A stretch of DNA of 64,000 nucleotides, taken from the NCBI RefSeq assembly GCF_018499875.1, contig NZ_JAHBAY010000012.1, forward strand, positions 186,001 through 250,000, read 5' to 3'. The notes under the pieces were generated by a model that worked only from the letters and a program-made list of their open reading frames with translations, ran no database searches and was not told the DNA's origin. Of this stretch, positions 1 to 64,000 are shown one piece after another. Numbering within the stretch: the stretch's first letter is position 1; the number at the start of each line of letters is the position of its first letter. Position numbers and translations under genes: made by a program. Source of the DNA: Kineosporia corallincola. GTDB lineage: Bacteria > Actinomycetota > Actinomycetes > Actinomycetales > Kineosporiaceae.

Positions 1-667
<667 letters not shown>

Positions 668-716
668 TTACGTCCCGGAGACACGCCCTGAAATTCTTCG
701 CCTGATTGGTCCCTGA

Positions 717-2042
717 TCAGCAGGATTTCGCGTTGTACAGCGCGTTCAGGCCGGCGGTCTCGGCCTTGGTCAGCGTGGTCGGCGAACCGGAGCCGGAGAT
801 CGGGTACATCAGCGCGGCCTTGCTGGTGACGTGGCCGAGGCCGAGCGAGTGCGAGATCTCGTGCACGATCAGGGCGCCGCGGCCGGGCGCGCCGTCGTAC
901 CGGCCGTAGCCGGCCTGGCCCACCCAGCGCGAGGCGGTGTTGAACCAGACGGTGCCCCGGGTGGCGTTGGTGCCGTTGCCGCTGGAGCCGCCCAGGCCGT
1001 CGGCGTCGGTCTCGCCGTCGGGGAAGTGCTCCTCCCCGGCCCAGCTGAGCCGGATGGTGCCCTTCGAGACCTTCTTGAACGTGATCCCGGTGGCCTTGCT
1101 GATCCGGTCGAAGCCGGAGGCGATGTCGGCGGCCATGCCCTTGGCCCGGGCCGGCTGGTTGTTGTTGTCGTACGACCAGGTGATGGTCTTGCAGCGGGCG
1201 AACGGGGCGTTCATCGGGGCCCAGCCGGCGGTGACCGAGGTGACCAGCTTGATCGTCTTCCCGCCGGACTTCACCGCGACGGTGTAGGCGCCCGCGCCGG
1301 CCTTGCCGGGCTTCCAGGTGAAGGCGGCCTTCTTCGTCTTCTTGCTGCCGAGCGACTTCACCGTCGTGCCGCCCCTGAGCACCTTGGCGGTGACGCCGGC
1401 CTTGGCGGTGGTGACCGACAGGGCGAGCGCGCGGTCGGCCTTCTTCTCGGCGACCGGGGCGATCCAGCGGTTCACCTTGTTCACGTGCACCGGCTGGCTG
1501 ACGGTCTTGTAGCCGATCCCGTAGACCGGGTAGCTGTTGGTGGTGGAGCAGCCCACCGCGTAGACCTTGAGCCTGCTCTTGCCGGCCTTGAGGTCGGTGA
1601 GCTTGATCGGCATGGTGTACGGCTTCTTCATGTCCTGCCGGGGCACGGACTGCTCGATGATGCCGCAGACCTTGCTGGATCCGGTGATCTTGACGCTGTA
1701 GGTGGCGCTCGCGGTCATCGTGGCCGGGCCGGAGATCTTCACCTTCACGGCGGCGGCGGAGTAGTCGGAGGCGCTGAGCCCGCCGGTGCCGGAGGCGGGG
1801 GTGAACGCGCCCTGCGGGGTGACCGTGCCGATCACCCCGGGATCACGGGTGGCGGCGGTCCTGCCGACCGCGCCGGCCGGGCCGGTCTGGGCGATCGCGA
1901 ACGGGATCGCGAGCAGGGCGCCCACGGCCAGGGTGGCGACGACTGTGACTCTGCGTGATGGTCTTCTGAGGCTGCGGGTCGGGCTCGGCAACTGCGGCTC
2001 TCGCTCTCTGAAGCGGCGGCGACGGATGCGGGGGCCCGTCAT
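717..2042 (-). CDS. Secreted matrixin-like zinc metalloprotease
   Basis: 441 aa. A basic N-terminus (about residues 1-31) is followed by a hydrophobic signal segment (VTVVATLAVGALLAIPFAIA), so the protein is probably exported. Near the C-terminus residues 394-404 read HEISHSLGLGH, the HExxHxxGxxH zinc motif of metzincins. ALMYP ten residues later is a good Met-turn. The middle (about 90-270) looks like beta-rich Ig/bacterial-surface-type repeats rather than protease. The catalytic domain is therefore about residues 280-441, which is matrixin-sized. The substrate is unknown. No immunity or partner gene is adjacent. Confidence 0.85.
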   Translation of the reverse strand: MTGPRIRRRRFREREPQLPSPTRSLRRPSRRVTVVATLAVGALLAIPFAIAQTGPAGAVGRTAATRDPGVIGTVTPQGAFTPASGTGGLSASDYSAAAVKVKISGPATMTASATYSVKITGSSKVCGIIEQSVPRQDMKKPYTMPIKLTDLKAGKSRLKVYAVGCSTTNSYPVYGIGYKTVSQPVHVNKVNRWIAPVAEKKADRALALSVTTAKAGVTAKVLRGGTTVKSLGSKKTKKAAFTWKPGKAGAGAYTVAVKSGGKTIKLVTSVTAGWAPMNAPFARCKTITWSYDNNNQPARAKGMAADIASGFDRISKATGITFKKVSKGTIRLSWAGEEHFPDGETDADGLGGSSGNGTNATRGTVWFNTASRWVGQAGYGRYDGAPGRGALIVHEISHSLGLGHVTSKAALMYPISGSGSPTTLTKAETAGLNALYNAKSC

Positions 2043-2113
2043 CTGCGGCTACGGGTATGGCTGTGCACCGGCTGTCAGCCGGTCGGGCCAGGTCAACCTA
2101 CCCGAGCGTCGGA

Positions 2114-2156
2114 GCGCAAAGTGGCCGTTCAGCCTAGTTGATCACGCACTTTGCGC
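2114..2156. terminator. Inverted repeat over the end of the Sir2 gene
   Basis: Perfect 10-bp arms GCGCAAAGTG and CACTTTGCGC with a 23-nt loop. The right arm lies inside the last codons of the Sir2 gene and the loop holds its stop codon. It could form a hairpin at the 3' end of the Sir2 transcript, but no U-tract follows, so a terminator role is only tentative. Confidence 0.4.
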
Positions 2157-3006
2157 GCACTCCGTGAGCGAGCCGGGGGACAATCTCCCCCAATGGGGCG
2201 TCCAGCCGGAGATCGCAGTACGCATCGCCACGGGTCTCGCCCTGATTGACGATCGCGACCGGAATGCCCAGTTCCTTGCGGGCGTGCAAGACGAACCGGA
2301 AGCCCGACATGACTTTCAGTGACGATCCGAGGATCAGCAGGGAGGCCGCCCGGTCGACCAGGCCGAAGCACTCGAGCACCCGCGGCCGGGGCACGGTCTC
2401 GCCGAAGAACACCACGTCCGGCTTGAGCTGCCCGCCGCAGAACCGGCACGGCACCATCACGAACCCGGCGAGTCTCTCCTCGGCCAGCTCCACGTCGCCG
2501 TCCGGGTTCACCGCGCCGCCCTCCTCGGTGAAGTGCGGGTTGGCCTCGCGCAGCGCGGTGTCCAGCTCGGCGCGGGAGGTGGGCCGGCCGCAGTCCAGGC
2601 AGATCACCCGGTCCAGCCCGCCGTGCAGCTCGATCACCCCGCTCGCCCCGCCGGCCTGGTGCAGGCCGTCGACGTTCTGCGTGATCACCCCTTCGAGCAG
2701 CCCCTGCCGCTGGAGGTCGGCGACCGCGCGGTGCGCCGCGTTCGGCCGGGCCTTCTCGATCTGCCGCCAGCCCAGATAGCTGCGTGCCCAGTAGCGGTGC
2801 CGGGCCGCCGCGTCGTTCATGAACTGCTGGTAGGTCATCGGGGTGTGCCGGCGCAGCGAGCCGGACGGGCCGCGGTAGTCGGGGATGCCGGAGTCGGTGC
2901 TGATGCCGGCGCCGCTGAGCACGGCCACCCGGCCCTTCCCCACCAGCTCGACCAGGGCCTCGAAGGCCTCGGCGGGGTGTGTCACAGGGGTCTCCACCCG
3001 GTCCAT
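2134..3006 (-). CDS. Sir2-family NAD-dependent protein deacylase
   Basis: 290 aa, a usual length for a bacterial sirtuin. It removes acyl groups from lysines using NAD+. The NAD-binding signature GAGIS-TDSGIPDYRG starts near residue 32. TQNVDGLH lies at about 109-116 and the catalytic histidine in IELHGG is His128. Two Cys pairs, CLDC and CRFC, form the structural zinc site. The ATG chosen (MDRVETPVTH) sits just before the conserved domain; the open frame extends much further upstream but antisense to the PHP gene, so that extension is discarded. It is divergent from the PHP gene with only 36 bp between the starts. Confidence 0.9.
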   Translation of the reverse strand: MDRVETPVTHPAEAFEALVELVGKGRVAVLSGAGISTDSGIPDYRGPSGSLRRHTPMTYQQFMNDAAARHRYWARSYLGWRQIEKARPNAAHRAVADLQRQGLLEGVITQNVDGLHQAGGASGVIELHGGLDRVICLDCGRPTSRAELDTALREANPHFTEEGGAVNPDGDVELAEERLAGFVMVPCRFCGGQLKPDVVFFGETVPRPRVLECFGLVDRAASLLILGSSLKVMSGFRFVLHARKELGIPVAIVNQGETRGDAYCDLRLDAPLGEIVPRLAHGVRAKCVIN

Positions 3007-3042
3007 TCTGCGCCGCGCGGTGCCGATGAGAGAATCGTGGTG

Positions 3043-3870
3043 ATGCTTCCTCCCGACAACCACGTGCACTCCCAGTTCAGCTGGGACACCCGCAGCAACG
3101 GCTCGATGGATCTGACCTGCGCGAAGGCGGTCGAACTCGGCCTTCCCGCGATCGCCTTCACCGAGCACGTCGACTTCACCGCCTGGGGCGAGGGCGACGT
3201 GCCGCCCTCGGCCGACACCTCCATCGTGTTCCGCGACCGGGTGCGGCCCTTCGACGTGGAGGGTTATCAGGCGTCCGTCGCCGAGTGCCGGGACAAGTAC
3301 CCGGACCTGCGCATCCTGACCGGCATCGAGACCGGTGAGCCGCACCTGTTCGCCGGCAGCGTGGCCGCGGTGCTGGCCTCCGGCACGTTCGACCGGGTGC
3401 TCGGTTCGCTGCACTCGATCGTGCACGAGGGCCGGGTGCTCTCCCCCGAGCGGGTGTTCACGCTCCGGCTGATGCCGCCCGAGGACCTGATGCGGCGCTA
3501 CTTCGAGAGCATGCTCGACCTGATCAAGGGCTCGGACGTGTTCCAGGTGCTGGCACACTGCGACTTCCCGCGCCGCTACTGGCCCGAGCGCGCCGCCCCC
3601 TACGACGAGGCGATGTTCGAGGAGGAGTACCGCGTGGTGTTCCGCGCGCTCGCCACCAGCGGCCGGGCGCTGGAGATCAACACCCGCAGCCCGCTGTGGT
3701 CGGTCGACCTGATGCGCTGGTGGTACGAGGAGGGCGGCGAGGCGGTGTCGTTCGGCAGCGACGCGCACGTGCCCTACCGGGTGGGGGCCCAGTTCGACCT
3801 GGCCGCCGACGTGGTCGAGGCCGCGGGCTTCCGGCCCGGGCGGGACCGCTTCGACTTCTGGCGGCGCTGA
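3043..3870 (+). CDS. PHP-domain phosphoesterase (histidinol-phosphatase-like)
   Basis: 275 aa. The N-terminus DNHVHSQFSWD carries the first PHP metal-binding HxH motif. FTEHVDF, the GIETGEPH segment, HCDFPRRYWP and FGSDAHVPYRVG near the C-terminus supply the remaining His/Asp/Glu ligands. Single-domain proteins like this are often annotated as HisK-type histidinol-phosphate phosphatase, but no his genes are nearby, so the substrate is open. The ATG is preceded in frame by two GTG codons at 3037 and 3040 that could serve instead. Confidence 0.82.
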   Translation: MLPPDNHVHSQFSWDTRSNGSMDLTCAKAVELGLPAIAFTEHVDFTAWGEGDVPPSADTSIVFRDRVRPFDVEGYQASVAECRDKYPDLRILTGIETGEPHLFAGSVAAVLASGTFDRVLGSLHSIVHEGRVLSPERVFTLRLMPPEDLMRRYFESMLDLIKGSDVFQVLAHCDFPRRYWPERAAPYDEAMFEEEYRVVFRALATSGRALEINTRSPLWSVDLMRWWYEEGGEAVSFGSDAHVPYRVGAQFDLAADVVEAAGFRPGRDRFDFWRR

Positions 3871-3875
3871 GAATA

Positions 3876-3916
3876 GTGGACGACGACGGGCTTTCGCGCA
3901 GCTCACCGTCGTCCAC
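3876..3916. terminator. Hairpin between converging PHP and methyltransferase genes
   Basis: GTGGACGACG pairs with CGTCGTCCAC (10 bp) around a 21-nt loop. It lies in the short gap between two converging genes, so a two-way terminator is likely. Its arm sequence recurs in a much stronger hairpin at 58093-58131. Confidence 0.55.
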
Positions 3917-3921
3917 CAGTT

Positions 3922-4965
3922 TCAGCGCTTCTGCTTCTGGCGTTCCAGCTCGGTCAGGTCGGCGGTGCGGGCCCCCGGGATGGTGACCGTGGACACCGGC
4001 TGCGCCCGCAGGAAAGCGCTGGTGGCGACCACCCCGACCAGATCGAACCGGGTCTCCCCGGTGAGGTGGTTGTCGGTGGCGTCCTGCACACCCGGCCAGT
4101 TGCGGTCGCCGTAGTCGTCGAGCACCACGATTCCGCCCGGCGCGGCGACCTTCTCGGCGAACCGCAGGTCGTTGGCGACACCGGTGGCCGAGTGGTCGCC
4201 GTCGATCACGATGACGCCGTACTGCCGGTCGCTGACAGCGGCCTGCACCTGCGGGTCCTCGGAGAAACCCTTCACCAGGCGCATCCGCTTCGGGTCGACA
4301 CCGGCCAGCGAAAGGTTCTCGCGCACCACGGTTTCGGTGACCGGCGAACCGGAGGTGTCGGCCTTCAGCTCGGTCACCTGGAGCTGCACGTCGGCGAGCG
4401 GGTCGATGATGGTGAGCTGGTAGTTCAGGCCGATCCGGCTGATCTGCCGGGCCATACCGCCGGAGAAGAGGCCGAAAAGTGTTCCGATCTCCAGGATCTC
4501 GCCGTTCGGCGGGCTGAGCAGCGGCGTGGTGGCGAGCTTGCCGAGGATGTTCGGGGCGCCACCGGCGAGCCGGCCGACGCCGCGCAGCTCGAGTTCGAAC
4601 AGGGTGCGGTAGGCCTGTACGACGCGCCCGTAGGCGTCGGGGGCGCTGGACGCCCGGGCCACCTGGGCGGCGAGTTCCCGCAGGCGTTCCTCGCTGATCA
4701 GGCGGGTGCTGCGGCGCCCCTGGGAACCGAGGAGCAGGTCCACGGCGTAGCCGGGGGCGCGCACCTGGTTGCGCATCTTCTCCAGTTCGGTGCGCAGCTG
4801 GAGTACCTCGGTGCGCAGGTCGAAGACCTCGGTGCTCTCGTTGAGCACCTGCCGCGCGCGTTTGCGGGCGAGTCGCTCGATCCGCCGGTCGAGCACGGTG
4901 AGCACGGGCTGGAGGGCCCGGGCGGTGGTGTGATGTGCCCATCTCTGCGCCATGACCCCATGCAA
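3922..4965 (-). CDS. Class I SAM-dependent methyltransferase with coiled N-terminus
   Basis: 347 aa. Residues about 25-65 are charged and heptad-like (RRIERLARKRARQVL, then LRTEVLQLRTELEKMRNQV), probably a coiled coil. The Rossmann methyltransferase part starts with EILEIGTLFGLFSGG near 156 (SAM-binding motif I). It continues with LTIIDP, VIVIDGDHSATG and GGIVVLDDYGD, the pattern of the Methyltransf_24 group often found with glycan or natural-product modification. The acceptor substrate cannot be told. A second Met at residue 5 (MAQRW) is an equally good start. Confidence 0.72.
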   Translation of the reverse strand: MHGVMAQRWAHHTTARALQPVLTVLDRRIERLARKRARQVLNESTEVFDLRTEVLQLRTELEKMRNQVRAPGYAVDLLLGSQGRRSTRLISEERLRELAAQVARASSAPDAYGRVVQAYRTLFELELRGVGRLAGGAPNILGKLATTPLLSPPNGEILEIGTLFGLFSGGMARQISRIGLNYQLTIIDPLADVQLQVTELKADTSGSPVTETVVRENLSLAGVDPKRMRLVKGFSEDPQVQAAVSDRQYGVIVIDGDHSATGVANDLRFAEKVAAPGGIVVLDDYGDRNWPGVQDATDNHLTGETRFDLVGVVATSAFLRAQPVSTVTIPGARTADLTELERQKQKR

Positions 4966-5018
4966 TCAGACGATCACACTCAGCTCCTAACGACACGGGC
5001 GGTCATCGTCCGAAAATC

Positions 5019-5054
5019 GCGGGCGGCGCCCCCTCTTCAGGGGACGCCGCCCGC
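5019..5054 (-). terminator. Rho-independent terminator of the sedolisin gene
   Basis: GCGGGCGGCGCCCC and GGGACGCCGCCCGC form a 14-bp stem (one G-U) with an 8-nt loop. On the minus strand it is followed by ATTTTCG. It lies just past the stop codon of the S53 protease gene. Confidence 0.85.
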
Positions 5055-5060
5055 TGCCGG

Positions 5061-7043
5061 TCAGGAGAGTTTCTTCAGGAACGCCTTGCCGGACGGTGAG
5101 CCGATACCGGTGATGTCGTCGTACCCGGTCCGGGTGCGCAGGATGGTGCCGACGGTCACGTCGATACTGCGCAGGGTGAAGCTGGTGCCGTCGGTGGCGT
5201 CGACGCCGTTGACGTAGTCGTTGCGCACCACGCCCAGGCCGCCCTTCGGCTTCGGGTCGTACAGGGCGCCGGAGCCGTACAGCTTGTAGAGGGCGGGGTT
5301 GGCGAAGCCGTGAGGCCGGCCGGCGGCCTGGTCGGCGAGCGCCATGATCCCGGCGAACAGAGGGCTGGCGAGCGAGGTTCCGCCGATCCGGTACTCGCCG
5401 TACCTGACCGTGCCGTCCGGGAAGGTCTGGGTCTGGCCGACCAGCATGCCGGTGTTGGGGTCGCCGAGGGCGGAGACGTCGGGGACGACGCGGGCGGGTC
5501 GGGTGGAGTAGCGGGTGGCCAGGGACCGGGGGACGACGCCTTTCTGGTACTTGGGCTGGGCGTAGACGCGGCTGGTGCCGCCGCCGGCGCCGTAGAGGTA
5601 GTCGCCGGGCGGGGCCGGGTCCCAGCTGGTGCCGTCGGCGCTGAGGGCGGAACGGCCTGTGCTCCAGCCGGTTTCCCAGATGCGGGTGTCGTTCTTGGCG
5701 ACGGCGAGGGAGGTGCCGCCGACGGCGGTGACGTAGGGGCTGTTGGCGGGGGCCTGGGCGGTGGGGGTGCCGGCGTTGCCGGAGGCGCCGTCGCCGGAGT
5801 CGCCGGAGGAGAAGTAGAAGCCGATGCCGGTGACCGCGGCCTGCTGGAAGACGGCCTGGTAGACCTGGTCGAGGAGGTCGGAGCCGTTGCTCTCGTCGCT
5901 GCCGCCCCAGGAGTTGGTGACGATGTCGGCGAGGTGGCCGGAGACGACCTTGATCAGGGTCTTGGCGAAGTCGGCGTTGTCGCACGACGGGGAGGCGACG
6001 TATGTGATGTTCGCGCCGGGGGCGGTGGCGTGGACGGCCTCGATGTCGAGGGTCTGCTCGCCGTACCAGCCCTGTTCGCCGCACTGGTCGCCGTTGACGG
6101 CGTCGTCATAGCCGTAGCGGTAGGAGCTGGGCAGGACCTCGGTGTACTGCCGGGCGCCGAGGGCTTTCTGGCCGTGGCGGGTGGCGTAGGTGTTCGCGTC
6201 GGCGCGGGCGGTGGGTGAGGCGTAGGCGTCGGTGATGGCGACGGTGACGCCCTTGCCGTTGTTGCCCCGGTCGATGGCGCCGGTGATGCCGTAGGCGCCC
6301 TGGAGCTGGTCGGGTTCGTAGCCGCAGGGGGCGTAGGGCTGCTTCTTGCCGTAGGCCGAGGGCAGGGTGGTCGCCGTCTTCTGGCCGTAGTAGGTGGAGC
6401 AGGGCCCGGCGTTGACGAAGGCGTCGGAGGGCGGGGCGCTGCCGGTGCTGGCGGGGGTCATCAGCTGGGAGACGCTGGCCAGGCCGGACACGCCGAGCAC
6501 GACGTCGTCGAGGGCGGAGGGCACGGTCGGCGTGGACGAGGCGGCCCGGAAGGTCGTCTTCTTCTGCCGGTAGTTCTTGAGGGTGGTGCTGAAGGCCTTC
6601 TGCACCTTCGAGACCGGGCCGCGGGCCTCGACGTAGGCCGAGTTGCCCGCGACGCCGGTGACGGTGAGGCCGCTGTCGGTGAGGAAGTCCCTGACCGCGG
6701 CGACCGAGGCCCGGGTGGGGGCGAAGCGGGCGCTGAACTGGGCGGCGGTGAGGTACTGGCCGTAGTTCGCGCTCGCCGGGTCGCTGAGCCGGTCGATCAG
6801 CCGGGTCAGCCCGGCCTGGTCACGGTTTCGCAGGTAGACCGTGACCGGGACGGAGTCGTCGGCGTCGGGGGTGCCGGTGACCGAGGCTCCGGTCAGGGCG
6901 GGCTGGGCGTTGTCGACCGGCACCCGGGGCGGGCCGGCGGCGAGCGCCGGCGCGGCCCCGAGGCCGACCAGGGTGAGGGTGGCTGCGGCCAGTACGGCAA
7001 CGGCCCGACCGGGTTGACCCGGTCGACCGGATGATGAACGCAC
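5061..7043 (-). CDS. Secreted S53 (sedolisin/kumamolisin-type) serine-carboxyl peptidase
   Basis: 660 aa. A signal peptide is seen in the first 36 residues (VLAAATLTLVGLGAAPALA). An activation propeptide follows: the YLTAAQFSARFAPT segment is typical of pro-kumamolisin. The catalytic Glu and Asp lie in GEQTLDIEA near residue 330, the oxyanion-region SWGGSDE is near 385, and the catalytic Ser is in GGTSLASP near 552. The end, YDDITGIGSPSG, is the usual calcium-binding site. S53 enzymes act outside the cell, usually at acid pH. The gene is followed by a strong terminator and appears monocistronic. Confidence 0.93.
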   Translation of the reverse strand: MRSSSGRPGQPGRAVAVLAAATLTLVGLGAAPALAAGPPRVPVDNAQPALTGASVTGTPDADDSVPVTVYLRNRDQAGLTRLIDRLSDPASANYGQYLTAAQFSARFAPTRASVAAVRDFLTDSGLTVTGVAGNSAYVEARGPVSKVQKAFSTTLKNYRQKKTTFRAASSTPTVPSALDDVVLGVSGLASVSQLMTPASTGSAPPSDAFVNAGPCSTYYGQKTATTLPSAYGKKQPYAPCGYEPDQLQGAYGITGAIDRGNNGKGVTVAITDAYASPTARADANTYATRHGQKALGARQYTEVLPSSYRYGYDDAVNGDQCGEQGWYGEQTLDIEAVHATAPGANITYVASPSCDNADFAKTLIKVVSGHLADIVTNSWGGSDESNGSDLLDQVYQAVFQQAAVTGIGFYFSSGDSGDGASGNAGTPTAQAPANSPYVTAVGGTSLAVAKNDTRIWETGWSTGRSALSADGTSWDPAPPGDYLYGAGGGTSRVYAQPKYQKGVVPRSLATRYSTRPARVVPDVSALGDPNTGMLVGQTQTFPDGTVRYGEYRIGGTSLASPLFAGIMALADQAAGRPHGFANPALYKLYGSGALYDPKPKGGLGVVRNDYVNGVDATDGTSFTLRSIDVTVGTILRTRTGYDDITGIGSPSGKAFLKKLS

Positions 7044-7146
7044 GCGCGGTGTCCTTCCGCCGGAAAGCTGAAGAATGGGACATTGCGTACAGCGTCATCA
7101 TCAGGCCACAGGTTGGTTGCCTACCGCAACACTTGGCCGGGGCTTT

Positions 7147-7653
7147 CTAGACGGCCTGCTCGGCCACGTGCCCGCCGGCCAGGATCGGAGGCTGCGTCGA
7201 CCACGGGAAGTTGATCCAGCGGTCGGTCTCCTTCCAGGAGTAGTCGGGCTGCACGATGGTGCGGGGCTTGGTGTAGAGCACGGCCGAGCGCACCTCGTCG
7301 GGGTGGTGGCCGCGCAGCAGGTCGAGCACCAGGTCGAGGGTGCGGCCGGAGTCGGCCACGTCGTCCACCACGAGCAGCCGCTTGCCCACGATGGCGGCGG
7401 TGTCGAGCAGGGGCTCCAGCAGCACCGGGTCGGGCAGGGTCTCCTCGATGTCGCTGTAGAACTCGACGTTCAGGGTGCCGGCCGCCTTCACCCCGAGGGC
7501 GTACGAGATCGCCCCCGCCGGCAACAGGCCGCCTCGGGCCACCGCGATGACCATGTCGGGCTGGAATCCGCTGTCGGCGACTGCCTGGGCCAGATCACGA
7601 CTGGCCTCGCCGAACAGGTCCCAGGTGAGGATCTCGCGTTCCGGGCTGCTCAT
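7147..7653 (-). CDS. Type I phosphoribosyltransferase (purine/xanthine type)
   Basis: 168 aa. The PRPP-binding loop LLVVDDVADSGRTL is clear near residues 92-106. The early VARGGLLPAG turn is typical of PRTases that act on 6-oxopurines such as Gpt or Hpt-like enzymes. The motif is complete, so the protein should be active. The exact base cannot be fixed from sequence. It is co-directional with dinB, 26 bp downstream of that gene's stop codon. Confidence 0.8.
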   Translation of the reverse strand: MSSPEREILTWDLFGEASRDLAQAVADSGFQPDMVIAVARGGLLPAGAISYALGVKAAGTLNVEFYSDIEETLPDPVLLEPLLDTAAIVGKRLLVVDDVADSGRTLDLVLDLLRGHHPDEVRSAVLYTKPRTIVQPDYSWKETDRWINFPWSTQPPILAGGHVAEQAV

Positions 7654-7679
7654 CCCGACAATCTACTGGCTGCGGGCCG

Positions 7680-9074
7680 TCACCAGGTGGGGGCCTCGGC
7701 CGGGGCGAGGTCGGGGTCGTCGGTGCGGAAGGTGCGGACCGGGCCCGGGCCGGTGTGCGGCCCTTCGAACCGGACCGTGACCCGGCCCAGCCCGGCGCCC
7801 TGTACCCAGCCCGGCCCGCGTTCGGCGTGCTGCACGTCCTGACCCGGGCGCCAGTCGTGCGGGGTGCCGGGGGCGGTGCCGTCGGTGTCGCGCAGCTCGG
7901 CGGTCCAGCCGAAGCCGGTGGCGGTGTCGTCGGGTGTCTGGCCGGCGGTCCGGTCGGTGGTCTGGTCGGGTAGTCGCTCGTCGGGGTCGTCGCCGAGTTC
8001 GGCGAGAAGGTCGGACAGCAGGTCGGTCTGGGCGAAGTCGGTGAGGCCGGCCACGCCGACGCCGAGCAGCCGGATGCCGTCGCTGACCTCGACCGCGTCG
8101 AGGAGCTGGCGGATGCAGGACATGATCTTGTTCAGCGAGTCGGTGGGCTGGTCGAGGGTGAACGACCGGGTGATGGTGCTGAAGTCGTAGCTGCGCACCT
8201 TGATCGTGATGGTGCGGGCGCACAGGCCGTCCTTGGTGATCCGGCCGACCACCCGGCCGGCCATCCGGCGGGCGTGGTCCATCAGCTCGCGCCGGTCGGT
8301 GAGGTCGCTGGCGAAGGTCTCCTCGGCCGACACCGACTTGGCGTCGCGCTCGGGCTCCAGCTCGCGGTTGTCGATGCCCAGCGAGTGCTGGTGCACGGCG
8401 GTGCCGTGGGACTGGCCGAGGATGCCGACGATCTCGCGCTCGGTGGCCGCCGCCACCTCGCCGACGGTGTGCATGCCGTATTTGTGCAGGCGTTCCTGGG
8501 TGGCCGGCCCGATGCCGGGCAGCCGGCGCACCGGCAGCGGGGCCAGCACCTCGCGCTCGGTGCCGGGGGCGACCACGGTGAGACCGTCGGGCTTGTTCAG
8601 GTCGGAACCGATCTTGGCGACCAGCTTGCTGGTGCCGACACCGATGGACGCGGTGAGCCCGGTGGTCTCGTGGATGCGGTGGCGGACCTGCTCGGCCAGC
8701 TCGGTGACGGCGGGCACGTCGATGCCGGGCCGGGTGGGCGTGAGATCGACGTAGGCCTCGTCGACCGACATCTGCTCGATCACCGGTGACACCTCGGCCA
8801 GCAGGCCCATGACCACCCGGGACGCGGCCCGGTAGGCCTGGAAGCGGGGTGTGAGATAGGCGGCATTGGGGCAGCGACGGCGGGCCTCGACGATCGACAT
8901 GGCCGAGCCCACGCCGAACCGCCGGGCCTCGTAGGAGGCCGTGGCCACCACCCCGCGGCGACCGGTACCGCCCACGATGACCGGTTTACCCCGCAGCGAG
9001 GGCTTGTGCAGCTGCTCGACCGCGGAGAAGAACGCGTCGAGATCCAGGTGCAGGATCACCGGGCGGGTTCTCAT
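7680..9074 (-). CDS. dinB: DNA polymerase IV (Y-family translesion polymerase)
   Basis: 464 aa. It copies past damaged template bases. The palm starts with ILHLDLDAFFSAVEQ (metal-binding Asp residues). The SVDEAYVDLT catalytic Asp-Glu pair, the GIGTS-type SIGVGTSKLVAKIGSDLNKPDG stretch, the LPGIGPAT helix-hairpin-helix and the little-finger domain (AEETFASDLTDR) follow. The tail of about 90 residues, rich in Pro/Thr/Asp, is beyond the usual core and probably disordered. The ATG here has an AGGAA ribosome site; a TTG ten codons upstream is less likely. Confidence 0.93.
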   Translation of the reverse strand: MRTRPVILHLDLDAFFSAVEQLHKPSLRGKPVIVGGTGRRGVVATASYEARRFGVGSAMSIVEARRRCPNAAYLTPRFQAYRAASRVVMGLLAEVSPVIEQMSVDEAYVDLTPTRPGIDVPAVTELAEQVRHRIHETTGLTASIGVGTSKLVAKIGSDLNKPDGLTVVAPGTEREVLAPLPVRRLPGIGPATQERLHKYGMHTVGEVAAATEREIVGILGQSHGTAVHQHSLGIDNRELEPERDAKSVSAEETFASDLTDRRELMDHARRMAGRVVGRITKDGLCARTITIKVRSYDFSTITRSFTLDQPTDSLNKIMSCIRQLLDAVEVSDGIRLLGVGVAGLTDFAQTDLLSDLLAELGDDPDERLPDQTTDRTAGQTPDDTATGFGWTAELRDTDGTAPGTPHDWRPGQDVQHAERGPGWVQGAGLGRVTVRFEGPHTGPGPVRTFRTDDPDLAPAEAPTW

Positions 9075-9137
9075 GGTTCCTGTTCTACCGGGCGGGTACG
9101 ACAATCTCGGCCCGTCCGCCCGGATAGAGTTTGACGC

Positions 9138-9608
9138 ATGTCAGGCTCGGACATTCCGGACCTCTCCCCCGAGGGCTCCCCCAGGCGTCTCGTCATGCTG
9201 GTGGGTGTCGACGGGTCGGAGAGCTCGCTGCGTGCCCGCGCCTACGCCGTGGGCCTGGCCCGGCGTTCCGAGGCCTATCTGATCATGGTCTACGTGCGGC
9301 AGCTCAGCACCATGACGGCGTTCGCCCCCGGGCCGGGCACGGCCGCGATCGAGGAGGCCGGCGACGAGGTGGCGGCCGAGTTGCGCCGCGAGATGACGCT
9401 GCTGGCCGAGGAGCCCGGGCCGCCGCTCGACGCCGAGCTGATCGAGTGCACCGGCAGCCCGTTCCAGGCCCTCAACCAGATCGCCGCCGAGCGCCGCGCC
9501 GACGCCATCATCGTCGGCGCCTCCAAGCAGGCCGGGCACCGGTTCGTCGGGTCACTGGCCGTGCACCTGGTGCGCAACGCCGCCTGCCCGGTCACCGTCG
9601 TTCCCTGA
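9138..9608 (+). CDS. Universal stress protein (UspA family)
   Basis: 156 aa, a single Usp domain. VGVDGSESSLRA near the start is the usual nucleotide-side strand. VGASKQAGHRFVGSLAVHLVRNAACPVTVV is the C-terminal signature, though the second glycine of the ATP-binding GxxG pattern is a Lys here, so ATP binding is doubtful. Its 3' end overlaps the end of the converging mftD-like gene by 17 bp. Confidence 0.85.
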   Translation: MSGSDIPDLSPEGSPRRLVMLVGVDGSESSLRARAYAVGLARRSEAYLIMVYVRQLSTMTAFAPGPGTAAIEEAGDEVAAELRREMTLLAEEPGPPLDAELIECTGSPFQALNQIAAERRADAIIVGASKQAGHRFVGSLAVHLVRNAACPVTVVP

Positions 9609-10779
9609 AACCCGGCGGCACCACGAGGTCCGCCGGGCTCAGATCGGCCACCGACGCCACTCCCAGCCCGGTTAGCGCCGAGTCGATGCCGCCACGCAGG
9701 ACGTCGAGCACGTTCTCCACCCCGGCCTGCCCGTTCGCGGCCAGCCCCCAGAGCGGGGCGCGCCCGATCATCACCGCGCGGGCGCCCAGCGCCAGCGCCT
9801 TGACCACGTCGGACCCCCGGCGCACCCCGCCGTCCATGAGCACCTCGACCTGGTCACCGACGGCGTCGGCGACGGCGGGCAGGCTGCGGACCGCGGCGCG
9901 CTCGGTGTCCAGGTTGTTGCCGCCGTGGTTGGACACCGAGATCGCGGTGGCCCCGTGGTCGACGGCGCGCAGGGCGTCGTCCACCCGGGTGATTCCCTTG
10001 ATCATGAACGGCCCGTCCCACCGCTCGCGCAGCCAGCCCACGTCGTCCCAGCTCGGTGGCGGGGTGTTCTTCCAGGTGCCGTAGGCCTCGAAGAAGGTCG
10101 GCACGGGCCGGCCCGGTTCGGCCAGGTTCGGCACCGTCAGGGTGGGCAGCCGGCCCGCCCGCACCCAGTCCAGCAGCCAGGCCGGGCGGGTGATCACGGC
10201 GGGCGCGAACCGCACGGCGGTGGCAAGGTCGAGACGCAGCGGGACCCGCGGCGAGCCCCAGTCACGCCCTTCGGAGAACGACCAGTTCAGTGTGAGGATC
10301 AGGCCCGCCGCACCGGCCGCGCGAGCCCGGTCCAGGCCGGCCAGCACGTGCTCGCGTGACCCGGTCCAGCTGGTCTGGAAGAAGGTGACGGGATTGGCGC
10401 CGACGACCTCCTCGATCGGCCTGCTCGCGAACGAGCTCAGGCACATCGCGGTGCCGCGGGCCGCGGCGGCCCGGGCCACCGCCACCTCGCCCTCGGGGTG
10501 CACCGCCTGCACACCGGTCGGGGAGATCAGCACCGGCAGCGCCAGGTTTTGGCCCATCACCCGGACCCCGAGCCGCCGCTCGCGCGGCAGGTCGGCCACG
10601 TGCGGGGCGAAACCGATTTCACCGAAGGCGTTCTCGTTGTCGCTGGGGGTGAGGCCGCGCTCGGAGCCGGCCACGAGCGCCTTGAACACCGGCTCCGGCA
10701 GGCGCTTCTCCGCCCGGCGGCGCGCCTGCGCGACGCTCTCGAACCACGGGTTGCGCGCCCAGGGACGGAACGGGCCCAT
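9592..10779 (-). CDS. mftD: MftD paralogue with altered active-site positions
   Basis: 395 aa. It is an FMN-dependent alpha-hydroxy-acid-oxidase-fold protein very similar along its whole length to the second MftD of this locus. MftD converts the trimmed Val-Tyr-derived product into redox-active premycofactocin. Shared landmarks are SPTGVQAVHPEGE, the ISVSNHGGNNLD catalytic His region, MDGGVRRGSDVVKALALGARAVMIGR for flavin phosphate, and NGQAGVENVLDVLRGGID. Two positions differ: FFQTSW (Ser137) where the paralogue has FFQMYW (Tyr130), and TLNW (Asn165) where it has TTDW (Asp158). In glycolate-oxidase-type enzymes those positions are the catalytic Tyr and Asp. It may be a specialised, partner-binding or inactive copy. 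Confidence 0.88.
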   Translation of the reverse strand: MGPFRPWARNPWFESVAQARRRAEKRLPEPVFKALVAGSERGLTPSDNENAFGEIGFAPHVADLPRERRLGVRVMGQNLALPVLISPTGVQAVHPEGEVAVARAAAARGTAMCLSSFASRPIEEVVGANPVTFFQTSWTGSREHVLAGLDRARAAGAAGLILTLNWSFSEGRDWGSPRVPLRLDLATAVRFAPAVITRPAWLLDWVRAGRLPTLTVPNLAEPGRPVPTFFEAYGTWKNTPPPSWDDVGWLRERWDGPFMIKGITRVDDALRAVDHGATAISVSNHGGNNLDTERAAVRSLPAVADAVGDQVEVLMDGGVRRGSDVVKALALGARAVMIGRAPLWGLAANGQAGVENVLDVLRGGIDSALTGLGVASVADLSPADLVVPPGFRERR

Positions 10780-10863
10780 GACGGGTCACCTTCTTCCTCG
10801 CGAAGCGTGCGGGATCACACGCGGCCGGCTGCCCGCCGGTCCCCCGCACCCCTACCACGCGCA

Positions 10864-10890
10864 CTATATTGACACTACGTGCCAATATAG
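10864..10890. promoter_or_regulatory. Palindromic operator in the divergent mftD promoter region
   Basis: CTATATTGACA and TGCCAATATAG are 11-bp arms (10 of 11 match) around a 5-bp spacer. Read from the centre it is GACAC-TAC-GTGCC, the same core as the palindrome before mftA. Each arm holds a -10-like hexamer facing outwards: TATAGA on the plus strand at 10886-10891 and TATAGT on the minus strand at 10863-10868. A bound repressor could therefore cover both promoters. A TetR-type site, probably for MftR, is the simplest reading. Confidence 0.75.
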
Positions 10891-10969
10891 ATCCCCAGGT
10901 CGGCGGAAGGTCCCGGTCGAGCGGGACCGGCGGTTCCGCCAGACCTCTCGAAGAGGAGAGAACACACGT

Positions 10970-12163
10970 ATGGCCAACCCCTGGTTCGAGACGGTCGCCG
11001 AGGCGCAGCGACGGGCGAAGAAGCGGCTGCCGAAGTCGGTCTACATGGCCCTCGTGGCCGGCTCCGAGCGCGGCCTGACCGTCGACGACAACCTGAACGC
11101 CTTCGGTGAGCTGGGTTTCGCCCCGCACGTCGCCGGGCTGTCGCAGACCCGCGAGCTGAGCACCTCGGTGATGGGCCAGGACCTGGCGCTGCCGGTGATG
11201 ATCTCGCCCACCGGTGTGCAGGCGGTGCACCCCGAGGGCGAGGTGGCGGTGGCCCGGGCCGCCGCCAACCGCGGCATCACCATGGGCCTGAGCTCGTTCG
11301 CGAGCCGCTCGATCGAGGACGTCGCGGCCGTCAACGACAGGACCTTCTTCCAGATGTACTGGGTGGGCACCCGTGAGGTCCTGGTGCAGCGCATGGAGCG
11401 CGCCCGGGCCGCCGGGGCCAAGGGCCTGATCATGACCACCGACTGGTCGTTCTCGATGGGCCGCGACTGGGGCTCCCCGGAGATCCCGTCGAAGATCGAC
11501 CTGAAGACGGCGATCAGATTCGCCCCGGAGGTGCTGCGCCGGCCGAAGTGGCTGTACGAGTTCGGGAAGACCGGCAGCATCCCCGACCTGACCACGCCGA
11601 ACCTGGCCCCGCCGGACGGCGGCCCGGCGCCGACCTTCTTCGGCGCCTACGGCGAGTGGTCCGGCACCCCGCTGCCCACCTGGGACGACATCGCCTGGCT
11701 GCGCAAGGAGTGGGGCGGGCCGTTCATGCTCAAGGGGGTCATGCGGGTGGACGACGCCCTGCGCGCCCGGGACGCCGGGGTCACGGCGATCTCGGTGTCC
11801 AACCACGGCGGCAACAACCTGGACGGCACCCCGGCGCCGATCCGGGCCCTGCCCGCCATCGCCGAGGCGGTCGGCGACGACATCGAGGTGGTGCTCGACG
11901 GCGGCATCCGCCGCGGTTCCGACGTGGTCAAGGCGGTCGCCCTGGGCGCCCGCGCGGTGATGATCGGCCGCGCCTACCTGTGGGGCCTCGCGGCCAACGG
12001 GCAGGCCGGGGTGGAGAACGTCATCGACATCCTGCGCGGCGGCATCGACTCGGCGGTGCTCGGGCTGGGTCACTCGTCGATCCACGACCTGACCGCCGGC
12101 GACCTGATCGTGCCGGAGGGTTTCACCCGCTCGCTCGGTGCCGGGACCGTGAAACCGGCCTGA
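10970..12163 (+). CDS. mftD: Pre-mycofactocin synthase MftD (canonical copy)
   Basis: 397 aa. FMN enzyme that oxidatively deaminates the MftE product to make premycofactocin. It opens with NPWFETVAEAQRRAKKRLPK, as in known MftD proteins. Active-site positions of the family are intact: Tyr130 in FFQMYW, Asp158 in TTDW and His in SVSNHGG. The FMN-phosphate segment LDGGIRRGSDVVK and the end, GLGHSSIHDLTAGDLIVPEGFTR, are typical. The start is fixed by a strong AAGAGGAGAG site 10-19 bp upstream of the ATG. It is divergent from the paralogue over a 190-bp gap with a shared palindrome. Confidence 0.93.
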   Translation: MANPWFETVAEAQRRAKKRLPKSVYMALVAGSERGLTVDDNLNAFGELGFAPHVAGLSQTRELSTSVMGQDLALPVMISPTGVQAVHPEGEVAVARAAANRGITMGLSSFASRSIEDVAAVNDRTFFQMYWVGTREVLVQRMERARAAGAKGLIMTTDWSFSMGRDWGSPEIPSKIDLKTAIRFAPEVLRRPKWLYEFGKTGSIPDLTTPNLAPPDGGPAPTFFGAYGEWSGTPLPTWDDIAWLRKEWGGPFMLKGVMRVDDALRARDAGVTAISVSNHGGNNLDGTPAPIRALPAIAEAVGDDIEVVLDGGIRRGSDVVKAVALGARAVMIGRAYLWGLAANGQAGVENVIDILRGGIDSAVLGLGHSSIHDLTAGDLIVPEGFTRSLGAGTVKPA

Positions 12164-12182
12164 GCCTCCTCCCCCGAACCGC

Positions 12183-12217
12183 CCCCGGAAACCGTTGCCC
12201 GGCACCGGTTTCCGGGG
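12183..12217 (+). terminator. Hairpin after mftD
   Basis: CCCCGGAAACCG and CGGTTTCCGGGG are perfect 12-bp arms with an 11-nt loop, 20 bp past the mftD stop. No U-run follows, so it is a strong hairpin but an incomplete terminator. The rest of the 173-bp gap before the HSP90-like gene shows no other clear signal. Confidence 0.6.
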
Positions 12218-12336
12218 TCCCTCCAGGCCCGGGCAGCAGTGCGTGAGGACGCCGGTCCGCACGGTGACCGGATCCGGCCGGTTTCATCCCCCCGGCGGTT
12301 TCGGACAAACCCGCAACACCCCCTAGGCTTTCGCAG

Positions 12337-14226
12337 GTGCCTGACTCCCCTGACCGAACACCCCGGCCGTTCCAGGTCGACCTGCGGGGAATCGTCGACC
12401 TGCTCAGCCGGAGCATCTACTCCGGGCCGCAGGTGTACCTGCGCGAGCTCCTCCAGAACGGTGTCGACGCGATCACCGCGCGTGGGGCCCTGCCCGGCTC
12501 GCCCCCCGGCTCCATCCGGATCACCCCGGCCGCCGGTCAGGACGGCGAACTGGTCTTCACCGACAACGGGGTCGGCCTGACCGCGGCCGAGGTCGGCGAG
12601 CTGCTGGCCACGGTCGGCCGCAGCTCCAAGCGCGACGTGCTCGACCTGCCCCGCACCGACCGGCTCGGCCAGTTCGGCATCGGCCTGCTCAGCTGCTTCA
12701 TGGTCAGCGACGACATCCGGGTGCTGTCCCGGGCGGCCGGCGGCGAGCCCCCGGTGGAGTGGATCGGCAGCGCCGACGGCACCTTCACCGTGCGCGAGCT
12801 GGACGACGACGAGGCCCTGCCGGAGATCGGCACCCAGGTGCGGCTGCGGCCCCGGGCCGGCGACGGCGAGCTCACCTCGCCCACCGCCGTGCTCGAGCTG
12901 GCCACCCGCTACGGCGCCTACCTGCCGGTGCCGGTGCGGGTCGAGATGCCCGGCGGCGAGCAGACGGTCAGCTCGGAACCGCTCTTCGCGCAGCCGTTCA
13001 CGGCCCCCTCGCCGGAGCTCATGGCCCTCGGCAAGGAACTGCTCGGCGCCGAGCCGCTCGACGCCGTGCCGCTGCACGTGCCCGGCACCGGCACCCGCGG
13101 CACCGCCTTCGTGCTGCCGTTCGCCCCCTCCCCCGGCGCCCGCCAGGCCACCCGGGTGTACCTGCGCGGCATGCTGCTGTCCGAGCGGATCGACGACCTG
13201 CTGCCCGAGTGGGCGTTCTTCGCCCGCTGCGTGGTCGACACCACCGGGCTGCGGCCCACCGCCAGCCGCGAGTCGCTGATCCAGGACGACGCGCTGGAGG
13301 AGACCCGGGCCGAGCTCGGGTCCGCCCTGCGCCGCTGGGTCGCCACCATGGCCAACCGCGACCCGGTGCGGCTGAGCAGCTTCCTCGGTGTGCACCACCT
13401 GGCCCTGCGGGCCCTGGTGCTGCACGACGACGAGCTGGCCGGGTTCATCGTGCCCTGGCTGCCGATCGAGACCAGCAACGGCCAGACCACCTACCGCGAG
13501 CTGCTGCGCGGCGGCGCCCCGCTGCGCTTCGCCGAGACCGTGGACGAGTTCCGGCAGATCGCCGCGATCGCCCGGCCGGACAGCCCGGTGATCAACGGCG
13601 GCTACGTGTACGACGCCGACATCCTGCGCCGCCTGCCCGACCTGATCCCCGGCACGGTCGTCGAGACCGTCACGATCACCGACGAACTGGCCTCGCTCGA
13701 CGTGCCGCCGCTGGCCGAGCGCCCGGCCGCGCAGCGTCTCCAGGCCCGGGCCGAGGAGGCCCTGAAAGATCTCGACTGCACGGTCCTCGTGCGGTCGTTC
13801 GCTCCCGACACCCTCCCCGCACTGCACATCGCCGACGCCGGGGTCCTGCGCCGGCTCCAGCGGCAGCGGGCCAAGGAGGCCGGGAGCGGCATGTGGGCGT
13901 CGATCCTGCAACGCATCGACGACGCCCAGAACCAGCAGGACGCACAGCACCAGCAGAACGGGGAGGGTGAGACCGTCGGCGCCGCCGGTCAGCTCTGCCT
14001 GAACTGGCGCAACCGGCTGGTGCGGGCACTCGCCGACAGCGACGACGAGCTGCTGTTGGCGCGTACCGTACGGGTGGTCCACGTGCAGGCCCTGCTGGCT
14101 GCACACCGCCCCCTCCGCGCCGTTGAGCGGGCCTCGCTCACCGACGCACTGACCGACATCGTGCACCTGAGTGCCGGGCTGGGCGCAGACCTCGGCGAAC
14201 TGCCGGACGCCCCCGGGGAGAACTGA
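12337..14226 (+). CDS. HSP90-family (HtpG-like) GHKL ATPase
   Basis: 629 aa, close to HtpG length. The Bergerat ATP fold is complete: ELLQNGVDAI at 37-46, DNGVG at 76-80 and GQFGIG at 111-116 followed by LLSCFMVSDD. The middle domain is recognisable by VYLRGMLLSERIDDLLPEWAFFARCVVDTTGL and ASRESLIQ. A Gln/Asn-rich linker (DDAQNQQDAQHQQNGEGE) near residue 530 precedes a divergent C-terminal helical region. It is not the standard HtpG; the divergence suggests a dedicated chaperone. It starts at GTG and heads a four-gene run with TPR proteins (5-bp gap to the next ATG), which are typical HSP90 partners. Confidence 0.87.
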   Translation: MPDSPDRTPRPFQVDLRGIVDLLSRSIYSGPQVYLRELLQNGVDAITARGALPGSPPGSIRITPAAGQDGELVFTDNGVGLTAAEVGELLATVGRSSKRDVLDLPRTDRLGQFGIGLLSCFMVSDDIRVLSRAAGGEPPVEWIGSADGTFTVRELDDDEALPEIGTQVRLRPRAGDGELTSPTAVLELATRYGAYLPVPVRVEMPGGEQTVSSEPLFAQPFTAPSPELMALGKELLGAEPLDAVPLHVPGTGTRGTAFVLPFAPSPGARQATRVYLRGMLLSERIDDLLPEWAFFARCVVDTTGLRPTASRESLIQDDALEETRAELGSALRRWVATMANRDPVRLSSFLGVHHLALRALVLHDDELAGFIVPWLPIETSNGQTTYRELLRGGAPLRFAETVDEFRQIAAIARPDSPVINGGYVYDADILRRLPDLIPGTVVETVTITDELASLDVPPLAERPAAQRLQARAEEALKDLDCTVLVRSFAPDTLPALHIADAGVLRRLQRQRAKEAGSGMWASILQRIDDAQNQQDAQHQQNGEGETVGAAGQLCLNWRNRLVRALADSDDELLLARTVRVVHVQALLAAHRPLRAVERASLTDALTDIVHLSAGLGADLGELPDAPGEN

Positions 14227-14231
14227 GCGAG

Positions 14232-15347
14232 ATGAACACCACCCAGAGCCGGACCGACGGCAAGTCCTCCCGGTCCATCGACACGGACGTCCTGCTGGAC
14301 CGCGTGGAATGCCTCCTCGTGCTCGAGGAGTTCGGTCTGGCCGGGCAGCTGCTCGACCTGATCGCCACCCGGCGCATGCTGCTGAAGACGACGTTCACCG
14401 ACGAGCAGACCCGGCGCCTGGCCGCGGCCCGGGCCCGGCGGGACACCCCGCCGGAGTACGACGTGGCCCTCGAGCCGGTGGTCGCCTCCGGCGACGACGC
14501 GGACCCGCTGAAGATCGTCGACGAGCAGCTCGCCACCGACGGCTGGAACCGCGGCCAGGCCGCGGCGCTGCTGCGGGCCCGGGCCTGGATCCTGGCCGGC
14601 GGCGGGCAGCTCGAAGAGATGCTGCGCACCGCCGAGGAGGCCCTGAAGATCGGCCTCGACCTGGGCGCCCACGGGTTCTGCGTGCAGCTGTCGCGCACCG
14701 CCGCGGCGGCCACGCTCGACCTGCACCGCTACCAGGAGGCCGCCGACCTGTACCGGCTGGCCCTGACCGAGGCCGCGGCCGGCGAGCCGATCGTCATCGT
14801 CGAGCCGCCCCGCCAGCCGCACGGCGACCTGCTCGGCCTGATCGACTCGCTGCACCTGCTCGGCCAGGCCCGCGGCCGGGCCGGCGACCTGAAGGGCGCC
14901 GAGGAGGTCATGCGCGAGGCGCTCCAGCTGGCGTCCACCCCGCCGGCCTCCGAGCACCCGGCCGTCAGCAACGCCCGGGCCGAGGTGCTGCACGCCCTGG
15001 CCCTGCTGCTCAGCGGTCAGGGCGCCGAGCGGCTCGACGAGGCACTGGAGTTCGCCGGGGCCTCGGCCGACACCTACTCCGGCATCAGCGCCAAGGTCGA
15101 GGCCGGCCGCGCCCTGGCCCTGGCCGCCCGGCTGCTCACCTCCGCCGACCGGCCCGCCGACGCCGTGCCCTACCTGGAGAAGGCAACGGCCGTGCTGGCC
15201 GCCGAGCCCGAGCACCTGGTCGGCTGCCTCGACATCCTGGCCGCCACCTACGCCCAGCTCGGCCGCGCCGACGACGCCAAGGCGGCCGAGGAACTGTCCG
15301 AGCAGATGCGTGCCCTGGTCGAGGCGGCGACCCCGGCCCAGGACTGA
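14232..15347 (+). CDS. TPR-repeat protein, 371 aa, HSP90-linked
   Basis: No signal peptide or catalytic motif. The protein is nearly all paired Ala/Leu-rich helices of TPR type (for example LLGQARGRAGDLKGAEEVMREALQLA and YLEKATAVLAAEPEHLVGCLDILAATYAQLGRADDAKAAE). The C-terminal third resembles the C-terminal third of the two large TPR proteins that follow. It starts five bases after the HSP90-like stop and ends four bases before the next ATG, so all three are probably one transcript. It is likely a scaffold or adaptor; the client is unknown. Confidence 0.8.
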   Translation: MNTTQSRTDGKSSRSIDTDVLLDRVECLLVLEEFGLAGQLLDLIATRRMLLKTTFTDEQTRRLAAARARRDTPPEYDVALEPVVASGDDADPLKIVDEQLATDGWNRGQAAALLRARAWILAGGGQLEEMLRTAEEALKIGLDLGAHGFCVQLSRTAAAATLDLHRYQEAADLYRLALTEAAAGEPIVIVEPPRQPHGDLLGLIDSLHLLGQARGRAGDLKGAEEVMREALQLASTPPASEHPAVSNARAEVLHALALLLSGQGAERLDEALEFAGASADTYSGISAKVEAGRALALAARLLTSADRPADAVPYLEKATAVLAAEPEHLVGCLDILAATYAQLGRADDAKAAEELSEQMRALVEAATPAQD

Positions 15348-15351
15348 GGTC

Positions 15352-17721
15352 ATGGCCCAGCCCGAGGAGCGCATCCGGCACCTGCTCGGCGAGATCGACG
15401 TCACCCCGTTCTGCCCGGCCGAGCGCCTCCTGATCGACGAGGCGCTCGGGCTGGCCGAACAGCACGGCCTGGACCAGCTGGCCTACGCCGCCCGGCTGCG
15501 GCTGCTGCCCTCCGCCCACCACACCGGCGACACCGACGCCCAGCTGTCGGCGTTCGCCTGGTGCGTGTCCCGCAACGACGCCGACCCGGTGCGCTACCCC
15601 ACCCGGATCGGCGAGTACGACCTGCTCTGGTTCCACAAGCACGTCGTCGGCGCCCTGCTCGGCAACCCGATGTTCTCCACCGCCGACGTGGACGCCGCGA
15701 TCGACGCCATGCAGCAGCGCTACCTGCGCGAGGGCGTCGGGCTGTCCGGGGTGCGGCAGGCCCGGTTCCAGGCCGCCGTCCGGCAGGGACGCCACGACGC
15801 CGCCCGCGAGCTGCTGGCCGAGCTGCGGCGCACCCCGCGCGACCGGTACTCGCACTGCGAGACCTGCGGGCGCGCCGAGGAGGCCGAGTTCCACTACCTC
15901 ACCGGCGACGACGCGGCCGGGCTGCGGCTCGCCGACGAGATCCTCGACCAGGAACTCACCTGCGGCGACGAGCCGGAGAACACGATGGCCCAGGCCCTGC
16001 TGCCGCTGCTGCGGGCCGGCCGGGCGGACGAGGCCCGGCAGCTGCACCTGCACGGCTACCGGATGGCCCGCGGCAACCCCGACAACCTCCGGATGATCGC
16101 CCAGCACCTGCGGTTCTGCGCCGTCACCGGCAACGAGGCCCGCGGCCTGGAGATCCTCGAACGGCACCTGCCGTGGATCACCCACGACGGCCTGAACGCC
16201 CGCGCTCACCTGGACGCGCTGTCGGCCGCCGGGGTGGTGCTGGCCGCGGCCGACCGGGCCGGGGCCGGCGACCAGGTGGTGCGCGCCGCCTCCGACCCGG
16301 CGCTGGCCCGCCTGCTCGGCGGGCCCGACCGGACCGACCGGACCTGGACGGTGCGGGGGCTGACCGCCGCCGTGCGGGTCGCGGCCGGGCGGCTGGCCAC
16401 CGCGTTCGACCTGCGCGACGGCAACGACCGGCACCACCGCCGGCTGCTGGAGGACGTGGCGCTGCCGGACACCCCCTACGACGTCCCCCTGGCCACCCGT
16501 CCCGCCACCCGCCCGGCCGTGCTGGCGGCACCCGGCAACGAGGGCGAGCTGCGGGGGCAGGTCGCCGGGCTGATCGCCGAGGCGGAGATGCTGATGTCCG
16601 GTGAGCCCGCCCTGGCGCTGAGCGCCGCCGACGACGCGCTGCGGGCCGGGTTGCGGCTCGGCGACCGGGCCGTCGCGGTCGCCACCGCGCGCCTGGCCGC
16701 GCTGGCCGCCACCCGGCTGGGCGAGGACGACGCGGCCGTGCAGTACTGCCGCACCGCCGTGCAGGAGGCCACGGCCGGTGAGCTGCCCACCGAACCGGCG
16801 ATCCGGCTGGAGCTGGGCGCCGCGCTGTGCCGCGCCGGCGAACCCGACGAGGGCTCGCTGGAGTTCGAGGCAGCGATCCGCCGGCTGCGGGCCCTGCACG
16901 CCGGGCCGGCCGAACTGGCCGAGGCGCACTTCATGCTCGGCCAGGCCCTGGCCGCCGGCACCGACGACCCGGACGACGACAGCGCCCGCGACAGCTACCG
17001 CGACGCCGTCGCCCTGGCCTCCTCCGCCCAGGACTGGCCCGCCACCACCCGCTACGCGCTGGCCCTCGGCGACCTGCTGTTCGCCCGCCGTGACCCACAG
17101 GCCCTGACCGTGCTGGCCGGGGCCGTGGACTCGGCCCGGCAGGTCTCCGACAGCCCGCTCACCCTGCTGCGCGCCATGCACCTGCTCGGCCAGGCGATGG
17201 CCCAGACCGGCAAGACCGAGATGGCCGAGACGGTGCTGCGCGAGGCCCTCGACCGGGCCGCCGACCCACTCGCCGCCACCGACCCGGCCGTGCTCTACGA
17301 GCACGCCGACGTGCTCGACTCGCTGGCCCGCACGATCGGCGACACCGACCTGTTCGGGGAGCGGCTCGACGAGGCCGTCACGCTGGCCCGGCACTCGGCC
17401 GGCACGTTCCGCGCCGTCGGCGCCGACGCCGAGGCCGGCCGGTCCCTGGTGCTGGCCGCGCAACTGCTCGACCGGGCCGACCGCACCGGCGAGGCGCTGC
17501 CCCTGCTGGTCGAGGCGGAACCGCTGCTGGCCGGCCGGCCCCGGCTGCTGCTGGAGTGCCTGACCGGCCTGACCCAGGCCTACGAGCGGCTGGGCCGCAC
17601 GCTCGACGCCCGGGCCGCCACCGGGCGCGCCGACCGGCTGCGCCGGCAGCACCTGGCCGGGCCGGTGCCGTTCGCACCGTCCGCCGGGGACCACACCGAG
17701 GACCCCGACGTCCTCGGCTGA
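15352..17721 (+). CDS. Large TPR-repeat protein A, 789 aa, with HCxxC motif
   Basis: Helical-repeat protein with no enzyme motif. The first 250 residues are closely similar to the next gene product (YAARLRLLPSA, GDTDAQLSAFAWCV, LLWFHKHVV, YSHCETC at 166-172, TCGDEPENT, LRFCAVTGN). The HCxxC plus further conserved Cys could bind zinc, but no ligand set is proven. The C-terminal half consists of TPR pairs. The pair looks like a tandem duplication. Translation is probably coupled to the preceding TPR gene. I do not recognise a function; adaptor or sensor for the HSP90-like ATPase is inference. Confidence 0.78.
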   Translation: MAQPEERIRHLLGEIDVTPFCPAERLLIDEALGLAEQHGLDQLAYAARLRLLPSAHHTGDTDAQLSAFAWCVSRNDADPVRYPTRIGEYDLLWFHKHVVGALLGNPMFSTADVDAAIDAMQQRYLREGVGLSGVRQARFQAAVRQGRHDAARELLAELRRTPRDRYSHCETCGRAEEAEFHYLTGDDAAGLRLADEILDQELTCGDEPENTMAQALLPLLRAGRADEARQLHLHGYRMARGNPDNLRMIAQHLRFCAVTGNEARGLEILERHLPWITHDGLNARAHLDALSAAGVVLAAADRAGAGDQVVRAASDPALARLLGGPDRTDRTWTVRGLTAAVRVAAGRLATAFDLRDGNDRHHRRLLEDVALPDTPYDVPLATRPATRPAVLAAPGNEGELRGQVAGLIAEAEMLMSGEPALALSAADDALRAGLRLGDRAVAVATARLAALAATRLGEDDAAVQYCRTAVQEATAGELPTEPAIRLELGAALCRAGEPDEGSLEFEAAIRRLRALHAGPAELAEAHFMLGQALAAGTDDPDDDSARDSYRDAVALASSAQDWPATTRYALALGDLLFARRDPQALTVLAGAVDSARQVSDSPLTLLRAMHLLGQAMAQTGKTEMAETVLREALDRAADPLAATDPAVLYEHADVLDSLARTIGDTDLFGERLDEAVTLARHSAGTFRAVGADAEAGRSLVLAAQLLDRADRTGEALPLLVEAEPLLAGRPRLLLECLTGLTQAYERLGRTLDARAATGRADRLRRQHLAGPVPFAPSAGDHTEDPDVLG

Positions 17722-17769
17722 TGATTACCTAGACGCGTCACGACGGACCAAACAGGGAGCAACACAGCG

Positions 17770-20331
17770 ATGGACAGCGCCGGCAACCGGATCGAGCAGC
17801 TCTTCGAGCAGATCGACGCCACGCCGTTCGGCCCGGCCGAGCGCGCGCTGATCGACGAGGCGATCTCACTGGCCGACGAGAACGGCCTGGACGAGCTGGG
17901 CTACGCCGCCCGGCTGCGCCTGCTGCCCTCGGCCAGCATGCTCGGCGACACCGACGCCCAGCTGTCCGCGTTCGCCTGGTGCGTCGGCCGCAACGCCGCC
18001 GACCCGGACCGGTTCCCGCTCCAGGTGGGCGGTTTCGACCTGCTCTGGTATCACAAGCACGTGGTCAGCTCGCTGATGGGCAGCCCGCTGTTCTCGCTGG
18101 CCGACGTCGACGCGGCGATCGAGGCCATGCAGCAGCAGTACGTGAAGGAGGGCGTCGGGGTGTCCGGCGTGCTCCAGGCCCGGTTCCAGGCCTCCGTCGG
18201 CCAGGGCCGCCTGGACCAGGCCGGGGTCTGGCTGGGCGAGCTCAAGCGCACCCCCCGCGACGACTACTCGCACTGCGAGACCTGCGTGCGCGCCGAGGAG
18301 GCCGAGTACCACTACACGATCGGCAAGGACGCCGACGGGCTGGCGCTCGCCGACGAGATCCTCGGCCAGGGTATGACCTGCGGCGACGAGCCGGAGAACA
18401 CGATCGCCCAGGCCCTGCTGCCGCTGCTGCGCGCCGGCCGCCTGGACGAGGCCCGGCAGCTGCACCTGCGCGGCTACCGGATGGCCCGCGGCAACGCCGA
18501 CCACCTGCCGATGATCGCCCAGCACCTGCGGTTCTGCGCGGTCACCGGCAACGCCGGGCGCGGCCTGGAGATCCTGGAACGGCACCTGAACTGGCTGGTG
18601 CACGACGGGCTGAACGCCGAGGCGCACTTCGGCGCGCTGTCCGCGGCCGCGGTGCTGCTGGGCGCCGCCGAGCGGGCCGGGGCCGGCGCGCAGACCGTCA
18701 CCGCCGCGTCCGACCCCCGGCTGCGCCCGGTGCTCGGCGAGCGCGACGAGCCGTGGACCGTGAGTGCCCTGCGGGTGGCGGCCCGGCGGGCCGCGGCCGA
18801 CCTGGGCGCCCGGTTCGACGAGCGCAACGGCAACTCGTTCTACGCCTCCCGGCTGGCCGCCGACGACGCGCTCGCCGAGGTGTCGTTCGACCTGCCGATC
18901 GGCGCCACCCGGGTGAGCGGCGACAGTGTGCCCGCGCCGTTGCCCGACGACCTGGACGGCCGGATGACGCTGGCCGCCGACCTGCTGGCGATGGACGAGC
19001 GCGGGCAGGCGCGGCAGGTGGTCGCGGCGATCGAGGCGCTCGGTGAGGCGCCCGGCGGGGAGCCGCTGACCGCGGCGCAGATCGCCGGGATCGCCGGGCT
19101 GAAGGCCCGGCTGGAGGCGGCCGGGGAGAGCGACGAGGCACTCGCGGCGATCTTCGAGGCGGCCGCGCAGGACGGCCTGGACGCGGCGCTGGCGATGACC
19201 GAGACCGCGCTCGCCGACCCGGAACTGGAGCAGGGCCGGGGGCGCGGGCGGCGGGCGGCGCTGCTGCGCACCCGGGCCCAGCTGCTCGGCGCGGACGACG
19301 AGTTCGACGCCGGTCTGGCCGCCGCCGACGCCAGCCTGGCGATCGGGTTGCGGCTGGGGGCTCGGGAGTGGGCGTCCACCACGGCCGTGCTGGGAGCGCA
19401 CCTGGCGCAGGACGCGGGCAAGGCGGACCTGGCGATCGAGCGCTGGCGGATCGCGATCCGGGAGGCCGCGATGGCCGAGCTGCCGCAGGAGCTGAGCGCC
19501 CGGCTGGAGCTGGGCTCGCTGCTGGCCGCGCTGGGCCGGGCCGAGGAGGGGGTGGAGGAGGCCCGCGAGGTGCTGCGCCGCCAGACCGCCTCCGGCGCCC
19601 CGGGTTCCGAGCGGGCCGAGACGCTGCGCCGGATCGGGCAGGGCTACGTGGCGATGCAGGAGTACCAGGACGCGCTGTCGGCCTACCGGGACGCGGTCGC
19701 GCTGGCCTCGCAGGCGCAGGACTGGCTGCTGGCCACCCGCTCGGCGCTGGCGCTGGGCGAGCTGATGACCGACGCCGGTGACCCGGACGGGATCGCGGTG
19801 CTGGCCGGGGCGGTCGAGTCGGCCCGGCAGCTGCGGGCCACGGACGACGACGACCCGATGTGGCTGATCCGGTCGATGCACCTGCACGGGCGGGCGCTGA
19901 GTCTGGCCGACGAGGACGAGCAGGCCGCCGTGGTGCTGCGGGAAGCCATCGAGGAGGCCGCGGTGGCGGCCGGGAACGAGCACCCGGCAGCCGCTTTCGA
20001 GCACGCCGACCTGCTGGACTCGCTGGCCCGGGCGCTCGGCGCGGACCATCCGGAGGAGGCGGTCCGGGCGGCGCAGGAGTCGGCGGCCGAGTTCGCGCGC
20101 ATCGACGAGACGGTGCCGGCCGGGCGGGCGCTGATGCTGGCCGCCGGGGTGCACCACGCCACCGACCGGCCCGAGGCCGCGATCCCGTTGATGGAGCAGG
20201 CCATCGAGGTGCTGGCCGACCACCCGGAGGTGCTCGGCCAGGTGCTGAACGCCGCCGGTGAGGTGTACGAGAAGCTGGGCCGTCACCACGAGGCCAAGCA
20301 GGTGCGCGACCGGGCGCAGGCGCTGGGCTAG
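17770..20331 (+). CDS. Large TPR-repeat protein B, 853 aa, paralogue of A
   Basis: Same architecture as the preceding gene product: a conserved N-terminal block with YSHCETC and TCGDEPENT, then many TPR helices rich in Ala, Glu and Leu. It is longer by about 64 residues, mainly extra repeats in the middle. It has its own CAGGGAG ribosome site 11-17 bp before the ATG, after a 48-bp gap. Its stop codon overlaps the stop codon of the converging mftF gene in a shared CTAG. Function unknown; linked by position to the HSP90-like gene and to mycofactocin genes. Confidence 0.78.
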   Translation: MDSAGNRIEQLFEQIDATPFGPAERALIDEAISLADENGLDELGYAARLRLLPSASMLGDTDAQLSAFAWCVGRNAADPDRFPLQVGGFDLLWYHKHVVSSLMGSPLFSLADVDAAIEAMQQQYVKEGVGVSGVLQARFQASVGQGRLDQAGVWLGELKRTPRDDYSHCETCVRAEEAEYHYTIGKDADGLALADEILGQGMTCGDEPENTIAQALLPLLRAGRLDEARQLHLRGYRMARGNADHLPMIAQHLRFCAVTGNAGRGLEILERHLNWLVHDGLNAEAHFGALSAAAVLLGAAERAGAGAQTVTAASDPRLRPVLGERDEPWTVSALRVAARRAAADLGARFDERNGNSFYASRLAADDALAEVSFDLPIGATRVSGDSVPAPLPDDLDGRMTLAADLLAMDERGQARQVVAAIEALGEAPGGEPLTAAQIAGIAGLKARLEAAGESDEALAAIFEAAAQDGLDAALAMTETALADPELEQGRGRGRRAALLRTRAQLLGADDEFDAGLAAADASLAIGLRLGAREWASTTAVLGAHLAQDAGKADLAIERWRIAIREAAMAELPQELSARLELGSLLAALGRAEEGVEEAREVLRRQTASGAPGSERAETLRRIGQGYVAMQEYQDALSAYRDAVALASQAQDWLLATRSALALGELMTDAGDPDGIAVLAGAVESARQLRATDDDDPMWLIRSMHLHGRALSLADEDEQAAVVLREAIEEAAVAAGNEHPAAAFEHADLLDSLARALGADHPEEAVRAAQESAAEFARIDETVPAGRALMLAAGVHHATDRPEAAIPLMEQAIEVLADHPEVLGQVLNAAGEVYEKLGRHHEAKQVRDRAQALG

Positions 20332-21821
20332 GGGTTTTTCGTCACCGAGCCGAGCAGCCGCCACTTCCATGAGGGCCGCACCGCGCGCAGGCTGCGGGCC
20401 CGCAGGCCGCCGGCCCAGACCCCGGCGCCGTAGGCCGCGTCGTCCATCAGCACGGCGGCGCTCCAGCGCACCGGGTCGATGCCGGGCCGCACCCGCAGCC
20501 ACTCGCGCAGCGGTGAGGCGGTCAGCAGGGCGAGCACGGCCAGGGCCCGGCCGGGGCGCCGGCGGCCGGGGACCGCGGCCGCGGCGAGGGCCAGCGGGAG
20601 GGCGAACTGCGAGGTCCAGCGGCCGGTGCCGAAGAACGTCTCGCGCACGCCGATCGCCAGCGGGCGCAGCAGGTCGTCGCCCTGGGCGCCGGCCTTGCGC
20701 AGGGCGGCCCGGGCGTCGGCGTAGCCGGCGGCGAAGGTGGCGGCGGCCAGCAGCGGGCGCCGGGCCAGCAGCGCCGCGACCGTGGAGGCGGGCGCGGCGA
20801 CCAGCACCAGCGGCGCCACCTTGCCGGGGTGCCGTTCCTCCAGCAGCGCGGCCGACGTGCCGTAGGCGAAGCGGCGGCGCAGCAGGGCCGGCCAGCCGGC
20901 TGGTTCCTCGTGGCCGATCTCGACGGTCGGGTCGTAGCGCACCCGCCAGCCCGCCCGCAGCAGCCGCCAGACCAGGTCGACGTCTTCGCCGTAGCGCAGG
21001 TCCTCGTCGAAACCGGCCGGTCCGGAAAGGTCTCCGAGGGCCCGGCGGCGCAGGATGAGCGCGGCGGTGGGCAGGTAGGAGACCCGGCTCAGCGGGGCCA
21101 CCCGGGCCGGCAGACCGCCCAGGTCGAGCACCGGCCGGGCCTGGGAGAAGCGCCCGGCGAACGTGCCGGTGTCGGTACCGCCGGCCACGATCCGGGGGGC
21201 CACGGCGGCCAGCAGTGGGTCGTCGAAATGTCCCACCAGGTCGTCGATCCAGCCCGGTGGGGGCAGGCAGTCGCTGTCCAGGAACGCGACCAGCGGGGTG
21301 GTGACCGAGCGCAGGGCCAGGTTGCGGGCCGGGCCCGGGCCGCCGTTGACGCCGCGGGCCACCAGCCGGGCGCCGTGCCGCGCCGCGACCGCCGCCACCT
21401 GCGCCGGGTCGAGGGACGCGTCGTCCACGACCACCACCTCGGCCACCGACCTCTGCCCGGCCGGGGTCAGGCCGGTCAGGCAGCGGTCGAGCTCGGCGGC
21501 CCGGTCGCGCACCGGGACGACCACGGTGACCACGCCGTGCCGGGACGGCCGGCCCTCGTCGTCCTCAGGCAGTCCCTGACGACCGGGATGCACCAGGCCG
21601 GCGTCGGAGAACCGGCGGGCCAGGGCCGCGGCCGCCGGGGTGCGCACCACGCCGGAGCGCAGCTGCGAGAACGCTTCCTGCCCGGCCGGATTGAGGCGGA
21701 ACAGGCGGGCGGGCGATCCACCGAACACGGTTCCGTCGGGTCTGATCACGGTCTCCGGGTCGAGCTCGACCGGCATGCCCACCGGGAGCCCTTCGGCCCG
21801 TTCGTTCCCCGTCGTCGTCAC
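20328..21821 (-). CDS. mftF: Mycofactocin glycosyltransferase MftF
   Basis: 497 aa. Family-2 glycosyltransferase that adds a glucose chain to mycofactocin. The N-terminal 80 residues (GMPVELDPETVIRPDGTVF, RLFRLNPAGQEAF) match the lead-in domain found in MftF. The GT2 core is VVVPVRDRAAELDRCLTGL, VVVDDASLDP and the metal-binding FLDSDCLPPPGW. A second acid site is ALGDLSGPAGFDEDLRYGEDVDLVWRL. The C-terminal part has hydrophobic helices (for example LVLVAAPASTVAALLA) that may touch the membrane. It is co-directional with mftE, 21 bp downstream of that gene. Confidence 0.9.
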   Translation of the reverse strand: MTTTGNERAEGLPVGMPVELDPETVIRPDGTVFGGSPARLFRLNPAGQEAFSQLRSGVVRTPAAAALARRFSDAGLVHPGRQGLPEDDEGRPSRHGVVTVVVPVRDRAAELDRCLTGLTPAGQRSVAEVVVVDDASLDPAQVAAVAARHGARLVARGVNGGPGPARNLALRSVTTPLVAFLDSDCLPPPGWIDDLVGHFDDPLLAAVAPRIVAGGTDTGTFAGRFSQARPVLDLGGLPARVAPLSRVSYLPTAALILRRRALGDLSGPAGFDEDLRYGEDVDLVWRLLRAGWRVRYDPTVEIGHEEPAGWPALLRRRFAYGTSAALLEERHPGKVAPLVLVAAPASTVAALLARRPLLAAATFAAGYADARAALRKAGAQGDDLLRPLAIGVRETFFGTGRWTSQFALPLALAAAAVPGRRRPGRALAVLALLTASPLREWLRVRPGIDPVRWSAAVLMDDAAYGAGVWAGGLRARSLRAVRPSWKWRLLGSVTKNP

Positions 21822-21842
21822 CGTGCCACCTTAGGCGAGCGG

Positions 21843-22553
21843 TCAGCCGGAGCCGAGCCTGCCGTACGGCGGGTCCCAGGCCAGCACCTGGGTGTGCAGG
21901 CCGTCGACGAACCGCTGCACCAGCCGGGCGCCCTCCTCGGCCCCGGCCCCCTCCGGGTCGCCGAGCACCCCGTTCGGGCTGACCGCGCGCACCCCGGAGG
22001 CCCGCAGCTCGTCGATGAGTTCCCGCACCGGCGTGGTGTTGCCGCGCTCGGCGAGCTCCAGGCGCACGCGCTCGGGGTGCAGCGCGAGCTGGAGCGAGGT
22101 CTCGGTCCGGCCCGCGTGCGCGTCGCCGTCCCAGGTCGCCATCCACAGCAGCACGTCACGGGACTCGGCGCGCAGGCGGCGCACCGCCCGCACCGCCGGC
22201 ACCGCGTTGCCGCCGTGGCCGTTCACGAAGATCTGCCGCCGGTAGGTCTCCCCCGCCGAGCGGCCCAGCTCCAGCAGCATCAGCTCCAGCGCCTCCTGCC
22301 CGATCGACAGGGTGCCCGGGAACCCGGCGTGCTCGCCGCTGGAGCCGTAGCCGATCGCCGGGGCGACCGCGACCTGCGGCATCCGCTCGGCCAGGCCGCG
22401 GGCCACGGCCACCGCGACGTCACTGTCGGTGCCCAGCGGCAGGTGCGCGCCGTGCTGCTCGGTGGAGCCGACGGGGATCGCGACGATCCCGTCCGCCGCG
22501 GCGTGCGCGGCGATCTGCGGGCTGGTCATCGCGGCCAGGTCAAGGTAAGCCAC
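21843..22553 (-). CDS. mftE: Mycofactocin system creatininase-family peptidase MftE
   Basis: 236 aa. It cuts the modified MftA after the MftC step and releases the Val-Tyr-derived end product. The metal-dependent creatininase fold shows VGSTEQHGAHLPLGTDS (Glu, His and Asp ligands), GYGSSGEHAGFPGT and FVNGHGGNAVPA. All expected ligands are present. Membership of the MftE group rather than generic creatininase is inferred from mftF directly downstream and the rest of the locus. Confidence 0.88.
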   Translation of the reverse strand: MAYLDLAAMTSPQIAAHAAADGIVAIPVGSTEQHGAHLPLGTDSDVAVAVARGLAERMPQVAVAPAIGYGSSGEHAGFPGTLSIGQEALELMLLELGRSAGETYRRQIFVNGHGGNAVPAVRAVRRLRAESRDVLLWMATWDGDAHAGRTETSLQLALHPERVRLELAERGNTTPVRELIDELRASGVRAVSPNGVLGDPEGAGAEEGARLVQRFVDGLHTQVLAWDPPYGRLGSG

Positions 22554-22599
22554 CGGACGACCTTACGCCGCGTGATCTTCCGGTCCTCCAGCGGGTTGC

Positions 22600-23487
22600 T
22601 CAGGACCGGAAGATGTCCGACAGCGCAGGCGCCACCTGCCGGTGGTCGCGGATCGGGAACATCCGTCCCCGCCCGGCCGCCGCCATCTCCCGGGCCAGTT
22701 CCTCGTCCTTCTCGCCCGAGGCGTCGAGCAGCACGTCCAGCCGCGGCAGCAGCGCCGCCGGGCCGCGCGGGTCCGGCCCGGCGTTGTGCACGCAGTCCGA
22801 CAGCAGCAGCACCCGGGCCTCCGGGTTGGGACGACGGGAGAGCTCGGCCGCCGCCAGCTGGAGCGGGAACCCGACGTTGGTCAGGCCCCGGGCCGGCAGC
22901 TTCAGCAGGTCGTCCAGCAGGCTCTGCGCCCGGAACGGCCGGCCCATCGGCAGCAGGATCGAGCAGTCCGACCAGAACGCGATCACGCCCACGTCGTCGG
23001 CCGCCAGCTCGCCGGCCAGCGCCCCGACCGTGGCCGCGGCCGTGCGGATCCGCTCGCCCCGCATCGACCCGGACACGTCGACCACCAGCTCCACGGACCG
23101 CCGGCGCCGCACCCGCTCGCGCACCACGATGTCGTCGTCGTCCGGAAACGGCTTCTCCGCCAGCACTTCCAGCGTGCGGTCCAGGTCGATGTCGTCGGCA
23201 CCCTCCCGGTAGCGCACGCTGACCAGCTCGCCCGCGCCGCGCCGGGCACCCCGCCCGCGCGGCGGGCGGTGCAGCGACAGCCGCGCGGCGATGAGCCGCG
23301 CCCGGGCCCTCACGTCGTCCTCAGCCGGATCGCCGTCACCCACGTCCAGTGGGACGGTGGCACCGGCGTCGTCGGTCTGCCCCGGACCGCCCGAGCCCCG
23401 CACCGAGGCCTTCGCCGCGGCCCCGGTGCCCCGCCCCAGGGCGGTCAGCACCGGGCCGCCGTCGCTGTCCGAGATGCTGAACACCAT
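22600..23487 (-). CDS. VWA-domain protein (CoxE-like), partner of MoxR ATPase
   Basis: 295 aa. A low-complexity acidic N-terminus of about 60 residues is followed by a von Willebrand A domain with a complete MIDAS: DVSGS at 137-141, a conserved Thr in GLTNVG and Asp in LLLSDCVHN. Such proteins work with MoxR-type AAA ATPases, which remodel or metallate target enzymes. In-frame sequence upstream of this ATG looks coding-like (Arg/Lys/Gly-rich, about 30 codons) but contains no ATG, GTG or TTG, so the ATG is used. It is 99 bp downstream of the ATPase gene. Confidence 0.82.
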   Translation of the reverse strand: MVFSISDSDGGPVLTALGRGTGAAAKASVRGSGGPGQTDDAGATVPLDVGDGDPAEDDVRARARLIAARLSLHRPPRGRGARRGAGELVSVRYREGADDIDLDRTLEVLAEKPFPDDDDIVVRERVRRRRSVELVVDVSGSMRGERIRTAAATVGALAGELAADDVGVIAFWSDCSILLPMGRPFRAQSLLDDLLKLPARGLTNVGFPLQLAAAELSRRPNPEARVLLLSDCVHNAGPDPRGPAALLPRLDVLLDASGEKDEELAREMAAAGRGRMFPIRDHRQVAPALSDIFRS

Positions 23488-23586
23488 CGGCTCGGCCCGC
23501 AGGTTTTTGGGTTTACGGCGCAGAGGACGCCCGTTGCGGCCCCGGCGGCCGGGTTTCGTGACCGGCGAGTCGGCCTCGGCCTCTCT

Positions 23587-24528
23587 TCAACCCGGCTGGG
23601 CGGACGCCGGGCTCAGCACGAACCGGTCCTCCCAGATCTCGCGGATCACCCGTTCCGGGGTGGTGTCGGCCACCTCGTCCAGGTGCACCCGTCCCGACAG
23701 CGACACCGTCATCGCGTCGAGAACCAGCTGCGGATAAGCACTTTCCGGGTCGAGCCGGTCGCTGGAGTCGGCCGCCTCGGACACCCCGCGGATCGCCGCC
23801 AGCTGGTTCGCCACCAGCACCACGTCGATCGCGCCGCGCACGCTGCTGCCCTGCCGCAGGTGCGGGTGCCGGCGGGTGGCCCGGTTCACCCAGACCGCGT
23901 CGCGCACCAGCAGATCGCCCAGCTTGCCACCGTTCTCGGTGCGCAGGCCGACGATCCCGATCTCCGCGGACTCGTCCTGGTAGTCCACCGACAGACGGCA
24001 CAGCCGGTCGGTGATCGACGTGGAGAGCCGGGTGGTGCCGACATTGTCGTAGGGGTTCATCGAGGCGATCAGCCGGAACGTCGGCGAGGCCTGCACCTGA
24101 CCCGCCCGGGGCACCGCGATCCGCCGCTCGGCGAGCGCCGCCAGCAGCGTGTTCAGGGTGTCGTCGGGGGCCCGGTTGAACTCCTCCAGGTAGAGGAACC
24201 CACCCTGGCGCATCGCCTCCAGCAGCGGGCCGGGCACGAAATTGGCTTCGGAGTAGTCCTCTTTCAGCACCCGCGCCGGGTTGTGGTGGCCGACCAGCTT
24301 CGCCGGGGTCAGGTCGGCGTTGCCCTCGACGTAGAACAGCGGGATGCCCCACTCGTCGGCGATCGCGCGCAGCAGGGTGGTCTTGCCGGTGCCCGGGGGG
24401 CCCTCCAGCACCAGGTCCCGGCCGGCGGCCACGGCGGACAGGACCAGTTCGAGCTCGTGCTCGCGGCCGACCAGGTGGGTCGCGACCCGGTTGCGGGTCA
24501 GTGCCACGTCAGGAGGTGTGGAGGTCAC
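23587..24528 (-). CDS. MoxR-family AAA+ ATPase
   Basis: 313 aa. Walker A GPPGTGKT at 43-50 and Walker B FLYLEEFNRA at 111-120. Sensor-1-like SMNPYDNVGTTRLS and a Sensor-2 Arg region (HLRQGSSVRGAIDVV) follow. With the downstream VWA protein it forms the common MoxR/VWA pair, which acts as a chaperone in maturation of metalloenzymes or dehydrogenases. Lying between mycofactocin genes, it may activate a mycofactocin-dependent alcohol dehydrogenase encoded elsewhere; that is inference. Confidence 0.87.
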   Translation of the reverse strand: MTSTPPDVALTRNRVATHLVGREHELELVLSAVAAGRDLVLEGPPGTGKTTLLRAIADEWGIPLFYVEGNADLTPAKLVGHHNPARVLKEDYSEANFVPGPLLEAMRQGGFLYLEEFNRAPDDTLNTLLAALAERRIAVPRAGQVQASPTFRLIASMNPYDNVGTTRLSTSITDRLCRLSVDYQDESAEIGIVGLRTENGGKLGDLLVRDAVWVNRATRRHPHLRQGSSVRGAIDVVLVANQLAAIRGVSEAADSSDRLDPESAYPQLVLDAMTVSLSGRVHLDEVADTTPERVIREIWEDRFVLSPASAQPG

Positions 24529-24612
24529 GTGTGGTTGTCCTCAATGCCAGAGTTTGCGTGGGGGCACCATTGGATCAGAACAACGGTGGACGCCGTGGGC
24601 GGGCCCCCCGGG

Positions 24613-25050
24613 TCAGAGCTGGGTGGCGCCGGCGTCCACGGTCATCGCCAGGGCGGTCACGTACCGGGACTCGTCACTGGCCAGGAACAGCACGGCGTTC
24701 GACTGGTCCTCGGGCTGGGTGGCGGTGACGGGGTACATGTTGCCGAGCATCACCCCCGGCCCCGGATTGGCCTCCAGCGCCGGGCCGAAGGCGCCGCCCA
24801 TCGCGCCCATCGGGTCTCGACGCCGGTCGGGTGCAGGCTGTTGACGCGGATGTGGTGCTGCGCGAGCTCGGCGGCGAAGGTGCGGGCCAGGCCGGTGACG
24901 GCGTGCTTGCCGGCCACGTACGGGGTGAGGAAGGGCAGACCGACCAGGTCGGCGACCGAGCTGGTCAGGGCGATCGAGCCGCCTCCGCCCCGGATCAGGT
25001 GCGGCGCCGTGGCCCGGACCGTGTTCCAGGTGCCGGTGATGTTCATGTCG
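24613..25050 (-). pseudogene. Broken mycofactocin-type SDR dehydrogenase
   Basis: Remnant of a short-chain dehydrogenase. The surviving text begins at LDMNITGTWNTVRATAPHLI, so the N-terminal NAD-binding half is gone. The active-site region SSVADLVGLPFLTPYVAGKHAVTG keeps Tyr-x3-Lys. After NSLHPTGVET the frame shifts near 24812; deletion of one base (ACCCCG to ACCCG) would restore PMGAMGG, and the rest (GNMYPVTATQPEDQSNAVLFLASDESRYVTA) continues in the other frame to a normal end. The style of the C-terminal half matches mycofactocin-coupled SDRs. The truncation point abuts the terminator of mftC. Confidence 0.85.
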
Positions 25051-25051
25051 A

Positions 25052-25085
25052 GACGCGCGGCACCCCGGGAGGGGTGCCGCGCGTC
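25052..25085 (-). terminator. Terminator-like hairpin after mftC
   Basis: A 15-bp perfect stem (GACGCGCGGCACCCC with its complement) and a GGGA loop, nine bases past the mftC stop. No U-tract. It sits exactly between mftC and the SDR remnant. Confidence 0.7.
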
Positions 25086-25093
25086 GTGCCGGT

Positions 25094-26413
25094 TCAGGCC
25101 CGCGAACCGGTCTCCAGGCCGGCCGTGGGACTGAAACCGGCGAGCGGGTTCTCGTCGCACCCGCGGGCCGGTGGGGCGGAGACCACCCCGATGGCCGGGC
25201 GCACGCCGAGAGTCAGCGCGACCGGCTTCTTCTTGTTCTTCTGGCTGCGCAGCGGGTTCTTGTGCGAGTGGTCGCCGCTCGGCTTCGGGGTGACCCCGTC
25301 CACCGCTTCCAGCAGCGATTCACCGTAGCCGCGAACGCATTCCGGGTCGGGGCCGTCGAGCGGCAGGCCGGTGAAGAACTTGGCCGCCATGCAGCCGCCC
25401 CGGCAGGAGTCGAAGAACTGGCAGGACGAGCACGCCCCGCCGCTCTGCGGCTGCCGCAGTTCCTGGAAGAGCTCCGAGGTCTGCCAGACGCCCTTGAAAC
25501 CTCCCTGGTCGCGCACGTTCCCGGCGAGGAACTCGTCGTGGATCGCGAACGGGCAGGCGTACACGTCGCCGACCGGGTCGATCAGGCAGACCACCCGGCC
25601 CGCGCCACACAGGTTCAGGCCGGGCAGGGAGTCACCGAAAGCCGCCAGGTGGAAGAAGGAGTCGCCGGTGAGGACCTCCTCGCCGTTGGCGACCAGCCAG
25701 TCGTACAGCTGCTTCTGCTGGGGGGCGAGCAGGTGCAGCTCGTCCCAGACGTCGGCGCCGCGGCCCGAGGGACGCAGCCGGGTCAGGCGCAGCTGGGCTC
25801 CGTACCGGTCGGCGATCGCCTTGAACTCGTCGAGCTGGCCGACGTTCTGGCGGGTGACCACGACCGACAGCTTGAAGCCGGTGAAACCGGCGTCCTTCAT
25901 GTTCTGCATGGCCCGCATGGCGGTGTCGTAACTGCCTGCGCCACGCACGTAGTCGTTGACCTCGGCGGTCGCGCCGTCGAGCGAGATCTGTACGTCCACG
26001 TAGTCGGACTTCGCCAGTCGTTCGGCGACCTCCCGGTTGATGCGCACACCGTTGGTCGAGAACTTCACGCCCACATGGTGTTCCGTGGCGTAGTCGACCA
26101 GGTGCCAGAAGTCCGGTCGCACGGTCGGCTCGCCGCCGCCGATGTTGACGTAGAAGACCTGCATCCGCTCCAGCTCGTCGATGACGGCTTCGGCCTCGGC
26201 GGTGGTCAGCTCGCGCGGGTCACGCCGTCCGGAACTCGAAAGGCAGTGCACACAGGCGAGATTGCAGGCGTAGGTGAGTTCCCAGGTCAGGCAGATCGGC
26301 GCGTCCAGCCCGAGGGCGAACTTGTCGACGAGCCGGCCCGGGGAGGGGGTCGGGGGCTTACTGGGTTTCTGGGTGAGACCGGCCGGGGTGGCGGGTTCGA
26401 GCACAGCTGTCAT
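25094..26413 (-). CDS. mftC: Mycofactocin maturase MftC (radical SAM/SPASM)
   Basis: 439 aa. Radical SAM enzyme that decarboxylates the C-terminal Tyr of MftA and crosslinks it to the preceding Val. The CxxxCxxC cluster is Cys50, Cys54 and Cys57 in TYACNLACVHC; GGGEPTVRPDF is the GGE motif. The SPASM part has CGAGRVVCLIDPVGDVYACPF and CSSCQFFDSCRGGC for auxiliary Fe-S clusters. The C-terminus has a Lys-rich stretch (LRSQKNKKKP) followed by CDENPLAGF. The start overlaps the mftB stop as ATGA, so translation is coupled. MftB would deliver MftA. Confidence 0.94.
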   Translation of the reverse strand: MTAVLEPATPAGLTQKPSKPPTPSPGRLVDKFALGLDAPICLTWELTYACNLACVHCLSSSGRRDPRELTTAEAEAVIDELERMQVFYVNIGGGEPTVRPDFWHLVDYATEHHVGVKFSTNGVRINREVAERLAKSDYVDVQISLDGATAEVNDYVRGAGSYDTAMRAMQNMKDAGFTGFKLSVVVTRQNVGQLDEFKAIADRYGAQLRLTRLRPSGRGADVWDELHLLAPQQKQLYDWLVANGEEVLTGDSFFHLAAFGDSLPGLNLCGAGRVVCLIDPVGDVYACPFAIHDEFLAGNVRDQGGFKGVWQTSELFQELRQPQSGGACSSCQFFDSCRGGCMAAKFFTGLPLDGPDPECVRGYGESLLEAVDGVTPKPSGDHSHKNPLRSQKNKKKPVALTLGVRPAIGVVSAPPARGCDENPLAGFSPTAGLETGSRA

Positions 26414-26751
26414 GCAGGCTCCTCCGTGGACGGCGTCGTCCGGCGGCGGATCAGATCCCCCGCGGCGAGCGACCCGAGCGCCCGGGCGAGCACCGGGAGC
26501 TGGGAAGGGTCGACCCCCGCGCCCAGACACGCGGTGCGCGCGTCCGGGGCGGTGGCCAGACCATTGACGACGTCCAGTAGTTGACGGGTCTTCAGGAACG
26601 ACAGGCGCCGGTTCCCGAAGTGGTACATCAGGGCTCCGAACGGTTCGGGCCGCACGGACACGCTGGGGTGCAGCTCCCATGCGGCGCCGAGGTCGAAGTC
26701 CCCCACCGGTGCCCTGGGTGGCACCGACATCCGGTTCGTCTGCGTCGTCAC
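26410..26751 (-). CDS. mftB: Mycofactocin precursor chaperone MftB
   Basis: 113 aa from the GTG. PqqD-like RiPP recognition element that binds the MftA leader and presents it to MftC. FDLGAAWELHPSVSVRPEPFGALMYHFGNRRLSFLKTRQLLDVV is the typical beta-strand/helix layout of MftB. A later ATG (MSVPPRA, 26730) is an alternative start, but the GTG has a GAGG upstream and follows mftA by 13 bp. The 3' end overlaps mftC by four bases. Confidence 0.9.
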   Translation of the reverse strand: MTTQTNRMSVPPRAPVGDFDLGAAWELHPSVSVRPEPFGALMYHFGNRRLSFLKTRQLLDVVNGLATAPDARTACLGAGVDPSQLPVLARALGSLAAGDLIRRRTTPSTEEPA

Positions 26752-26764
26752 GGCCTCGCGCCGA

Positions 26765-26875
26765 TCAGTAGACGCCGCACATCCCGTCGATGGAGACCTC
26801 TTCGACCAGCAGTTCCTCGACGGCGTCGGTGCCTGCGGTCTCGACGGCGTCCTGGGGAGCGTTCGTGTTGTCCAT
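26765..26875 (-). CDS. mftA: Mycofactocin precursor peptide MftA
   Basis: 36 aa. The ORF begins MDNTNAPQDAVETAG and ends EEVSIDGMCGVY. The C-terminal IDGMCGVY is the hallmark of MftA, with the final Val-Tyr becoming the cofactor. The acidic leader with ELLVEEV is the part bound by MftB. The ATG is 32 bp into the transcript if the promoter at 26917-26945 is right. A purine-poor spacer with GGAAGAGAGG (26883-26892) upstream serves as ribosome site. Confidence 0.96.
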   Translation of the reverse strand: MDNTNAPQDAVETAGTDAVEELLVEEVSIDGMCGVY

Positions 26876-26916
26876 CGAAACAACCTCTCTTCCACGGTGA
26901 ACAGCGTTGCGGGGAG

Positions 26917-26945
26917 TTTATGACACTCCGTGTCGTAAGCGTCAA
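26917..26945 (-). promoter_or_regulatory. Predicted mftA promoter
   Basis: On the minus strand TTGACG (26945-26940) and CATAAA (26922-26917) are separated by 17 bp. The spacer and the start of the -10 are occupied by a palindrome, a normal repressor arrangement. Confidence 0.6.
26918..26938. promoter_or_regulatory. Palindromic operator before mftA (MftR site candidate)
   Basis: TTATGACAC-TCC-GTGTCGTAA: 9-bp arms, 8 of 9 matching, 3-bp spacer. The core TGACACTCCGTGTC corresponds to TGACACTACGTGCC between the mftD genes. It lies inside the predicted mftA promoter and 170 bp from the mftR start. Confidence 0.78.
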
Positions 26946-27107
26946 GAGTGGTCATCGGCACGTCGCCGGACGGAACTGATCGGCCGATGAGGGGTGAACG
27001 GCGAGTACCGGCCGGGAATCTCCGGCGGTGCCGGACGTGAGCACACCGGTGGTTGAATGACCCCGGCATGCCGGTCCGGCGTGCCCGGACCAGGGAAGGG
27101 CTCGGCG

Positions 27108-27767
27108 ATGACGGCGGGGTCAGCAGAACCGGCGACCCCGGGAGCCCGGGGCGGGCGCAAGGCCGCCCCGCGCGGCGAGAACCGCAGCGGACGGCCCCGC
27201 GCGACCAGCCGGCGCACGCTGGAGCGCATCGCCCTGGAGCTGTTCTCCGAGCAGGGCTTCGAGGCCACCACGGTGGAGCAGATCGCCGACCGGGCCGGGG
27301 TCAGCCGCCGCACCTTCTTCCGCTACTTCGACACCAAGGCCGACGTGCTCTGGTCGGAGTTCGACGCCGAGGTGGAGACGCTGCACGAGCTGCTCGCCCA
27401 GGCCCCGGCCGACCAGCCGCTCACCGAGGCGATCCGGCAGGCCGTGCTGACCGCCAACCACTACGGGGTGGACGACATCGCCGGCCTGCACACCCGGATG
27501 TCGGTGGTGGCCCACGTCCCGGCCCTGAACGCCGCCTCCACCGCGCACTACGACAACTGGGCCGGTGCCCTGGCCGAGTTCGCCGCGCGCCGCCTGGGCC
27601 TGCGCCCCGACGACCTGATCCCCCAGGCGATCGGGTTCAGCGCCCTGGGGGTCTGCCGGGCCGCGTTCGACCAGTGGGTGGCCCGGCGCGACGGCGACCT
27701 GATCAGCTACCTCGACATCGCGCTCAGCGCCTGGAAGACCGGGTTCAGCGGGTTCGAGGAGCGATAG
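27108..27767 (+). CDS. mftR: Mycofactocin-system TetR-family regulator MftR
   Basis: 219 aa. The TetR helix-turn-helix reads TTVEQIADRAGVSRRTFFRYFDTKADVLW. The C-terminal ligand domain carries WTR-like MSVVAHVPALNAASTAHYDNW. It is divergent from mftABC, as is usual for mftR. The start chosen has GGGAAGGG 8-15 bp upstream; an in-frame ATG 17 codons earlier (27057) has no ribosome site. It probably represses mftA and the mftD pair and responds to a small effector; in mycobacteria long-chain acyl-CoA has been reported for MftR. Confidence 0.87.
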   Translation: MTAGSAEPATPGARGGRKAAPRGENRSGRPRATSRRTLERIALELFSEQGFEATTVEQIADRAGVSRRTFFRYFDTKADVLWSEFDAEVETLHELLAQAPADQPLTEAIRQAVLTANHYGVDDIAGLHTRMSVVAHVPALNAASTAHYDNWAGALAEFAARRLGLRPDDLIPQAIGFSALGVCRAAFDQWVARRDGDLISYLDIALSAWKTGFSGFEER

Positions 27768-28056
27768 GAACCAGCACCGCACCCTCACAGGCCGGCCAGA
27801 TCCGGCGATGAGCGCGCGTCCAGGATCCGGTTCTTAACTGTGCCAGGCGCCGGGATGTACTCATGCATACGGCGCGACACCCAATCCATACGGTGGGTGA
27901 CCAGATCCACGCGGAGGGTGAAATCCGGCGTGCGTTTCGCCGGAACCGTCGTAAGTTGACCCAAAATCAGAGTCAAGAGAGGTGTAACGCTTCCACTGCC
28001 CACAGCGATGGAAGCGGGCGACGGTCCCCTCTGCATGCAGCGCGAAGGGTTCATTC
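27768..28056. other. Intergenic region before the Cys-cluster gene
   Basis: 289 bp with no convincing gene. I see two small inverted repeats: CACCCA/TGGGTG with a 10-nt loop near 27880, and TTGAC/GTCAA around 27956-27976. The TTGACC could be a -35 element for the downstream genes, but no clear -10 follows at the right distance. Confidence 0.4.
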
Positions 28057-28425
28057 ATGTCACTGGCCATGCCCTATCCGGCTCGACGACGCGCCACAGC
28101 CAAGAATCAGTCCAGCACCTCGCCGGCCGGCGTTCCGGCCACCCTCCCGGACGGCGGTTCCACCGGCGCCCTGCCCGCCGACCTGTCCGTCGAACTGCCC
28201 ACCGAACAGGTCTGGCACGTCGGCCTGTCGCTGCCCGGGATGTTCCCGTTCCGGGAGGCCAGCTGCGCGTGCACCAAGGCGGCCTGCGGCCTGGTCGTCC
28301 CCGACCCGTCCGTGGACTGTCCCCTGCACACCCAGAACGCCCGCTTCCTCCAGGTGCACTCCTCGGCCGACTGCGACTTCCCGCGCACCGGCTGGCGACG
28401 GCGTCGCCGCCCGCACCGGCCCTGA
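28057..28425 (+). CDS. Small Cys-cluster protein, function unknown
   Basis: 122 aa. Cys70, Cys72, Cys77, Cys88 and His91 (CACTKAACGLV then DCPLH) look like a small zinc-binding site. A further Cys106 follows, and the tail RRRRRPHRP is strongly basic. The first 50 residues are low-complexity. The Cys layout faintly recalls the Cys-rich segment of prophage-type primase-polymerase proteins, but this is not enough for a call. The start has CGAAGGG upstream. It lies 63 bp before the condensin-like operon and in the same direction; a link is possible but unproven. Confidence 0.6.
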   Translation: MSLAMPYPARRRATAKNQSSTSPAGVPATLPDGGSTGALPADLSVELPTEQVWHVGLSLPGMFPFREASCACTKAACGLVVPDPSVDCPLHTQNARFLQVHSSADCDFPRTGWRRRRRPHRP

Positions 28426-28488
28426 GCCCCGGGAACGTCCCGCCGCTCGTTTTTAGGGATGCGCTGCCACCTGCCTTAAGGTCGCCAG

Positions 28489-29733
28489 GTGACTGACGGC
28501 CCGACCACGCTCTCCCTGGAGGACCTCGCCCCCGAGGCCGGTGTTCTGCGGATCTACCGCCAGGTCTTCGCCGTCCTCGCCCGCGAGCACGGCGCCATGA
28601 TCGGCGACGTGGACCTGCTCGACATCGACGAGGCGATCCTCGGGGCGTTCGCCGACGCGGGCAACGAGGGCCTGACCCTGGAGACGGCCGTCGCTGCCTG
28701 CCGCCGCTACGACACCGCCACGGTGCAGCGCCGGTTCGAGGTGCTGCGCGGCTACGGGGCGATCACCCGGGTCGTCGACCATCCGGGCGAGCGCTTCCAC
28801 CGGGCCGCCTTCGCGCCCTACGTCATGCTGCTGTTCCTGCGCCGCCTGGCCTCGGCCGGCGGGCAGGGTGAACTGCACCAGCTGCTGGCCCTGGAGGGCA
28901 TGAGCATCCGGGCCGCCGGCGCCACCGCCGACGACGGCCGGGGCTCGGTCGGCCGCCTCACCCGGGTGTTCCGGCTGATGGCCAACCAGCTCGCCAGCCT
29001 GACCACCACCAGCCCGGTGGAGGAGCTGCGCGAGCACGCCGAGCTGCTGTGGGGCAACCGGGCGCTGATCTCCCAGGCCGAGGAGGTGCACGCGCAGGCC
29101 CTGGGCCGCTGGCCCGAGCTGGACCGGGACTGCGCCGCGCTGCGCACCGCCCTGGCCGCCTACGCCGACGCCAGCGAGTCCGCCGCGGCCCGGCTGATCG
29201 AGCAGGCCGGTTCCACCCGGGCGCTCGGGCTGCTGCCGGTGGAGACCTGGCGCAGCTTCGCCCGCACCGCCGACGCCGAAACGCTCGCCGGGGTGCTGGA
29301 CGGCCAGGTGTTCGACGCCGTCGCGCCCTGGTTCTCGCCGCAGGCCATGGCCTTCGCCGTGGAGAACGCGCAGACCTCCGGCCCGGTGCGGATGCCCCCG
29401 CCGCGGCCGACCGGCGACAGCGACGCGCCCACCGACCGGCCGGTGTCGGCGGACAGCGACCTGACCGAGTTCACCGACCAGGTGCTCGCCCGGCGTGAGC
29501 GGGTCGGGGTGTCCGCGTTGCTCGACGACGCCGACGACTGGATGGAGGGACGCCGCATCCTGTCGATGCTGGTCGCGGCCCACCACTCCCCCGAGGTGGA
29601 CGCGGAGCTGACCTGGGCCGACGGGTTCCGGGTGGATCCGGAGGCGGCGGTGCCGTGGGTGTCGGGCGGCATGTTCGGCCGCACCGCCCGCCCGCAGGGA
29701 ACCCCGGCGGCAGCCGCGGAGGCCGGTGCGTGA
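28489..29733 (+). CDS. Condensin-like operon gene 1 (MukF/JetA-like kleisin candidate)
   Basis: 414 aa, mainly helical. The N-terminal 110 residues look like a winged-helix region (LETAVAACRRYDTATVQRRFEVLRGYGAITRV). Long helices follow, then an acidic linker (about 295-330) and a small C-terminal domain. This is the layout of a kleisin subunit. No enzyme motif. Its position as first of four overlapping genes before an SMC-like ATPase is that of JetA/MksF. Sequence identity to known kleisins cannot be judged here. The GTG start has AAGG eight bases upstream and lies in a CACCTG/CAGGTG inverted repeat. Confidence 0.6.
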   Translation: MTDGPTTLSLEDLAPEAGVLRIYRQVFAVLAREHGAMIGDVDLLDIDEAILGAFADAGNEGLTLETAVAACRRYDTATVQRRFEVLRGYGAITRVVDHPGERFHRAAFAPYVMLLFLRRLASAGGQGELHQLLALEGMSIRAAGATADDGRGSVGRLTRVFRLMANQLASLTTTSPVEELREHAELLWGNRALISQAEEVHAQALGRWPELDRDCAALRTALAAYADASESAAARLIEQAGSTRALGLLPVETWRSFARTADAETLAGVLDGQVFDAVAPWFSPQAMAFAVENAQTSGPVRMPPPRPTGDSDAPTDRPVSADSDLTEFTDQVLARRERVGVSALLDDADDWMEGRRILSMLVAAHHSPEVDAELTWADGFRVDPEAAVPWVSGGMFGRTARPQGTPAAAAEAGA

Positions 29734-30326
29734 ACAGCTCGGACACCGCCCTGTGGTGGGCGCGCGCCCGCATGCTCGGGCCCGCCCGGCACGAGATCGG
29801 CACCCCCGCGCCCGACGGCTTCCTGCGCCTGCTGGAACCGGAGTGGTCCGACGGCCGCGGCCAGGTCTGGCTGCTGCCCGCGCACCCGGGCACGGCCGGG
29901 CCCTGGGTGCTCGACGAGATGGGGCTGAACGGGCCCACGGTGGAGCAGCCGAACGACACCGCGCGCATGCTGGCCGCCGTCGTCCGTTGTTGCTGGGCCG
30001 ACGTCGACGGGCCGATCTGGCCCGGCCGGGACGCCGACTGGGACGCCGTGATGTCGGTGTACCGCACCTTCGGCGACCGGGAGGAATCGGTACTGCACCG
30101 GGCCGCGACCGGTGCGGTGCGGCGTCTGCACAGCGGTGGCTGGGTGCTGTGGGACGAGTCCCGCAAGGTCGTGCGCCTCGGCCCGCGCTGCGGCACCTGG
30201 GCCGGCCCCGACCTGACCGTGCTGCGCGAACTGTGGCGCGGCATCCAGGCGCCCGAGGAACCGGACGAGGCCCCCGAGGAACCGGACGAGGCCCTCGACG
30301 AACCTGACGAGGAGGGTGTCGAATGA
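29730..30326 (+). CDS. Condensin-like operon gene 2, 198 aa
   Basis: The GTG start overlaps the preceding stop (GTGA). Residues 1-175 look globular, with Trp-rich segments (WWARARML, GGWVLWDESRKVV), possibly a winged-helix fold. The C-terminus is an acidic Pro/Glu/Asp repeat (APEEPDEAPEEPDEALDEPDEE). No catalytic motif. In a MukE/JetB-type operon this would be one of the small winged-helix subunits. Function is inferred from context only. Confidence 0.55.
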   Translation: MNSSDTALWWARARMLGPARHEIGTPAPDGFLRLLEPEWSDGRGQVWLLPAHPGTAGPWVLDEMGLNGPTVEQPNDTARMLAAVVRCCWADVDGPIWPGRDADWDAVMSVYRTFGDREESVLHRAATGAVRRLHSGGWVLWDESRKVVRLGPRCGTWAGPDLTVLRELWRGIQAPEEPDEAPEEPDEALDEPDEEGVE

Positions 30327-31078
30327 CCGATCCGAGCGGGCCGATCGAGACCCACCCGGTGTTCACGGCGGCAGTGGCGGACCTGTCCGAGAAGCACCGC
30401 GACGAGGTGCTGGCCGCCTTCGCCGCGGTCGAGCACAGCTGGCAGCCGCTGCACGAGTCGCAGATCCTGGCCCTGCGCGACGCCACCCTGCGCCGGGCCC
30501 TGGCCCAGATGCTGCACCCGCTGGGCCGCACCCTGGTCAAGGTCGGCCCGAACCTGTGGACGTCCGGCTACCGCGACGACGTGGCCCGCGAGCTGTCCGC
30601 CGAGATGCTCGAGTCGCTGCCGCTGGTCGACCGGGCGGTGTTCGTGCTGATCCTGATCCACTCGGTGGCGATCCCGCGCAGCCAGGGCCTGATCGACCTG
30701 GACACCTGGATCTCCAGCCGGCCCACCTCCCAGGAGGAGCTGAACCGCTACTCCAAGCTGCCGCGCACCGCGGTGCGCACGGCGCTGGCCCGGCTGCGGG
30801 CCGCGGGGCTGGTGCAGATCGCCCCGGACCGCCGGCCCCACCAGGTGAAATCGTCCGGCAGCGGCCAGAACCAGGGCGCGTCCTACCTGCCCGGGCCGCA
30901 GCTGGCCCGGCTCACGCCGGCCGCCCGCCGGCGGCTCCAGGAGGAGCTGATCCTCGCGGCCGGCGCGGACACCCCGCTGGCGGCGGCGATCCGCGCCCGG
31001 CGGTCCCGGCCCGACGGGAACGACGCCCCGGCCGCCGACCCCTCGACCGAAAACCTTGAGCACCAGGAGAATGTGTGA
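30323..31078 (+). CDS. Condensin-like operon gene 3 (MukE/JetB-like winged-helix candidate)
   Basis: 251 aa. The start overlaps gene 2 as ATGA. The region about 110-170 (FVLILIHSVAIPRSQGLIDLDTW, then SKLPRTAVRTALARLRAAGLVQIAPD) reads as a winged helix. A Ser/Gly/Gln linker and LTPAARRRLQEELILAAG follow. The tail is low-complexity. It is probably the small accessory subunit that binds the kleisin, by analogy with MukE or JetB. There is no nuclease or Toprim motif, so it is not JetD. Confidence 0.57.
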   Translation: MTDPSGPIETHPVFTAAVADLSEKHRDEVLAAFAAVEHSWQPLHESQILALRDATLRRALAQMLHPLGRTLVKVGPNLWTSGYRDDVARELSAEMLESLPLVDRAVFVLILIHSVAIPRSQGLIDLDTWISSRPTSQEELNRYSKLPRTAVRTALARLRAAGLVQIAPDRRPHQVKSSGSGQNQGASYLPGPQLARLTPAARRRLQEELILAAGADTPLAAAIRARRSRPDGNDAPAADPSTENLEHQENV

Positions 31079-34000
31079 GCACGGCGCCGATGATCGACCG
31101 CAACGACCCGCACGACATCGTCGGGCCGCGGGTGCTGGTCGGCGTGCAGATGGTCGACATCTCCCGGCTGTCGGCGCATCCCGTGCCGCTGACCAACGGC
31201 GGGCTGATCACCGTGGCCGGTCAGGGCCCGAAAGACTCGAACGGCGCCGGGAAATCGTCGTTCATCGCGGCGCTGTCGCTGCTGCACGCCGACGAGCAGT
31301 GGCGGCTGGCCGGTGGCGCGCCGGGCTCGGCCGAGCTGCTGTTCACCGCGGAACTGGCCGCGCAGGAGGCCCGTTGGGCGAACGCCGACCACGGCTTCGT
31401 GATCGGGGTGTTCGCCGACCCGGCGGCGCGGACGGTCGAGGAGCTGGAGGCGGGCGCCCTCACGGTCTGGCTGCGGATCAACCGCAAGTCGCCCTATCTG
31501 AGCCTGCGCTGGAAGAACGGCCTGCACGTGCCCTACGGCGCGAACGACGCCGAGCGCGCGGCCGGGGTGACCGAGCTGTGGAACCGGCTGCCGAACTCCA
31601 ACGGGCGCGACGACTTCCACGCCGGGCGGCTGGCCAAGGTGCTGTACGGCGGCCAGGTGCGCTGTGTCTCGTTCCTGTCCACCAGCGTCCGGGCCTCGCC
31701 GGCCGCGAACCTGCTGGCGCAGCCGCTGAACGAGCTGTCGCCGTGGCGGATGTTCGACGCCGTGGCCACGCTGACCGGGCTGGACCGCGAGCTGGAGCAG
31801 GAGCAGGCGCTGCGCTCGGGCGAGCACGCCCGGCGGGTCGACGTCGCCGAGGCGGAGCACGACCTGGCCACCTGGGCCCGCGAGATGGAGGGCGTGGAGG
31901 CCGGGATCAGGCGCCGTGACGTGGCCCGCGAGGTGCTCGGCCAGGCCCGCCAGGCCTGGCACTCGCGCTGTGCGCGGCACGTGGTGGACGGCCTGGAGCG
32001 GCTGGAGGAACTGCGCCGCAACCTGGGTGACGTGCGTGGCGGGCAGGCCGAGGCGCGCGAGCGGCTGGCCGAGAACGAGGCCCGGATGGAGGAACTCGGC
32101 AACGACGACGGTCTCCAGGAGACGTTCCGGCAGACCGAGCGGCTGCGCAACGAGCTGCGGGAGCGGCGCAACAACGCCGACACCCAGGCCCGGATGAACC
32201 TGCGTCAGGTGGAGGAGCTGGGCGCGCGGCTGCGTGACCTGAAGGAGGCCGCGCGCGCGGCGGACGGCCGGGACACGACCCGGGCCCGCGAGGAGGTGGC
32301 CGCGGCGCAGGAGGCGCTGGAGGCGGTGATCTCGCGCCGGGGTGCGGCGGAGGACGCGGTCGCCGCGGCGGCGAAGCAGATCAAGGCCGCGCAGGCCGGT
32401 GACGACGTGGCCGCGCGGGAGCTGAAACTGCTTCAGCGGGCCGGCATTCCGGCGGCCAGCGTGGTGGACGTGCTGGAGCTGTCGGAGGATGAGCGGGCGG
32501 TCTGGGAGCCGCGGCTGGCGCCGTACCGGCACGCGGTGACGGTGGCCGCCGAGCACGAGGACCCGGCCCGGGAGGCCCTGGCCGACGAGCCCGGGGCGAT
32601 GCTGGTGCTGGCCGACGGGCAGCCCGCCGGGGGCCTGCCGCGCAGCACGAGCGACGAGTTCGGCCTCAGCACCTTTCTGAAAGCTCTGGCCGGGCGCGCC
32701 GGTTCGTACGATCAAATGGTGGACGACGCGGCCGGCGTGATCGTCGTCGCCGGCTTCGAGCGGCCCCTGACCGGCCGGGACGCCCGGGTGCGGGCGGCCC
32801 ACGAGCAGCACGCGCTGGCCGTGGAGCAGCTCGACCGGCTCGGCACGGCGCTGGACAAGGCCCGGGGCAAGCTGGTGACGGCGACGTCCCGGCTGGAGGG
32901 GGCCAAGGCCGCCCAGCGGGTGGAGGACGCCGAGGTCGAGATCGAGCGGTTGCGGGAGCAGGCGGGTGAGCTCCAGGAGAACCTGGAGGACCTGATCGGC
33001 CCGCTGGAGGACGCCGAGGCCGCGCACACCCGCGCCGCCGTGGACCGGCAGACCCGGCTGGACAAGATCAACACGCTGCGCGGCGAGGTGACCCGCAGCC
33101 AGGCCGAGGTGCGGCAGGCCGAGGAGATCGCCGAGAAGCTGGAGGAGGAGCTGCGGGCCGTCGACGTGGACGCCCGCGCGGTGGCCTGGGGCGCCACCTC
33201 CGGCTCGGCACAGACCCACCTGCTGAGCCTGCCCGACGACGAGCAGAAGCGCCGCACCACCGACTGGAACAACCTGGTGGCCAACCATCTTCGTGACGTG
33301 CTGCGGCGGTGCTTCCCCGACGGCACCGCGGCCCAGGAGTACCCGGCGGAACTGCGGGAGCTGGTGTTCGAGCAGCGCTGGCCGCACGTCACGCTGGAGG
33401 CCCAGGTGCCGCTGGTCCCCGACCTGACCCGGGCGCTGCGCACCCACCTCGACGTGACGGCGCAGCAGGACGCGCACGACCAGGCGATGATCGACCAGCA
33501 GCGGGCCCAGCGCCGCGCCGACCTGGAGGCCGCCCGCTCCGGCCTGGCCGAGTCCGAGCAGACCACCAGGGCGCACCGGTCGGTGCTGGCGCAGGGCATC
33601 AAGGCCAAGCTGAAGCTGGTGGCCGACGAGTTCGACCGGCTGGACCGGGAGTACGGCGGTTACGGCGCCGGGCTGGACTACCCGGAGCCGGAGCCGCCGA
33701 CCGAGCCGGACAAGCCGTGGCGCTGGAGCCTGACGCCGCGCTGGCGGCGGGCCGAGAACCAGCGGATGTCGAGCTACAACCTGCGGGCCAACACCGCGCA
33801 GATGGACGAGAAGGCGGTCAAGCTGGTCTGCGCCGCCGCCCTGGCCGGCGGCAACGACCGGCCGTTGCTGCTGATCCTCGACGAGCTCGGCCGCAACCTG
33901 GGCAAGCAGCACCGCCGGGAGGCCGTGGCGCTGTTCGAGCGGATCGGCCACGACCGCAACATCACGGTGATCGGCGCTCTCCAGGACGACATGGAGCGGT

Positions 34001-34197
34001 ACGCGATCGAGGCGTCCAACCTGTACATCAAGCTGCGCCGCTCGTCCGACGCGGTGGCCTACAACGACCCGCCGATCGTGCTCGGCGACGACGCCAACCG
34101 GTCCCGGGTGGAGCTGCTGCGCGAGTGGATGAGCGCCTACCGGCCGGCCTCGCGGACGATCGACGTGCGTGAGGACGAGCTGGATCTGACCGTCTAG
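31075..34197 (+). CDS. SMC/MukB-like ATPase of a condensin-like operon
   Basis: 1040 aa. Walker A GPKDSNGAGKSS ends near residue 62. Long coiled coils at about 240-440 and 560-730 flank a hinge-like globular part (about 445-550, AGIPAASVVDVLELSEDE to VIVVAGFERPL). The C-terminal head has Walker B LLLILDELGRN near 935, followed by the D-loop region; the switch position reads IGALQDD with Gln rather than His. This is the architecture of MukB, MksB or JetC. The start overlaps gene 3 (GTGTGA). The 3' end shares CTAG with the converging ABC gene. Confidence 0.8.
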   Translation: MSTAPMIDRNDPHDIVGPRVLVGVQMVDISRLSAHPVPLTNGGLITVAGQGPKDSNGAGKSSFIAALSLLHADEQWRLAGGAPGSAELLFTAELAAQEARWANADHGFVIGVFADPAARTVEELEAGALTVWLRINRKSPYLSLRWKNGLHVPYGANDAERAAGVTELWNRLPNSNGRDDFHAGRLAKVLYGGQVRCVSFLSTSVRASPAANLLAQPLNELSPWRMFDAVATLTGLDRELEQEQALRSGEHARRVDVAEAEHDLATWAREMEGVEAGIRRRDVAREVLGQARQAWHSRCARHVVDGLERLEELRRNLGDVRGGQAEARERLAENEARMEELGNDDGLQETFRQTERLRNELRERRNNADTQARMNLRQVEELGARLRDLKEAARAADGRDTTRAREEVAAAQEALEAVISRRGAAEDAVAAAAKQIKAAQAGDDVAARELKLLQRAGIPAASVVDVLELSEDERAVWEPRLAPYRHAVTVAAEHEDPAREALADEPGAMLVLADGQPAGGLPRSTSDEFGLSTFLKALAGRAGSYDQMVDDAAGVIVVAGFERPLTGRDARVRAAHEQHALAVEQLDRLGTALDKARGKLVTATSRLEGAKAAQRVEDAEVEIERLREQAGELQENLEDLIGPLEDAEAAHTRAAVDRQTRLDKINTLRGEVTRSQAEVRQAEEIAEKLEEELRAVDVDARAVAWGATSGSAQTHLLSLPDDEQKRRTTDWNNLVANHLRDVLRRCFPDGTAAQEYPAELRELVFEQRWPHVTLEAQVPLVPDLTRALRTHLDVTAQQDAHDQAMIDQQRAQRRADLEAARSGLAESEQTTRAHRSVLAQGIKAKLKLVADEFDRLDREYGGYGAGLDYPEPEPPTEPDKPWRWSLTPRWRRAENQRMSSYNLRANTAQMDEKAVKLVCAAALAGGNDRPLLLILDELGRNLGKQHRREAVALFERIGHDRNITVIGALQDDMERYAIEASNLYIKLRRSSDAVAYNDPPIVLGDDANRSRVELLREWMSAYRPASRTIDVREDELDLTV

Positions 34198-34811
34198 GAA
34201 CCGGTTCCGAGCGGCAGGGTGAGGCCGGCGTGGGCCAGCACCCGGGGGTCGTGGGTGGAGGTGACCACCAGCGTCCCCTGGGCCACGACCGCCAGCACGG
34301 CGTCGATCACCCGGCGGGCGTTGTCGTCGTCCTGGTGGGCCGTCGGCTCGTCGAGCACCACCAGCGGCGAGCGCAGCAGCAGGGCCCTGGCCACGGCGAC
34401 GCGTTGCTGCTCACCGATCGAGCCCTGCCCGGCCGGCCGGTTCGCGAGGGCCGGAACCCCCAGCCGTTCCAGCATTTCCGCAGCGGCGGCCGGTTGCGCC
34501 GGCTGCCCCGCGGCGAGGGCGGGCAGCACCAGGTTCTCCACGCCGGTGAGCTCGCCGAGCAGGGCCAGCCGTTGCGGCACGGCGGCAATGCGGGACCAGT
34601 CGGCGAGGTCGGCGGTGGGGATGCCGCCGAGGGTCACGCTGCCGCGGTCCGGCCGCTCGAACCCGGCGATCAGGTGGCACAGCGTGGACTTGCCCGAGCC
34701 GGAGTGACCGGTGAGCCCGACCAGCATGCCCGGGCCGGCGGTGAGGTGGACGTTGTCGAGGACGCCGTGGGTGACGTTCGTGACGACGAGGGAATCGTGG
34801 CCGGCGCTCAT
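34194..34811 (-). CDS. ABC transporter ATP-binding protein (short)
   Basis: 205 aa. Walker A GHSGSGKS is standard. The signature is GSIGEQQR, a degenerate LSGGQ, and Walker B is LVVLDEPTAHQDDD. It is LolD/MacB-like in size, so it probably energises the FtsX-type permease of the same operon together with the other ATPase. Its start overlaps the upstream ATPase stop as TCATGA. Confidence 0.87.
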   Translation of the reverse strand: MSAGHDSLVVTNVTHGVLDNVHLTAGPGMLVGLTGHSGSGKSTLCHLIAGFERPDRGSVTLGGIPTADLADWSRIAAVPQRLALLGELTGVENLVLPALAAGQPAQPAAAAEMLERLGVPALANRPAGQGSIGEQQRVAVARALLLRSPLVVLDEPTAHQDDDNARRVIDAVLAVVAQGTLVVTSTHDPRVLAHAGLTLPLGTGS

Positions 34812-35674
34812 GACCGCGCCTCCAGGTTCACGTCAGGTGCCCGCAGCACCACTTCCCCGCCTTCGATGCGCACGGTGGCGCGCCGGCCCGGGAACAGCCG
34901 CAGTGCCTCGGGCGGCAGCTGGAGCCGCCCGGCCGAGTCGATCACCGCGGCGGCCGTGCGCACCCGGCCGTCGGCCTCCTGCACCTCCGCCCCGGCCCGC
35001 TCGGCCGACAGCACGCCGTGCCGCAGGTGCAGCACCCGGGGCAGCCGGCTCAGGGCGCGGGAGTCGTGGGTGGACAGCACGCAGGTGGTGCCCTCGGCCG
35101 CCACCGCGGTGAGGGCCCGCACCACGCGCTCGGCGTTCTCGTCGTCCAGCTCGGCGGTCGGCTCGTCGGCCACCACCAGGTCGGGGGCGTGGGTCAGCGC
35201 CGCGGCCACCGCCAGGCGCTGCTGCTCGCCGCCGGACAGCCGGCCCGGCCGGGCCCCGGCCCGGTGCGACAGCGCCAGCATCTCCAGCGCCGCGCCCGGT
35301 TCCAGCCCGCCGGCCCGGCCCCGGGTGCGGGCCACCTGCGCCAGGTTCTCCAGCGCGCTCAGGTGCGGGAACAGGGCATGCGAGGGACGCTGCGGCACCC
35401 AGGCGATGCCGGTGCGCCGCAACGTCTTCAGGGCCGGGCCACGGGCCCGGGTGACGTCGGCGCCGAACAGGGTGACGGTGCCCGCGCTGGCCCGGTCGCG
35501 CAGGGCCAGGATGGACAGCAGGGTGCTCTTGCCGCCGCCGGAGGGCCCGGCGATCGCGGTGACGCTGCCGCGCGGGAAGTCGGCGTCGACCCCGCGCAGC
35601 GCGTGCACCTCGCCGGCGACGGCCTGGTAGATCCGCACCACGTTGCGGAAACCGGCCGTCACGTCACTGGTCAT
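34808..35674 (-). CDS. ABC ATPase with AbrB-like C-terminal domain
   Basis: 288 aa. MacB/LolD-type ATPase with Walker A GPSGGGKS near 43-50, signature LSGGEQQR near 147, Walker B LVVADEPTAELD and His-switch STHDSRAL. After residue 230 a short extra domain appears: VIDSAGRLQLPPEALRLFPG and RIEGGEVVLRA. This reads like an AbrB/MazE swapped-hairpin fold. The start overlaps the permease stop by 11 bp, so the three genes form one operon. Confidence 0.88.
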   Translation of the reverse strand: MTSDVTAGFRNVVRIYQAVAGEVHALRGVDADFPRGSVTAIAGPSGGGKSTLLSILALRDRASAGTVTLFGADVTRARGPALKTLRRTGIAWVPQRPSHALFPHLSALENLAQVARTRGRAGGLEPGAALEMLALSHRAGARPGRLSGGEQQRLAVAAALTHAPDLVVADEPTAELDDENAERVVRALTAVAAEGTTCVLSTHDSRALSRLPRVLHLRHGVLSAERAGAEVQEADGRVRTAAAVIDSAGRLQLPPEALRLFPGRRATVRIEGGEVVLRAPDVNLEARS

Positions 35675-38474
35675 CGCGCAGCACCTCGGCGGGTTTCAGG
35701 GTGGCCGACCGGCGCGCGGCCACCAGCACCGCGAGCGCCGTGACCGCGAGCGCGGCCAGGGCCGTGATCAGCAACGGCACCAGGGGGACCTGAACGCCCA
35801 TGGCCGGGGCCAGGCCGGGGCCGGGCTCGACCAGACGTGGCAGCAGCACCAGGACCAGGGCGAGCGGAGCGGCCAGCACGGCGAGCGCGCCCAGGCAGGT
35901 GAGGGCGAGTTCGGTGGCGCGCAGCCGGACCAGCCGCCGTGGCCGCACGCCGAAGCGGCGCAGCACCAGGTCGACCGGTGCCGCCCGGGCCACCCGGCGG
36001 TCGACGGCGACCAGCACCGACAGCCCGGCCAGGGCCGCGGCCGCGGCCCCGAGCACCACCTGGTAGCTGGCCGCCCAGCCGCTGGAGGTGAGAACCGGTG
36101 TGGCCCGGGCCTGTTCGAGCGAGCCGGTGGAGGTGGTGGACACCGACCGGCGCTCCAGGTAGGCGTTCAGCTCGTCGAGGTCGCCGGACGACCAGAGCCA
36201 GGTGGCGTAGTTGCCCTGGCCGCCGCTGATGGTGTCGACCGACGGGTCGAGGTTGCGGTTGCGGGCGTCCATCGCCGGGAACAGCGAGCGGGCGTCGAAC
36301 AACACCGTGGGCCGGCCGGCGCCGGGGAAGGTGCCCAGGCTGCCGCGAGCGGTCAGGCGCAGCTCGTCGGCGCCGACCAGAACGGTTGCCCCGGAGCCGG
36401 TCTCGTGACCGGGCAGGCCGATCAGCACGGCCGGCACGGCGCCGTTCGCGTCGGCGCCGTCGGCGTCGCCGAACAGCGCGAGAGCGGCCTTGGCGCGGGC
36501 CAGTTCGGGCCCCTGCCCCCAGGCCGCCACCGCGGCGAGGGTGTCGGGGTCGACCACCATCACGTCGACGCCGACGTAGTCGGGCCGCAGTTGCCCGGTG
36601 GCCCGCCAGACCACCGACAGCCCCGGGGCGAGCCGGGGCGACGGGCCCTCGCCGCCGCCCAGGTCGTAGGAGTGCGGGATGTGCGCCGTGCTGGCGGCAC
36701 CGGCCAGCACCGAGGCCTTGTCGAGGGCGGAGCCGTGCACCGCCGACGCCGACACCAGGCCGTAGGCCAGCACCCCGGCGCCGATGGCGAGCACCACCAC
36801 CAGGTCGGCGACGGCCACCCCGGTGTTGCGCAGCCCGCGCAGCACCAGCCGGTCGGGCGAACGCGACGGCGTGCTGCCCGCCGGGCGGGCCGCACGGCGC
36901 CGGGCCAGGAGCGGGGTGATCGGCCCGGCCAGCCGCACCAGCAGCAGGCACCCGCAGGCCAGCACCAGGATCGGCAGCACCGCGGAGAGCGGGTCGGTGT
37001 AGGAGCCGTCGCCGTCGCGGCTCAGCGTGGCGGCCACGGCGAGCACGGTGGCCCCGGTGAGCAGCGGCAGCCACGGGCCGCCGGCCCGGCCGGCGGGCAG
37101 CCCGGCCAGCTCCCGGCCGACGGCGCGGGCCTGGAGCAGCGTGACCAGGGCGTTGCAGATCAGCGTGAGCAGGGCGACGAAGCCGGCCGCGAGCAGCGTG
37201 GCCCGGACCGCGCCGGGACCGAGTTCGCGCTGCGGGCCGAAGCGCTCGAAGGCCAGCCAGGCACCCGCCCCGCCGGCCGCGGCGCCCACCAGGGCGGGCA
37301 GCAGCAGCTCGAGGAAGCCGGCCCCGACCACCACCGGCGTCGGGGTGCCCAGGCCGAGCAGCAGTTCGGTCTCCCGGCGCCGGCGCCGGGCCAGGGCACG
37401 CAGCGCGACCACCACCGCGGCCAGGCCGAGAGCGCCACCGGCGTAGGCGATTCCGCGGCCCTGCTGGGCCGCGGTGCGGGCGTCGGCCTCGGCCGCCTGC
37501 TGGAGCTCGGGCAGGGCGGTCTCGACCCGGCCGATCGAGGTGCCGTCGTCGCCCGCGAAGAGCGCCGACAGCTCGCTGCCCGGGTCGGCCGCGTCGACCT
37601 TGGCCCGCTGCGCCGCGACGGCGGCCTGCTCCAGCCGCCCGGGGGTGCGCCCGGCCGCGGTGAGCGTGGCCGAGTAGGTCCAGACCGGCACCTCCTGGGC
37701 CTCGTCGAGCGCCGTGGCGATGGTGTCGCGGTCGCCGATCACCAGGATGGCCGGGGTGGGGCAGCCCAGCGGGTCGCTGGGGATCTGCGAGGCGATGGCG
37801 GAGAAGTACGACCCGGTGGGCATCCGGCCGTCGGCGCCGGTGCGGAAGGTGCCGGCCAGGGTGAGGCCGGTGCGGGTGGTGGCCGGCGTGCCGATGACGT
37901 CGAGCACCGTGCCGTTGCTCGTGCAGCCCAGGATGTCGCCGCCCTGGAACGTGCGGCCGGCCCGGAACGTGTCGCCGGGCTCCAGGCCGAGGTCGGTGGC
38001 GACGCCGTCGGGCAGCCAGACGCCCTTCGCCCCGCGCTCGCCCCGGACCACGTCGAGTGCCTCGACCGCTCCGGTGCGGTACCAGAGCACCGCCGAGCGC
38101 CGCAGGCCACCGGCGCCGACGTAGGGCGTGGGGTGTCCCTCCTGCAACTGCCAGGCCTGGCCCCAGCGGGCGGTGACCGGGGAGCCCAGCCAGGGCGTGG
38201 AGTCGACCAGCTCGGTGAGCCGGGCCTCGGAACGGGCCGGGATCACGCCCTGCACCACCACCCCCAGCGCGGGCTGGAGCGTGACCTGGGTGCTGGCGGG
38301 CACCGTGGCGAGTTTGCGCTCCAGCGAACCGGATGCGGTGGCCCGCCCGAACAACGGCCCGGCCGCCACCAGGGCGGCCAGCAGCGCCACGCTGACCGCG
38401 ATCATCACGGCCGTGGAACCGCTGCGCAGCATGCGGCCGGGAGCCCGGCGCAGCAACGGCCAGCCACCCCGCAC
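35664..38474 (-). CDS. FtsX-family ABC permease, 936 aa
   Basis: An N-terminal membrane helix (VMIAVSVALLAALVAAGPLF) is followed by a large extracytoplasmic domain of about 300 residues. Further membrane helices appear at GIAYAGGALGLAAVVVALRALA, LLLPALVGAAAGGAGAWLAF, several in the middle (LVVVLAIGAGVLAYGLV) and at the end (LVPLLITALAALAVTALAVLVAA). A second extracytoplasmic domain lies between. This is a two-FtsX-unit permease that may export or extract lipoproteins or peptides. The start is GTG. Two ATPases follow in the same operon. Confidence 0.85.
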   Translation of the reverse strand: MRGGWPLLRRAPGRMLRSGSTAVMIAVSVALLAALVAAGPLFGRATASGSLERKLATVPASTQVTLQPALGVVVQGVIPARSEARLTELVDSTPWLGSPVTARWGQAWQLQEGHPTPYVGAGGLRRSAVLWYRTGAVEALDVVRGERGAKGVWLPDGVATDLGLEPGDTFRAGRTFQGGDILGCTSNGTVLDVIGTPATTRTGLTLAGTFRTGADGRMPTGSYFSAIASQIPSDPLGCPTPAILVIGDRDTIATALDEAQEVPVWTYSATLTAAGRTPGRLEQAAVAAQRAKVDAADPGSELSALFAGDDGTSIGRVETALPELQQAAEADARTAAQQGRGIAYAGGALGLAAVVVALRALARRRRRETELLLGLGTPTPVVVGAGFLELLLPALVGAAAGGAGAWLAFERFGPQRELGPGAVRATLLAAGFVALLTLICNALVTLLQARAVGRELAGLPAGRAGGPWLPLLTGATVLAVAATLSRDGDGSYTDPLSAVLPILVLACGCLLLVRLAGPITPLLARRRAARPAGSTPSRSPDRLVLRGLRNTGVAVADLVVVLAIGAGVLAYGLVSASAVHGSALDKASVLAGAASTAHIPHSYDLGGGEGPSPRLAPGLSVVWRATGQLRPDYVGVDVMVVDPDTLAAVAAWGQGPELARAKAALALFGDADGADANGAVPAVLIGLPGHETGSGATVLVGADELRLTARGSLGTFPGAGRPTVLFDARSLFPAMDARNRNLDPSVDTISGGQGNYATWLWSSGDLDELNAYLERRSVSTTSTGSLEQARATPVLTSSGWAASYQVVLGAAAAALAGLSVLVAVDRRVARAAPVDLVLRRFGVRPRRLVRLRATELALTCLGALAVLAAPLALVLVLLPRLVEPGPGLAPAMGVQVPLVPLLITALAALAVTALAVLVAARRSATLKPAEVLRDDQ

Positions 38475-38799
38475 GTTCCACCCCCGACATCGTCCGTCTC
38501 ACCAGAACGGCCCCAGAGTAGGACCCACCACCGACAATCTCGCGGGCAGGGTGGCCCACACCGCATACCTGCCCACACCATCTGCCCGGCAGGGCGTTTC
38601 AGCCTCCCTGCGCCGGAAACCCCTGCGGCAGCGTCCTTCCGGGCGAACCGGCTGACCTCGGGCCGCCGGCCCACGCCGGGCCGGCCGGCCCTCTCGTCGT
38701 CCACCATCTGCGCCCAAAGGGGCGAAATGATTTCAAATCCGGCAATCATCCTGGGAGGCAGTACGATCCATCGAGGCGGGGAAGGAGCTCATTCCAATC
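38475..38799. other. Divergent intergenic region, permease/GntR
   Basis: 325 bp without a gene. Close to the GntR gene I see GATTT-C-AAATC (38729-38739) inside a wider ATGATT/AATCAT repeat (38727-38749), a plausible autoregulatory GntR site. The rest (38475-38700) is GC-rich with no clear signal. Confidence 0.45.
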
Positions 38800-39543
38800 G
38801 TGGTGAACAGCAATTCGACAAAGCCGCAGAAGACCGCTCTGCTTCTGGCACAGCGGATCGTGCGCGACATCGAGCAGCAGGGTCTGGGCCCGGGCGAGAA
38901 ACTTCCGCCCGAGCGCCTCATGATGGATTCGTACGACGCCGGTCGCGGCACGCTGCGCGAATCCCTGAGATTCCTTGAACTGCAAGGTGTGCTGTCGTTC
39001 AAACCCGGCCCGGGCGGTGGCCCGGTGATCCGCAGACCCACCGCCGACAGCCTCGGCACCACCCTGGCCCTGCTGCTCCAGTTCGACCACGCCCGCTACC
39101 GCGTCGTCGTCGAGGCCCGGGCGGCGTTCGAGCCGCTGATGGCGCAGCTGGCCGCCGAGCGCATCACCGCCGACCGGCTGGGCGAGCTGGAACAGACGCT
39201 CGTCGACATGGAGGCCGGGCTCACCGACGCCGAGGTGTACCTCGACGCCAACCGGCGCTTCCACCGCACCATCGCCTGGGCCTCGGACAACTCGCTGTTC
39301 GGGTTCCTGGTCGACGCGATGGTCGGGGCGATGGACATCAGCGGCCACACCCAGGGCATCGAGTACCCGGCCCGCCGCCGGCAGTCGGTACTCAAGGCGC
39401 ACCGGGGCATCTACGAGGCGATCGCCGGGGCCCGGCCCGCCGAGGCCGGTGAGGCGATGGGCGCGCACGTCGGCGAGTACCTGGCCTACGCGGAGCGCAA
39501 ATACCCCGAGGCGCTGGACAAACCGATCACCTGGAACATCTAG
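38800..39543 (+). CDS. FadR/FCD-type GntR regulator
   Basis: 247 aa. The winged helix-turn-helix comprises LGPGEKLPPERLMMDSYDAGRGTLRESLRFLELQGVL. The FCD ligand domain has VVVEARAAFEPLMAQLAA and the metal/ligand-type residues DANRRFHRTIAWAS and KAHRGIYEAI. The GTG start is followed by a second GTG codon. Its target may be the divergent ABC operon or a remote fatty-acid/steroid pathway; not determinable. Its stop shares CTAG with the converging ATPase gene. Confidence 0.83.
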   Translation: MVNSNSTKPQKTALLLAQRIVRDIEQQGLGPGEKLPPERLMMDSYDAGRGTLRESLRFLELQGVLSFKPGPGGGPVIRRPTADSLGTTLALLLQFDHARYRVVVEARAAFEPLMAQLAAERITADRLGELEQTLVDMEAGLTDAEVYLDANRRFHRTIAWASDNSLFGFLVDAMVGAMDISGHTQGIEYPARRRQSVLKAHRGIYEAIAGARPAEAGEAMGAHVGEYLAYAERKYPEALDKPITWNI

Positions 39544-40271
39544 AGCAGGTGTCTCAGATATGCCCCGGGGTCCCGCAGGTACCGCCGCCAGTGGTCCACG
39601 ATCAGCAGGTCGTCCCAGGCCACCTCGTGCATACCGGTGGCACTGAACTCGATCACGCTCGCGCCCGGCGTGGAGGCCAGGACCGGTGAGTGGGTCGCGC
39701 AGACCACCTGCGCACCGGTCCGGCCGAGCCGGTGGAACAGCTCGACCAGACGCAACGACGAGCTGAACGACAGCGCCGACTCCGGCTCGTCCAGCACGTA
39801 GAACCCGGGGCGGGAGAACATCGCGTCGAGCACGGTGAGGAAGCCCTCGCCGTGGCTCATCTCGTCGGTGTCACCGGCCCAGTAGCCGGGCACGCCGCTG
39901 AACCTCGACATCATGCCCATGGCCGTCTCGGCCCGCAGGAAGAACCCGCTGCGCACCCGGCGCGGGCCCGTCATCATCCGCTGACCGTTCACCGTGGTGG
40001 CCAGCTTCAGCACCGAGCCCAGCGCCGACTTCTCGCGTGTACCGGCGTATTTCATGCCGGCCCGGCCGCCGTAGGAGTCCAGCCCGAAGGCCTCGGCGAG
40101 CGCCTCGGCCACCGTGGACTTGCCCGAGCCGTTCTCCCCCACCAGAAACGTGATCGGCCTGGTGAACGTCAGCCCGTGCTCGGCCAGGTCGGTGACCGCC
40201 GGCACGGTGTAGGGCCAGCGTTCGGTATCGGCATTCTCGACGTACGCGCGACGCACCAGCACGCCGCCCAA
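39540..40271 (-). CDS. AAA/ABC-type predicted ATPase (single head)
   Basis: 243 aa. Walker A VGENGSGKST at about 43-52. The ABC-like signature region is DTDEMSHGEGFLTVL, Walker B is FYVLDEPESALS and the His switch is CATHSPVLAS. It resembles the small standalone ATPases related to RecF/SMC heads and to YbeZ-unrelated AAA_21-type proteins. Role unknown. The open frame starts at TTG; a GTG three codons in is also possible, and neither has a clear ribosome site. The next gene upstream, for an SRPBCC protein, is only five bases away. Confidence 0.72.
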   Translation of the reverse strand: MGGVLVRRAYVENADTERWPYTVPAVTDLAEHGLTFTRPITFLVGENGSGKSTVAEALAEAFGLDSYGGRAGMKYAGTREKSALGSVLKLATTVNGQRMMTGPRRVRSGFFLRAETAMGMMSRFSGVPGYWAGDTDEMSHGEGFLTVLDAMFSRPGFYVLDEPESALSFSSSLRLVELFHRLGRTGAQVVCATHSPVLASTPGASVIEFSATGMHEVAWDDLLIVDHWRRYLRDPGAYLRHLL

Positions 40272-40276
40272 GCTAT

Positions 40277-40708
40277 CTAGTCGTGCACCAGTTCGCTGGC
40301 CCTCTTCAGGCCCTCGGCCTCGGTCTCGATGTAGCGGCCGGTCAGTCCCCCGGTGAGCGACCCGAGCACCCCGGCCAGGGCGCCGCGGTGCTCGATCTCC
40401 AGCCGCACCTCACAGCCGCCGGGGCGGGGCGTGACCAGGTGCCGGGCCACGGTGGTCACACCCGGCCAGGACGACTCCCAGGTGAACGAGGCGCCCGGCA
40501 CCACCTCGGTGACCTCCCAGGTGACGGTGCCCAGGCGGGGCTGACTGATGACGGCGCTCATCCCGGGTGCCAGCGGCCGGGTGCCGCGCAGCACCACCCG
40601 GCTCATCGACGACGTCCATTCCGGCCAGGCCTCGACGTCGTCCAGGATGGCCCAGACCTGCTCGGCCGGCGCCTTGATGTCGATCGTGGTGACCTGCGGA
40701 GCCGTCAT
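40277..40708 (-). CDS. SRPBCC (START-like) domain protein
   Basis: 143 aa. The opening TIDIKAPAEQVWAILDDVEAWPEWTSSM is typical of polyketide-cyclase/dehydrase-like SRPBCC proteins, which hold a hydrophobic ligand in a helix-grip fold. GASFTWESSWPGVTTVARHLV lies mid-way and the long C-terminal helix ends LKRASELVHD. No catalytic residues are predicted. It is co-directional with the ATPase gene after it. Confidence 0.83.
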   Translation of the reverse strand: MTAPQVTTIDIKAPAEQVWAILDDVEAWPEWTSSMSRVVLRGTRPLAPGMSAVISQPRLGTVTWEVTEVVPGASFTWESSWPGVTTVARHLVTPRPGGCEVRLEIEHRGALAGVLGSLTGGLTGRYIETEAEGLKRASELVHD

Positions 40709-40773
40709 CGCCTACGCCGCCCTTCGTGTGCCCCCGGTAGCGGGGACGCCTGCGGCACAGCGTAACCGCACGG

Positions 40774-41220
40774 CTACGCTCCGGGCGAGGGCTCCGCCGG
40801 GCCCCCGCGCCCGGCGTCACCCCATTGCGCTACCCGCAGGGTCACCGTGGCCCCGGCCTCGTCGTGCCAGAAGGTGATGCCGCCGCGCACCCCTTCCAGT
40901 TCGCCGGTTCCGCACCCGGGCACGATCGTGCCGAAGGTGGAACCCTCTGCGCCGTCCATGATTCCGCCGTGCTGGTAGGTCAGCGAGCCGGTGCGGCCGT
41001 CGATCGTGCCCTCGAACCGTTCCGACCCGATGTACCCCTGGCCGGTCTCCGAGCCGGCGGTCAGCACCCGCGCGGTGCTGGTGCCGGACATCCTGCCGGT
41101 GAACGTCTTCTCCACCAGCACCTGGCTCATCGCCGGGCCGTCACCGGCCTCGCGGTACACGTCGGCGTCCCAGCGGGTCACCTCGAACTGCGCCTCGATC
41201 TCGGTCTGTGTCTGCGCCAT
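40774..41220 (-). CDS. DUF3224-domain protein
   Basis: 148 aa. A single small beta-barrel-like domain: FTGRMSGTSTARVLTA, YIGSERFEGTIDGRTGSLTYQHGG and IVPGCGTGELEGVRGG are the landmarks I associate with DUF3224. It may be enzymatic or ligand-binding but has no known role. It lies between the SRPBCC and MFS genes in the same direction. Confidence 0.8.
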   Translation of the reverse strand: MAQTQTEIEAQFEVTRWDADVYREAGDGPAMSQVLVEKTFTGRMSGTSTARVLTAGSETGQGYIGSERFEGTIDGRTGSLTYQHGGIMDGAEGSTFGTIVPGCGTGELEGVRGGITFWHDEAGATVTLRVAQWGDAGRGGPAEPSPGA

Positions 41221-41266
41221 GCGCCGACCGTAGGCGTCCTGGAGCGGCGGGCATTGAAGATTCGCG

Positions 41267-42484
41267 TCAGCGGTGCCGGTCGTGTCGCGGCACCAGCGGC
41301 ACCGCCAGCAGGGGCGTGAGCGCGACCAGCGCGAAGGCCAGCGGGTAGCCGGCCACCGCGATCAGGCCGCCGACCCCCGGGCCGACGGCGGAGGCCGCCA
41401 CGAACTGCCCGGTGTTCTGGATGCCGAGCGCCCGCCCCGACCAGGCCGGGCCGGCGGCCTCGGCCACCGAGGTGAAGGCCAGCCCGTTGTCGGCGACGCT
41501 GACGGCGGTGGCCACCACCAGCACCAGCCCCGACACCAGCCCCGACACCAGCCCCCCGGCCAGGCCGGCCCCGGCGGCCAGCGCCAGCATCACCACCACC
41601 CCGCTCACCGCGACCAGGCGCAGCACCCGCACCCGGCTGCCCACCCGGTCGCTCACCCAGCCCACCGCGATACGCCCGAAAGCGCCCACGAACTGGGCGA
41701 TCGCGATCACCACGCCGGCCGCGGTGGCGTTCCAGCCCTCCCCGACGGTGAGCCAGACCAGCCCGAACGTCGACAGCGTGAACTGCGGCACCACCAGCAG
41801 GATCGAGGTCAGGTGGATGCGTGCCAGAAAGCGGTCACCGCGATAAGGGCTGCCCTGCGCCGGTTCTCCAATTATGGACGACGAGACACCGGCCGGCCGC
41901 GGCGCGTTCGCGATGCCGACGGCGCAGGCCACCGACAGCACACCGGTCAGCACCCCGGCCAGGGCCAGGGGCGCCCAGGTGCCGTAGCGCTCGGCCAGCG
42001 GCGGCACGACCAGCGCGGCCAGTGCCACGCCCAGCGGCTGGGACATCTGCCGGATGCCCATGGCCAGACCCCGGCGCGAGCGCGGGAACCAGTTCACCAC
42101 GATCTTGCCGGTGGTCGAGTTGGTACTGCCCGAGGCCGCGCCGCCGAGCACCAGCAGCAGTGCCAGCCACCAGAAGTCCCGCACCGGCGCGGCGGCCAGG
42201 GCGAGCACCGCGGTCAGGGCCAGGCCGCCGGAGATCACCTGGCGCTCGCTGCCCCGGTCGGCCAGGGCGCCCCACATCACCAGGGTCAGCACCAGCCCGA
42301 AGGTGGGCGCCGCGGCCAGCAGCCCGGCCCGGGCCAGCGGCACACCCTGCTCCCCGTGCAGCAGCGGGATCAGGTAGGCCGGGGTGCTGACCAGCAGCGT
42401 GCCCGCGGCCTGCGCGGCCAGCCCGAGACCGAGCATGCGCCAGGCGGCTGCGGGCACGGTCTCGGCGGGGCCGGTCGGGGTCAT
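41267..42484 (-). CDS. MFS transporter, 12-TM type
   Basis: 405 aa with about 12 hydrophobic helices. The A-like motif is GALADRGSERQ in loop 2-3, with a second RVGWVSDRVGSRVR-like copy (GRIAVGWVSDRVGSRVRVL) in the second half. NSTTGKIVVNWFPRSRRGLAMGIRQM resembles the sugar/acid-family loop. The ATG has AAGGAG upstream; a longer frame starting further up is antisense to the GntR gene. It is divergent from a GntR gene with a palindrome between, so it is probably regulated by it. Confidence 0.85.
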   Translation of the reverse strand: MTPTGPAETVPAAAWRMLGLGLAAQAAGTLLVSTPAYLIPLLHGEQGVPLARAGLLAAAPTFGLVLTLVMWGALADRGSERQVISGGLALTAVLALAAAPVRDFWWLALLLVLGGAASGSTNSTTGKIVVNWFPRSRRGLAMGIRQMSQPLGVALAALVVPPLAERYGTWAPLALAGVLTGVLSVACAVGIANAPRPAGVSSSIIGEPAQGSPYRGDRFLARIHLTSILLVVPQFTLSTFGLVWLTVGEGWNATAAGVVIAIAQFVGAFGRIAVGWVSDRVGSRVRVLRLVAVSGVVVMLALAAGAGLAGGLVSGLVSGLVLVVATAVSVADNGLAFTSVAEAAGPAWSGRALGIQNTGQFVAASAVGPGVGGLIAVAGYPLAFALVALTPLLAVPLVPRHDRHR

Positions 42485-42511
42485 CACAAGCTCCTTCTGC
42501 GGTACCGTTGA

Positions 42512-42534
42512 GGTGTACCCAATTGGTATACCAA
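42512..42534. promoter_or_regulatory. GntR operator candidate
   Basis: TTGGTATACCAA (42523-42534) is a perfect 12-bp palindrome, and a related GGTGTACC (42512-42519) lies 5 bp before GGTATACC. The site is between the divergent MFS and GntR starts. FCD-type GntR proteins often bind TTGTATACAA-like sites. Confidence 0.68.
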
Positions 42535-42545
42535 AGGAATCCGCG

Positions 42546-43247
42546 ATGACAACCGGCGCCGACGCCACCGCCTACGCCCACCTCCGGTCGGCGATCCTCA
42601 CGCTGGAGCTGCTGCCCGGCGAGAAGCTGAGCGAACGCGGGCTGGAGACCGTGCTGGGGGCCTCCCGCACGCCGATCCGCGCGGCCCTGATGCGGCTGGC
42701 CAACGAGGGTCTCACCCAGCGCGCCGGGCGGGGCTGGCAGGTCACGCCGATCGACCTGGCCGAGGTGCGGGCCGTGATGGAGTACCGGGAGGCCCTGGAG
42801 ACGGCGGCGGTCCGGCTCGCCGCCGACCGGGCCGAGCCGGCCGAGCTGGCCGCGCTGCGCGACCTGGCCCAGGCCCACCGGGACCGGGACGACGAGGAGA
42901 CCGGCCTGCGCGACGGCAGCGACTTCCACGTGGCCCTGGCCCGGCTGTCGCGCAACCCGTTCCTGGCCGAGGGCATGAGCGGCGCCCTCACCCGGCTCGG
43001 CCGCACCCGCTGGCTGGAGGTGCGCACGCCGCGGTCCCGGGCCCAGGCGCGCGACGAGCACCTGGCCGTGGTCGACGCGCTCGTGGCCCAGAACGCCGAC
43101 CTGGCGGCCGAACTCGTGGTGTCGCACTGCCACGGCACCCGCGACCGCCTGCTCGCCCGCCTCGGCGACGAGCGCCGCCGGCTGCGCGGCCGGGGCCTGG
43201 CGATCATCGAGTCCTCCACCGCCCCGCCCCCGCTGCGGGCCGTCTGA
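42546..43247 (+). CDS. FCD-type GntR regulator
   Basis: 233 aa. The DNA-binding part reads LELLPGEKLSERGLETVLGASRTPIRAALMRLANEGL. The FCD part reads VMEYREALETAAVRLAA and DGSDFHVALARLSRNPFLAEGM, with the conserved Asp and His. The ATG has AAAGGA upstream and lies 62 bp from the divergent MFS start. It is likely a local repressor. It ends flush against the converging second MFS gene with no gap. Confidence 0.86.
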   Translation: MTTGADATAYAHLRSAILTLELLPGEKLSERGLETVLGASRTPIRAALMRLANEGLTQRAGRGWQVTPIDLAEVRAVMEYREALETAAVRLAADRAEPAELAALRDLAQAHRDRDDEETGLRDGSDFHVALARLSRNPFLAEGMSGALTRLGRTRWLEVRTPRSRAQARDEHLAVVDALVAQNADLAAELVVSHCHGTRDRLLARLGDERRRLRGRGLAIIESSTAPPPLRAV

Positions 43248-44663
43248 TCACGCGGGCCGCGCGGCCTCCTGCCGGTCGCGTGGGACGAACACCAGCGCGA
43301 CCACCGCGGCCGCCAGGGCGAACAGCCCGGTCACCTGGAAGGCCCGGTCGTAGCCGTGGATCAGCGCGGCCAGCGGGTCCGGGCCGCCGAAGCCGCGGGT
43401 CGACGACAGCGCCACCCCGGCCAGCACCGCCAGGGCCAGGCTGCCGCCGCACTGCCGGGTGGCGTTCATCAGGCCGCTGACCAGCCCCGCCTCGTGGTGC
43501 AGCGCGCCGGTGGTGCCGAGCGAGGTGTTGGCCACCATCGCGGCCCCGACCCCGACCGAGGCGACGACCGAGGGCAGCAGGAAGGTGCCGAGGAAGGTGG
43601 AGTCCACCCCGATCCGGCCGAACACGAACATGCCCACGGCGCTGAGGAACATGCCCGCCGACAGCACCGGGCGCAGGCCGAACCGCGCCGAGAGCCGCCC
43701 GGACACCATCGCCCCGAGCACCGTGCCCACACAGAACGGCAGGAACGCGGCGCCCGCCTCGACCGGCGAGTAGCCGAGCACGTCCTGGAGGGCGAGCGAG
43801 GCGAAGTAGAAGCCGGAAACAGCTGTGGCGCCGAGGAAAACCGACACCAGGCCGGCCACCCACACCGGTCGCGAGCGGAACACGCCGAGCCGCACCAGGG
43901 GTTCGGCCGCCCGTCGTTCACACCCTACGAACAGCGCCGCCGTCACCGCCGCGACGGCGAACGAGCCCAGCGCCCAGGGTGCGCCCCAGCCGTAGTCCCC
44001 GGCCCGGATCGCGCCGTTCACCAGGGCGGTCAGCGACACGGTGGCGAGCAGGGCGCCGGGCACGTCGAGGCGGCCGGGCCGGGCGGTGCGGGTGTCGTGC
44101 ACCGATGGCCAGGCCAGTGCGAGGGTGAGCAGCACGATCGGGGCGTTCACCCACATCACCCAGCGCCAGGACAACCATTCGGTGAGCACGCCGCCGAGCA
44201 GCACGCCCAGGGCGCTGCCGGAGGCCGCGACCATGGCCCAGATCCCGACGGCCCGTGAGCGCTCCCTGCCCTCCGGGAAGGTGACCATGATGATGGTCAG
44301 GCTGAGCGGGGCGAGCACGGCACCGGCCAGGCCCTGGGCGGCGCGGGCGGCGATCAGCTGGCCCGGGCTCTGCGCCAGGCCCGCCAGCACCGACACCACG
44401 CCGAACCCGGCCAGGCCGAGGAAGAGCGCACGGCGGTGCCCGGCCAGGTCGCCGAACCGGCCACCGAGCAGCAGCAGGCCGCCGAACAGCAGGGTGTAGG
44501 CGTTCACCACCCAGGACAGTGAACCGGCGCTGAAATCCAGGTCTTTCGCGATGGATGGCAGCGCCACGTTCACCACGCTGACGTCGAGCACCACCATCAC
44601 CTGACAGAGGCAGACGGCGGCCAGCAGCAGGCCGGTGTGCCGGGTGGTTCGTTGTTCGGTCAT
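43248..44663 (-). CDS. DHA2-type MFS exporter, 14-TM
   Basis: 471 aa. VVLDVSVVNVALPSIAKDL near the start is the drug:H+ antiporter-2 motif. GGRFGDLAGHRRALFLGL is motif A, and GVLLGGVLTEWLSWRWVMWVN is motif C plus the following loop. About 14 membrane helices. Exports of this group include antibiotics and siderophores. It is divergent from a TetR gene over a 92-bp gap with a 39-bp operator. Confidence 0.87.
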   Translation of the reverse strand: MTEQRTTRHTGLLLAAVCLCQVMVVLDVSVVNVALPSIAKDLDFSAGSLSWVVNAYTLLFGGLLLLGGRFGDLAGHRRALFLGLAGFGVVSVLAGLAQSPGQLIAARAAQGLAGAVLAPLSLTIIMVTFPEGRERSRAVGIWAMVAASGSALGVLLGGVLTEWLSWRWVMWVNAPIVLLTLALAWPSVHDTRTARPGRLDVPGALLATVSLTALVNGAIRAGDYGWGAPWALGSFAVAAVTAALFVGCERRAAEPLVRLGVFRSRPVWVAGLVSVFLGATAVSGFYFASLALQDVLGYSPVEAGAAFLPFCVGTVLGAMVSGRLSARFGLRPVLSAGMFLSAVGMFVFGRIGVDSTFLGTFLLPSVVASVGVGAAMVANTSLGTTGALHHEAGLVSGLMNATRQCGGSLALAVLAGVALSSTRGFGGPDPLAALIHGYDRAFQVTGLFALAAAVVALVFVPRDRQEAARPA

Positions 44664-44676
44664 GTCGGATCCTTTG

Positions 44677-44715
44677 TGCGTACAACGTTCGCATCTAACG
44701 CGAACACTGTACGCA
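44677..44715. promoter_or_regulatory. 39-bp TetR operator, MFS/TetR intergenic
   Basis: TGCGTACAACGTTCGC and GCGAACACTGTACGCA are 16-bp arms, 14 of 16 matching, with a 7-bp spacer. It is centred between the divergent MFS and TetR starts, a textbook TetR-family site. Confidence 0.82.
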
Positions 44716-44729
44716 TAAGGCTAGCCTTA
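44716..44729. promoter_or_regulatory. TAAGGCTAGCCTTA palindrome, iron-box-like
   Basis: A perfect 14-bp palindrome directly after the TetR operator. TAAGGCTAG matches a DtxR/IdeR half-site (TWAGGTWAG) at 8 of 9, but the full 19-bp box scores only moderately. It may be a second operator or an iron site. Confidence 0.45.
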
Positions 44730-44755
44730 CTTCCAGGGGGTGCGAGGATGCGGCC

Positions 44756-45388
44756 ATGAGTCCCGCACCGCACACCCGCCCCCGGCCCGGCCTGTCCCCA
44801 GCCGTGATCGTCGGCGCCGGGCGCACTCTGGTCGAACGCGAGGGCCTGGAGGCACTGACCATGCGGGCCGTCGCGGCCGAGCTGAACACGGCCGCCACCT
44901 CGCTGTACCGGCACGTCGCCGACCGCGACGCACTGCTGCTGGCCATGCTGGAGCAGATCGCCGCCGGGCTGCCGGTCGACGTGCCCGGCCGCACCCCGCG
45001 CCGCCGTCTGCTCAACCGGCTCACCGGCGCGCACGATTACATGGCCGGGCACAGCTGGGTGATGCAGATCCTCGTCCGGGGAGAACTGGTGGCCGAGAAC
45101 GCCTTCCGGTTCAGTGACGCCTGCCTGCACGACTTCACCGAGGCCGGCCTGTCGCCCCGCCGGGCCCTCACCGCCTTCGGCGCGTGCTGGCACCTGACCG
45201 TGGGCGAGCTGCTCGAACGGCACCCGCACCTGCCACCCCGGCAGCCCACCCAGCGCACCCGGTCGATCAGCCGCATCGACCCGGAACAGCTCCCGGCCCT
45301 GGCCCGGGTGCGGGCCCTCGACCTGCCTGCCGACCGCGACGACTACCGGCAGCAGATCGAGGCACTGGTCGGGGCGTTCGTCCCGTGA
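44756..45388 (+). CDS. TetR-family regulator
   Basis: 210 aa. The helix-turn-helix is LTMRAVAAELNTAATSLYRHVADRDALLLAML, as in TetR/AcrR proteins. The TetR_C-like C-terminal domain has GLSPRRALTAFGACWHLTVGELL. It almost certainly controls the divergent MFS exporter and itself through the 39-bp palindrome. It is followed by a weak AT-rich hairpin and then the iron-uptake operon. Confidence 0.87.
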   Translation: MSPAPHTRPRPGLSPAVIVGAGRTLVEREGLEALTMRAVAAELNTAATSLYRHVADRDALLLAMLEQIAAGLPVDVPGRTPRRRLLNRLTGAHDYMAGHSWVMQILVRGELVAENAFRFSDACLHDFTEAGLSPRRALTAFGACWHLTVGELLERHPHLPPRQPTQRTRSISRIDPEQLPALARVRALDLPADRDDYRQQIEALVGAFVP

Positions 45389-45410
45389 ACTTTCACGAGC
45401 TTTGAAAGTT
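45388..45410 (+). terminator. Weak hairpin at the end of the TetR gene
   Basis: AACTTTC/GAAAGTT, 7-bp arms, 9-nt loop, then TTGGTT. It starts at the last base of the stop codon. The stem is AT-rich and weak, and the right arm overlaps the possible -35 of the next operon. Confidence 0.4.
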
Positions 45411-45433
45411 TTGGTTAGGTAAGGCTAAGCTCG
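45402..45433 (+). promoter_or_regulatory. Iron box (DtxR/IdeR type) over the siderophore-uptake promoter
   Basis: TTAGGTAAGGCTAAGCTCG at 45415-45433 follows the DtxR/IdeR consensus TWAGGTWAGSCTWACCTWA well on the left half and core, less on the right end. A possible promoter is TTGAAA (45402-45407) with TAAGCT (45426-45431), 18 bp apart, so the box covers the -10. Repression under iron sufficiency is expected. Confidence 0.72.
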
Positions 45434-45475
45434 CAGGTCGCGGGGTGCTCACCCCGGCCTTCGAGAGGACACCAC

Positions 45476-46507
45476 GTGAGAACACGTCACCGGACCGGTG
45501 CCGCGGCACTGCTCGCCGCGACCGCCCTGCTTCTGGCCGCCTGCGGTTCCGGCAGCGCCGGCGAGGACGACGCCGGGGGCGCGGCCTCCGGCGCCGGGTT
45601 CGAGGCGGTCACCATCGAGCACGCGCTCGGCGAGGCGACGATCACCGAGAAGCCCGAGCGCATCGTCACTCTCGGCCAGGGCTCCACCGAGACCGCGATC
45701 GCGCTCGGCACCGTGCCGGTGGGCATCGAGGAGTACCCCTGGGGCAGCGACGACACCGGCTACCTGCCGTGGGTCTACGAGGCGGTGAAGGAGAAGGGGG
45801 CACAGCTGCCGACCCAGTTCACCGGCAACGAGGAGCTGGACGTCGAGGCGATCGTCGAGCTGGAGCCCGACCTGATCCTGGCGCCCTGGTCGGGCGTCAC
45901 CCAGGAGCAGTACGACGTGCTGAAGGACATCGCGCCGACCGTCGCCTACCCGGAACTGCCCTGGACGATCACCTGGGACGAGCAGATCCGGACGATCGGC
46001 CGGGCGATGGGCCAGACCGACGACGCCGAGCAGCTGATCACCGGCATCGAGAAGCAACTGTCCGAGTCGGCTCGTGACGAGTACGAGGACATCACCTTCT
46101 CGTACGTCTACAACACCGGCCCGGGCACGCTCGGCGTGTTCTACCCCGGCGAGCAGCGGGTGGCCATGGTCAGCGCGCTCGGCCTGACCGTCGACCCGGT
46201 CGTCGACACCCTGGGCGAGTGGGAGGTCGAGGGCACCGACTCGGCCGCGATCGGCCTGGAGAACGCCGACAAGCTCAAGGACTCCGACCTGATCTTCACG
46301 TTCTACTCGGACGAGGCGAACCGCGAGGAGATCGAGGCGCAGAAGCTGTACCAGCAGATCCCGGCGATCGCCCGGGGCTCGGTGGTGGCGCCGACCGAAC
46401 AGCCGTTCGTCACCGCGTCGTCCATCATCAACCCGCTCACCGTTCCCTGGACGCTGGAGCGTTTCACCCCGCTGATCGACGAGGCCGTCGCGAAACTCGA
46501 CCGGTGA
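45476..46507 (+). CDS. Iron-siderophore ABC transporter substrate-binding lipoprotein
   Basis: 343 aa from a GTG. Signal peptide with lipobox LLAAC, so Cys23 is lipidated and the protein is held outside the membrane. The FecB/FhuD-type fold is recognised by EKPERIVTLGQGSTETAIALGTVPVGIEE, DVEAIVELEPDLILAPWSG and the long connecting helix. It is the first gene of a four-gene operon (binding protein, two permeases, ATPase) with 4-bp overlaps. Confidence 0.92.
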   Translation: MRTRHRTGAAALLAATALLLAACGSGSAGEDDAGGAASGAGFEAVTIEHALGEATITEKPERIVTLGQGSTETAIALGTVPVGIEEYPWGSDDTGYLPWVYEAVKEKGAQLPTQFTGNEELDVEAIVELEPDLILAPWSGVTQEQYDVLKDIAPTVAYPELPWTITWDEQIRTIGRAMGQTDDAEQLITGIEKQLSESARDEYEDITFSYVYNTGPGTLGVFYPGEQRVAMVSALGLTVDPVVDTLGEWEVEGTDSAAIGLENADKLKDSDLIFTFYSDEANREEIEAQKLYQQIPAIARGSVVAPTEQPFVTASSIINPLTVPWTLERFTPLIDEAVAKLDR

Positions 46508-47484
46508 GAGCACCCGCGGCGCTCGCCGGGGCGCTGGCCGGGCTCGCCGTCGTGACGGCGGCGAGCCTGCTCTTCGGCGGCCGGGTCACCCCGGCCGCCG
46601 ACCTGCTCGCCGTGCTCACCGGCGCCCCCGACCCCTACCTGGAAGCCGTTCTGGAGTCCCGGTTCTCGCGCACCGTGCTGGGCGTGCTGGTGGGCTCCGC
46701 CCTGGCCGTCGCCGGGGTACTGATCCAGGCCGTCACCCGCAACCCGCTCGGCGACCCGGGGCTGCTCGGGGTCACCGTGGGGGCGTCCGCCGCCGTGGTC
46801 ACGGCGGCGGCGGTGACCGGCTCCGGGTTCGGCGCCGGCTCGGTCTGGATCGCCCTGCCCGGTGCCCTGCTGACCGTGCTGCTCGTGCACGTCGTGGGCG
46901 GCCGGTCGCGGGAGAACGGCACGGTCGGGCTGCTTCTGGCCGGAGCCGTGGTGTCGGCCGTGCTGAGTGCCTACGTGCAGGCGATGACGCTGACCCGCCC
47001 CGGCGTCTTCGACTCGTTCCGGTTCTGGGTGATCGGCGCGCTCGGCGGACGCGACCTGTCCGTCGCGGCGGCGATCGCCCCGGCGCTGGTGATCGGGCTC
47101 GGGCTGGCGCTGGTTCTGTCGCCGTCCCTGAACAATCTGGCGCTGGGCGACGACGTGGCCACCGGCCTCGGCACCCCGGTCGCGCTGGTGCGGGCCACCG
47201 GGATCCTGGCGGCGGCCCTGCTCGGCGCCGCGGCCACGGCCACCGCCGGGCCGATCTCGTTCGTCGGCCTGGCCGTTCCGCACCTGGCCCGCGCGCTGGC
47301 CGGCCCCGACCACCGGTGGCAGGTGCCGCTGGCCGCGCTGCTGGGCGGGATCCTCCTGGTCGCCGCCGACGTGCTGGGCCGGGTGGTGGCCCGGCCCGGT
47401 GAGGTGATGGTCGGCATCGTCACCGCGCTGCTCGGCGCGCCCTTCCTGCTGCTCGCCGTCCGGCGGGGGTGGGCCACCCGGTGA
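46504..47484 (+). CDS. FecCD-family iron-siderophore permease 1
   Basis: 326 aa. The GTG start overlaps the previous stop (GTGA). SRFSRTVLGVLVGSALAVAGVLIQAVTRNPLGDPGLLGVTVGA is the FecCD signature. GPISFVGLAVPHLARALAGPDHR contacts the ATPase. About nine membrane helices. It forms a heterodimer with the next permease. Confidence 0.92.
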   Translation: MRAPAALAGALAGLAVVTAASLLFGGRVTPAADLLAVLTGAPDPYLEAVLESRFSRTVLGVLVGSALAVAGVLIQAVTRNPLGDPGLLGVTVGASAAVVTAAAVTGSGFGAGSVWIALPGALLTVLLVHVVGGRSRENGTVGLLLAGAVVSAVLSAYVQAMTLTRPGVFDSFRFWVIGALGGRDLSVAAAIAPALVIGLGLALVLSPSLNNLALGDDVATGLGTPVALVRATGILAAALLGAAATATAGPISFVGLAVPHLARALAGPDHRWQVPLAALLGGILLVAADVLGRVVARPGEVMVGIVTALLGAPFLLLAVRRGWATR

Positions 47485-48500
47485 TCGTGCGCCTGAAGCA
47501 CACCGTGGCCCTCCCGCTGCACCGGGGTTCCGTGCTCTACTGCTGGGTGACGGCTCTCGCGGTGCTGGCCGCGGGCGTCGCCACGCTCTGCCTGGGACGC
47601 CTCGGCATCCCCCTCGCCGACCTGCCCTCCGCGCTGCTCGGGGGCGCGGAGGGCAAGACGGCGTTCGTGCTGGAACGGCTGCGCGGCCCGCGGCTGGCCA
47701 CCGCCGTGCTGACCGGCGCCCTGCTCGGCCTCTCCGGCGCGCTGTTCCAGGGTGTCACCCGCAACCCCCTGGGCAGCCCGGACGTCATCGGCCTGGGTGC
47801 CGGGGCCGGGGCCGGGGTGGCCGTCACCTCGCTGCACGCCACCGGCGTGCCCACACCGGTGGGCGCCGTGCTCGGCGCCGCCGTTGCCGCGCTCCTCGTA
47901 CACCTGTGCACCGGAACCGGTTTCCGTTCCCCCACCCGCACGATCGTCGCCGGCATCGGGGTGTCCGCGGCGGCCTACGCCCTCACCCAGTACGTGGTGA
48001 GCGTGCGACTGCGCGACGCCGCGGCGCAGCTGGCCGCCTACCTGGCCGGCTCGCTGAACGCCGCGAGCGCCCGGGACGTGGCCGTGGCCGGGGTGGCCCT
48101 GGCGGTCACACTGCCGCTCGCCATGACCCTGCCGGTGAGCATGCGGCTGCTGGAGATGGGCGACGAGACCGCGGCCGGCCTGGGCGTCGACCCGGACCGG
48201 GTGCGCACGGCCGCGATCGTGCTGTCGGTCGTCGCCGCCGGAGCCGCCGTCGCGGCCGCCGGGCCGATCGCGTTCGTCGCCCTGACCGCGCCCCAGATCG
48301 CCCGCCGCACCATCGGTTCCGCCCAGGCCGGGGTGCTGCCGGCCGCGTTCACCGGGGCCCTGATCATGGTGCTCGCCGACCTCGCCGCGCAGCAGGTGCC
48401 GGCGTTCGACGGCCTGCCCGTCGGCGTGCTCACCCTCGGGGTGGGCGGCTGCTACCTCGGTCATCTGCTGCTGGACCAGCACCGGAAAGGACGGCTGTGA
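47481..48500 (+). CDS. FecCD-family iron-siderophore permease 2
   Basis: 339 aa. The start GTG overlaps the preceding stop; another GTG 12 bp upstream is in frame but less well placed. RLRGPRLATAVLTGALLGLSGALFQGVTRNPLGSPDVIGLGAG and GPIAFVALTAPQIARRTIGS are the family landmarks. The alternating hydrophobic helices number about ten. Confidence 0.92.
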   Translation: MIVRLKHTVALPLHRGSVLYCWVTALAVLAAGVATLCLGRLGIPLADLPSALLGGAEGKTAFVLERLRGPRLATAVLTGALLGLSGALFQGVTRNPLGSPDVIGLGAGAGAGVAVTSLHATGVPTPVGAVLGAAVAALLVHLCTGTGFRSPTRTIVAGIGVSAAAYALTQYVVSVRLRDAAAQLAAYLAGSLNAASARDVAVAGVALAVTLPLAMTLPVSMRLLEMGDETAAGLGVDPDRVRTAAIVLSVVAAGAAVAAAGPIAFVALTAPQIARRTIGSAQAGVLPAAFTGALIMVLADLAAQQVPAFDGLPVGVLTLGVGGCYLGHLLLDQHRKGRL

Positions 48501-49306
48501 GCCTGTCGCTGGAGAACGTGACACTCGGGTACGACGGCCGGGTGGTGGCCCCGGACCTGCGGTTCACCGTGCCGGAGGGCGAGTTCACCGCCGTCATCGG
48601 GCCGAACGGGTGCGGCAAGTCGACGCTGCTCAAGGCTCTCGCCCGCACGCTGAAACCCCTGGCGGGCCAGATCATTCTGGACGGCGAACCGCTGCGCTCC
48701 CGGCGCCCGCGGGCCACCGCCCGGCGGATCGCCTCGCTCCCCCAGCACCCGGTGGCGCCGGAGTCACTGCGGGTGCGTGACCTGGTGGCCCGGGGCCGGC
48801 ACCCGTATCACTCGCTGCTGCGGCAGTGGCTGCCGGGAGACGCCGAACTGGTGGACGACGCGATGGCCGCGACCGGCGTCACCGAACTCGCCGACCGCCT
48901 GCTGACCGACCTGTCGGGTGGTCAGCGGCAGCGCGCCTGGATCGCGATGGTGCTGGCGCAGCAGACCCGTTACGTGCTGCTCGACGAGCCCACCTCGTTC
49001 CTCGACCTGGCCCACCAGGTGGAACTGCTGCACCTGTGCCAGGACCTCTGCCGGCCGCCGCGCGAGGGCCAGGAGCAGGGTGGCCGCACGGTGCTGGCCG
49101 TGCTGCACGACGTCAACCAGGCCGCGCGCTACGCCTCACACCTGGTGGTGATGCACGAGGGCCGGATCGTGGCCACCGGCGCCCCGGCCGACGTGCTGAA
49201 CGAGCAGCTGCTGAAAGACGTGTTCGGAGTGGACGCCGTGATCGGCGCCGACCCGCAGAGCGGCACGCCGATGGTCACCGTTCGCGCGCGTCCCGCTCGG
49301 CCTTGA
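48497..49306 (+). CDS. Iron-siderophore ABC transporter ATPase
   Basis: 269 aa. FepC-type ATPase: Walker A GPNGCGKS, signature LSGGQRQR, Walker B YVLLDEPTSFLDL and switch VLHDVNQA. The GTG start overlaps the permease stop. Its last 32 bp overlap the converging GbsR-like gene. Confidence 0.93.
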   Translation: MSLSLENVTLGYDGRVVAPDLRFTVPEGEFTAVIGPNGCGKSTLLKALARTLKPLAGQIILDGEPLRSRRPRATARRIASLPQHPVAPESLRVRDLVARGRHPYHSLLRQWLPGDAELVDDAMAATGVTELADRLLTDLSGGQRQRAWIAMVLAQQTRYVLLDEPTSFLDLAHQVELLHLCQDLCRPPREGQEQGGRTVLAVLHDVNQAARYASHLVVMHEGRIVATGAPADVLNEQLLKDVFGVDAVIGADPQSGTPMVTVRARPARP

Positions 49307-49754
49307 ACCTGGCCCACTCCCCGCCCAGCCGGCTGTCGATCAGCCAGCCCATGTAGTCGCGCATGTTGCGCACCCGCTCCCATGCCTTCCCGCCCTCACG
49401 CACCAGCGGCAGGGTCTCCTCGGCCAGCCGGCGCTGGTTGGTCAGGTACTCCTGCTCGCGGGCGAGGAACCCGGCCCAGACGTCCTCGTCCATCACGAAG
49501 AAGTGCGACCGCTCGCCCGGGCGCCGCACCCGGCGCACGAACCCCCGCTCCACCAGCGCCCGGGTGTACGACGACACCGAGCCCGCGCTGATGCCCAGCC
49601 GGGTGGCCAGTTCGCTCGGGCTGACCCCCTCGGACTCGTCCACCAGCAGGTAGCCGGCGATCAGCCCCTCGATGCGCGAGGCCCCGGTGGCCGACCAGTA
49701 ATCGGCGAAACGCTCGACGAACCGGCGGGACTGGAACTCGTGCGCGCTGTGCAT
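49275..49754 (-). CDS. GbsR/MarR-like winged-helix regulator
   Basis: 159 aa. The N-terminal helix RRFVERFADYWSATGASRIEGLIAGYLLV and the wing VSPSELATRLGISAGSVSSYTRALVERGFVRRVRRPGERSHFF are typical of the GbsR group of MarR-like proteins. Those often control transporter or osmoprotectant genes. The target is not obvious. It is convergent with the siderophore ATPase gene and overlaps it. Confidence 0.82.
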   Translation of the reverse strand: MHSAHEFQSRRFVERFADYWSATGASRIEGLIAGYLLVDESEGVSPSELATRLGISAGSVSSYTRALVERGFVRRVRRPGERSHFFVMDEDVWAGFLAREQEYLTNQRRLAEETLPLVREGGKAWERVRNMRDYMGWLIDSRLGGEWARFKAERDARER

Positions 49755-49784
49755 GCCGTCAGTATTTCAGTGCGGCGGCCCGGG

Positions 49785-50330
49785 TCAGGGGCGTTCGTCG
49801 CTCGCGAGCACGGCGTACAGCAGCGAGTCCCGCCACTGGCCGCCCCGCCGGAGGTGCTGCCGCATCAGGCCCTCCCGTCGCAGCCCGGACTTCTCCAGAA
49901 CCCTTGCCGAGGCTGTGTTCCCGGGATCGCAGGTGGCGGTGATTCGGTGCAGGCCGAGCTGCCCGAAGCCGAGGTCGAGCACCGCCCGGGACGCCTCGGT
50001 GGCGTAGCCCTGCCCCCAGTGGTCGCGGCGCAGGATGTAACCGAAGTCGCCGCGCTGGTTCGCCGGGCTCTCCAGCCGCAGTTCGATGCCGCCGATCACC
50101 TGGCCCGAGCCCGCGTGCACGATCAGCCGGTTGTGGGTGCGGCGATCGGGCGCGGCCGCGGCGACCAGCTGCTCCGCCACGAAGGCCCGCGTGTCGTCGA
50201 GGGTGTTCGGTCCCCAGACCATGAACCGGCAGACCTCCGGATCACCGGCGTAGGCATGGACGGCGTCGACGTCGCCGGGGGCGATGTCGCGCAGGAGCAG
50301 TCGCGGGGTGTGCAGGTCGGTGTCGGCCAC
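49785..50330 (-). CDS. GNAT-family N-acetyltransferase (RimJ/RimL-like)
   Basis: 181 aa. The start TPRLLLRDIAPGDVDAVHAYAGDPEVCRFMVWGP and the acetyl-CoA loop ILRRDHWGQGYATEASRAVLDLGF (Q/RxxGxG/A) are those of the RimJ/RimL-type subgroup. NTASARVLEKSGLRREG is the standard C-terminal segment. It may act on a protein N-terminus or a small amine; unknown. Confidence 0.86.
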   Translation of the reverse strand: MADTDLHTPRLLLRDIAPGDVDAVHAYAGDPEVCRFMVWGPNTLDDTRAFVAEQLVAAAAPDRRTHNRLIVHAGSGQVIGGIELRLESPANQRGDFGYILRRDHWGQGYATEASRAVLDLGFGQLGLHRITATCDPGNTASARVLEKSGLRREGLMRQHLRRGGQWRDSLLYAVLASDERP

Positions 50331-50425
50331 GCTCCGACCGTAGCGGCCGGGACGATCCGGGAGAACTCGTTATTTCCCCGTCCCGCCGGACAACGCGCGG
50401 GGCGGTTGCGGCGTCTGGTCATTCA

Positions 50426-50462
50426 GGTGGGGCCGGTCAGGGGGGAGCCGGCCGGCCCCACC
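50426..50462 (-). terminator. Hairpin after the SnoaL-like gene
   Basis: GGTGGGGCCGG/CCGGCCCCACC, perfect 11-bp arms with a 15-nt loop. It lies in the 154-bp gap after the SnoaL-like gene. No U-tract. Confidence 0.5.
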
Positions 50463-50484
50463 CCCGACCGGCTCAGGACCGGCG

Positions 50485-50847
50485 TCAGCGGGCCAGCAGG
50501 GTGCGCATCCGGCTGATCCGCCCGCCGGTGATCGTGCCGATGTCGATGCCGCGCACCGCCGGCTCACCGCCGTCCGGGCCGAACGTCCAGGCGAGGGCCA
50601 CCTCGTCGCCCGCGGCATAGAACGGCCCATCCTCGGCGAAGACGAAGTCCGCAGGGACCGCGCCGAGCACCGCCTGCGCCTTGCCGGTGATCCCGTCCCA
50701 GCCGGTCACGACCCCCTCGTCGTCCGAGAACTCGACGTCCTGGGTGTAGATGCGCTCGGCGACCGCGCGCCGGGCCTGCGGATCGCGCTGCCCGAACACG
50801 TCGTGCAGGTTGGCCCGCATGAGTGCGAGCAGCTGATCGTCGTCCAT
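50485..50847 (-). CDS. SnoaL-like (NTF2-fold) small protein
   Basis: 120 aa. The cone-shaped NTF2-like fold is suggested by VAERIYTQDVEFSDDEGVVTGWDGITGKAQAVLGA and ALAWTFGPDGGEPAVRGIDIGTITGGRISRM. Such proteins bind small hydrophobic molecules or act as isomerases. It lies 19 bp after an SDR gene in the same direction, so they probably share a transcript and a substrate class. Confidence 0.78.
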   Translation of the reverse strand: MDDDQLLALMRANLHDVFGQRDPQARRAVAERIYTQDVEFSDDEGVVTGWDGITGKAQAVLGAVPADFVFAEDGPFYAAGDEVALAWTFGPDGGEPAVRGIDIGTITGGRISRMRTLLAR

Positions 50848-50866
50848 GATGATTCGGCTCCTGTTC

Positions 50867-51616
50867 TCAGATCTGGCTCGCGCCGCCGTCGACGTAGATC
50901 TCCGACCCGGTGACGAAGCTACTGCCCTTCCCGGCCAGGAACAGCACGGCGTCGGCGATCTCGTCCGGCTCGCCGAGGCGGGCCATCGGTACGCCCGAGG
51001 CCAGGCCGTCGAGCAGGGCGTCGGCCCCGGCCTCGTCGGCCGCCAGCCCGCGCAACCCGGGCGTGCCGATCGGCCCGGGGGCGATCGCGTTCACCCGGAT
51101 CCCGCGGCCCACCAGCTCGGCCGCCCACGAGCGGGTGAACGAGCGCAGCGCGGCCTTGGTGGCGGCGTACACGCTGAACGACGGGCTGCCCTTCACGTCG
51201 ATGTTGGAACTCGTGACGATCACCGACGCACCGCGGTTGAGCAGCGGCAACGCCTTCTGCACGGTGAAGATCGTGCCGCCGACGTTGGTGTTGAAGGTGG
51301 TCGCGTAGTGCTCCCAGGTGATGTCTTCGAGGGCGGCGAACTCACCGCCGCCGGCGTTGGCGAACAGCACGTCGAGACCCTGCCCGCGCTCGCGCACCGC
51401 ATCGAAGACCCGGTCCAGGGCGTCCAGGTCGGCCACGTCGGCCTGCACGCCGACCGCGTTCGGGCCGATCTGCGCGACCGCGGCGTCGAGCACGTCCTTG
51501 CGGCGCCCGGTGACGAACACGGTCGCGCCCTCGGCCGCCAGCCGCCGGGCGGTCGCCAGGCCGATCCCCGCGGTCGCCCCGGTCACCAGTGCGGTCTTGC
51601 CGTCCAGCTGTCCCAT
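50867..51616 (-). CDS. SDR-family oxidoreductase
   Basis: 249 aa. The cofactor site is TGATAGIG near residue 13. NAGG follows, the catalytic Ser is in VIVTSS, and YAATKAAL supplies Tyr-x3-Lys. The end FVTGSEIYVDGGASQI is classical. All catalytic residues are present. It is divergent from a TetR gene with two matching operators between, so it is likely induced by its substrate. Confidence 0.88.
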   Translation of the reverse strand: MGQLDGKTALVTGATAGIGLATARRLAAEGATVFVTGRRKDVLDAAVAQIGPNAVGVQADVADLDALDRVFDAVRERGQGLDVLFANAGGGEFAALEDITWEHYATTFNTNVGGTIFTVQKALPLLNRGASVIVTSSNIDVKGSPSFSVYAATKAALRSFTRSWAAELVGRGIRVNAIAPGPIGTPGLRGLAADEAGADALLDGLASGVPMARLGEPDEIADAVLFLAGKGSSFVTGSEIYVDGGASQI

Positions 51617-51632
51617 GATCTGCTCCCTATAT

Positions 51633-51650
51633 CTGTATCGTTCGGTACAG
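51633..51650. promoter_or_regulatory. TetR operator, SDR side
   Basis: CTGTATCGTTCGGTACAG, an imperfect 18-bp palindrome 16 bp from the SDR start codon. It pairs with a second site in the same gap of the form CTGTACCGATCGGTTAGA. Confidence 0.72.
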
Positions 51651-51684
51651 ATGTCGAGAACTCCCGGGCCCCAGGGATTTATTT

Positions 51685-51702
51685 CTGTACCGATCGGTTA
51701 GA
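51685..51702. promoter_or_regulatory. TetR operator, TetR side
   Basis: CTGTACCGATCGGTTAGA, palindromic core ACCGATCGGT, eight bases before the TetR start. The consensus with the other site is CTGTAYCGWTCGGTWVAG-like. Confidence 0.72.
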
Positions 51703-51710
51703 GTGTGACC

Positions 51711-52301
51711 ATGACGACACAGGGCAGGCCGCGGGGCTTCGATCCGGACGCCGCACTGGACCGCGCCGTCGAGGTGTTCTGGCGGCACGGTTACGACGGC
51801 ACCTCGATCGGCGACCTGACCGCGGCGATGGGCATCAACCGGCCCAGTCTCTACGCCGCGTTCGGCAACAAGGACGAGCTGTTCCGCCGTGCGGTGGGCC
51901 GCTACGCCGAGGTCGACATGGCCTACGCCCGTGAGGCTCTCGGGCAGCCGACCGCCCGCGAGGTGATCGAGGGCTTTCTGCGGGCCAACGCCGACGCGCT
52001 CACCCGCCCCGACCGGCCCGCCGGGTGCCTGTCCATCCAGGGCGGGCTGGCCTGCGCCGCCGGCAACGGCCAGATCGCCGAGTTCCTCGCCGCGAGCCGG
52101 CTGACCGGGGAAAAGCTTCTGGCCGAACGACTCCGGCGGGCCGTCGCGGAGAACGACCTGCCGGCGGACACCGACCCGGACGCGCTGGCGCGCTACGTGA
52201 TGGTGGTGAGCGAGGGCAACGCGGTGCACGCCTCGGCCGGCGCCGATCGCGAACAGCTGCACGCCACGGTCGATCTCGCGGTGCGGGCACTGCCGGTGTG
52301 A
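51711..52301 (+). CDS. TetR-family regulator of the SDR operon
   Basis: 196 aa from the ATG; a GTG six bases upstream is also in frame. The helix-turn-helix is TSIGDLTAAMGINRPSLYAAFGNKDELFRRAV, common in YcdC/AcrR-like repressors. The C-terminal segment GCLSIQGGLACAAGNGQIAEFLAASR is the usual ligand domain of that subgroup. It probably represses itself and the SDR/SnoaL-like pair. Confidence 0.87.
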   Translation: MTTQGRPRGFDPDAALDRAVEVFWRHGYDGTSIGDLTAAMGINRPSLYAAFGNKDELFRRAVGRYAEVDMAYAREALGQPTAREVIEGFLRANADALTRPDRPAGCLSIQGGLACAAGNGQIAEFLAASRLTGEKLLAERLRRAVAENDLPADTDPDALARYVMVVSEGNAVHASAGADREQLHATVDLAVRALPV

Positions 52302-52311
52302 ACCCGTCCTC

Positions 52312-53952
52312 TCACGCCCCGGCCACCCGGCCGCGCCCCTCCCGCTTGGCCACGTACAGCTGCCGGTCGGCCGCGGCGGGCAGGTCGTCCAGCTCGGACA
52401 CCGGACCGCGGTGCACGCCCAGGCTGATCGAGATCCGCAGCCCCGGCGCCACCTCGTCCCACGGGTGCTCGCACACCGCCGACACGATGGCCTGCGAGCG
52501 GGCCTCCCCCACGCCCTGGGTGTCCTGCGGCATCACCACCACGAACTCGTCGCCGCCCAGCCGGGCCGCCAGGTCCACCGGCCGCACCTGCCCGGCCAGC
52601 AGCGTGCCGATCCGGCGCAGCACCTGGTCGCCGACGTCGTGCCCGAACCGGTCGTTGACGGTCTTGAAGTGGTCCACGTCGATCATCATGATCACCAGAT
52701 CGGCCGCCCGGCGCCCGGGCCGGGCCCGGCGGATCCGTTCCAGGTAGGCCCCGTAGGCGCGGCGGTTGCCCAGCCCGGTGAGGTCGTCCACGAACACCTG
52801 CCCGCGCAGGATCTCGTGCTCCACGCGGCGTCTTTCGGCGTCGATGGCCGAGCGCATCGACGCCATCCGGCCGAGCCGGGCGTTCCAGCGCAGCCCGGCC
52901 AGTTCGCGGGCGTAGAGCAGGGCGACGGGAGGCGTGCCCGGAGTGTGTGCGGCCAGGTTCAGGGCGAGCAGACGCACGTGCACCGGCACGTTGGGACCGA
53001 TCGTGCACGCGCAGGCCTGGGCCAGCTGGGCGGCCCGGGCCGGGTCGCCGTCGCGGTGGGCACGGATCGCGTCGGCCACCGAGAGCATGGCGAGATTGGC
53101 GTCGGTGGCCGGGTTCCGGGCCTGCCGGGTGACCAGGGCGACGTCGGCCGGTGAGGGCCGGCCGGCCAGCGCGGCGAACAGGTCGGCGAAGGCGTGGATC
53201 ATCGCCACCCAGGTCGGTGGCCAGTCCGGGGTCAGCGGCGGCAGGGCCTGCGGCAGCCACCGGGCGGCCGTGCGCCGGGCGGTGTCCCAGTCGCCCACCT
53301 CGGCACAGGCACAGGCCTCGTCGAGGGCCATGTCCAGGGCGTTGGCGTGCACCACGCGACGCTGCCGGGTCAGCACCTGGTCCCAGAACGGGTCGTGCGG
53401 CGCGGCGAACAGGGCCTCCAGCGGGCCGAGCTGCTCGGTGGCCAGTGGCCACAGGCCGAGGGCGTGGAACGCGCCCGCCACCTCCAGGTGGGCGGCCACC
53501 CGGTGCACGACCAGGCTGTCGGCGTCGTCCAGCTGGGCCACGGCCCGCACCAGCGGCTCGGCGCCGGACATCCCCTCGGGCAGGGCGAGGCGCACGTCGG
53601 CGGCGCGCTGGGCGGTGGTCGCCAGGGCGAGGGCGAGCAGGGCCGGGTCGCCGAGCGCGCGGGCGGAGTCGAGCATCGCCTCGACGTGCCCGGAGTCGTC
53701 CTGCCCGGCCTCCCGGGCCGCCAGCGAGCGGGCGAAGTGCAGCAGCAGGGCCACGTCGGCCCAGCCCGCCGTCCGGGCCCGGGCGTCGAGAGCGGCCACC
53801 GGGGCGGTGACGTCGTGATCCTGTGCGGCCTCGACGATTCCGTAGACCTCCCGCAGGGCGTCCTGATGCTGCCGGGCAGACGTCGTCCCCGCTTCCTCGG
53901 CCAAGATCACGTCACTCTCGGGCAGACTCTCGGGCACCGTCACCTCCGGCAC
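52312..53952 (-). CDS. Diguanylate cyclase with TPR-like sensor domain
   Basis: 546 aa from a GTG. The N-terminal ~370 residues are soluble helical repeats (TPR-like, rich in Ala/Leu/Asp), with no membrane helix. The GGDEF domain starts near 385 (FVDDLTGLGNRRAYGAYLERI) and carries an intact RLGGDEFVVVM near 467. An RxxD inhibitory site (RPVD) lies five residues before GGDEF, so product inhibition is likely. No EAL domain. It makes cyclic di-GMP in response to an unknown partner. Confidence 0.9.
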   Translation of the reverse strand: MPEVTVPESLPESDVILAEEAGTTSARQHQDALREVYGIVEAAQDHDVTAPVAALDARARTAGWADVALLLHFARSLAAREAGQDDSGHVEAMLDSARALGDPALLALALATTAQRAADVRLALPEGMSGAEPLVRAVAQLDDADSLVVHRVAAHLEVAGAFHALGLWPLATEQLGPLEALFAAPHDPFWDQVLTRQRRVVHANALDMALDEACACAEVGDWDTARRTAARWLPQALPPLTPDWPPTWVAMIHAFADLFAALAGRPSPADVALVTRQARNPATDANLAMLSVADAIRAHRDGDPARAAQLAQACACTIGPNVPVHVRLLALNLAAHTPGTPPVALLYARELAGLRWNARLGRMASMRSAIDAERRRVEHEILRGQVFVDDLTGLGNRRAYGAYLERIRRARPGRRAADLVIMMIDVDHFKTVNDRFGHDVGDQVLRRIGTLLAGQVRPVDLAARLGGDEFVVVMPQDTQGVGEARSQAIVSAVCEHPWDEVAPGLRISISLGVHRGPVSELDDLPAAADRQLYVAKREGRGRVAGA

Positions 53953-54137
53953 TCCTCATCGGCAGGAACGAGGCGGGCACAAGGAGATCACCAGGACTGT
54001 CTGACCGGCGGCTGCCTACACTCGGCGCCTCTGCGGGTGCTCCTGGCGGAAGACGACGAAGTGCAACGAGGGGCTGCCCCGCTTTCACATCATCGCTATC
54101 CGAACATCAGAACAGCCATCCATCGGCAAAAGACAAC

Positions 54138-54170
54138 GGCTCCGATCAGCATCTTCTGCTGACCGGAGCC
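54138..54170 (-). terminator. Terminator after tRNA-Pro
   Basis: GGCTCCGATCAGCA/TGCTGACCGGAGCC, 14-bp stem (one mismatch), TCTTC loop. On the minus strand it is followed by GTTGTCTTTTG, a usable U-tract. The 185 bp between it and the cyclase gene shows nothing else. Confidence 0.82.
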
Positions 54171-54194
54171 ATGTTTCGCGGTGAACCGCTTCGG

Positions 54195-54268
54195 TCGGGC
54201 TGACAGGATTTGAACCTGCGACCCCCTGACCCCCAGTCAGGTGCGCTACCAAGCTGCGCTACAGCCCG
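54195..54268 (-). tRNA. tRNA-Pro (anticodon GGG)
   Basis: Full cloverleaf on the minus strand. The acceptor is CGGGCTG/CAGCCCG, the D-arm has AGCGCAGCTTGGTAGCGC, and the anticodon stem CCTGA/TCAGG encloses loop CTGGGGG with anticodon GGG. The T-arm has GGTTCAAATCC. The discriminator is A and CCA is not encoded. It reads CCC and CCU proline codons. Confidence 0.95.
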
Positions 54269-54364
54269 AACCGCTCCTCGCACCCGTTACCGGGCCCGTG
54301 AACGCTCCGCTAGCTTAGCGCATCCGCGACCCCGCCAAGTTCACGGGGCCGCGGATGCCAGGCC

Positions 54365-56875
54365 TCAGCGGGCCAGGGCGATGTTGACCAGCTTCGGCGC
54401 CCGCACGATCACCTTGGCCACCGTGGCCTCGCCGATCGCCTTCTTCACCGGGTCCGCCTCCAGGCTCAGGGCCCGCAGGTCGTCCTCGGTGATCGCGGCC
54501 GGCACCTGGAGCCGGGCCCGCACCTTGCCGTTGACCTGCACGATGCAGGTGACCTCTTCCTCGACGATCAGGGTCTTGTCCACCGTCGGCCAGGTGGTGG
54601 TCGCGACCGACGGCTCGTGGCCCAGCTTCACCCAGGCGTCGTCCGCCGTGAACGGCGCGAAGCAGGACAGCGCCACCACCAGCGCCTCCACGCCCTCCCG
54701 CACGGCCGGGTCGGCCGCGCCCGGGCCGCTGTCGACGGCCTGCTGGAGCAGCGTCGTCAGCTCCATCAGCCGCGCGATCACGACGTTCTGGCGACCGGCC
54801 TCCATCTTGGAGGTGATCTCGTCGAACAGCCGGTGCACGCCCCGGCGCACGGCCAGGTCACCGTCGGCGGGCGAGGACCCGGCGGACGAGACCGGCACCG
54901 CCGAGGCCAGGCGCCGCACCCGGTTCAGCCACTTCACCGAGCCGGCCGGGGAGACGGCGGCCCAGTCGATGTCGTCCTCCGGCGGGCCGGCGAAGATCAT
55001 CGTGACCCGGACGGCGTCCGGGCCGTAGGCCGCGATCTGCTCCTGGAGGTTGACCAGGTTGCCCAGCGACTTGCTCATCGCCTTGCCGTCCATGATGACC
55101 TGACCCTGGTTGGTCAGGCGCCTGAACGGCTCGGTGAAGTGCAGCAGCCCGGCGTCGTGCAGGGCCTTGGTCATGAAGCGCGCGTACAGCAGGTGCAGGT
55201 TCGCATGCTCCTTGCCGCCGATGTAGTGGTCGACGGGCAGCCAGCGCTTCACGCCCTCGGGGTCGAACGGCCCCTGGTCGTAGTCCGGGTTCGGGAAACG
55301 CAGGTAGTACCAGGACGAGTCGACGAACGTGTCCATCGTGTCGGTGTCCCGGCGGGCCGGCTTGCCGCACTGCGGGCAGTCCACCTTCAGCCACTCGGTG
55401 GCCGTGCCCAGCGGCGACTGGTTGTCGTCGGGCTTCAGCGAGAAGCCGGTCTCCGGCAGCTTCACCGGCAGCTGGTCGACGGGCACGCCGACCTCGCCGC
55501 AGTCGGCGCAGTGGATGATCGGGATCGGCGTGCCCCAGAACCGCTGCCGCGACAGCAGCCAGTCACGCAGGCGGTAGGTGATCGCGCCCTCGCCGACGCC
55601 GGACTTCTCCAGGTGGCCGATGATCGCGGGCAGCGCGTCGGCGGACGAGAGCCCGTCGAACTCGCCCGATCCCACCATCGTGCCGCGCGCGGCCGTGGCC
55701 ACCCCGGTGACCGCCGGGTCGTCCTCACCGGTGTCGACCACCGTGCGCACCGGCAGGCCCATCGCCTTGGCGAAGTCCAGGTCGCGCTGGTCGTGCGCGG
55801 GCACCGCCATCAGCGCGCCGGTGCCGTAGTCGGCCAGCACGTAGTCCGACGCGTACACCGGGATCTGCTCGCCGTTGACCGGGTTGATCGCGTAACTGCC
55901 CAGGAACACACCGGTTTTCGCGCGGTCCGACGACAGCCGCTCGACCTCGGAGGTACCGCCCAGCTCGGCGATGTACTTCTCCAGGGCGTCCCGGTTCTCG
56001 TCGGTGACCAGCTCACGCGCCAGCGGCGCGTCGGCGGCCACCACGAAGAAGGTCGCGCCGTAGAGGGTGTCGGGACGCGTGGTGAACACCCGCACCGGCT
56101 CGTCGCGGCCGACGATCCTGAAGTCGACGTGGGCGCCGGACGAACGCCCGATCCAGTTGCGCTGCATGGCCAGGATGTCTTCGGGCCAGGTGCCCTTGAG
56201 CTGGTCCATGTCGTCGAGCAGACGCTGCGCGTAGTCGGTGATCCGGAAGAACCACTGGGTCAGGTTGCGGCGCTCGACCGTGGTGCCGCAACGCTCACAC
56301 CTGCCCTGGATGACCTGCTCGTTGGCCAGGACGGTGTGGTCCTTCGGGCACCAGTTGACCGGCGAGGCCTTGCGGTAGGCCAGGCCCTGGTCGAACAGCT
56401 TCAGGAAGATCCACTGGTTCCAGCGGTAGTACTCCGGGTCGGACGTGTGCAGCCGGGTGCGCCAGTCGAACGAGACGCCCAGCCGCTTGAACGACGCCGC
56501 CTGCACGGCGATGTTGTCGTAGGTCCACTCCCGCGGGTGCAGGTCACGCTTGATCGCCGCGTTCTCGGCGGGCAGCCCGAAGCTGTCCCAGCCGATCGGG
56601 TTCAGCGTGTTCAGGCCCCGCAGCCGGTCGAACCGGGCGATGACGTCGCTGATCGAGTACACCTCGGCGTGGCCCATGTGGAGGTCACCGGAGGGGTACG
56701 GATACATGCTGACGATGTACGAGCGCTTCTCGCGACCGTCGGCGGCTTCGTCGTGACCGGGCTCGGGGGCGGCGAGACCGTGGGCCTCGAAGGTGCGCCG
56801 CTCGTCCCACACCTTGACCCACTGGTCCAGGTCGATCTGGTCGACGGTGTCCCGCCGCTCGTCATGCTCGCTCAT
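54365..56875 (-). CDS. leuS: Leucyl-tRNA synthetase
   Basis: 836 aa. Class Ia synthetase that charges tRNA-Leu. HIGH is HMGH at residues 66-69 in [12 protein letters not shown]. The CP1 editing domain contains [19 protein letters not shown] and the conserved Asp. KMSKS is AMSKS near 597. The C-terminal anticodon-binding and LeuRS-specific tail follow ([14 protein letters not shown]). Length is slightly under the usual bacterial 860. An alternative ATG lies 12 bp upstream (MLGDMSE). No T-box-like leader is seen in the 175 bp before it. Confidence 0.96.
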
Positions 56876-57062
56876 ATCGCCCAACATCTGCCTGGTTCTG
56901 GGAGGTTGACCTTCCAACTCTAGTGGACCCACAACCGCCCATCCCTCACAGAAATTCTCCAGGGACCTCGAAGACCGGCCGCAGACCCTACACAGCAGGC
57001 GCATGGATGCCGTTGATCTCCTCTGAGGATCCAGCACACCAGCGCAGCAGACCAGGAGCGAC

Positions 57063-58073
57063 GTGAGCCCCGAACAGCAGCAGATCCCCGACCCGGTGAC
57101 CGACAACGCCGCCTACGTGCGCGCCGTGCACGACAAGGGCCTCGGCTTCGACCTGCGCACCATGTCGCGCCGCAAGATGCTCGGCGCCTTCGGCGGCATC
57201 GGTGCCATGTTCGTCCTCAGTGCGTGCGGTGACGACTCCACCTCCAGCGCGAGCAGCACGACCTCCGGCGGCATCACCGAGATCGAGTCGGAGACCAACG
57301 GCCCCTACCCCGCCGACGGCACCAACGGCGTCGACGTGCGCACCGAGTCGGGCATCGTGCGCAGCGACATCACCTCGTCGTTCGGCGACTCGACGACCAC
57401 GGCGGAGGGCGTTCCGCTGACCATCGAGTTCACCATCACCGACCTGAGTGGCGCACCGATCTCCGGTGCCGCGGTGTATGTCTGGCACTGCGACCGCGAC
57501 GGCAACTACTCGCTCTACTCCGAGGGCATCACCGACGAGAACTACCTGCGCGGCATCCAGGAGACCGACGCGGACGGCGTGGTCTCGTTCACCAGCATCT
57601 ACCCCGCCTGCTACACCGGCCGGTGGCCACACATCCACTTCGAGGTGTACTCCTCGGTGGCCGACGCGACCAGCGGTGACGGCACGATCCGCAAGACCTC
57701 GCAGATGGCGCTGCCGGAAGACACCGACGACCTGGTCTACGCCACTGACGGTTACAGCAAGAGCGTCACCAATCTGAGCCAGGTGACGATCGCCGACGAC
57801 AACGTGTTCGGCGACGACGACGCGGCCACCGAGCTGGGCACCGTCACCGGCAGTGTGAAGGCCGGCTTCGTGGCGAAGCTGACCGCCGCCATCGACCCGG
57901 ACGGCACCGACGACCAGGGCTCGGCCGGCGGTTCGGGCGGCGCCGAGGCCCCGCCGACCGGTGGGGCCGGCGGCACGCCGCCCAGCGGTGCTCCCTCCGG
58001 TGGTGCCGGTGGCACCCCGCCGAGCGGTGCGGCCCCGAGCGGCGCCGCGACGCCGACGGCCACGGCGAGTTAG
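57063..58073 (+). CDS. Exported intradiol-dioxygenase-fold lipoprotein
   Basis: 336 aa. [22 protein letters not shown] at about 34-55 combines a twin-Arg with a lipobox, so it may be a Tat-exported lipoprotein (Cys55). The body is an intradiol ring-cleavage dioxygenase fold with conserved [13 protein letters not shown] at about 140-152 and [13 protein letters not shown] at about 184-196, giving Tyr184, His190 and His192 as iron-ligand candidates. The C-terminal 60 residues are repeats of Gly/Pro/Ser/Ala ([21 protein letters not shown]). The GTG start has AGGAG upstream. The substrate is unknown. Confidence 0.83.
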
Positions 58074-58092
58074 GCGCCTCCGGGCAAAATGA

Positions 58093-58131
58093 TGGACGAC
58101 GATGAGCTCGCACGGAGCTCATCGTCGTCCA
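58093..58131. terminator. Two-way terminator hairpin
   Basis: A perfect 17-bp stem with arms TGGACGACGATGAGCTC and GAGCTCATCGTCGTCCA around a 5-nt loop, between converging genes. Flanks are AAAAT on one side and AGTTCGG on the other. The arms share GGACGACG with the hairpin at 3876-3916. Confidence 0.88.
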
Positions 58132-58144
58132 CAGTTCGGCGCTC

Positions 58145-59656
58145 TTACTTCTTGCGGGAACGCTTTTCGCGCGGCCGCACCGACACCTCGATCGGTGTGC
58201 CCTCGAACCCGAACTCCTCACGCAGCCGGCGCTCGATGAAGCGGCGGTACCCGGCCTCGAAGTAGCCCGAGGTGAACAGCACGAACCGCGGCGGCCGGGT
58301 GGACACCTGCGAGCCGTACAGAATGCGCGGCTGCTTGCCGCCACGCACCGGGTGCGGGTGGGACTGCATGATCTCGGCCAGCAGCGAGTTCAGCTTGCCG
58401 GTCGGCACCCGGGTGTCCCACGACTCCAGCGCCGTGTCGAGCGCCGCGGTGAGCCGGTTGACGTGCCACTTCGTGGACGCCGACACGTTGATCCGCGGTG
58501 CCCACTGCACCTGCACCAGGTCGGTCTCGTACTCGCGCTCGAGGAACTTGCGGCGTTCCTCGTCCATCAGGTCCCACTTGTTGTAGGCCAGGACGAGGGC
58601 GCGGCCGGAGTCCACGATCATCGAGATGATGCGCTGGTCCTGCTCGGACAGCGGCTCGCTGGAATCCAGCAGCACGACCGCCACTTCGGCCTTCTCCAGC
58701 GCGGCCTGCGTGCGCAGCGAGGCGTAGAAGTCGGCGCCGCGGGTCAGGTGCACACGCCGCCGGATGCCCGCGGTGTCGACGAAACGCCACTTGCGGCCGT
58801 TGATGTCGATGATCTCGTCGACCGGGTCACGGGTGGTGCCGGCGACCGAGTCGACCACCACCCGGTCCTCGCCCGCGAGAGCGTTGAGCAGACTGGACTT
58901 TCCGACGTTCGGCCGGCCCAGCAGCGCGACCCGGCGCAGACCGCCGCCCGCCTCCTGCGGCACCGCCGAGTGCTCGGGCAGCGCGGCCAGCACGGCGTCG
59001 AGCAGGTCACCGCTGCCCCGGCCGTGCAGCGCGGAGACCGGGTACGGCTGACCCAGACCGAGCGACCACAGCGCCGCGGCCTCCAGCTCGCCGCGGGTGT
59101 CGTCGACCTTGTTCGCGGCCAGGATCACCGGCTTCTTGGTGCGGCGCAGCAGCTTGACCACGGCCTCGTCGGTCGCGGTGGCGCCCACCTGGCCGTCGAC
59201 CACGAACAGCACGGCGTCGGCCAGCTCGATCGCGATCTCGGCCTGCTCGGCCACCCGGCCGGCCAGGCCCTTCGCGTCGTGCTCCCAGCCACCGGTGTCG
59301 ACGACCACGAAAGGCCTTCCGGCCCACTCGGTCTCGTAACGCACCCGGTCGCGGGTGACACCCGGCACGTCTTCGACCACGGCCTCACGACGGCCGAGCA
59401 CCCGGTTGACGAGCGTGGACTTGCCGACGTTCGGGCGACCGACGATGGCCAGCACCGGCAACGGGCCGGACCGGTCGTCGGCGTCGAAGCCCCGGCCCTC
59501 GGCGTCGAGCAGCCGCAGGTCGGACTCGGACAGGTCGTACTCGGCCAGCCCGGCACGCAGCGCGTGGTCCAGGCCGGGCTTCTCGGCTTCTTCGGTCCCG
59601 TAGCCGGCCGCCAGGTCGTGGACGACGGTCTCTTCGGGGAGGTCTTGCTTGGACAT
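58145..59656 (-). CDS. der: Ribosome biogenesis GTPase Der (EngA)
   Basis: 503 aa. Two tandem GTPase domains: G1 sites VGRPNVGKS near 73 and LGRPNVGKS near 255, with NKVD and NKWD G4 motifs. The KH-like C-terminal domain is the part after residue 400 ([20 protein letters not shown]). A 65-residue acidic N-terminal extension precedes the usual start, as in many actinobacterial Der proteins. Required for 50S maturation. The frame overlaps the cmk stop by one base. Confidence 0.95.
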
Positions 59657-60426
59657 CAGGAAACGGCACCAGCCCTGGCAGTTCGATCGCTGTCGTCGAG
59701 GTCGGTGACCGTACCGGTGACGATGCGGGTGATGGCGGCCAGCACGGCATCGACGGTCTGCTCGAAGTCGAGCGCCGAGGAGTCCAGGTGCAGCACGCCG
59801 TCCGCGGCGACCTCGAAGTTGGAAACGGTGGAGTCGTCGGAGTCACGGCGCACGATCTGGTCGCGCGTGGCCTCGACCGACGCGGCGTCGGCCGTGCCGT
59901 GCAGCTCCTTCGCCCGGCGGGCCAGACGGGCCTCCTCGCTCGCGGTGAGCAGGATGCGCACGTCGGCGTCGGGGGCGACGACGGTGGTGATGTCGCGGCC
60001 CTCGGCCACGACACCCTGGTGCGTGCCGACACGGGCGGCCTGGATCAGGTCACGCTGACGCTTCAGCAGTTCGGCGCGCACCTCGAGGTTGGTCGCGACC
60101 TTGGAGACCACCGTGGAGATGGCGGTCTCGCGGATGGCCGCGGCGACGTCGTGGTCGCGCACCCGCACGCCGGGGGCGGACGGGTCGGTGCCCATGGTCA
60201 GGTCCAGGTCACGCACGTGCTGGGCAACCTCGGGAGCGTCGGTCAGGTCGACGCCGGCCTCCAGCACCGACCAGGTGGCGGCCCGGTACATCGCACCGGT
60301 GTCCAGGTACTCGAGGCCCAGCCGGCGTGCCACCTCACGCGACACGCTGGACTTGCCCGAACCGGAAGGGCCGTCGACGGCGATCACCAGGGGGCGCGCT
60401 TCAGCGGGGACGGACTGCGCGGACAC
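59656..60426 (-). CDS. cmk: Cytidylate kinase
   Basis: 256 aa. Phosphorylates CMP and dCMP. P-loop [10 protein letters not shown] at about 19-28, [12 protein letters not shown]-binding loop, [15 protein letters not shown] and the lid RAKEL. The tail after residue 225 is a little longer than in E. coli. The cmk-der order is the common one in actinobacteria, and the one-base overlap suggests coupling. The 200 bp upstream holds no gene; a CCTAGG palindrome near 60532 is the only notable feature. Confidence 0.94.
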
Positions 60427-60626
60427 GGTGATACCTCCGGGAATCGGCTGGACTGGGCGGCGCGCATGCTTCGTGACCGCGATCGGCCTCCATGGCCCTC
60501 ACGGTCAACGCCACACAGGTACATGACCTTCCTAGGTTAGTGGAGACCACGGCCACATACCGCATCGCGCGCACGGCACCACCCGTCCAGCGCGCCCGAT
60601 CCGGCCTTTTGACCGGGAGCCCGGGC

Positions 60627-61739
60627 TCAGGACACCACGTGCCAGCCCTTCGCGGTCAGCGCCGCCTCCAGCACGTCACGCGCCGCGGGCAGCACCGAGA
60701 CACTGCCGAGCCCGACCCGGGCGCCGGGCGAGTGCTCCAGGCTGAACTCCTCCACGTTGACGCCGGCCTCGCCGATGTCGTCGAACAGCCGGGCCAGCTC
60801 GCCCGGGCTGTCCGGCAGCAGGGCGGTGACCACCGCGTACCGGGTCTGCGGGTCGCCGTGCTTGCCGGGGATCCGCTCGCGGCCCTCCCGGCCGTTGTGG
60901 ATCACCTGGGCGACGGCGGCGCGGGCGCCCACCGCCTCGTCGTGCCGCAGCGCGTCGAGCGCCACGATCAGGTGGTCCAGGTCGACCCGCAGGTCTTTGA
61001 GCACGTTCACCACCGGGGCGGCGTTGGCGGAGAGGATCTGCGCCCACAGCACCGGGTCGCTGTCGGCGATCCGGGTGACGTCGCGCAGCCCCTGACCGGC
61101 CAGGCCGACGGCCGGGTCGGCCGCCCGGACCAGGCGCGAGGCCACCAGGCTGGCCGCCAGCTGGGGCACGTGCGAGACCAGCGCCACCGCCTCGTCGTGC
61201 TCACCGGCGGGCATGAACACCGGCATCGCCCCGAGCGCGAGCGCGAGCATCCGCACCGTCTCGTTGCGGGGGTGGTGGCGTTCGGGTGAGGACGGCGAGG
61301 GGCACACCACCCACGGCCGCCCGAGGAAGAGGTCGGCGCGGGCCGCGGTCGGCCCGGAGCGTTCCCGGCCGGCCATCGGATGCCCGCCGACGTACCGCTC
61401 GGCGCCGGGGATCCCCGGCATCACCGCCGCGATCTGGCCCTTCACGCTGGCCACGTCGGTGACCGTGGCCTGCGGGTGGGCGGCCAGCTCGGCGCGCACC
61501 ACCTCGGCGGTGACGTCGGGCGGGGCCCCGACCACCACCAGCGACACCGGTTCGTCACCCGGATCCGGCTCGCCGGCCCCGACGTCCCGGGCCAGGGCCA
61601 GCGCGGTGGGTGACGGGTCGTGCAGGAGCACCCGCACGCCCAGGCCGCGCAGCCCCAGCCCGATGCTCGCGCCGAGCAGGCCGGTGCCGACGATGCGGAC
61701 GGTGCCGAGTTCGGCCGCCGCAGCCGGATCCAGGCTCAT
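60627..61739 (-). CDS. tyrA: Prephenate dehydrogenase
   Basis: 370 aa. Converts prephenate to 4-hydroxyphenylpyruvate for tyrosine. Rossmann GTGLLGASIGLGL near residues 18-30, then GGHPMAGRERSGP (substrate His and Arg) near 118-130. The C-terminal ~80 residues look like an ACT domain (YAVVTALLPDSPGELARLFDDIGEAGVNVEEF), so allosteric control by tyrosine is likely. It is three bases after aroH, in line with a two-step chorismate-to-tyrosine unit. Confidence 0.93.
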   Translation of the reverse strand: MSLDPAAAAELGTVRIVGTGLLGASIGLGLRGLGVRVLLHDPSPTALALARDVGAGEPDPGDEPVSLVVVGAPPDVTAEVVRAELAAHPQATVTDVASVKGQIAAVMPGIPGAERYVGGHPMAGRERSGPTAARADLFLGRPWVVCPSPSSPERHHPRNETVRMLALALGAMPVFMPAGEHDEAVALVSHVPQLAASLVASRLVRAADPAVGLAGQGLRDVTRIADSDPVLWAQILSANAAPVVNVLKDLRVDLDHLIVALDALRHDEAVGARAAVAQVIHNGREGRERIPGKHGDPQTRYAVVTALLPDSPGELARLFDDIGEAGVNVEEFSLEHSPGARVGLGSVSVLPAARDVLEAALTAKGWHVVS

Positions 61740-61741
61740 CG

Positions 61742-62116
61742 TCAGTCTTCCGGGACGGACGGGATGCCGGCCCGCAGGGTGTGCGTGCCGCGCAGGTAGC
61801 GGTTCTGGATCTGGTCACGCTCCAGGTCGGTGTCGACGTGTGCCACCAGCCGCACCAGCCGTGGCATGGCGCCCTCGACGTGCATCTCCTGCACGCAGAT
61901 CAGCGCCGGGTCGTTCAGGCCGAGCTGCCGCGCGGCCACCGCCGGCGCCACGCTGGTGACGTCCTGCGTGGCGGTGAAGATGATGCTGATGACCGAGTCC
62001 TGGTCGAGCTTGTTGCTCTCCATCACGTCGGCCACCAGCTCACGGGTGCGCGCGAGTACGTGTTCCCGCTCGTCGACGTCCACCTGCGTCGCTCCCCGGA
62101 TCGCCCGGACAGCCAT
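61742..62116 (-). CDS. aroH: Chorismate mutase, AroH class
   Basis: 124 aa, the normal length. Claisen rearrangement of chorismate to prephenate. RAIRGATQVDVDEREHVLARTRELV is the family start. FTATQDVTSVAPAVAAR and CVQEMHVEGAMPRLVRLVAHV hold the active-site Arg and Glu residues of the trimer. The ATG has a clear AGGAGGAA site. The next gene in the same direction is tyrA, which uses its product. Confidence 0.93.
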   Translation of the reverse strand: MAVRAIRGATQVDVDEREHVLARTRELVADVMESNKLDQDSVISIIFTATQDVTSVAPAVAARQLGLNDPALICVQEMHVEGAMPRLVRLVAHVDTDLERDQIQNRYLRGTHTLRAGIPSVPED

Positions 62117-62167
62117 GGTTCCTCCTAGTGCACTGCTGCGTGAAAGACGTTGCGCGCAGGGCAATCT

Positions 62168-63091
62168 CTACAAGCCGGCGGCTTCGAACAGCTTGCTGAG
62201 CTCTTCGCCGTGGATCGCCCGGGTACGCCCTGAACGCAGGCCCCCCATCTGCACCGGCCCGATCTGGGTCCGGCAGAGCTGGAGCACCGGGTAGCCCACC
62301 TCGGCCAGCATCCGCCGGACGATGTGGTTGCGCCCCTCGTGGAGGGTGATCTCGAGAAGCGCCTTTCCGGGCCGGGAGTCGACCATCCGGAAGGAGTCGA
62401 CCTTGACCGGGCCGTCTTCCAGCTCGATCCCGGCCCGAAGCTTTTTGCCGATGTCCTTGGCCACCGGCCCGGCCACCTCGGCCAGGTAGGTCTTCGGCAC
62501 CTCGTGGCTGGGGTGCGTCAGGCGGTGGGTGAGGTCACCGTCGTTGGTGAGGATGAGCAGGCCCTCGGTGGCCGTGTCCAGCCGGCCGACGTGGAACAGC
62601 CGCTCGTCCAGGGCGTTCGGCCGCTGCGACAGGATGTCGCCGACGCACGGCCGGCCCTCCGGGTCGGACATCGTGGTGACGACGCCCGGCGGCTTGTTCA
62701 GCGCCAGGTAGATGAGCGAGGTGTCGAGCTGGAGCCGCACGCCGTCGACGTGCACCACGGCCGTCTTCGGGTCGATGCGCACGCCGAGCTCGCGCACCGT
62801 GACGCCGTCGACCTGCACCCGGCCGGCCTCGATCAGGTCCTCGCTGGCCCGCCGCGAGGCGACGCCGGCCTGGGCCAGCACCTTCTGGAGCCGCACCCCG
62901 TCCGGGTCGTGCACGTCCTTGGCGGGGGCGGACTTCTGCGGGGAACGCTGCTGCACCGGGCGGGCACCGGCCGGTGCGCCGGAGCGGTCGCGGCCGCCGA
63001 CGGTGGCGCGCTTGCCACCGGGCACGACGGGCCGCCGGCCCGCCTTGGCGACGCCGTGGGAAGAGGGTTTACGGGGCTTGGGGGGAGTCAT
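62168..63091 (-). CDS. rluB: Ribosomal large subunit pseudouridine synthase B-type
   Basis: 307 aa. A low-complexity basic lead of about 60 residues is followed by an S4 RNA-binding domain (VRLQKVLAQAGVASRRASEDLIEAGRVQVDG). The RsuA/RluB catalytic domain has the nucleophile Asp in HVGRLDTATEGLLILTNDG. It modifies 23S rRNA uridine, as typical in actinobacteria where it follows scpB. The ATG overlaps the scpB stop by one base (TGATG). Confidence 0.9.
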   Translation of the reverse strand: MTPPKPRKPSSHGVAKAGRRPVVPGGKRATVGGRDRSGAPAGARPVQQRSPQKSAPAKDVHDPDGVRLQKVLAQAGVASRRASEDLIEAGRVQVDGVTVRELGVRIDPKTAVVHVDGVRLQLDTSLIYLALNKPPGVVTTMSDPEGRPCVGDILSQRPNALDERLFHVGRLDTATEGLLILTNDGDLTHRLTHPSHEVPKTYLAEVAGPVAKDIGKKLRAGIELEDGPVKVDSFRMVDSRPGKALLEITLHEGRNHIVRRMLAEVGYPVLQLCRTQIGPVQMGGLRSGRTRAIHGEELSKLFEAAGL

Positions 63092-63762
63092 CAAACACCT
63101 GCCGGGAAGTCGTCGAGGGCGTCTACCTCGGGCAGGAACGGCGCCAGCGCGGGCAGCGAGTCCAGTGAGGTCAGGCCCAGTTTGTGCAAGAACATCTGGG
63201 TGGTGCGGTAGAGCGTGGCGCCGGTCTCGGGGTCGTTGCCGGCGTCTTCGACCAGCCCGCGGGTGACCAGGGTGCGCATCACCGCGTCCACGTTCACCCC
63301 ACGGACGGCGGACACCCGCGCCCGGCTCACCGGCTGCCGGTAGGCCACGATGGCGAGGGTCTCCAGGGCGGCCTGGCTGAGCTTGGAGGTCTGCCCGTCG
63401 AGGACGAAGCGCTCCAGCACCGGCGAGAATTCCGCCCGGCTGTAGATGCGCCAGCCACCGGCCACGCGCCGCAGCTCGAACCCGCGCGCGGCGTCGTCGT
63501 AGTCCGCCACCAGGCCGGCCAGCAGCTCGGTGACCTGCCCGACGGTGACGTCGAGGGCGGCGGCCAGCTGGATCTCCTCGACCGGGTGCTGCACCACCAT
63601 GAGCACGGCCTCCAGGGCCGCGCGGGCACCGCCGGGCAGGTCGTCGAGATCGGGGACGTCACTCGTCCCCGGTTCGTCCTGGGGCACCGGTTCGCCCGCG
63701 ACGGGGACCGGCGACCCGGTCGTCTCACCCGTGGTCACCCCGGGCCCGTCCTCGTCACTCAC
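63091..63762 (-). CDS. scpB: Segregation and condensation protein B
   Basis: 223 aa from the GTG (VSDEDGPG). Pairs of winged helices that bind ScpA and SMC: ARAALEAVLMVVQHPVEEIQLAAALDV and LSQAALETLAIVAYRQPVSRARVSAVRGVNVDAVMRTLVTRGLVED. An ATG 13 codons further up (63801) is in frame but has no ribosome site. The N-terminus is acidic and probably disordered. Confidence 0.92.
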   Translation of the reverse strand: MSDEDGPGVTTGETTGSPVPVAGEPVPQDEPGTSDVPDLDDLPGGARAALEAVLMVVQHPVEEIQLAAALDVTVGQVTELLAGLVADYDDAARGFELRRVAGGWRIYSRAEFSPVLERFVLDGQTSKLSQAALETLAIVAYRQPVSRARVSAVRGVNVDAVMRTLVTRGLVEDAGNDPETGATLYRTTQMFLHKLGLTSLDSLPALAPFLPEVDALDDFPAGV

Positions 63763-63831
63763 CCGTCCATCATGCCCTGTCCACCCGGGTGCCCCCGACA
63801 TCGTTCGACCGGGGACCGCTCCGCGGACGGG

Positions 63832-64000
63832 TCAGGAGGTCGGCTGCGGCTGTCCTGCGGGCAGCCCCGTGGACAGCCCGGTGGACGGCTCGGTGACGCC
63901 CTCGAACTCGTCCACCTGGATCTCGTCCAGGTCGGCGCCGGTCCAGCGCACGGTCAGCTCGCCCAGCGGCGACACCTGGTCGAAGGCGACGGCGGCCTCA
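63832..64000 (-). CDS. scpA: Segregation and condensation protein A, C-terminal end (cut by window end)
   Basis: The last 55 residues are visible. AVAFDQVSPLGELTVRWTGADLDEIQVDEFEG is the usual C-terminal winged-helix end of ScpA kleisin. A Pro/Thr/Gly-rich tail follows. It lies directly upstream of scpB, as expected. The rest lies outside the window. Confidence 0.8.
   Translation of the reverse strand, partial: EAAVAFDQVSPLGELTVRWTGADLDEIQVDEFEGVTEPSTGLSTGLPAGQPQPTS

Follow-up and report, generated by a model that had tools for sequence, protein, structure and literature searches.

Organization of the mycofactocin locus

The window, i.e., the whole 64,000-nucleotide stretch of DNA analysed here, contains a standard mycofactocin cluster with two unrelated additions, an HSP90/TPR operon and a MoxR–VWA pair. 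The genes of the locus, together with the basis of each assignment, are as follows.

9592–10779, minus strand: mftD1, second, divergent pre-mycofactocin synthase paralogue (TIGR03966, 647 bits, cut-off 471; residues, tree)
10970–12163, plus strand: mftD2, ordinary pre-mycofactocin synthase (TIGR03966, 706 bits; tree)
12337–14226, plus strand: HSP90-family ATPase (NF010683, 695 bits, cut-off 455; distribution; tree)
14232–15347, plus strand: TPR1 (Pfam TPR_12, TPR_8), starting 5 bp past HSP90
15310–17721, plus strand: TPR2 (Pfam TPR_12), overlapping TPR1
17770–20331, plus strand: TPR3 (Pfam TPR_12, TPR_8), convergent with mftF, 4 bp overlap
20328–21821, minus strand: mftF, glycosyltransferase (TIGR03965, 361 bits, cut-off 280)
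21843–22553, minus strand: mftE, peptidase (TIGR03964, 286 bits, cut-off 172)
22600–23487, minus strand: VWA protein, MoxR partner (Pfam VWA_2; MIDAS; Foldseek match to the NorQD complex)
23587–24528, minus strand: MoxR-type AAA+ ATPase (AAA_5, bpMoxR and GvpN similarity; NorQ/CbbQ similarity)
about 24613–25051, minus strand: mycofactocin-coupled SDR, remnant (its C-terminal piece scores 44.5 bits against TIGR03971, under the cut-off)
25094–26413, minus strand: mftC, radical SAM maturase (TIGR03962, 658 bits, cut-off 265)
26410–26751, minus strand: mftB, peptide chaperone (position; at 81 of the 84 other mft loci, tblastn also gave a match)
26765–26875, minus strand: mftA, precursor peptide (sequence; C-terminal end SIDGMCGVY)
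27057–27767, plus strand: mftR, TetR-type regulator (TIGR03968, 238 bits, cut-off 225)

The gene list of the earlier note (the mft genes, an HSP90-like ATPase, three TPR proteins, MoxR and VWA) was thus confirmed in full. The products of mftC, mftD, mftE, mftF and mftR all scored above the curated NCBIfam cut-offs, and the end of MftA fits IDGxCGVY, which is given as the MftA C-terminal motif in PMC5264612. The genes for MoxR and VWA lie on the same strand as the mft genes, whereas the HSP90/TPR genes run in the opposite direction. The order of the shared genes was identical in all six genomes of the genus, with gene calls in the relatives made mechanically; one genome had an additional gene between VWA and mftE, and the number of SDR genes preceding MoxR varied from zero to two.

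The two mftD genes are divergently oriented. MftD1 carries the substitutions Y to S at position 137 and D to N at position 165 in all six genomes of the genus, at positions kept in 69 of 70 and 70 of 70 other MftDs, respectively. The distance of about 13 kb noted previously between mftD and mftC was reproduced (12.9 kb from mftD2 to mftC). The split itself was rejected as a special feature of this locus: the two genes are about 11 kb apart also in a genome lacking HSP90 (G007), and mftD lies beyond mftF also in the three g77/f38 loci that show mftD.

Distribution and origin of the HSP90/TPR genes

HSP90 genes were sought in 394 genomes of the class, and 36 of the 52 over-cut-off places outside the window's genome were fetched; for the mft loci, 80 of the 112 other mftC-bearing genomes were fetched. 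Of the 43 HSP90 loci retrieved from outside the genus, 42 had a large TPR gene after HSP90, and none carried mft genes. Of the 394 class genomes, 46 had HSP90, 113 had mftC and 8 had both, with 13.2 expected (p = 0.08), so no positive co-occurrence of the two genes was detected in this set. HSP90 was likewise found in none of 84 other mft loci, some of which end at contig ends; its position inside the mft locus was seen only in this genus, in six of six genomes. Within the genus, HSP90 evolves under purifying selection (omega 0.18–0.26), and TPR2 is the fastest-evolving of the 11 genes compared (54–66% identity, omega 0.63–0.95).

The HSP90/TPR operon looks like a separate, self-contained chaperone module that was gained in one genus and became lodged between mftF and mftD2. 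Judging from the HSP90 tree, it was probably acquired horizontally. A role in the mycofactocin biology of this genus, e.g., in the folding of MftD or of the dehydrogenases, would agree with the identical place of the module in six of six genomes, with the selection acting on HSP90 and with the start of HSP90 only 173 bp after the end of mftD2 on the same strand. Nevertheless, such a role seems very unlikely to us in view of the 43 outside loci, 42 of them with a TPR gene of their own and none with mft genes, the lack of positive co-occurrence with mftC and the absence from 84 of 84 other mft loci, some of them cut by contig ends. The module is very probably no mycofactocin component, which removes a false lead.

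The linkage proposed in the earlier note therefore did not survive: the module turns up where mft genes are missing, at a distance from them and in no constant position, and the phylogenetic profile of HSP90 does not track mftC. The suggested service to the MftD pair is left with position in one genus as its support. The gene order around mftD and mftF, which the note singled out for comparison, is fixed within the genus and does not extend to HSP90 at other mft loci. The two chaperone-type sets, treated there as one puzzle, turned out to be two unrelated things; a single joint chaperone island was rejected, as strand, distribution and phylogeny separate HSP90/TPR from MoxR–VWA. A defence system was also considered for both sets and rejected, since PADLOC matches were weak and partial, limited to HSP90 and MoxR (33 bits at most), with no match for TPR1–3 or VWA.

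The open-access literature was searched for mycofactocin together with HSP90 and nothing was found; some searches for bacterial Hsp90 with TPR gave nothing or unrelated matter, and a term search of PMC7159879 and PMC8195603 did not find HSP90.

The MoxR–VWA pair and its relatives

The AAA+ elements of MoxR, which we take to be Walker A (GPPGTGKT), an acidic Walker B and an MNP sensor region, were invariant or almost so in the 10 sequences of alignment A1. The MIDAS of the VWA protein is complete (D137, S139, S141, T203 and D231), and its residues were kept in 67 of 67 aligned sequences. Among solved bacterial chains, MoxR scored best against NorQ (72.8 bits) and CbbQ (69.6 bits), with other bacterial chains at 55 bits or less; eukaryotic midasins, which have many AAA modules, scored higher still (175–182 bits). 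The VWA model retrieved chain G of the NorQD complex, presumably NorD, as the first Foldseek match by E-value only, the TM-score being modest (0.44–0.48) and equalled or surpassed by other VWA domains. Assignment of MoxR to the NCBIfam MadB family was rejected (51 bits against a cut-off of 475 bits). By its motifs, VWA neighbour and sequence similarity, the pair fits the MoxR AAA+/VWA pairs of the NorQ/CbbQ type; the MoxR neighbours found were TIGR03971 or TIGR03989 dehydrogenases and mft genes, and the pair was not classed as NorQD or CbbQO.

This MoxR was detected in 20 of the 394 class genomes, belonging to 11 genera, and all 20 had mftC, present in 113 genomes altogether (Fisher p = 4e-12). 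The profile used (A1) was derived from MoxR copies adjacent to mft genes, which tilts the search towards copies of this kind, and full scoring covered only six candidates in each genome. After removal of the five genomes that had supplied sequences to the profile, the association still held (15 of 15, p = 2e-9). The other 93 of the 113 mftC genomes were without this MoxR; with the pair in only 20 of 113, most mycofactocin dehydrogenases do without it.

A further set comprised 80 named loci, taken in order of their MoxR similarity, none of which is represented in profile A1. A dehydrogenase was encoded directly upstream of MoxR in 61 of them: 19 SDRs matching TIGR03971 (E up to 1e-60) and 42 NDMA-type alcohol dehydrogenases (ADHs) matching TIGR03989 (E up to 1e-100). 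VWA followed downstream in 76 loci, the other four ending about 350 bases or less past MoxR, and the MoxR and VWA domains shared one open frame in locus L166 and in 8 of the 80 loci. Among the class genomes, 18 of 26 MoxR copies (14 of 21 without the profile copies) had an over-cut-off dehydrogenase directly upstream, the SDR scan covering at most 77 candidates per genome, and 0 of 13 ordinary MoxR genes had one. Our chance estimate is crude; it used 21 of the listed dehydrogenase places, picked by eye on a MoxR-bearing contig near MoxR.

No recognised dehydrogenase stood directly upstream in 8 of the 26 class copies and in 19 of the 80 named loci, a minority of which had their upstream genes scanned and three of which offered too little sequence to tell. 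Only 34 of the 80 loci had a mft gene within 10 kb, and a dehydrogenase adjoined MoxR even where none was nearby. The pair lies between mftC and mftE in the window's genus and in the four g77/f38 loci reaching that far.

In the MoxR tree of 63 copies (a quick tree in which some rows, such as L290, are long), one change between SDR-partnered and ADH-partnered copies was seen. The SDR-partnered copies form a large lineage of their own rather than a small offshoot, and the MoxR of the window belongs to the clade that follows mycofactocin-coupled SDRs. Its own neighbour, between mftC and MoxR, is a remnant with the 5' part missing and the frame broken. The adjacent SDR is intact in three of the five sister genomes; in the window and the two other sisters it is broken or absent, so MoxR–VWA would have to act in trans there. 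Altogether, the link of MoxR–VWA to mycofactocin-using dehydrogenases is well supported. The idea in the earlier note of a chaperone-type system serving cofactor-dependent dehydrogenases is well supported for this pair (20 of 20 genomes with mftC in the class sample, 61 of 80 loci) and not supported for HSP90/TPR.

Discussion

The results make it likely that MoxR–VWA is a dedicated AAA+/VWA machine acting on mycofactocin-dependent nicotinoprotein dehydrogenases. In the mechanism that we envisage, MoxR would form a ring, and VWA would dock in or on it and grip the dehydrogenase through the MIDAS metal; ATP hydrolysis would then open the enzyme so that its buried NAD could be loaded, reset or exchanged. 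The candidate clients belong to two dehydrogenase families of which only one binds zinc, while both have trapped NAD and mycofactocin dependence in common, and NAD handling is for this reason a better guess than metal insertion. Mycofactocin-type ADHs hold trapped NAD, as do the SDRs. In the TIGR03971 SDRs, the cofactor is described as buried and non-exchangeable (PMC5264612). We tentatively propose that the pair may load, reset or repair the non-exchangeable NAD, with two sister lineages specialised for the two dehydrogenase families. PMC5264612 reports nine crystal structures in which mycobacterial TIGR03971 SDRs hold bound NAD; if the host lacked the pair, NAD loading is not always reliant on it.

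A rather doubtful variant, drawn by analogy with CbbQ/CbbO, is that the pair rescues dead-end dehydrogenases holding trapped NADH or bound product instead of maturing new ones. CbbQ is one of the solved bacterial proteins nearest to MoxR, and SDRs whose NAD is non-exchangeable (PMC5264612) could not leave a stuck state through exchange, but sequence data do not distinguish rescue from NAD loading. Insertion or checking of metal in the manner of NorQ/NorD, with the SDRs as secondary or recruited clients, appears unlikely. It would accord with the description of NorQD as driving metal insertion (PMC13036017) and of TIGR03989 as a clade of zinc-binding dehydrogenases (PMC3023750). It would also fit the nearest relatives among solved bacterial structures, which are NorQ and CbbQ in sequence and, judged by fold E-value, the NorQD complex. 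However, about one third of the partnered copies (19 of 61) follow SDRs, which are not known as metal enzymes, and these copies are a separate large lineage on the MoxR tree. Least of all do we expect the pair to help in the biosynthesis or delivery of mycofactocin rather than to act on dehydrogenases. Its location between mftC and mftE and the mft genes within 10 kb at 34 named loci would suit such a role, yet the dehydrogenase adjoins the pair even far from mft genes, the MoxR tree tracks the dehydrogenase type, and the pair is missing from 93 of the 113 mft genomes.

A single genome can encode many mycofactocin-dependent dehydrogenases; in Rhodococcus jostii, the top hits include sixteen SDRs of TIGR03971 (PMC3023750). 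MoxR–VWA is a concrete candidate for a factor that matures or rescues such enzymes, because it follows them, occurs only in mft genomes in the class sample and has lineages that track the enzyme type. If NAD is indeed what the pair handles, the MoxR ATPase family would gain a new client class and mycofactocin biology a missing step. In the open-access literature, no description was found of MoxR–VWA with mycofactocin-dependent dehydrogenases; mycofactocin with MoxR returned only a gene table, and with VWA only a proteome table plus the legend of one figure.

The locus shares all the core genes (mftA–F and mftR) with the described mycofactocin cluster, and MoxR–VWA mostly follows the TIGR03971 and TIGR03989 redox partners of that system. 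MoxR and VWA are not among the parts named in PMC3023750, where a term search found no ATPase, AAA or von Willebrand, or in PMC11778925, with no AAA or von Willebrand and a single, unrelated mention of ATPase. The NF010683 HSP90 and its TPR neighbour are the same gene pair as at the 42 other actinobacterial loci; here they differ in having three TPR genes and in being embedded in a mft locus. MoxR–VWA resembles NorQ/NorD in the MoxR sequence, the first Foldseek match, the adjacency of the two genes and the MIDAS motif DxSxS-T-D (PMC9976466), but the proposed client is a nicotinoprotein dehydrogenase, and at 295 aa its VWA protein is short, whereas NorD is described as having a size of 70 kDa and an N-terminal domain (PMC9976466). 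With CbbQ/CbbO, the rubisco activase, the pair shares a related MoxR ATPase and a VWA partner, and it would differ in acting on an unrelated client.

Layout of the Mycofactocin Locus

Genes in the window, bases 186001-250000 of contig 12 in an 8.2 Mb genome, were called via codon-position GC and then family scans, and the inventory of the earlier note was confirmed. The minus strand carries mftA, mftB, mftC, a broken SDR, MoxR, VWA, mftE, and mftF, and the plus strand mftD2, HSP90, TPR1, TPR2, and TPR3.

Spacing and orientation of the genes
mftA-mftB, minus strand: gap of 13 bp
mftB/mftC, minus strand: overlap of 4 bp
MoxR-VWA, minus strand: gap of 99 bp
VWA-mftE, minus strand: gap of 46 bp
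mftE-mftF, minus strand: gap of 21 bp
mftR: divergent, upstream of the minus-strand run
mftD2-HSP90, plus strand: gap of 173 bp
HSP90-TPR1, plus strand: gap of 5 bp
TPR1/TPR2, plus strand: overlapping
TPR3 (plus strand)/mftF (minus strand): the 3' end of TPR3 overlaps mftF by 4 bp
mftD1: divergent to mftD2

By this strand layout, MoxR-VWA shares the mft orientation, unlike HSP90/TPR.

HSP90/TPR Is an Autonomous Module

The earlier note had described two chaperone-type systems within the mycofactocin locus. The shared genes followed an identical order in the five other genus genomes searched, with 88-90% identity to the window copies for HSP90, 88-90% for MoxR, and 81-87% for VWA. None of the 84 mft loci read outside the genus, several of them cut by contig ends, had an HSP90 or TPR match; these loci represent 80 of the 112 further class genomes positive for mft, plus four from nearer relatives. 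In the five genomes among them coded g77/f38 (loci L106, L108, L109, L111, and L117), mftC was followed by one or more SDRs and then MoxR; the four loci reaching further had VWA, mftE, and mftF downstream, and in three of them mftD2 was convergent with mftF. Except for the missing HSP90/TPR genes, this arrangement matches the window, and it is most simply explained by an insertion of those genes between mftF and mftD2 in the window's genus. Four others of the 84 mft loci (L158, L166, L095, and L096) had MoxR at 48-50% identity near mft.

HSP90 did not follow the mft genes in phylogenetic profile. Among 394 class genomes, HSP90 was over cut-off in 46, mftC in 113, and both in 8 versus 13.2 expected (Fisher p 0.08, in the direction of avoidance); of these eight, only the window's own genome had both on one contig. 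Beyond the genus, 43 HSP90 loci (L183-L212 among them) were fetched, 36 of the 52 over-cut-off class places and seven from nearer relatives; none gave a match to mftC, mftD, mftE, or mftF, and in 42 (exception L209) a large TPR gene lay directly behind HSP90. HSP90/TPR is an autonomous module. In a tree of 38 HSP90 sequences, the six genus copies formed a group, supported at 100/99, with five family f19 copies, and the remaining copies from the window's own family, f1, were placed elsewhere, which points to horizontal acquisition.

TPR2 was the fastest-evolving of the 11 genes compared in the genus (54-66% identity, omega 0.63-0.95); omega for HSP90 was 0.18-0.26. The MEEVD tail is the TPR dock of eukaryotic Hsp90, and the inspected C-terminus of the window HSP90 lacks it. 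The NF010683-type HSP90 with its large TPR gene (window 12337-20331 and 42 of 43 loci outside the genus) is a candidate for a bacterial Hsp90 that has its own dedicated TPR partner.

MoxR-VWA Tracks Mycofactocin and Follows Its Dehydrogenases

Ten MoxR sequences, each taken from a locus close to mft genes, were built into a profile (A1), which was searched over the 394 class genomes at E up to 1e-45. It found this MoxR type in 20 genomes (11 genera, 8 families), all mftC-positive (Fisher p 4e-12; about 2e-6 at genus level by simple product). Without the five genomes that supplied A1 sequences, 15 of 15 were mft-positive (p 2e-9). The converse failed, 93 mft genomes being without this MoxR type, so MoxR-VWA tracks mycofactocin as an accessory.

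The best 80 of 337 loci by MoxR similarity in an A1 genome scan, with named records, came from Microbacteriaceae, Geodermatophilaceae, Rhodococcus, Pseudonocardia, Streptomyces, Kitasatospora, Acidimicrobiia, and others. Of these 80, mftC was present in 27 stretches and any mft gene in 34. A same-strand dehydrogenase lay within 450 bp upstream in 60 (19 SDR, 41 ADH); with L261, where the ADH overlaps MoxR, the total was 61. All 19 SDRs matched TIGR03971 (E threshold 1e-60, not the curated cut-off), and all 41 scanned ADHs matched TIGR03989 (1e-100, likewise not the curated cut-off). VWA was downstream of MoxR in 76 of the 80, and the other four (L247, L256, L289, and L298) have no more than about 350 bases of contig beyond MoxR.

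Among the 19 loci without a recognised upstream dehydrogenase, L239, L245, and L287 had under 700 bases upstream. In L238, the upstream gene was a sub-cut-off MftR-like regulator, past which lay an SDR on the opposite strand; L236 had a transporter-like gene and L274 a GGDEF/EAL gene; the scanned genes of L233 and L253 had no family match, and in L242 the nearest scanned gene was not adjacent to MoxR. In L241, a MoxR-VWA open frame lay directly behind a lactate-dehydrogenase-like flavoprotein (sub-cut-off MftD similarity) in place of an SDR or ADH. Five or six tandem mycofactocin-type SDR genes separated mftC from MoxR-VWA in L223, L224, and L259. Two MAG records titled Bifidobacterium breve (L275, L277) contain mycofactocin genes, and their species label looks doubtful.

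In the class sample, 18 of 26 MoxR copies (14 of 21 without the A1 copies) had an over-cut-off TIGR03971 or TIGR03989 gene on their own strand no more than 170 bp upstream, versus 0 of the 13 ordinary MoxR genes drawn from five genomes (p 3e-5; 2e-4 without profile copies). Seven of these 13 controls had such a dehydrogenase on their contig, none closer than 197 kb, and six had none on it. MoxR-VWA thus mostly lies behind mycofactocin-dependent dehydrogenases. Among 83 MoxR sequences placed in a quick tree, the 63 with an upstream SDR or ADH needed one change between these states, and the fork dividing the two sides had 99% SH-aLRT support; the window MoxR is on the SDR side. On this tree, partner type passes down with the MoxR lineage. 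This pattern is what a client-specific machine predicts; neither chance adjacency nor a biosynthetic role predicts it.

The SDR next to MoxR was intact in the sister genomes G002, G003, and G004 and broken into two pieces in G001; the window retains a remnant of it, and G005 has none. This SDR is decaying in the genus; MoxR and VWA there remain whole, and their omega of 0.15-0.27 shows purifying selection. Because one over-cut-off TIGR03971 SDR and one TIGR03989 ADH are located elsewhere in the window's genome, its MoxR-VWA may act in trans.

The mftD Pair and Neighboring Genes

mftD1 was kept in all six genus genomes and formed its own clade, separate from mftD2, with lower conservation (78-81% versus 86-96% identity). 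In all six, S replaces the Y of 69 of 70 other MftDs, and N replaces the D of 70 of 70. In the glycolate oxidase family, these sites are taken to correspond to a substrate-binding Tyr and to the Asp that orients the catalytic His; on that assignment, MftD1 would be altered or inactive. MftD1 (window 9592-10779) is possibly an altered or inactive enzyme, or a partner of MftD2. A whole-genome search reported one TGA in G001 mftD1, and its 383 aa tblastn match translates without a stop.

Four consecutive genes at window 28489-34197 (414, 223, 251, and 1040 aa) are conserved across the genus (72-91% identity). They had no NCBIfam and no over-cut-off Pfam match, the 251 aa protein having a weak MarR match, and the 414 and 1040 aa proteins had no PADLOC match.

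Comparison with Known Systems

A term search of the mycofactocin survey (PMC3023750) and the MftG paper (PMC11778925) found no AAA protein or von Willebrand domain, and the open-access full-text literature held nothing relevant pairing mycofactocin with MoxR, VWA, or HSP90. A prior description of the link could exist. We file MoxR-VWA, for which no description was found in the open-access literature, as a variant within the MoxR/VWA kind.

Among bacterial proteins of solved structure, MoxR is closest to NorQ and CbbQ, although eukaryotic midasins score higher. The first Foldseek match of the predicted VWA model (pLDDT 79.5; residues 1-43 below 50) was chain G of the NorQD complex, presumably NorD (E 1.7e-9, TM 0.44), and other VWA domains fit equally or better by TM. 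The MIDAS residues of VWA were invariant across 67 aligned sequences. A single open frame encodes both the MoxR and VWA domains in L166 and in 8 loci among the best 80 of 337, which supports a physical partnership.

In NorQD, a VWA finger inserts into the pore of the ring, and metal insertion is made possible by ATP-driven action (PMC13036017); the MIDAS is required for client activation and is thought to bind the client (PMC9976466). By analogy, MoxR-VWA would remodel a dehydrogenase. PMC3023750 reports that TIGR03971 and TIGR03989 each occur exclusively in species with mycofactocin, and according to PMC5264612, TIGR03971 SDRs hold buried non-exchangeable NAD. Since the common trait of the clients is their mycofactocin-linked nicotinoprotein nature and not a metal, MoxR-VWA might load, reset, or rescue the NAD of the dehydrogenase.
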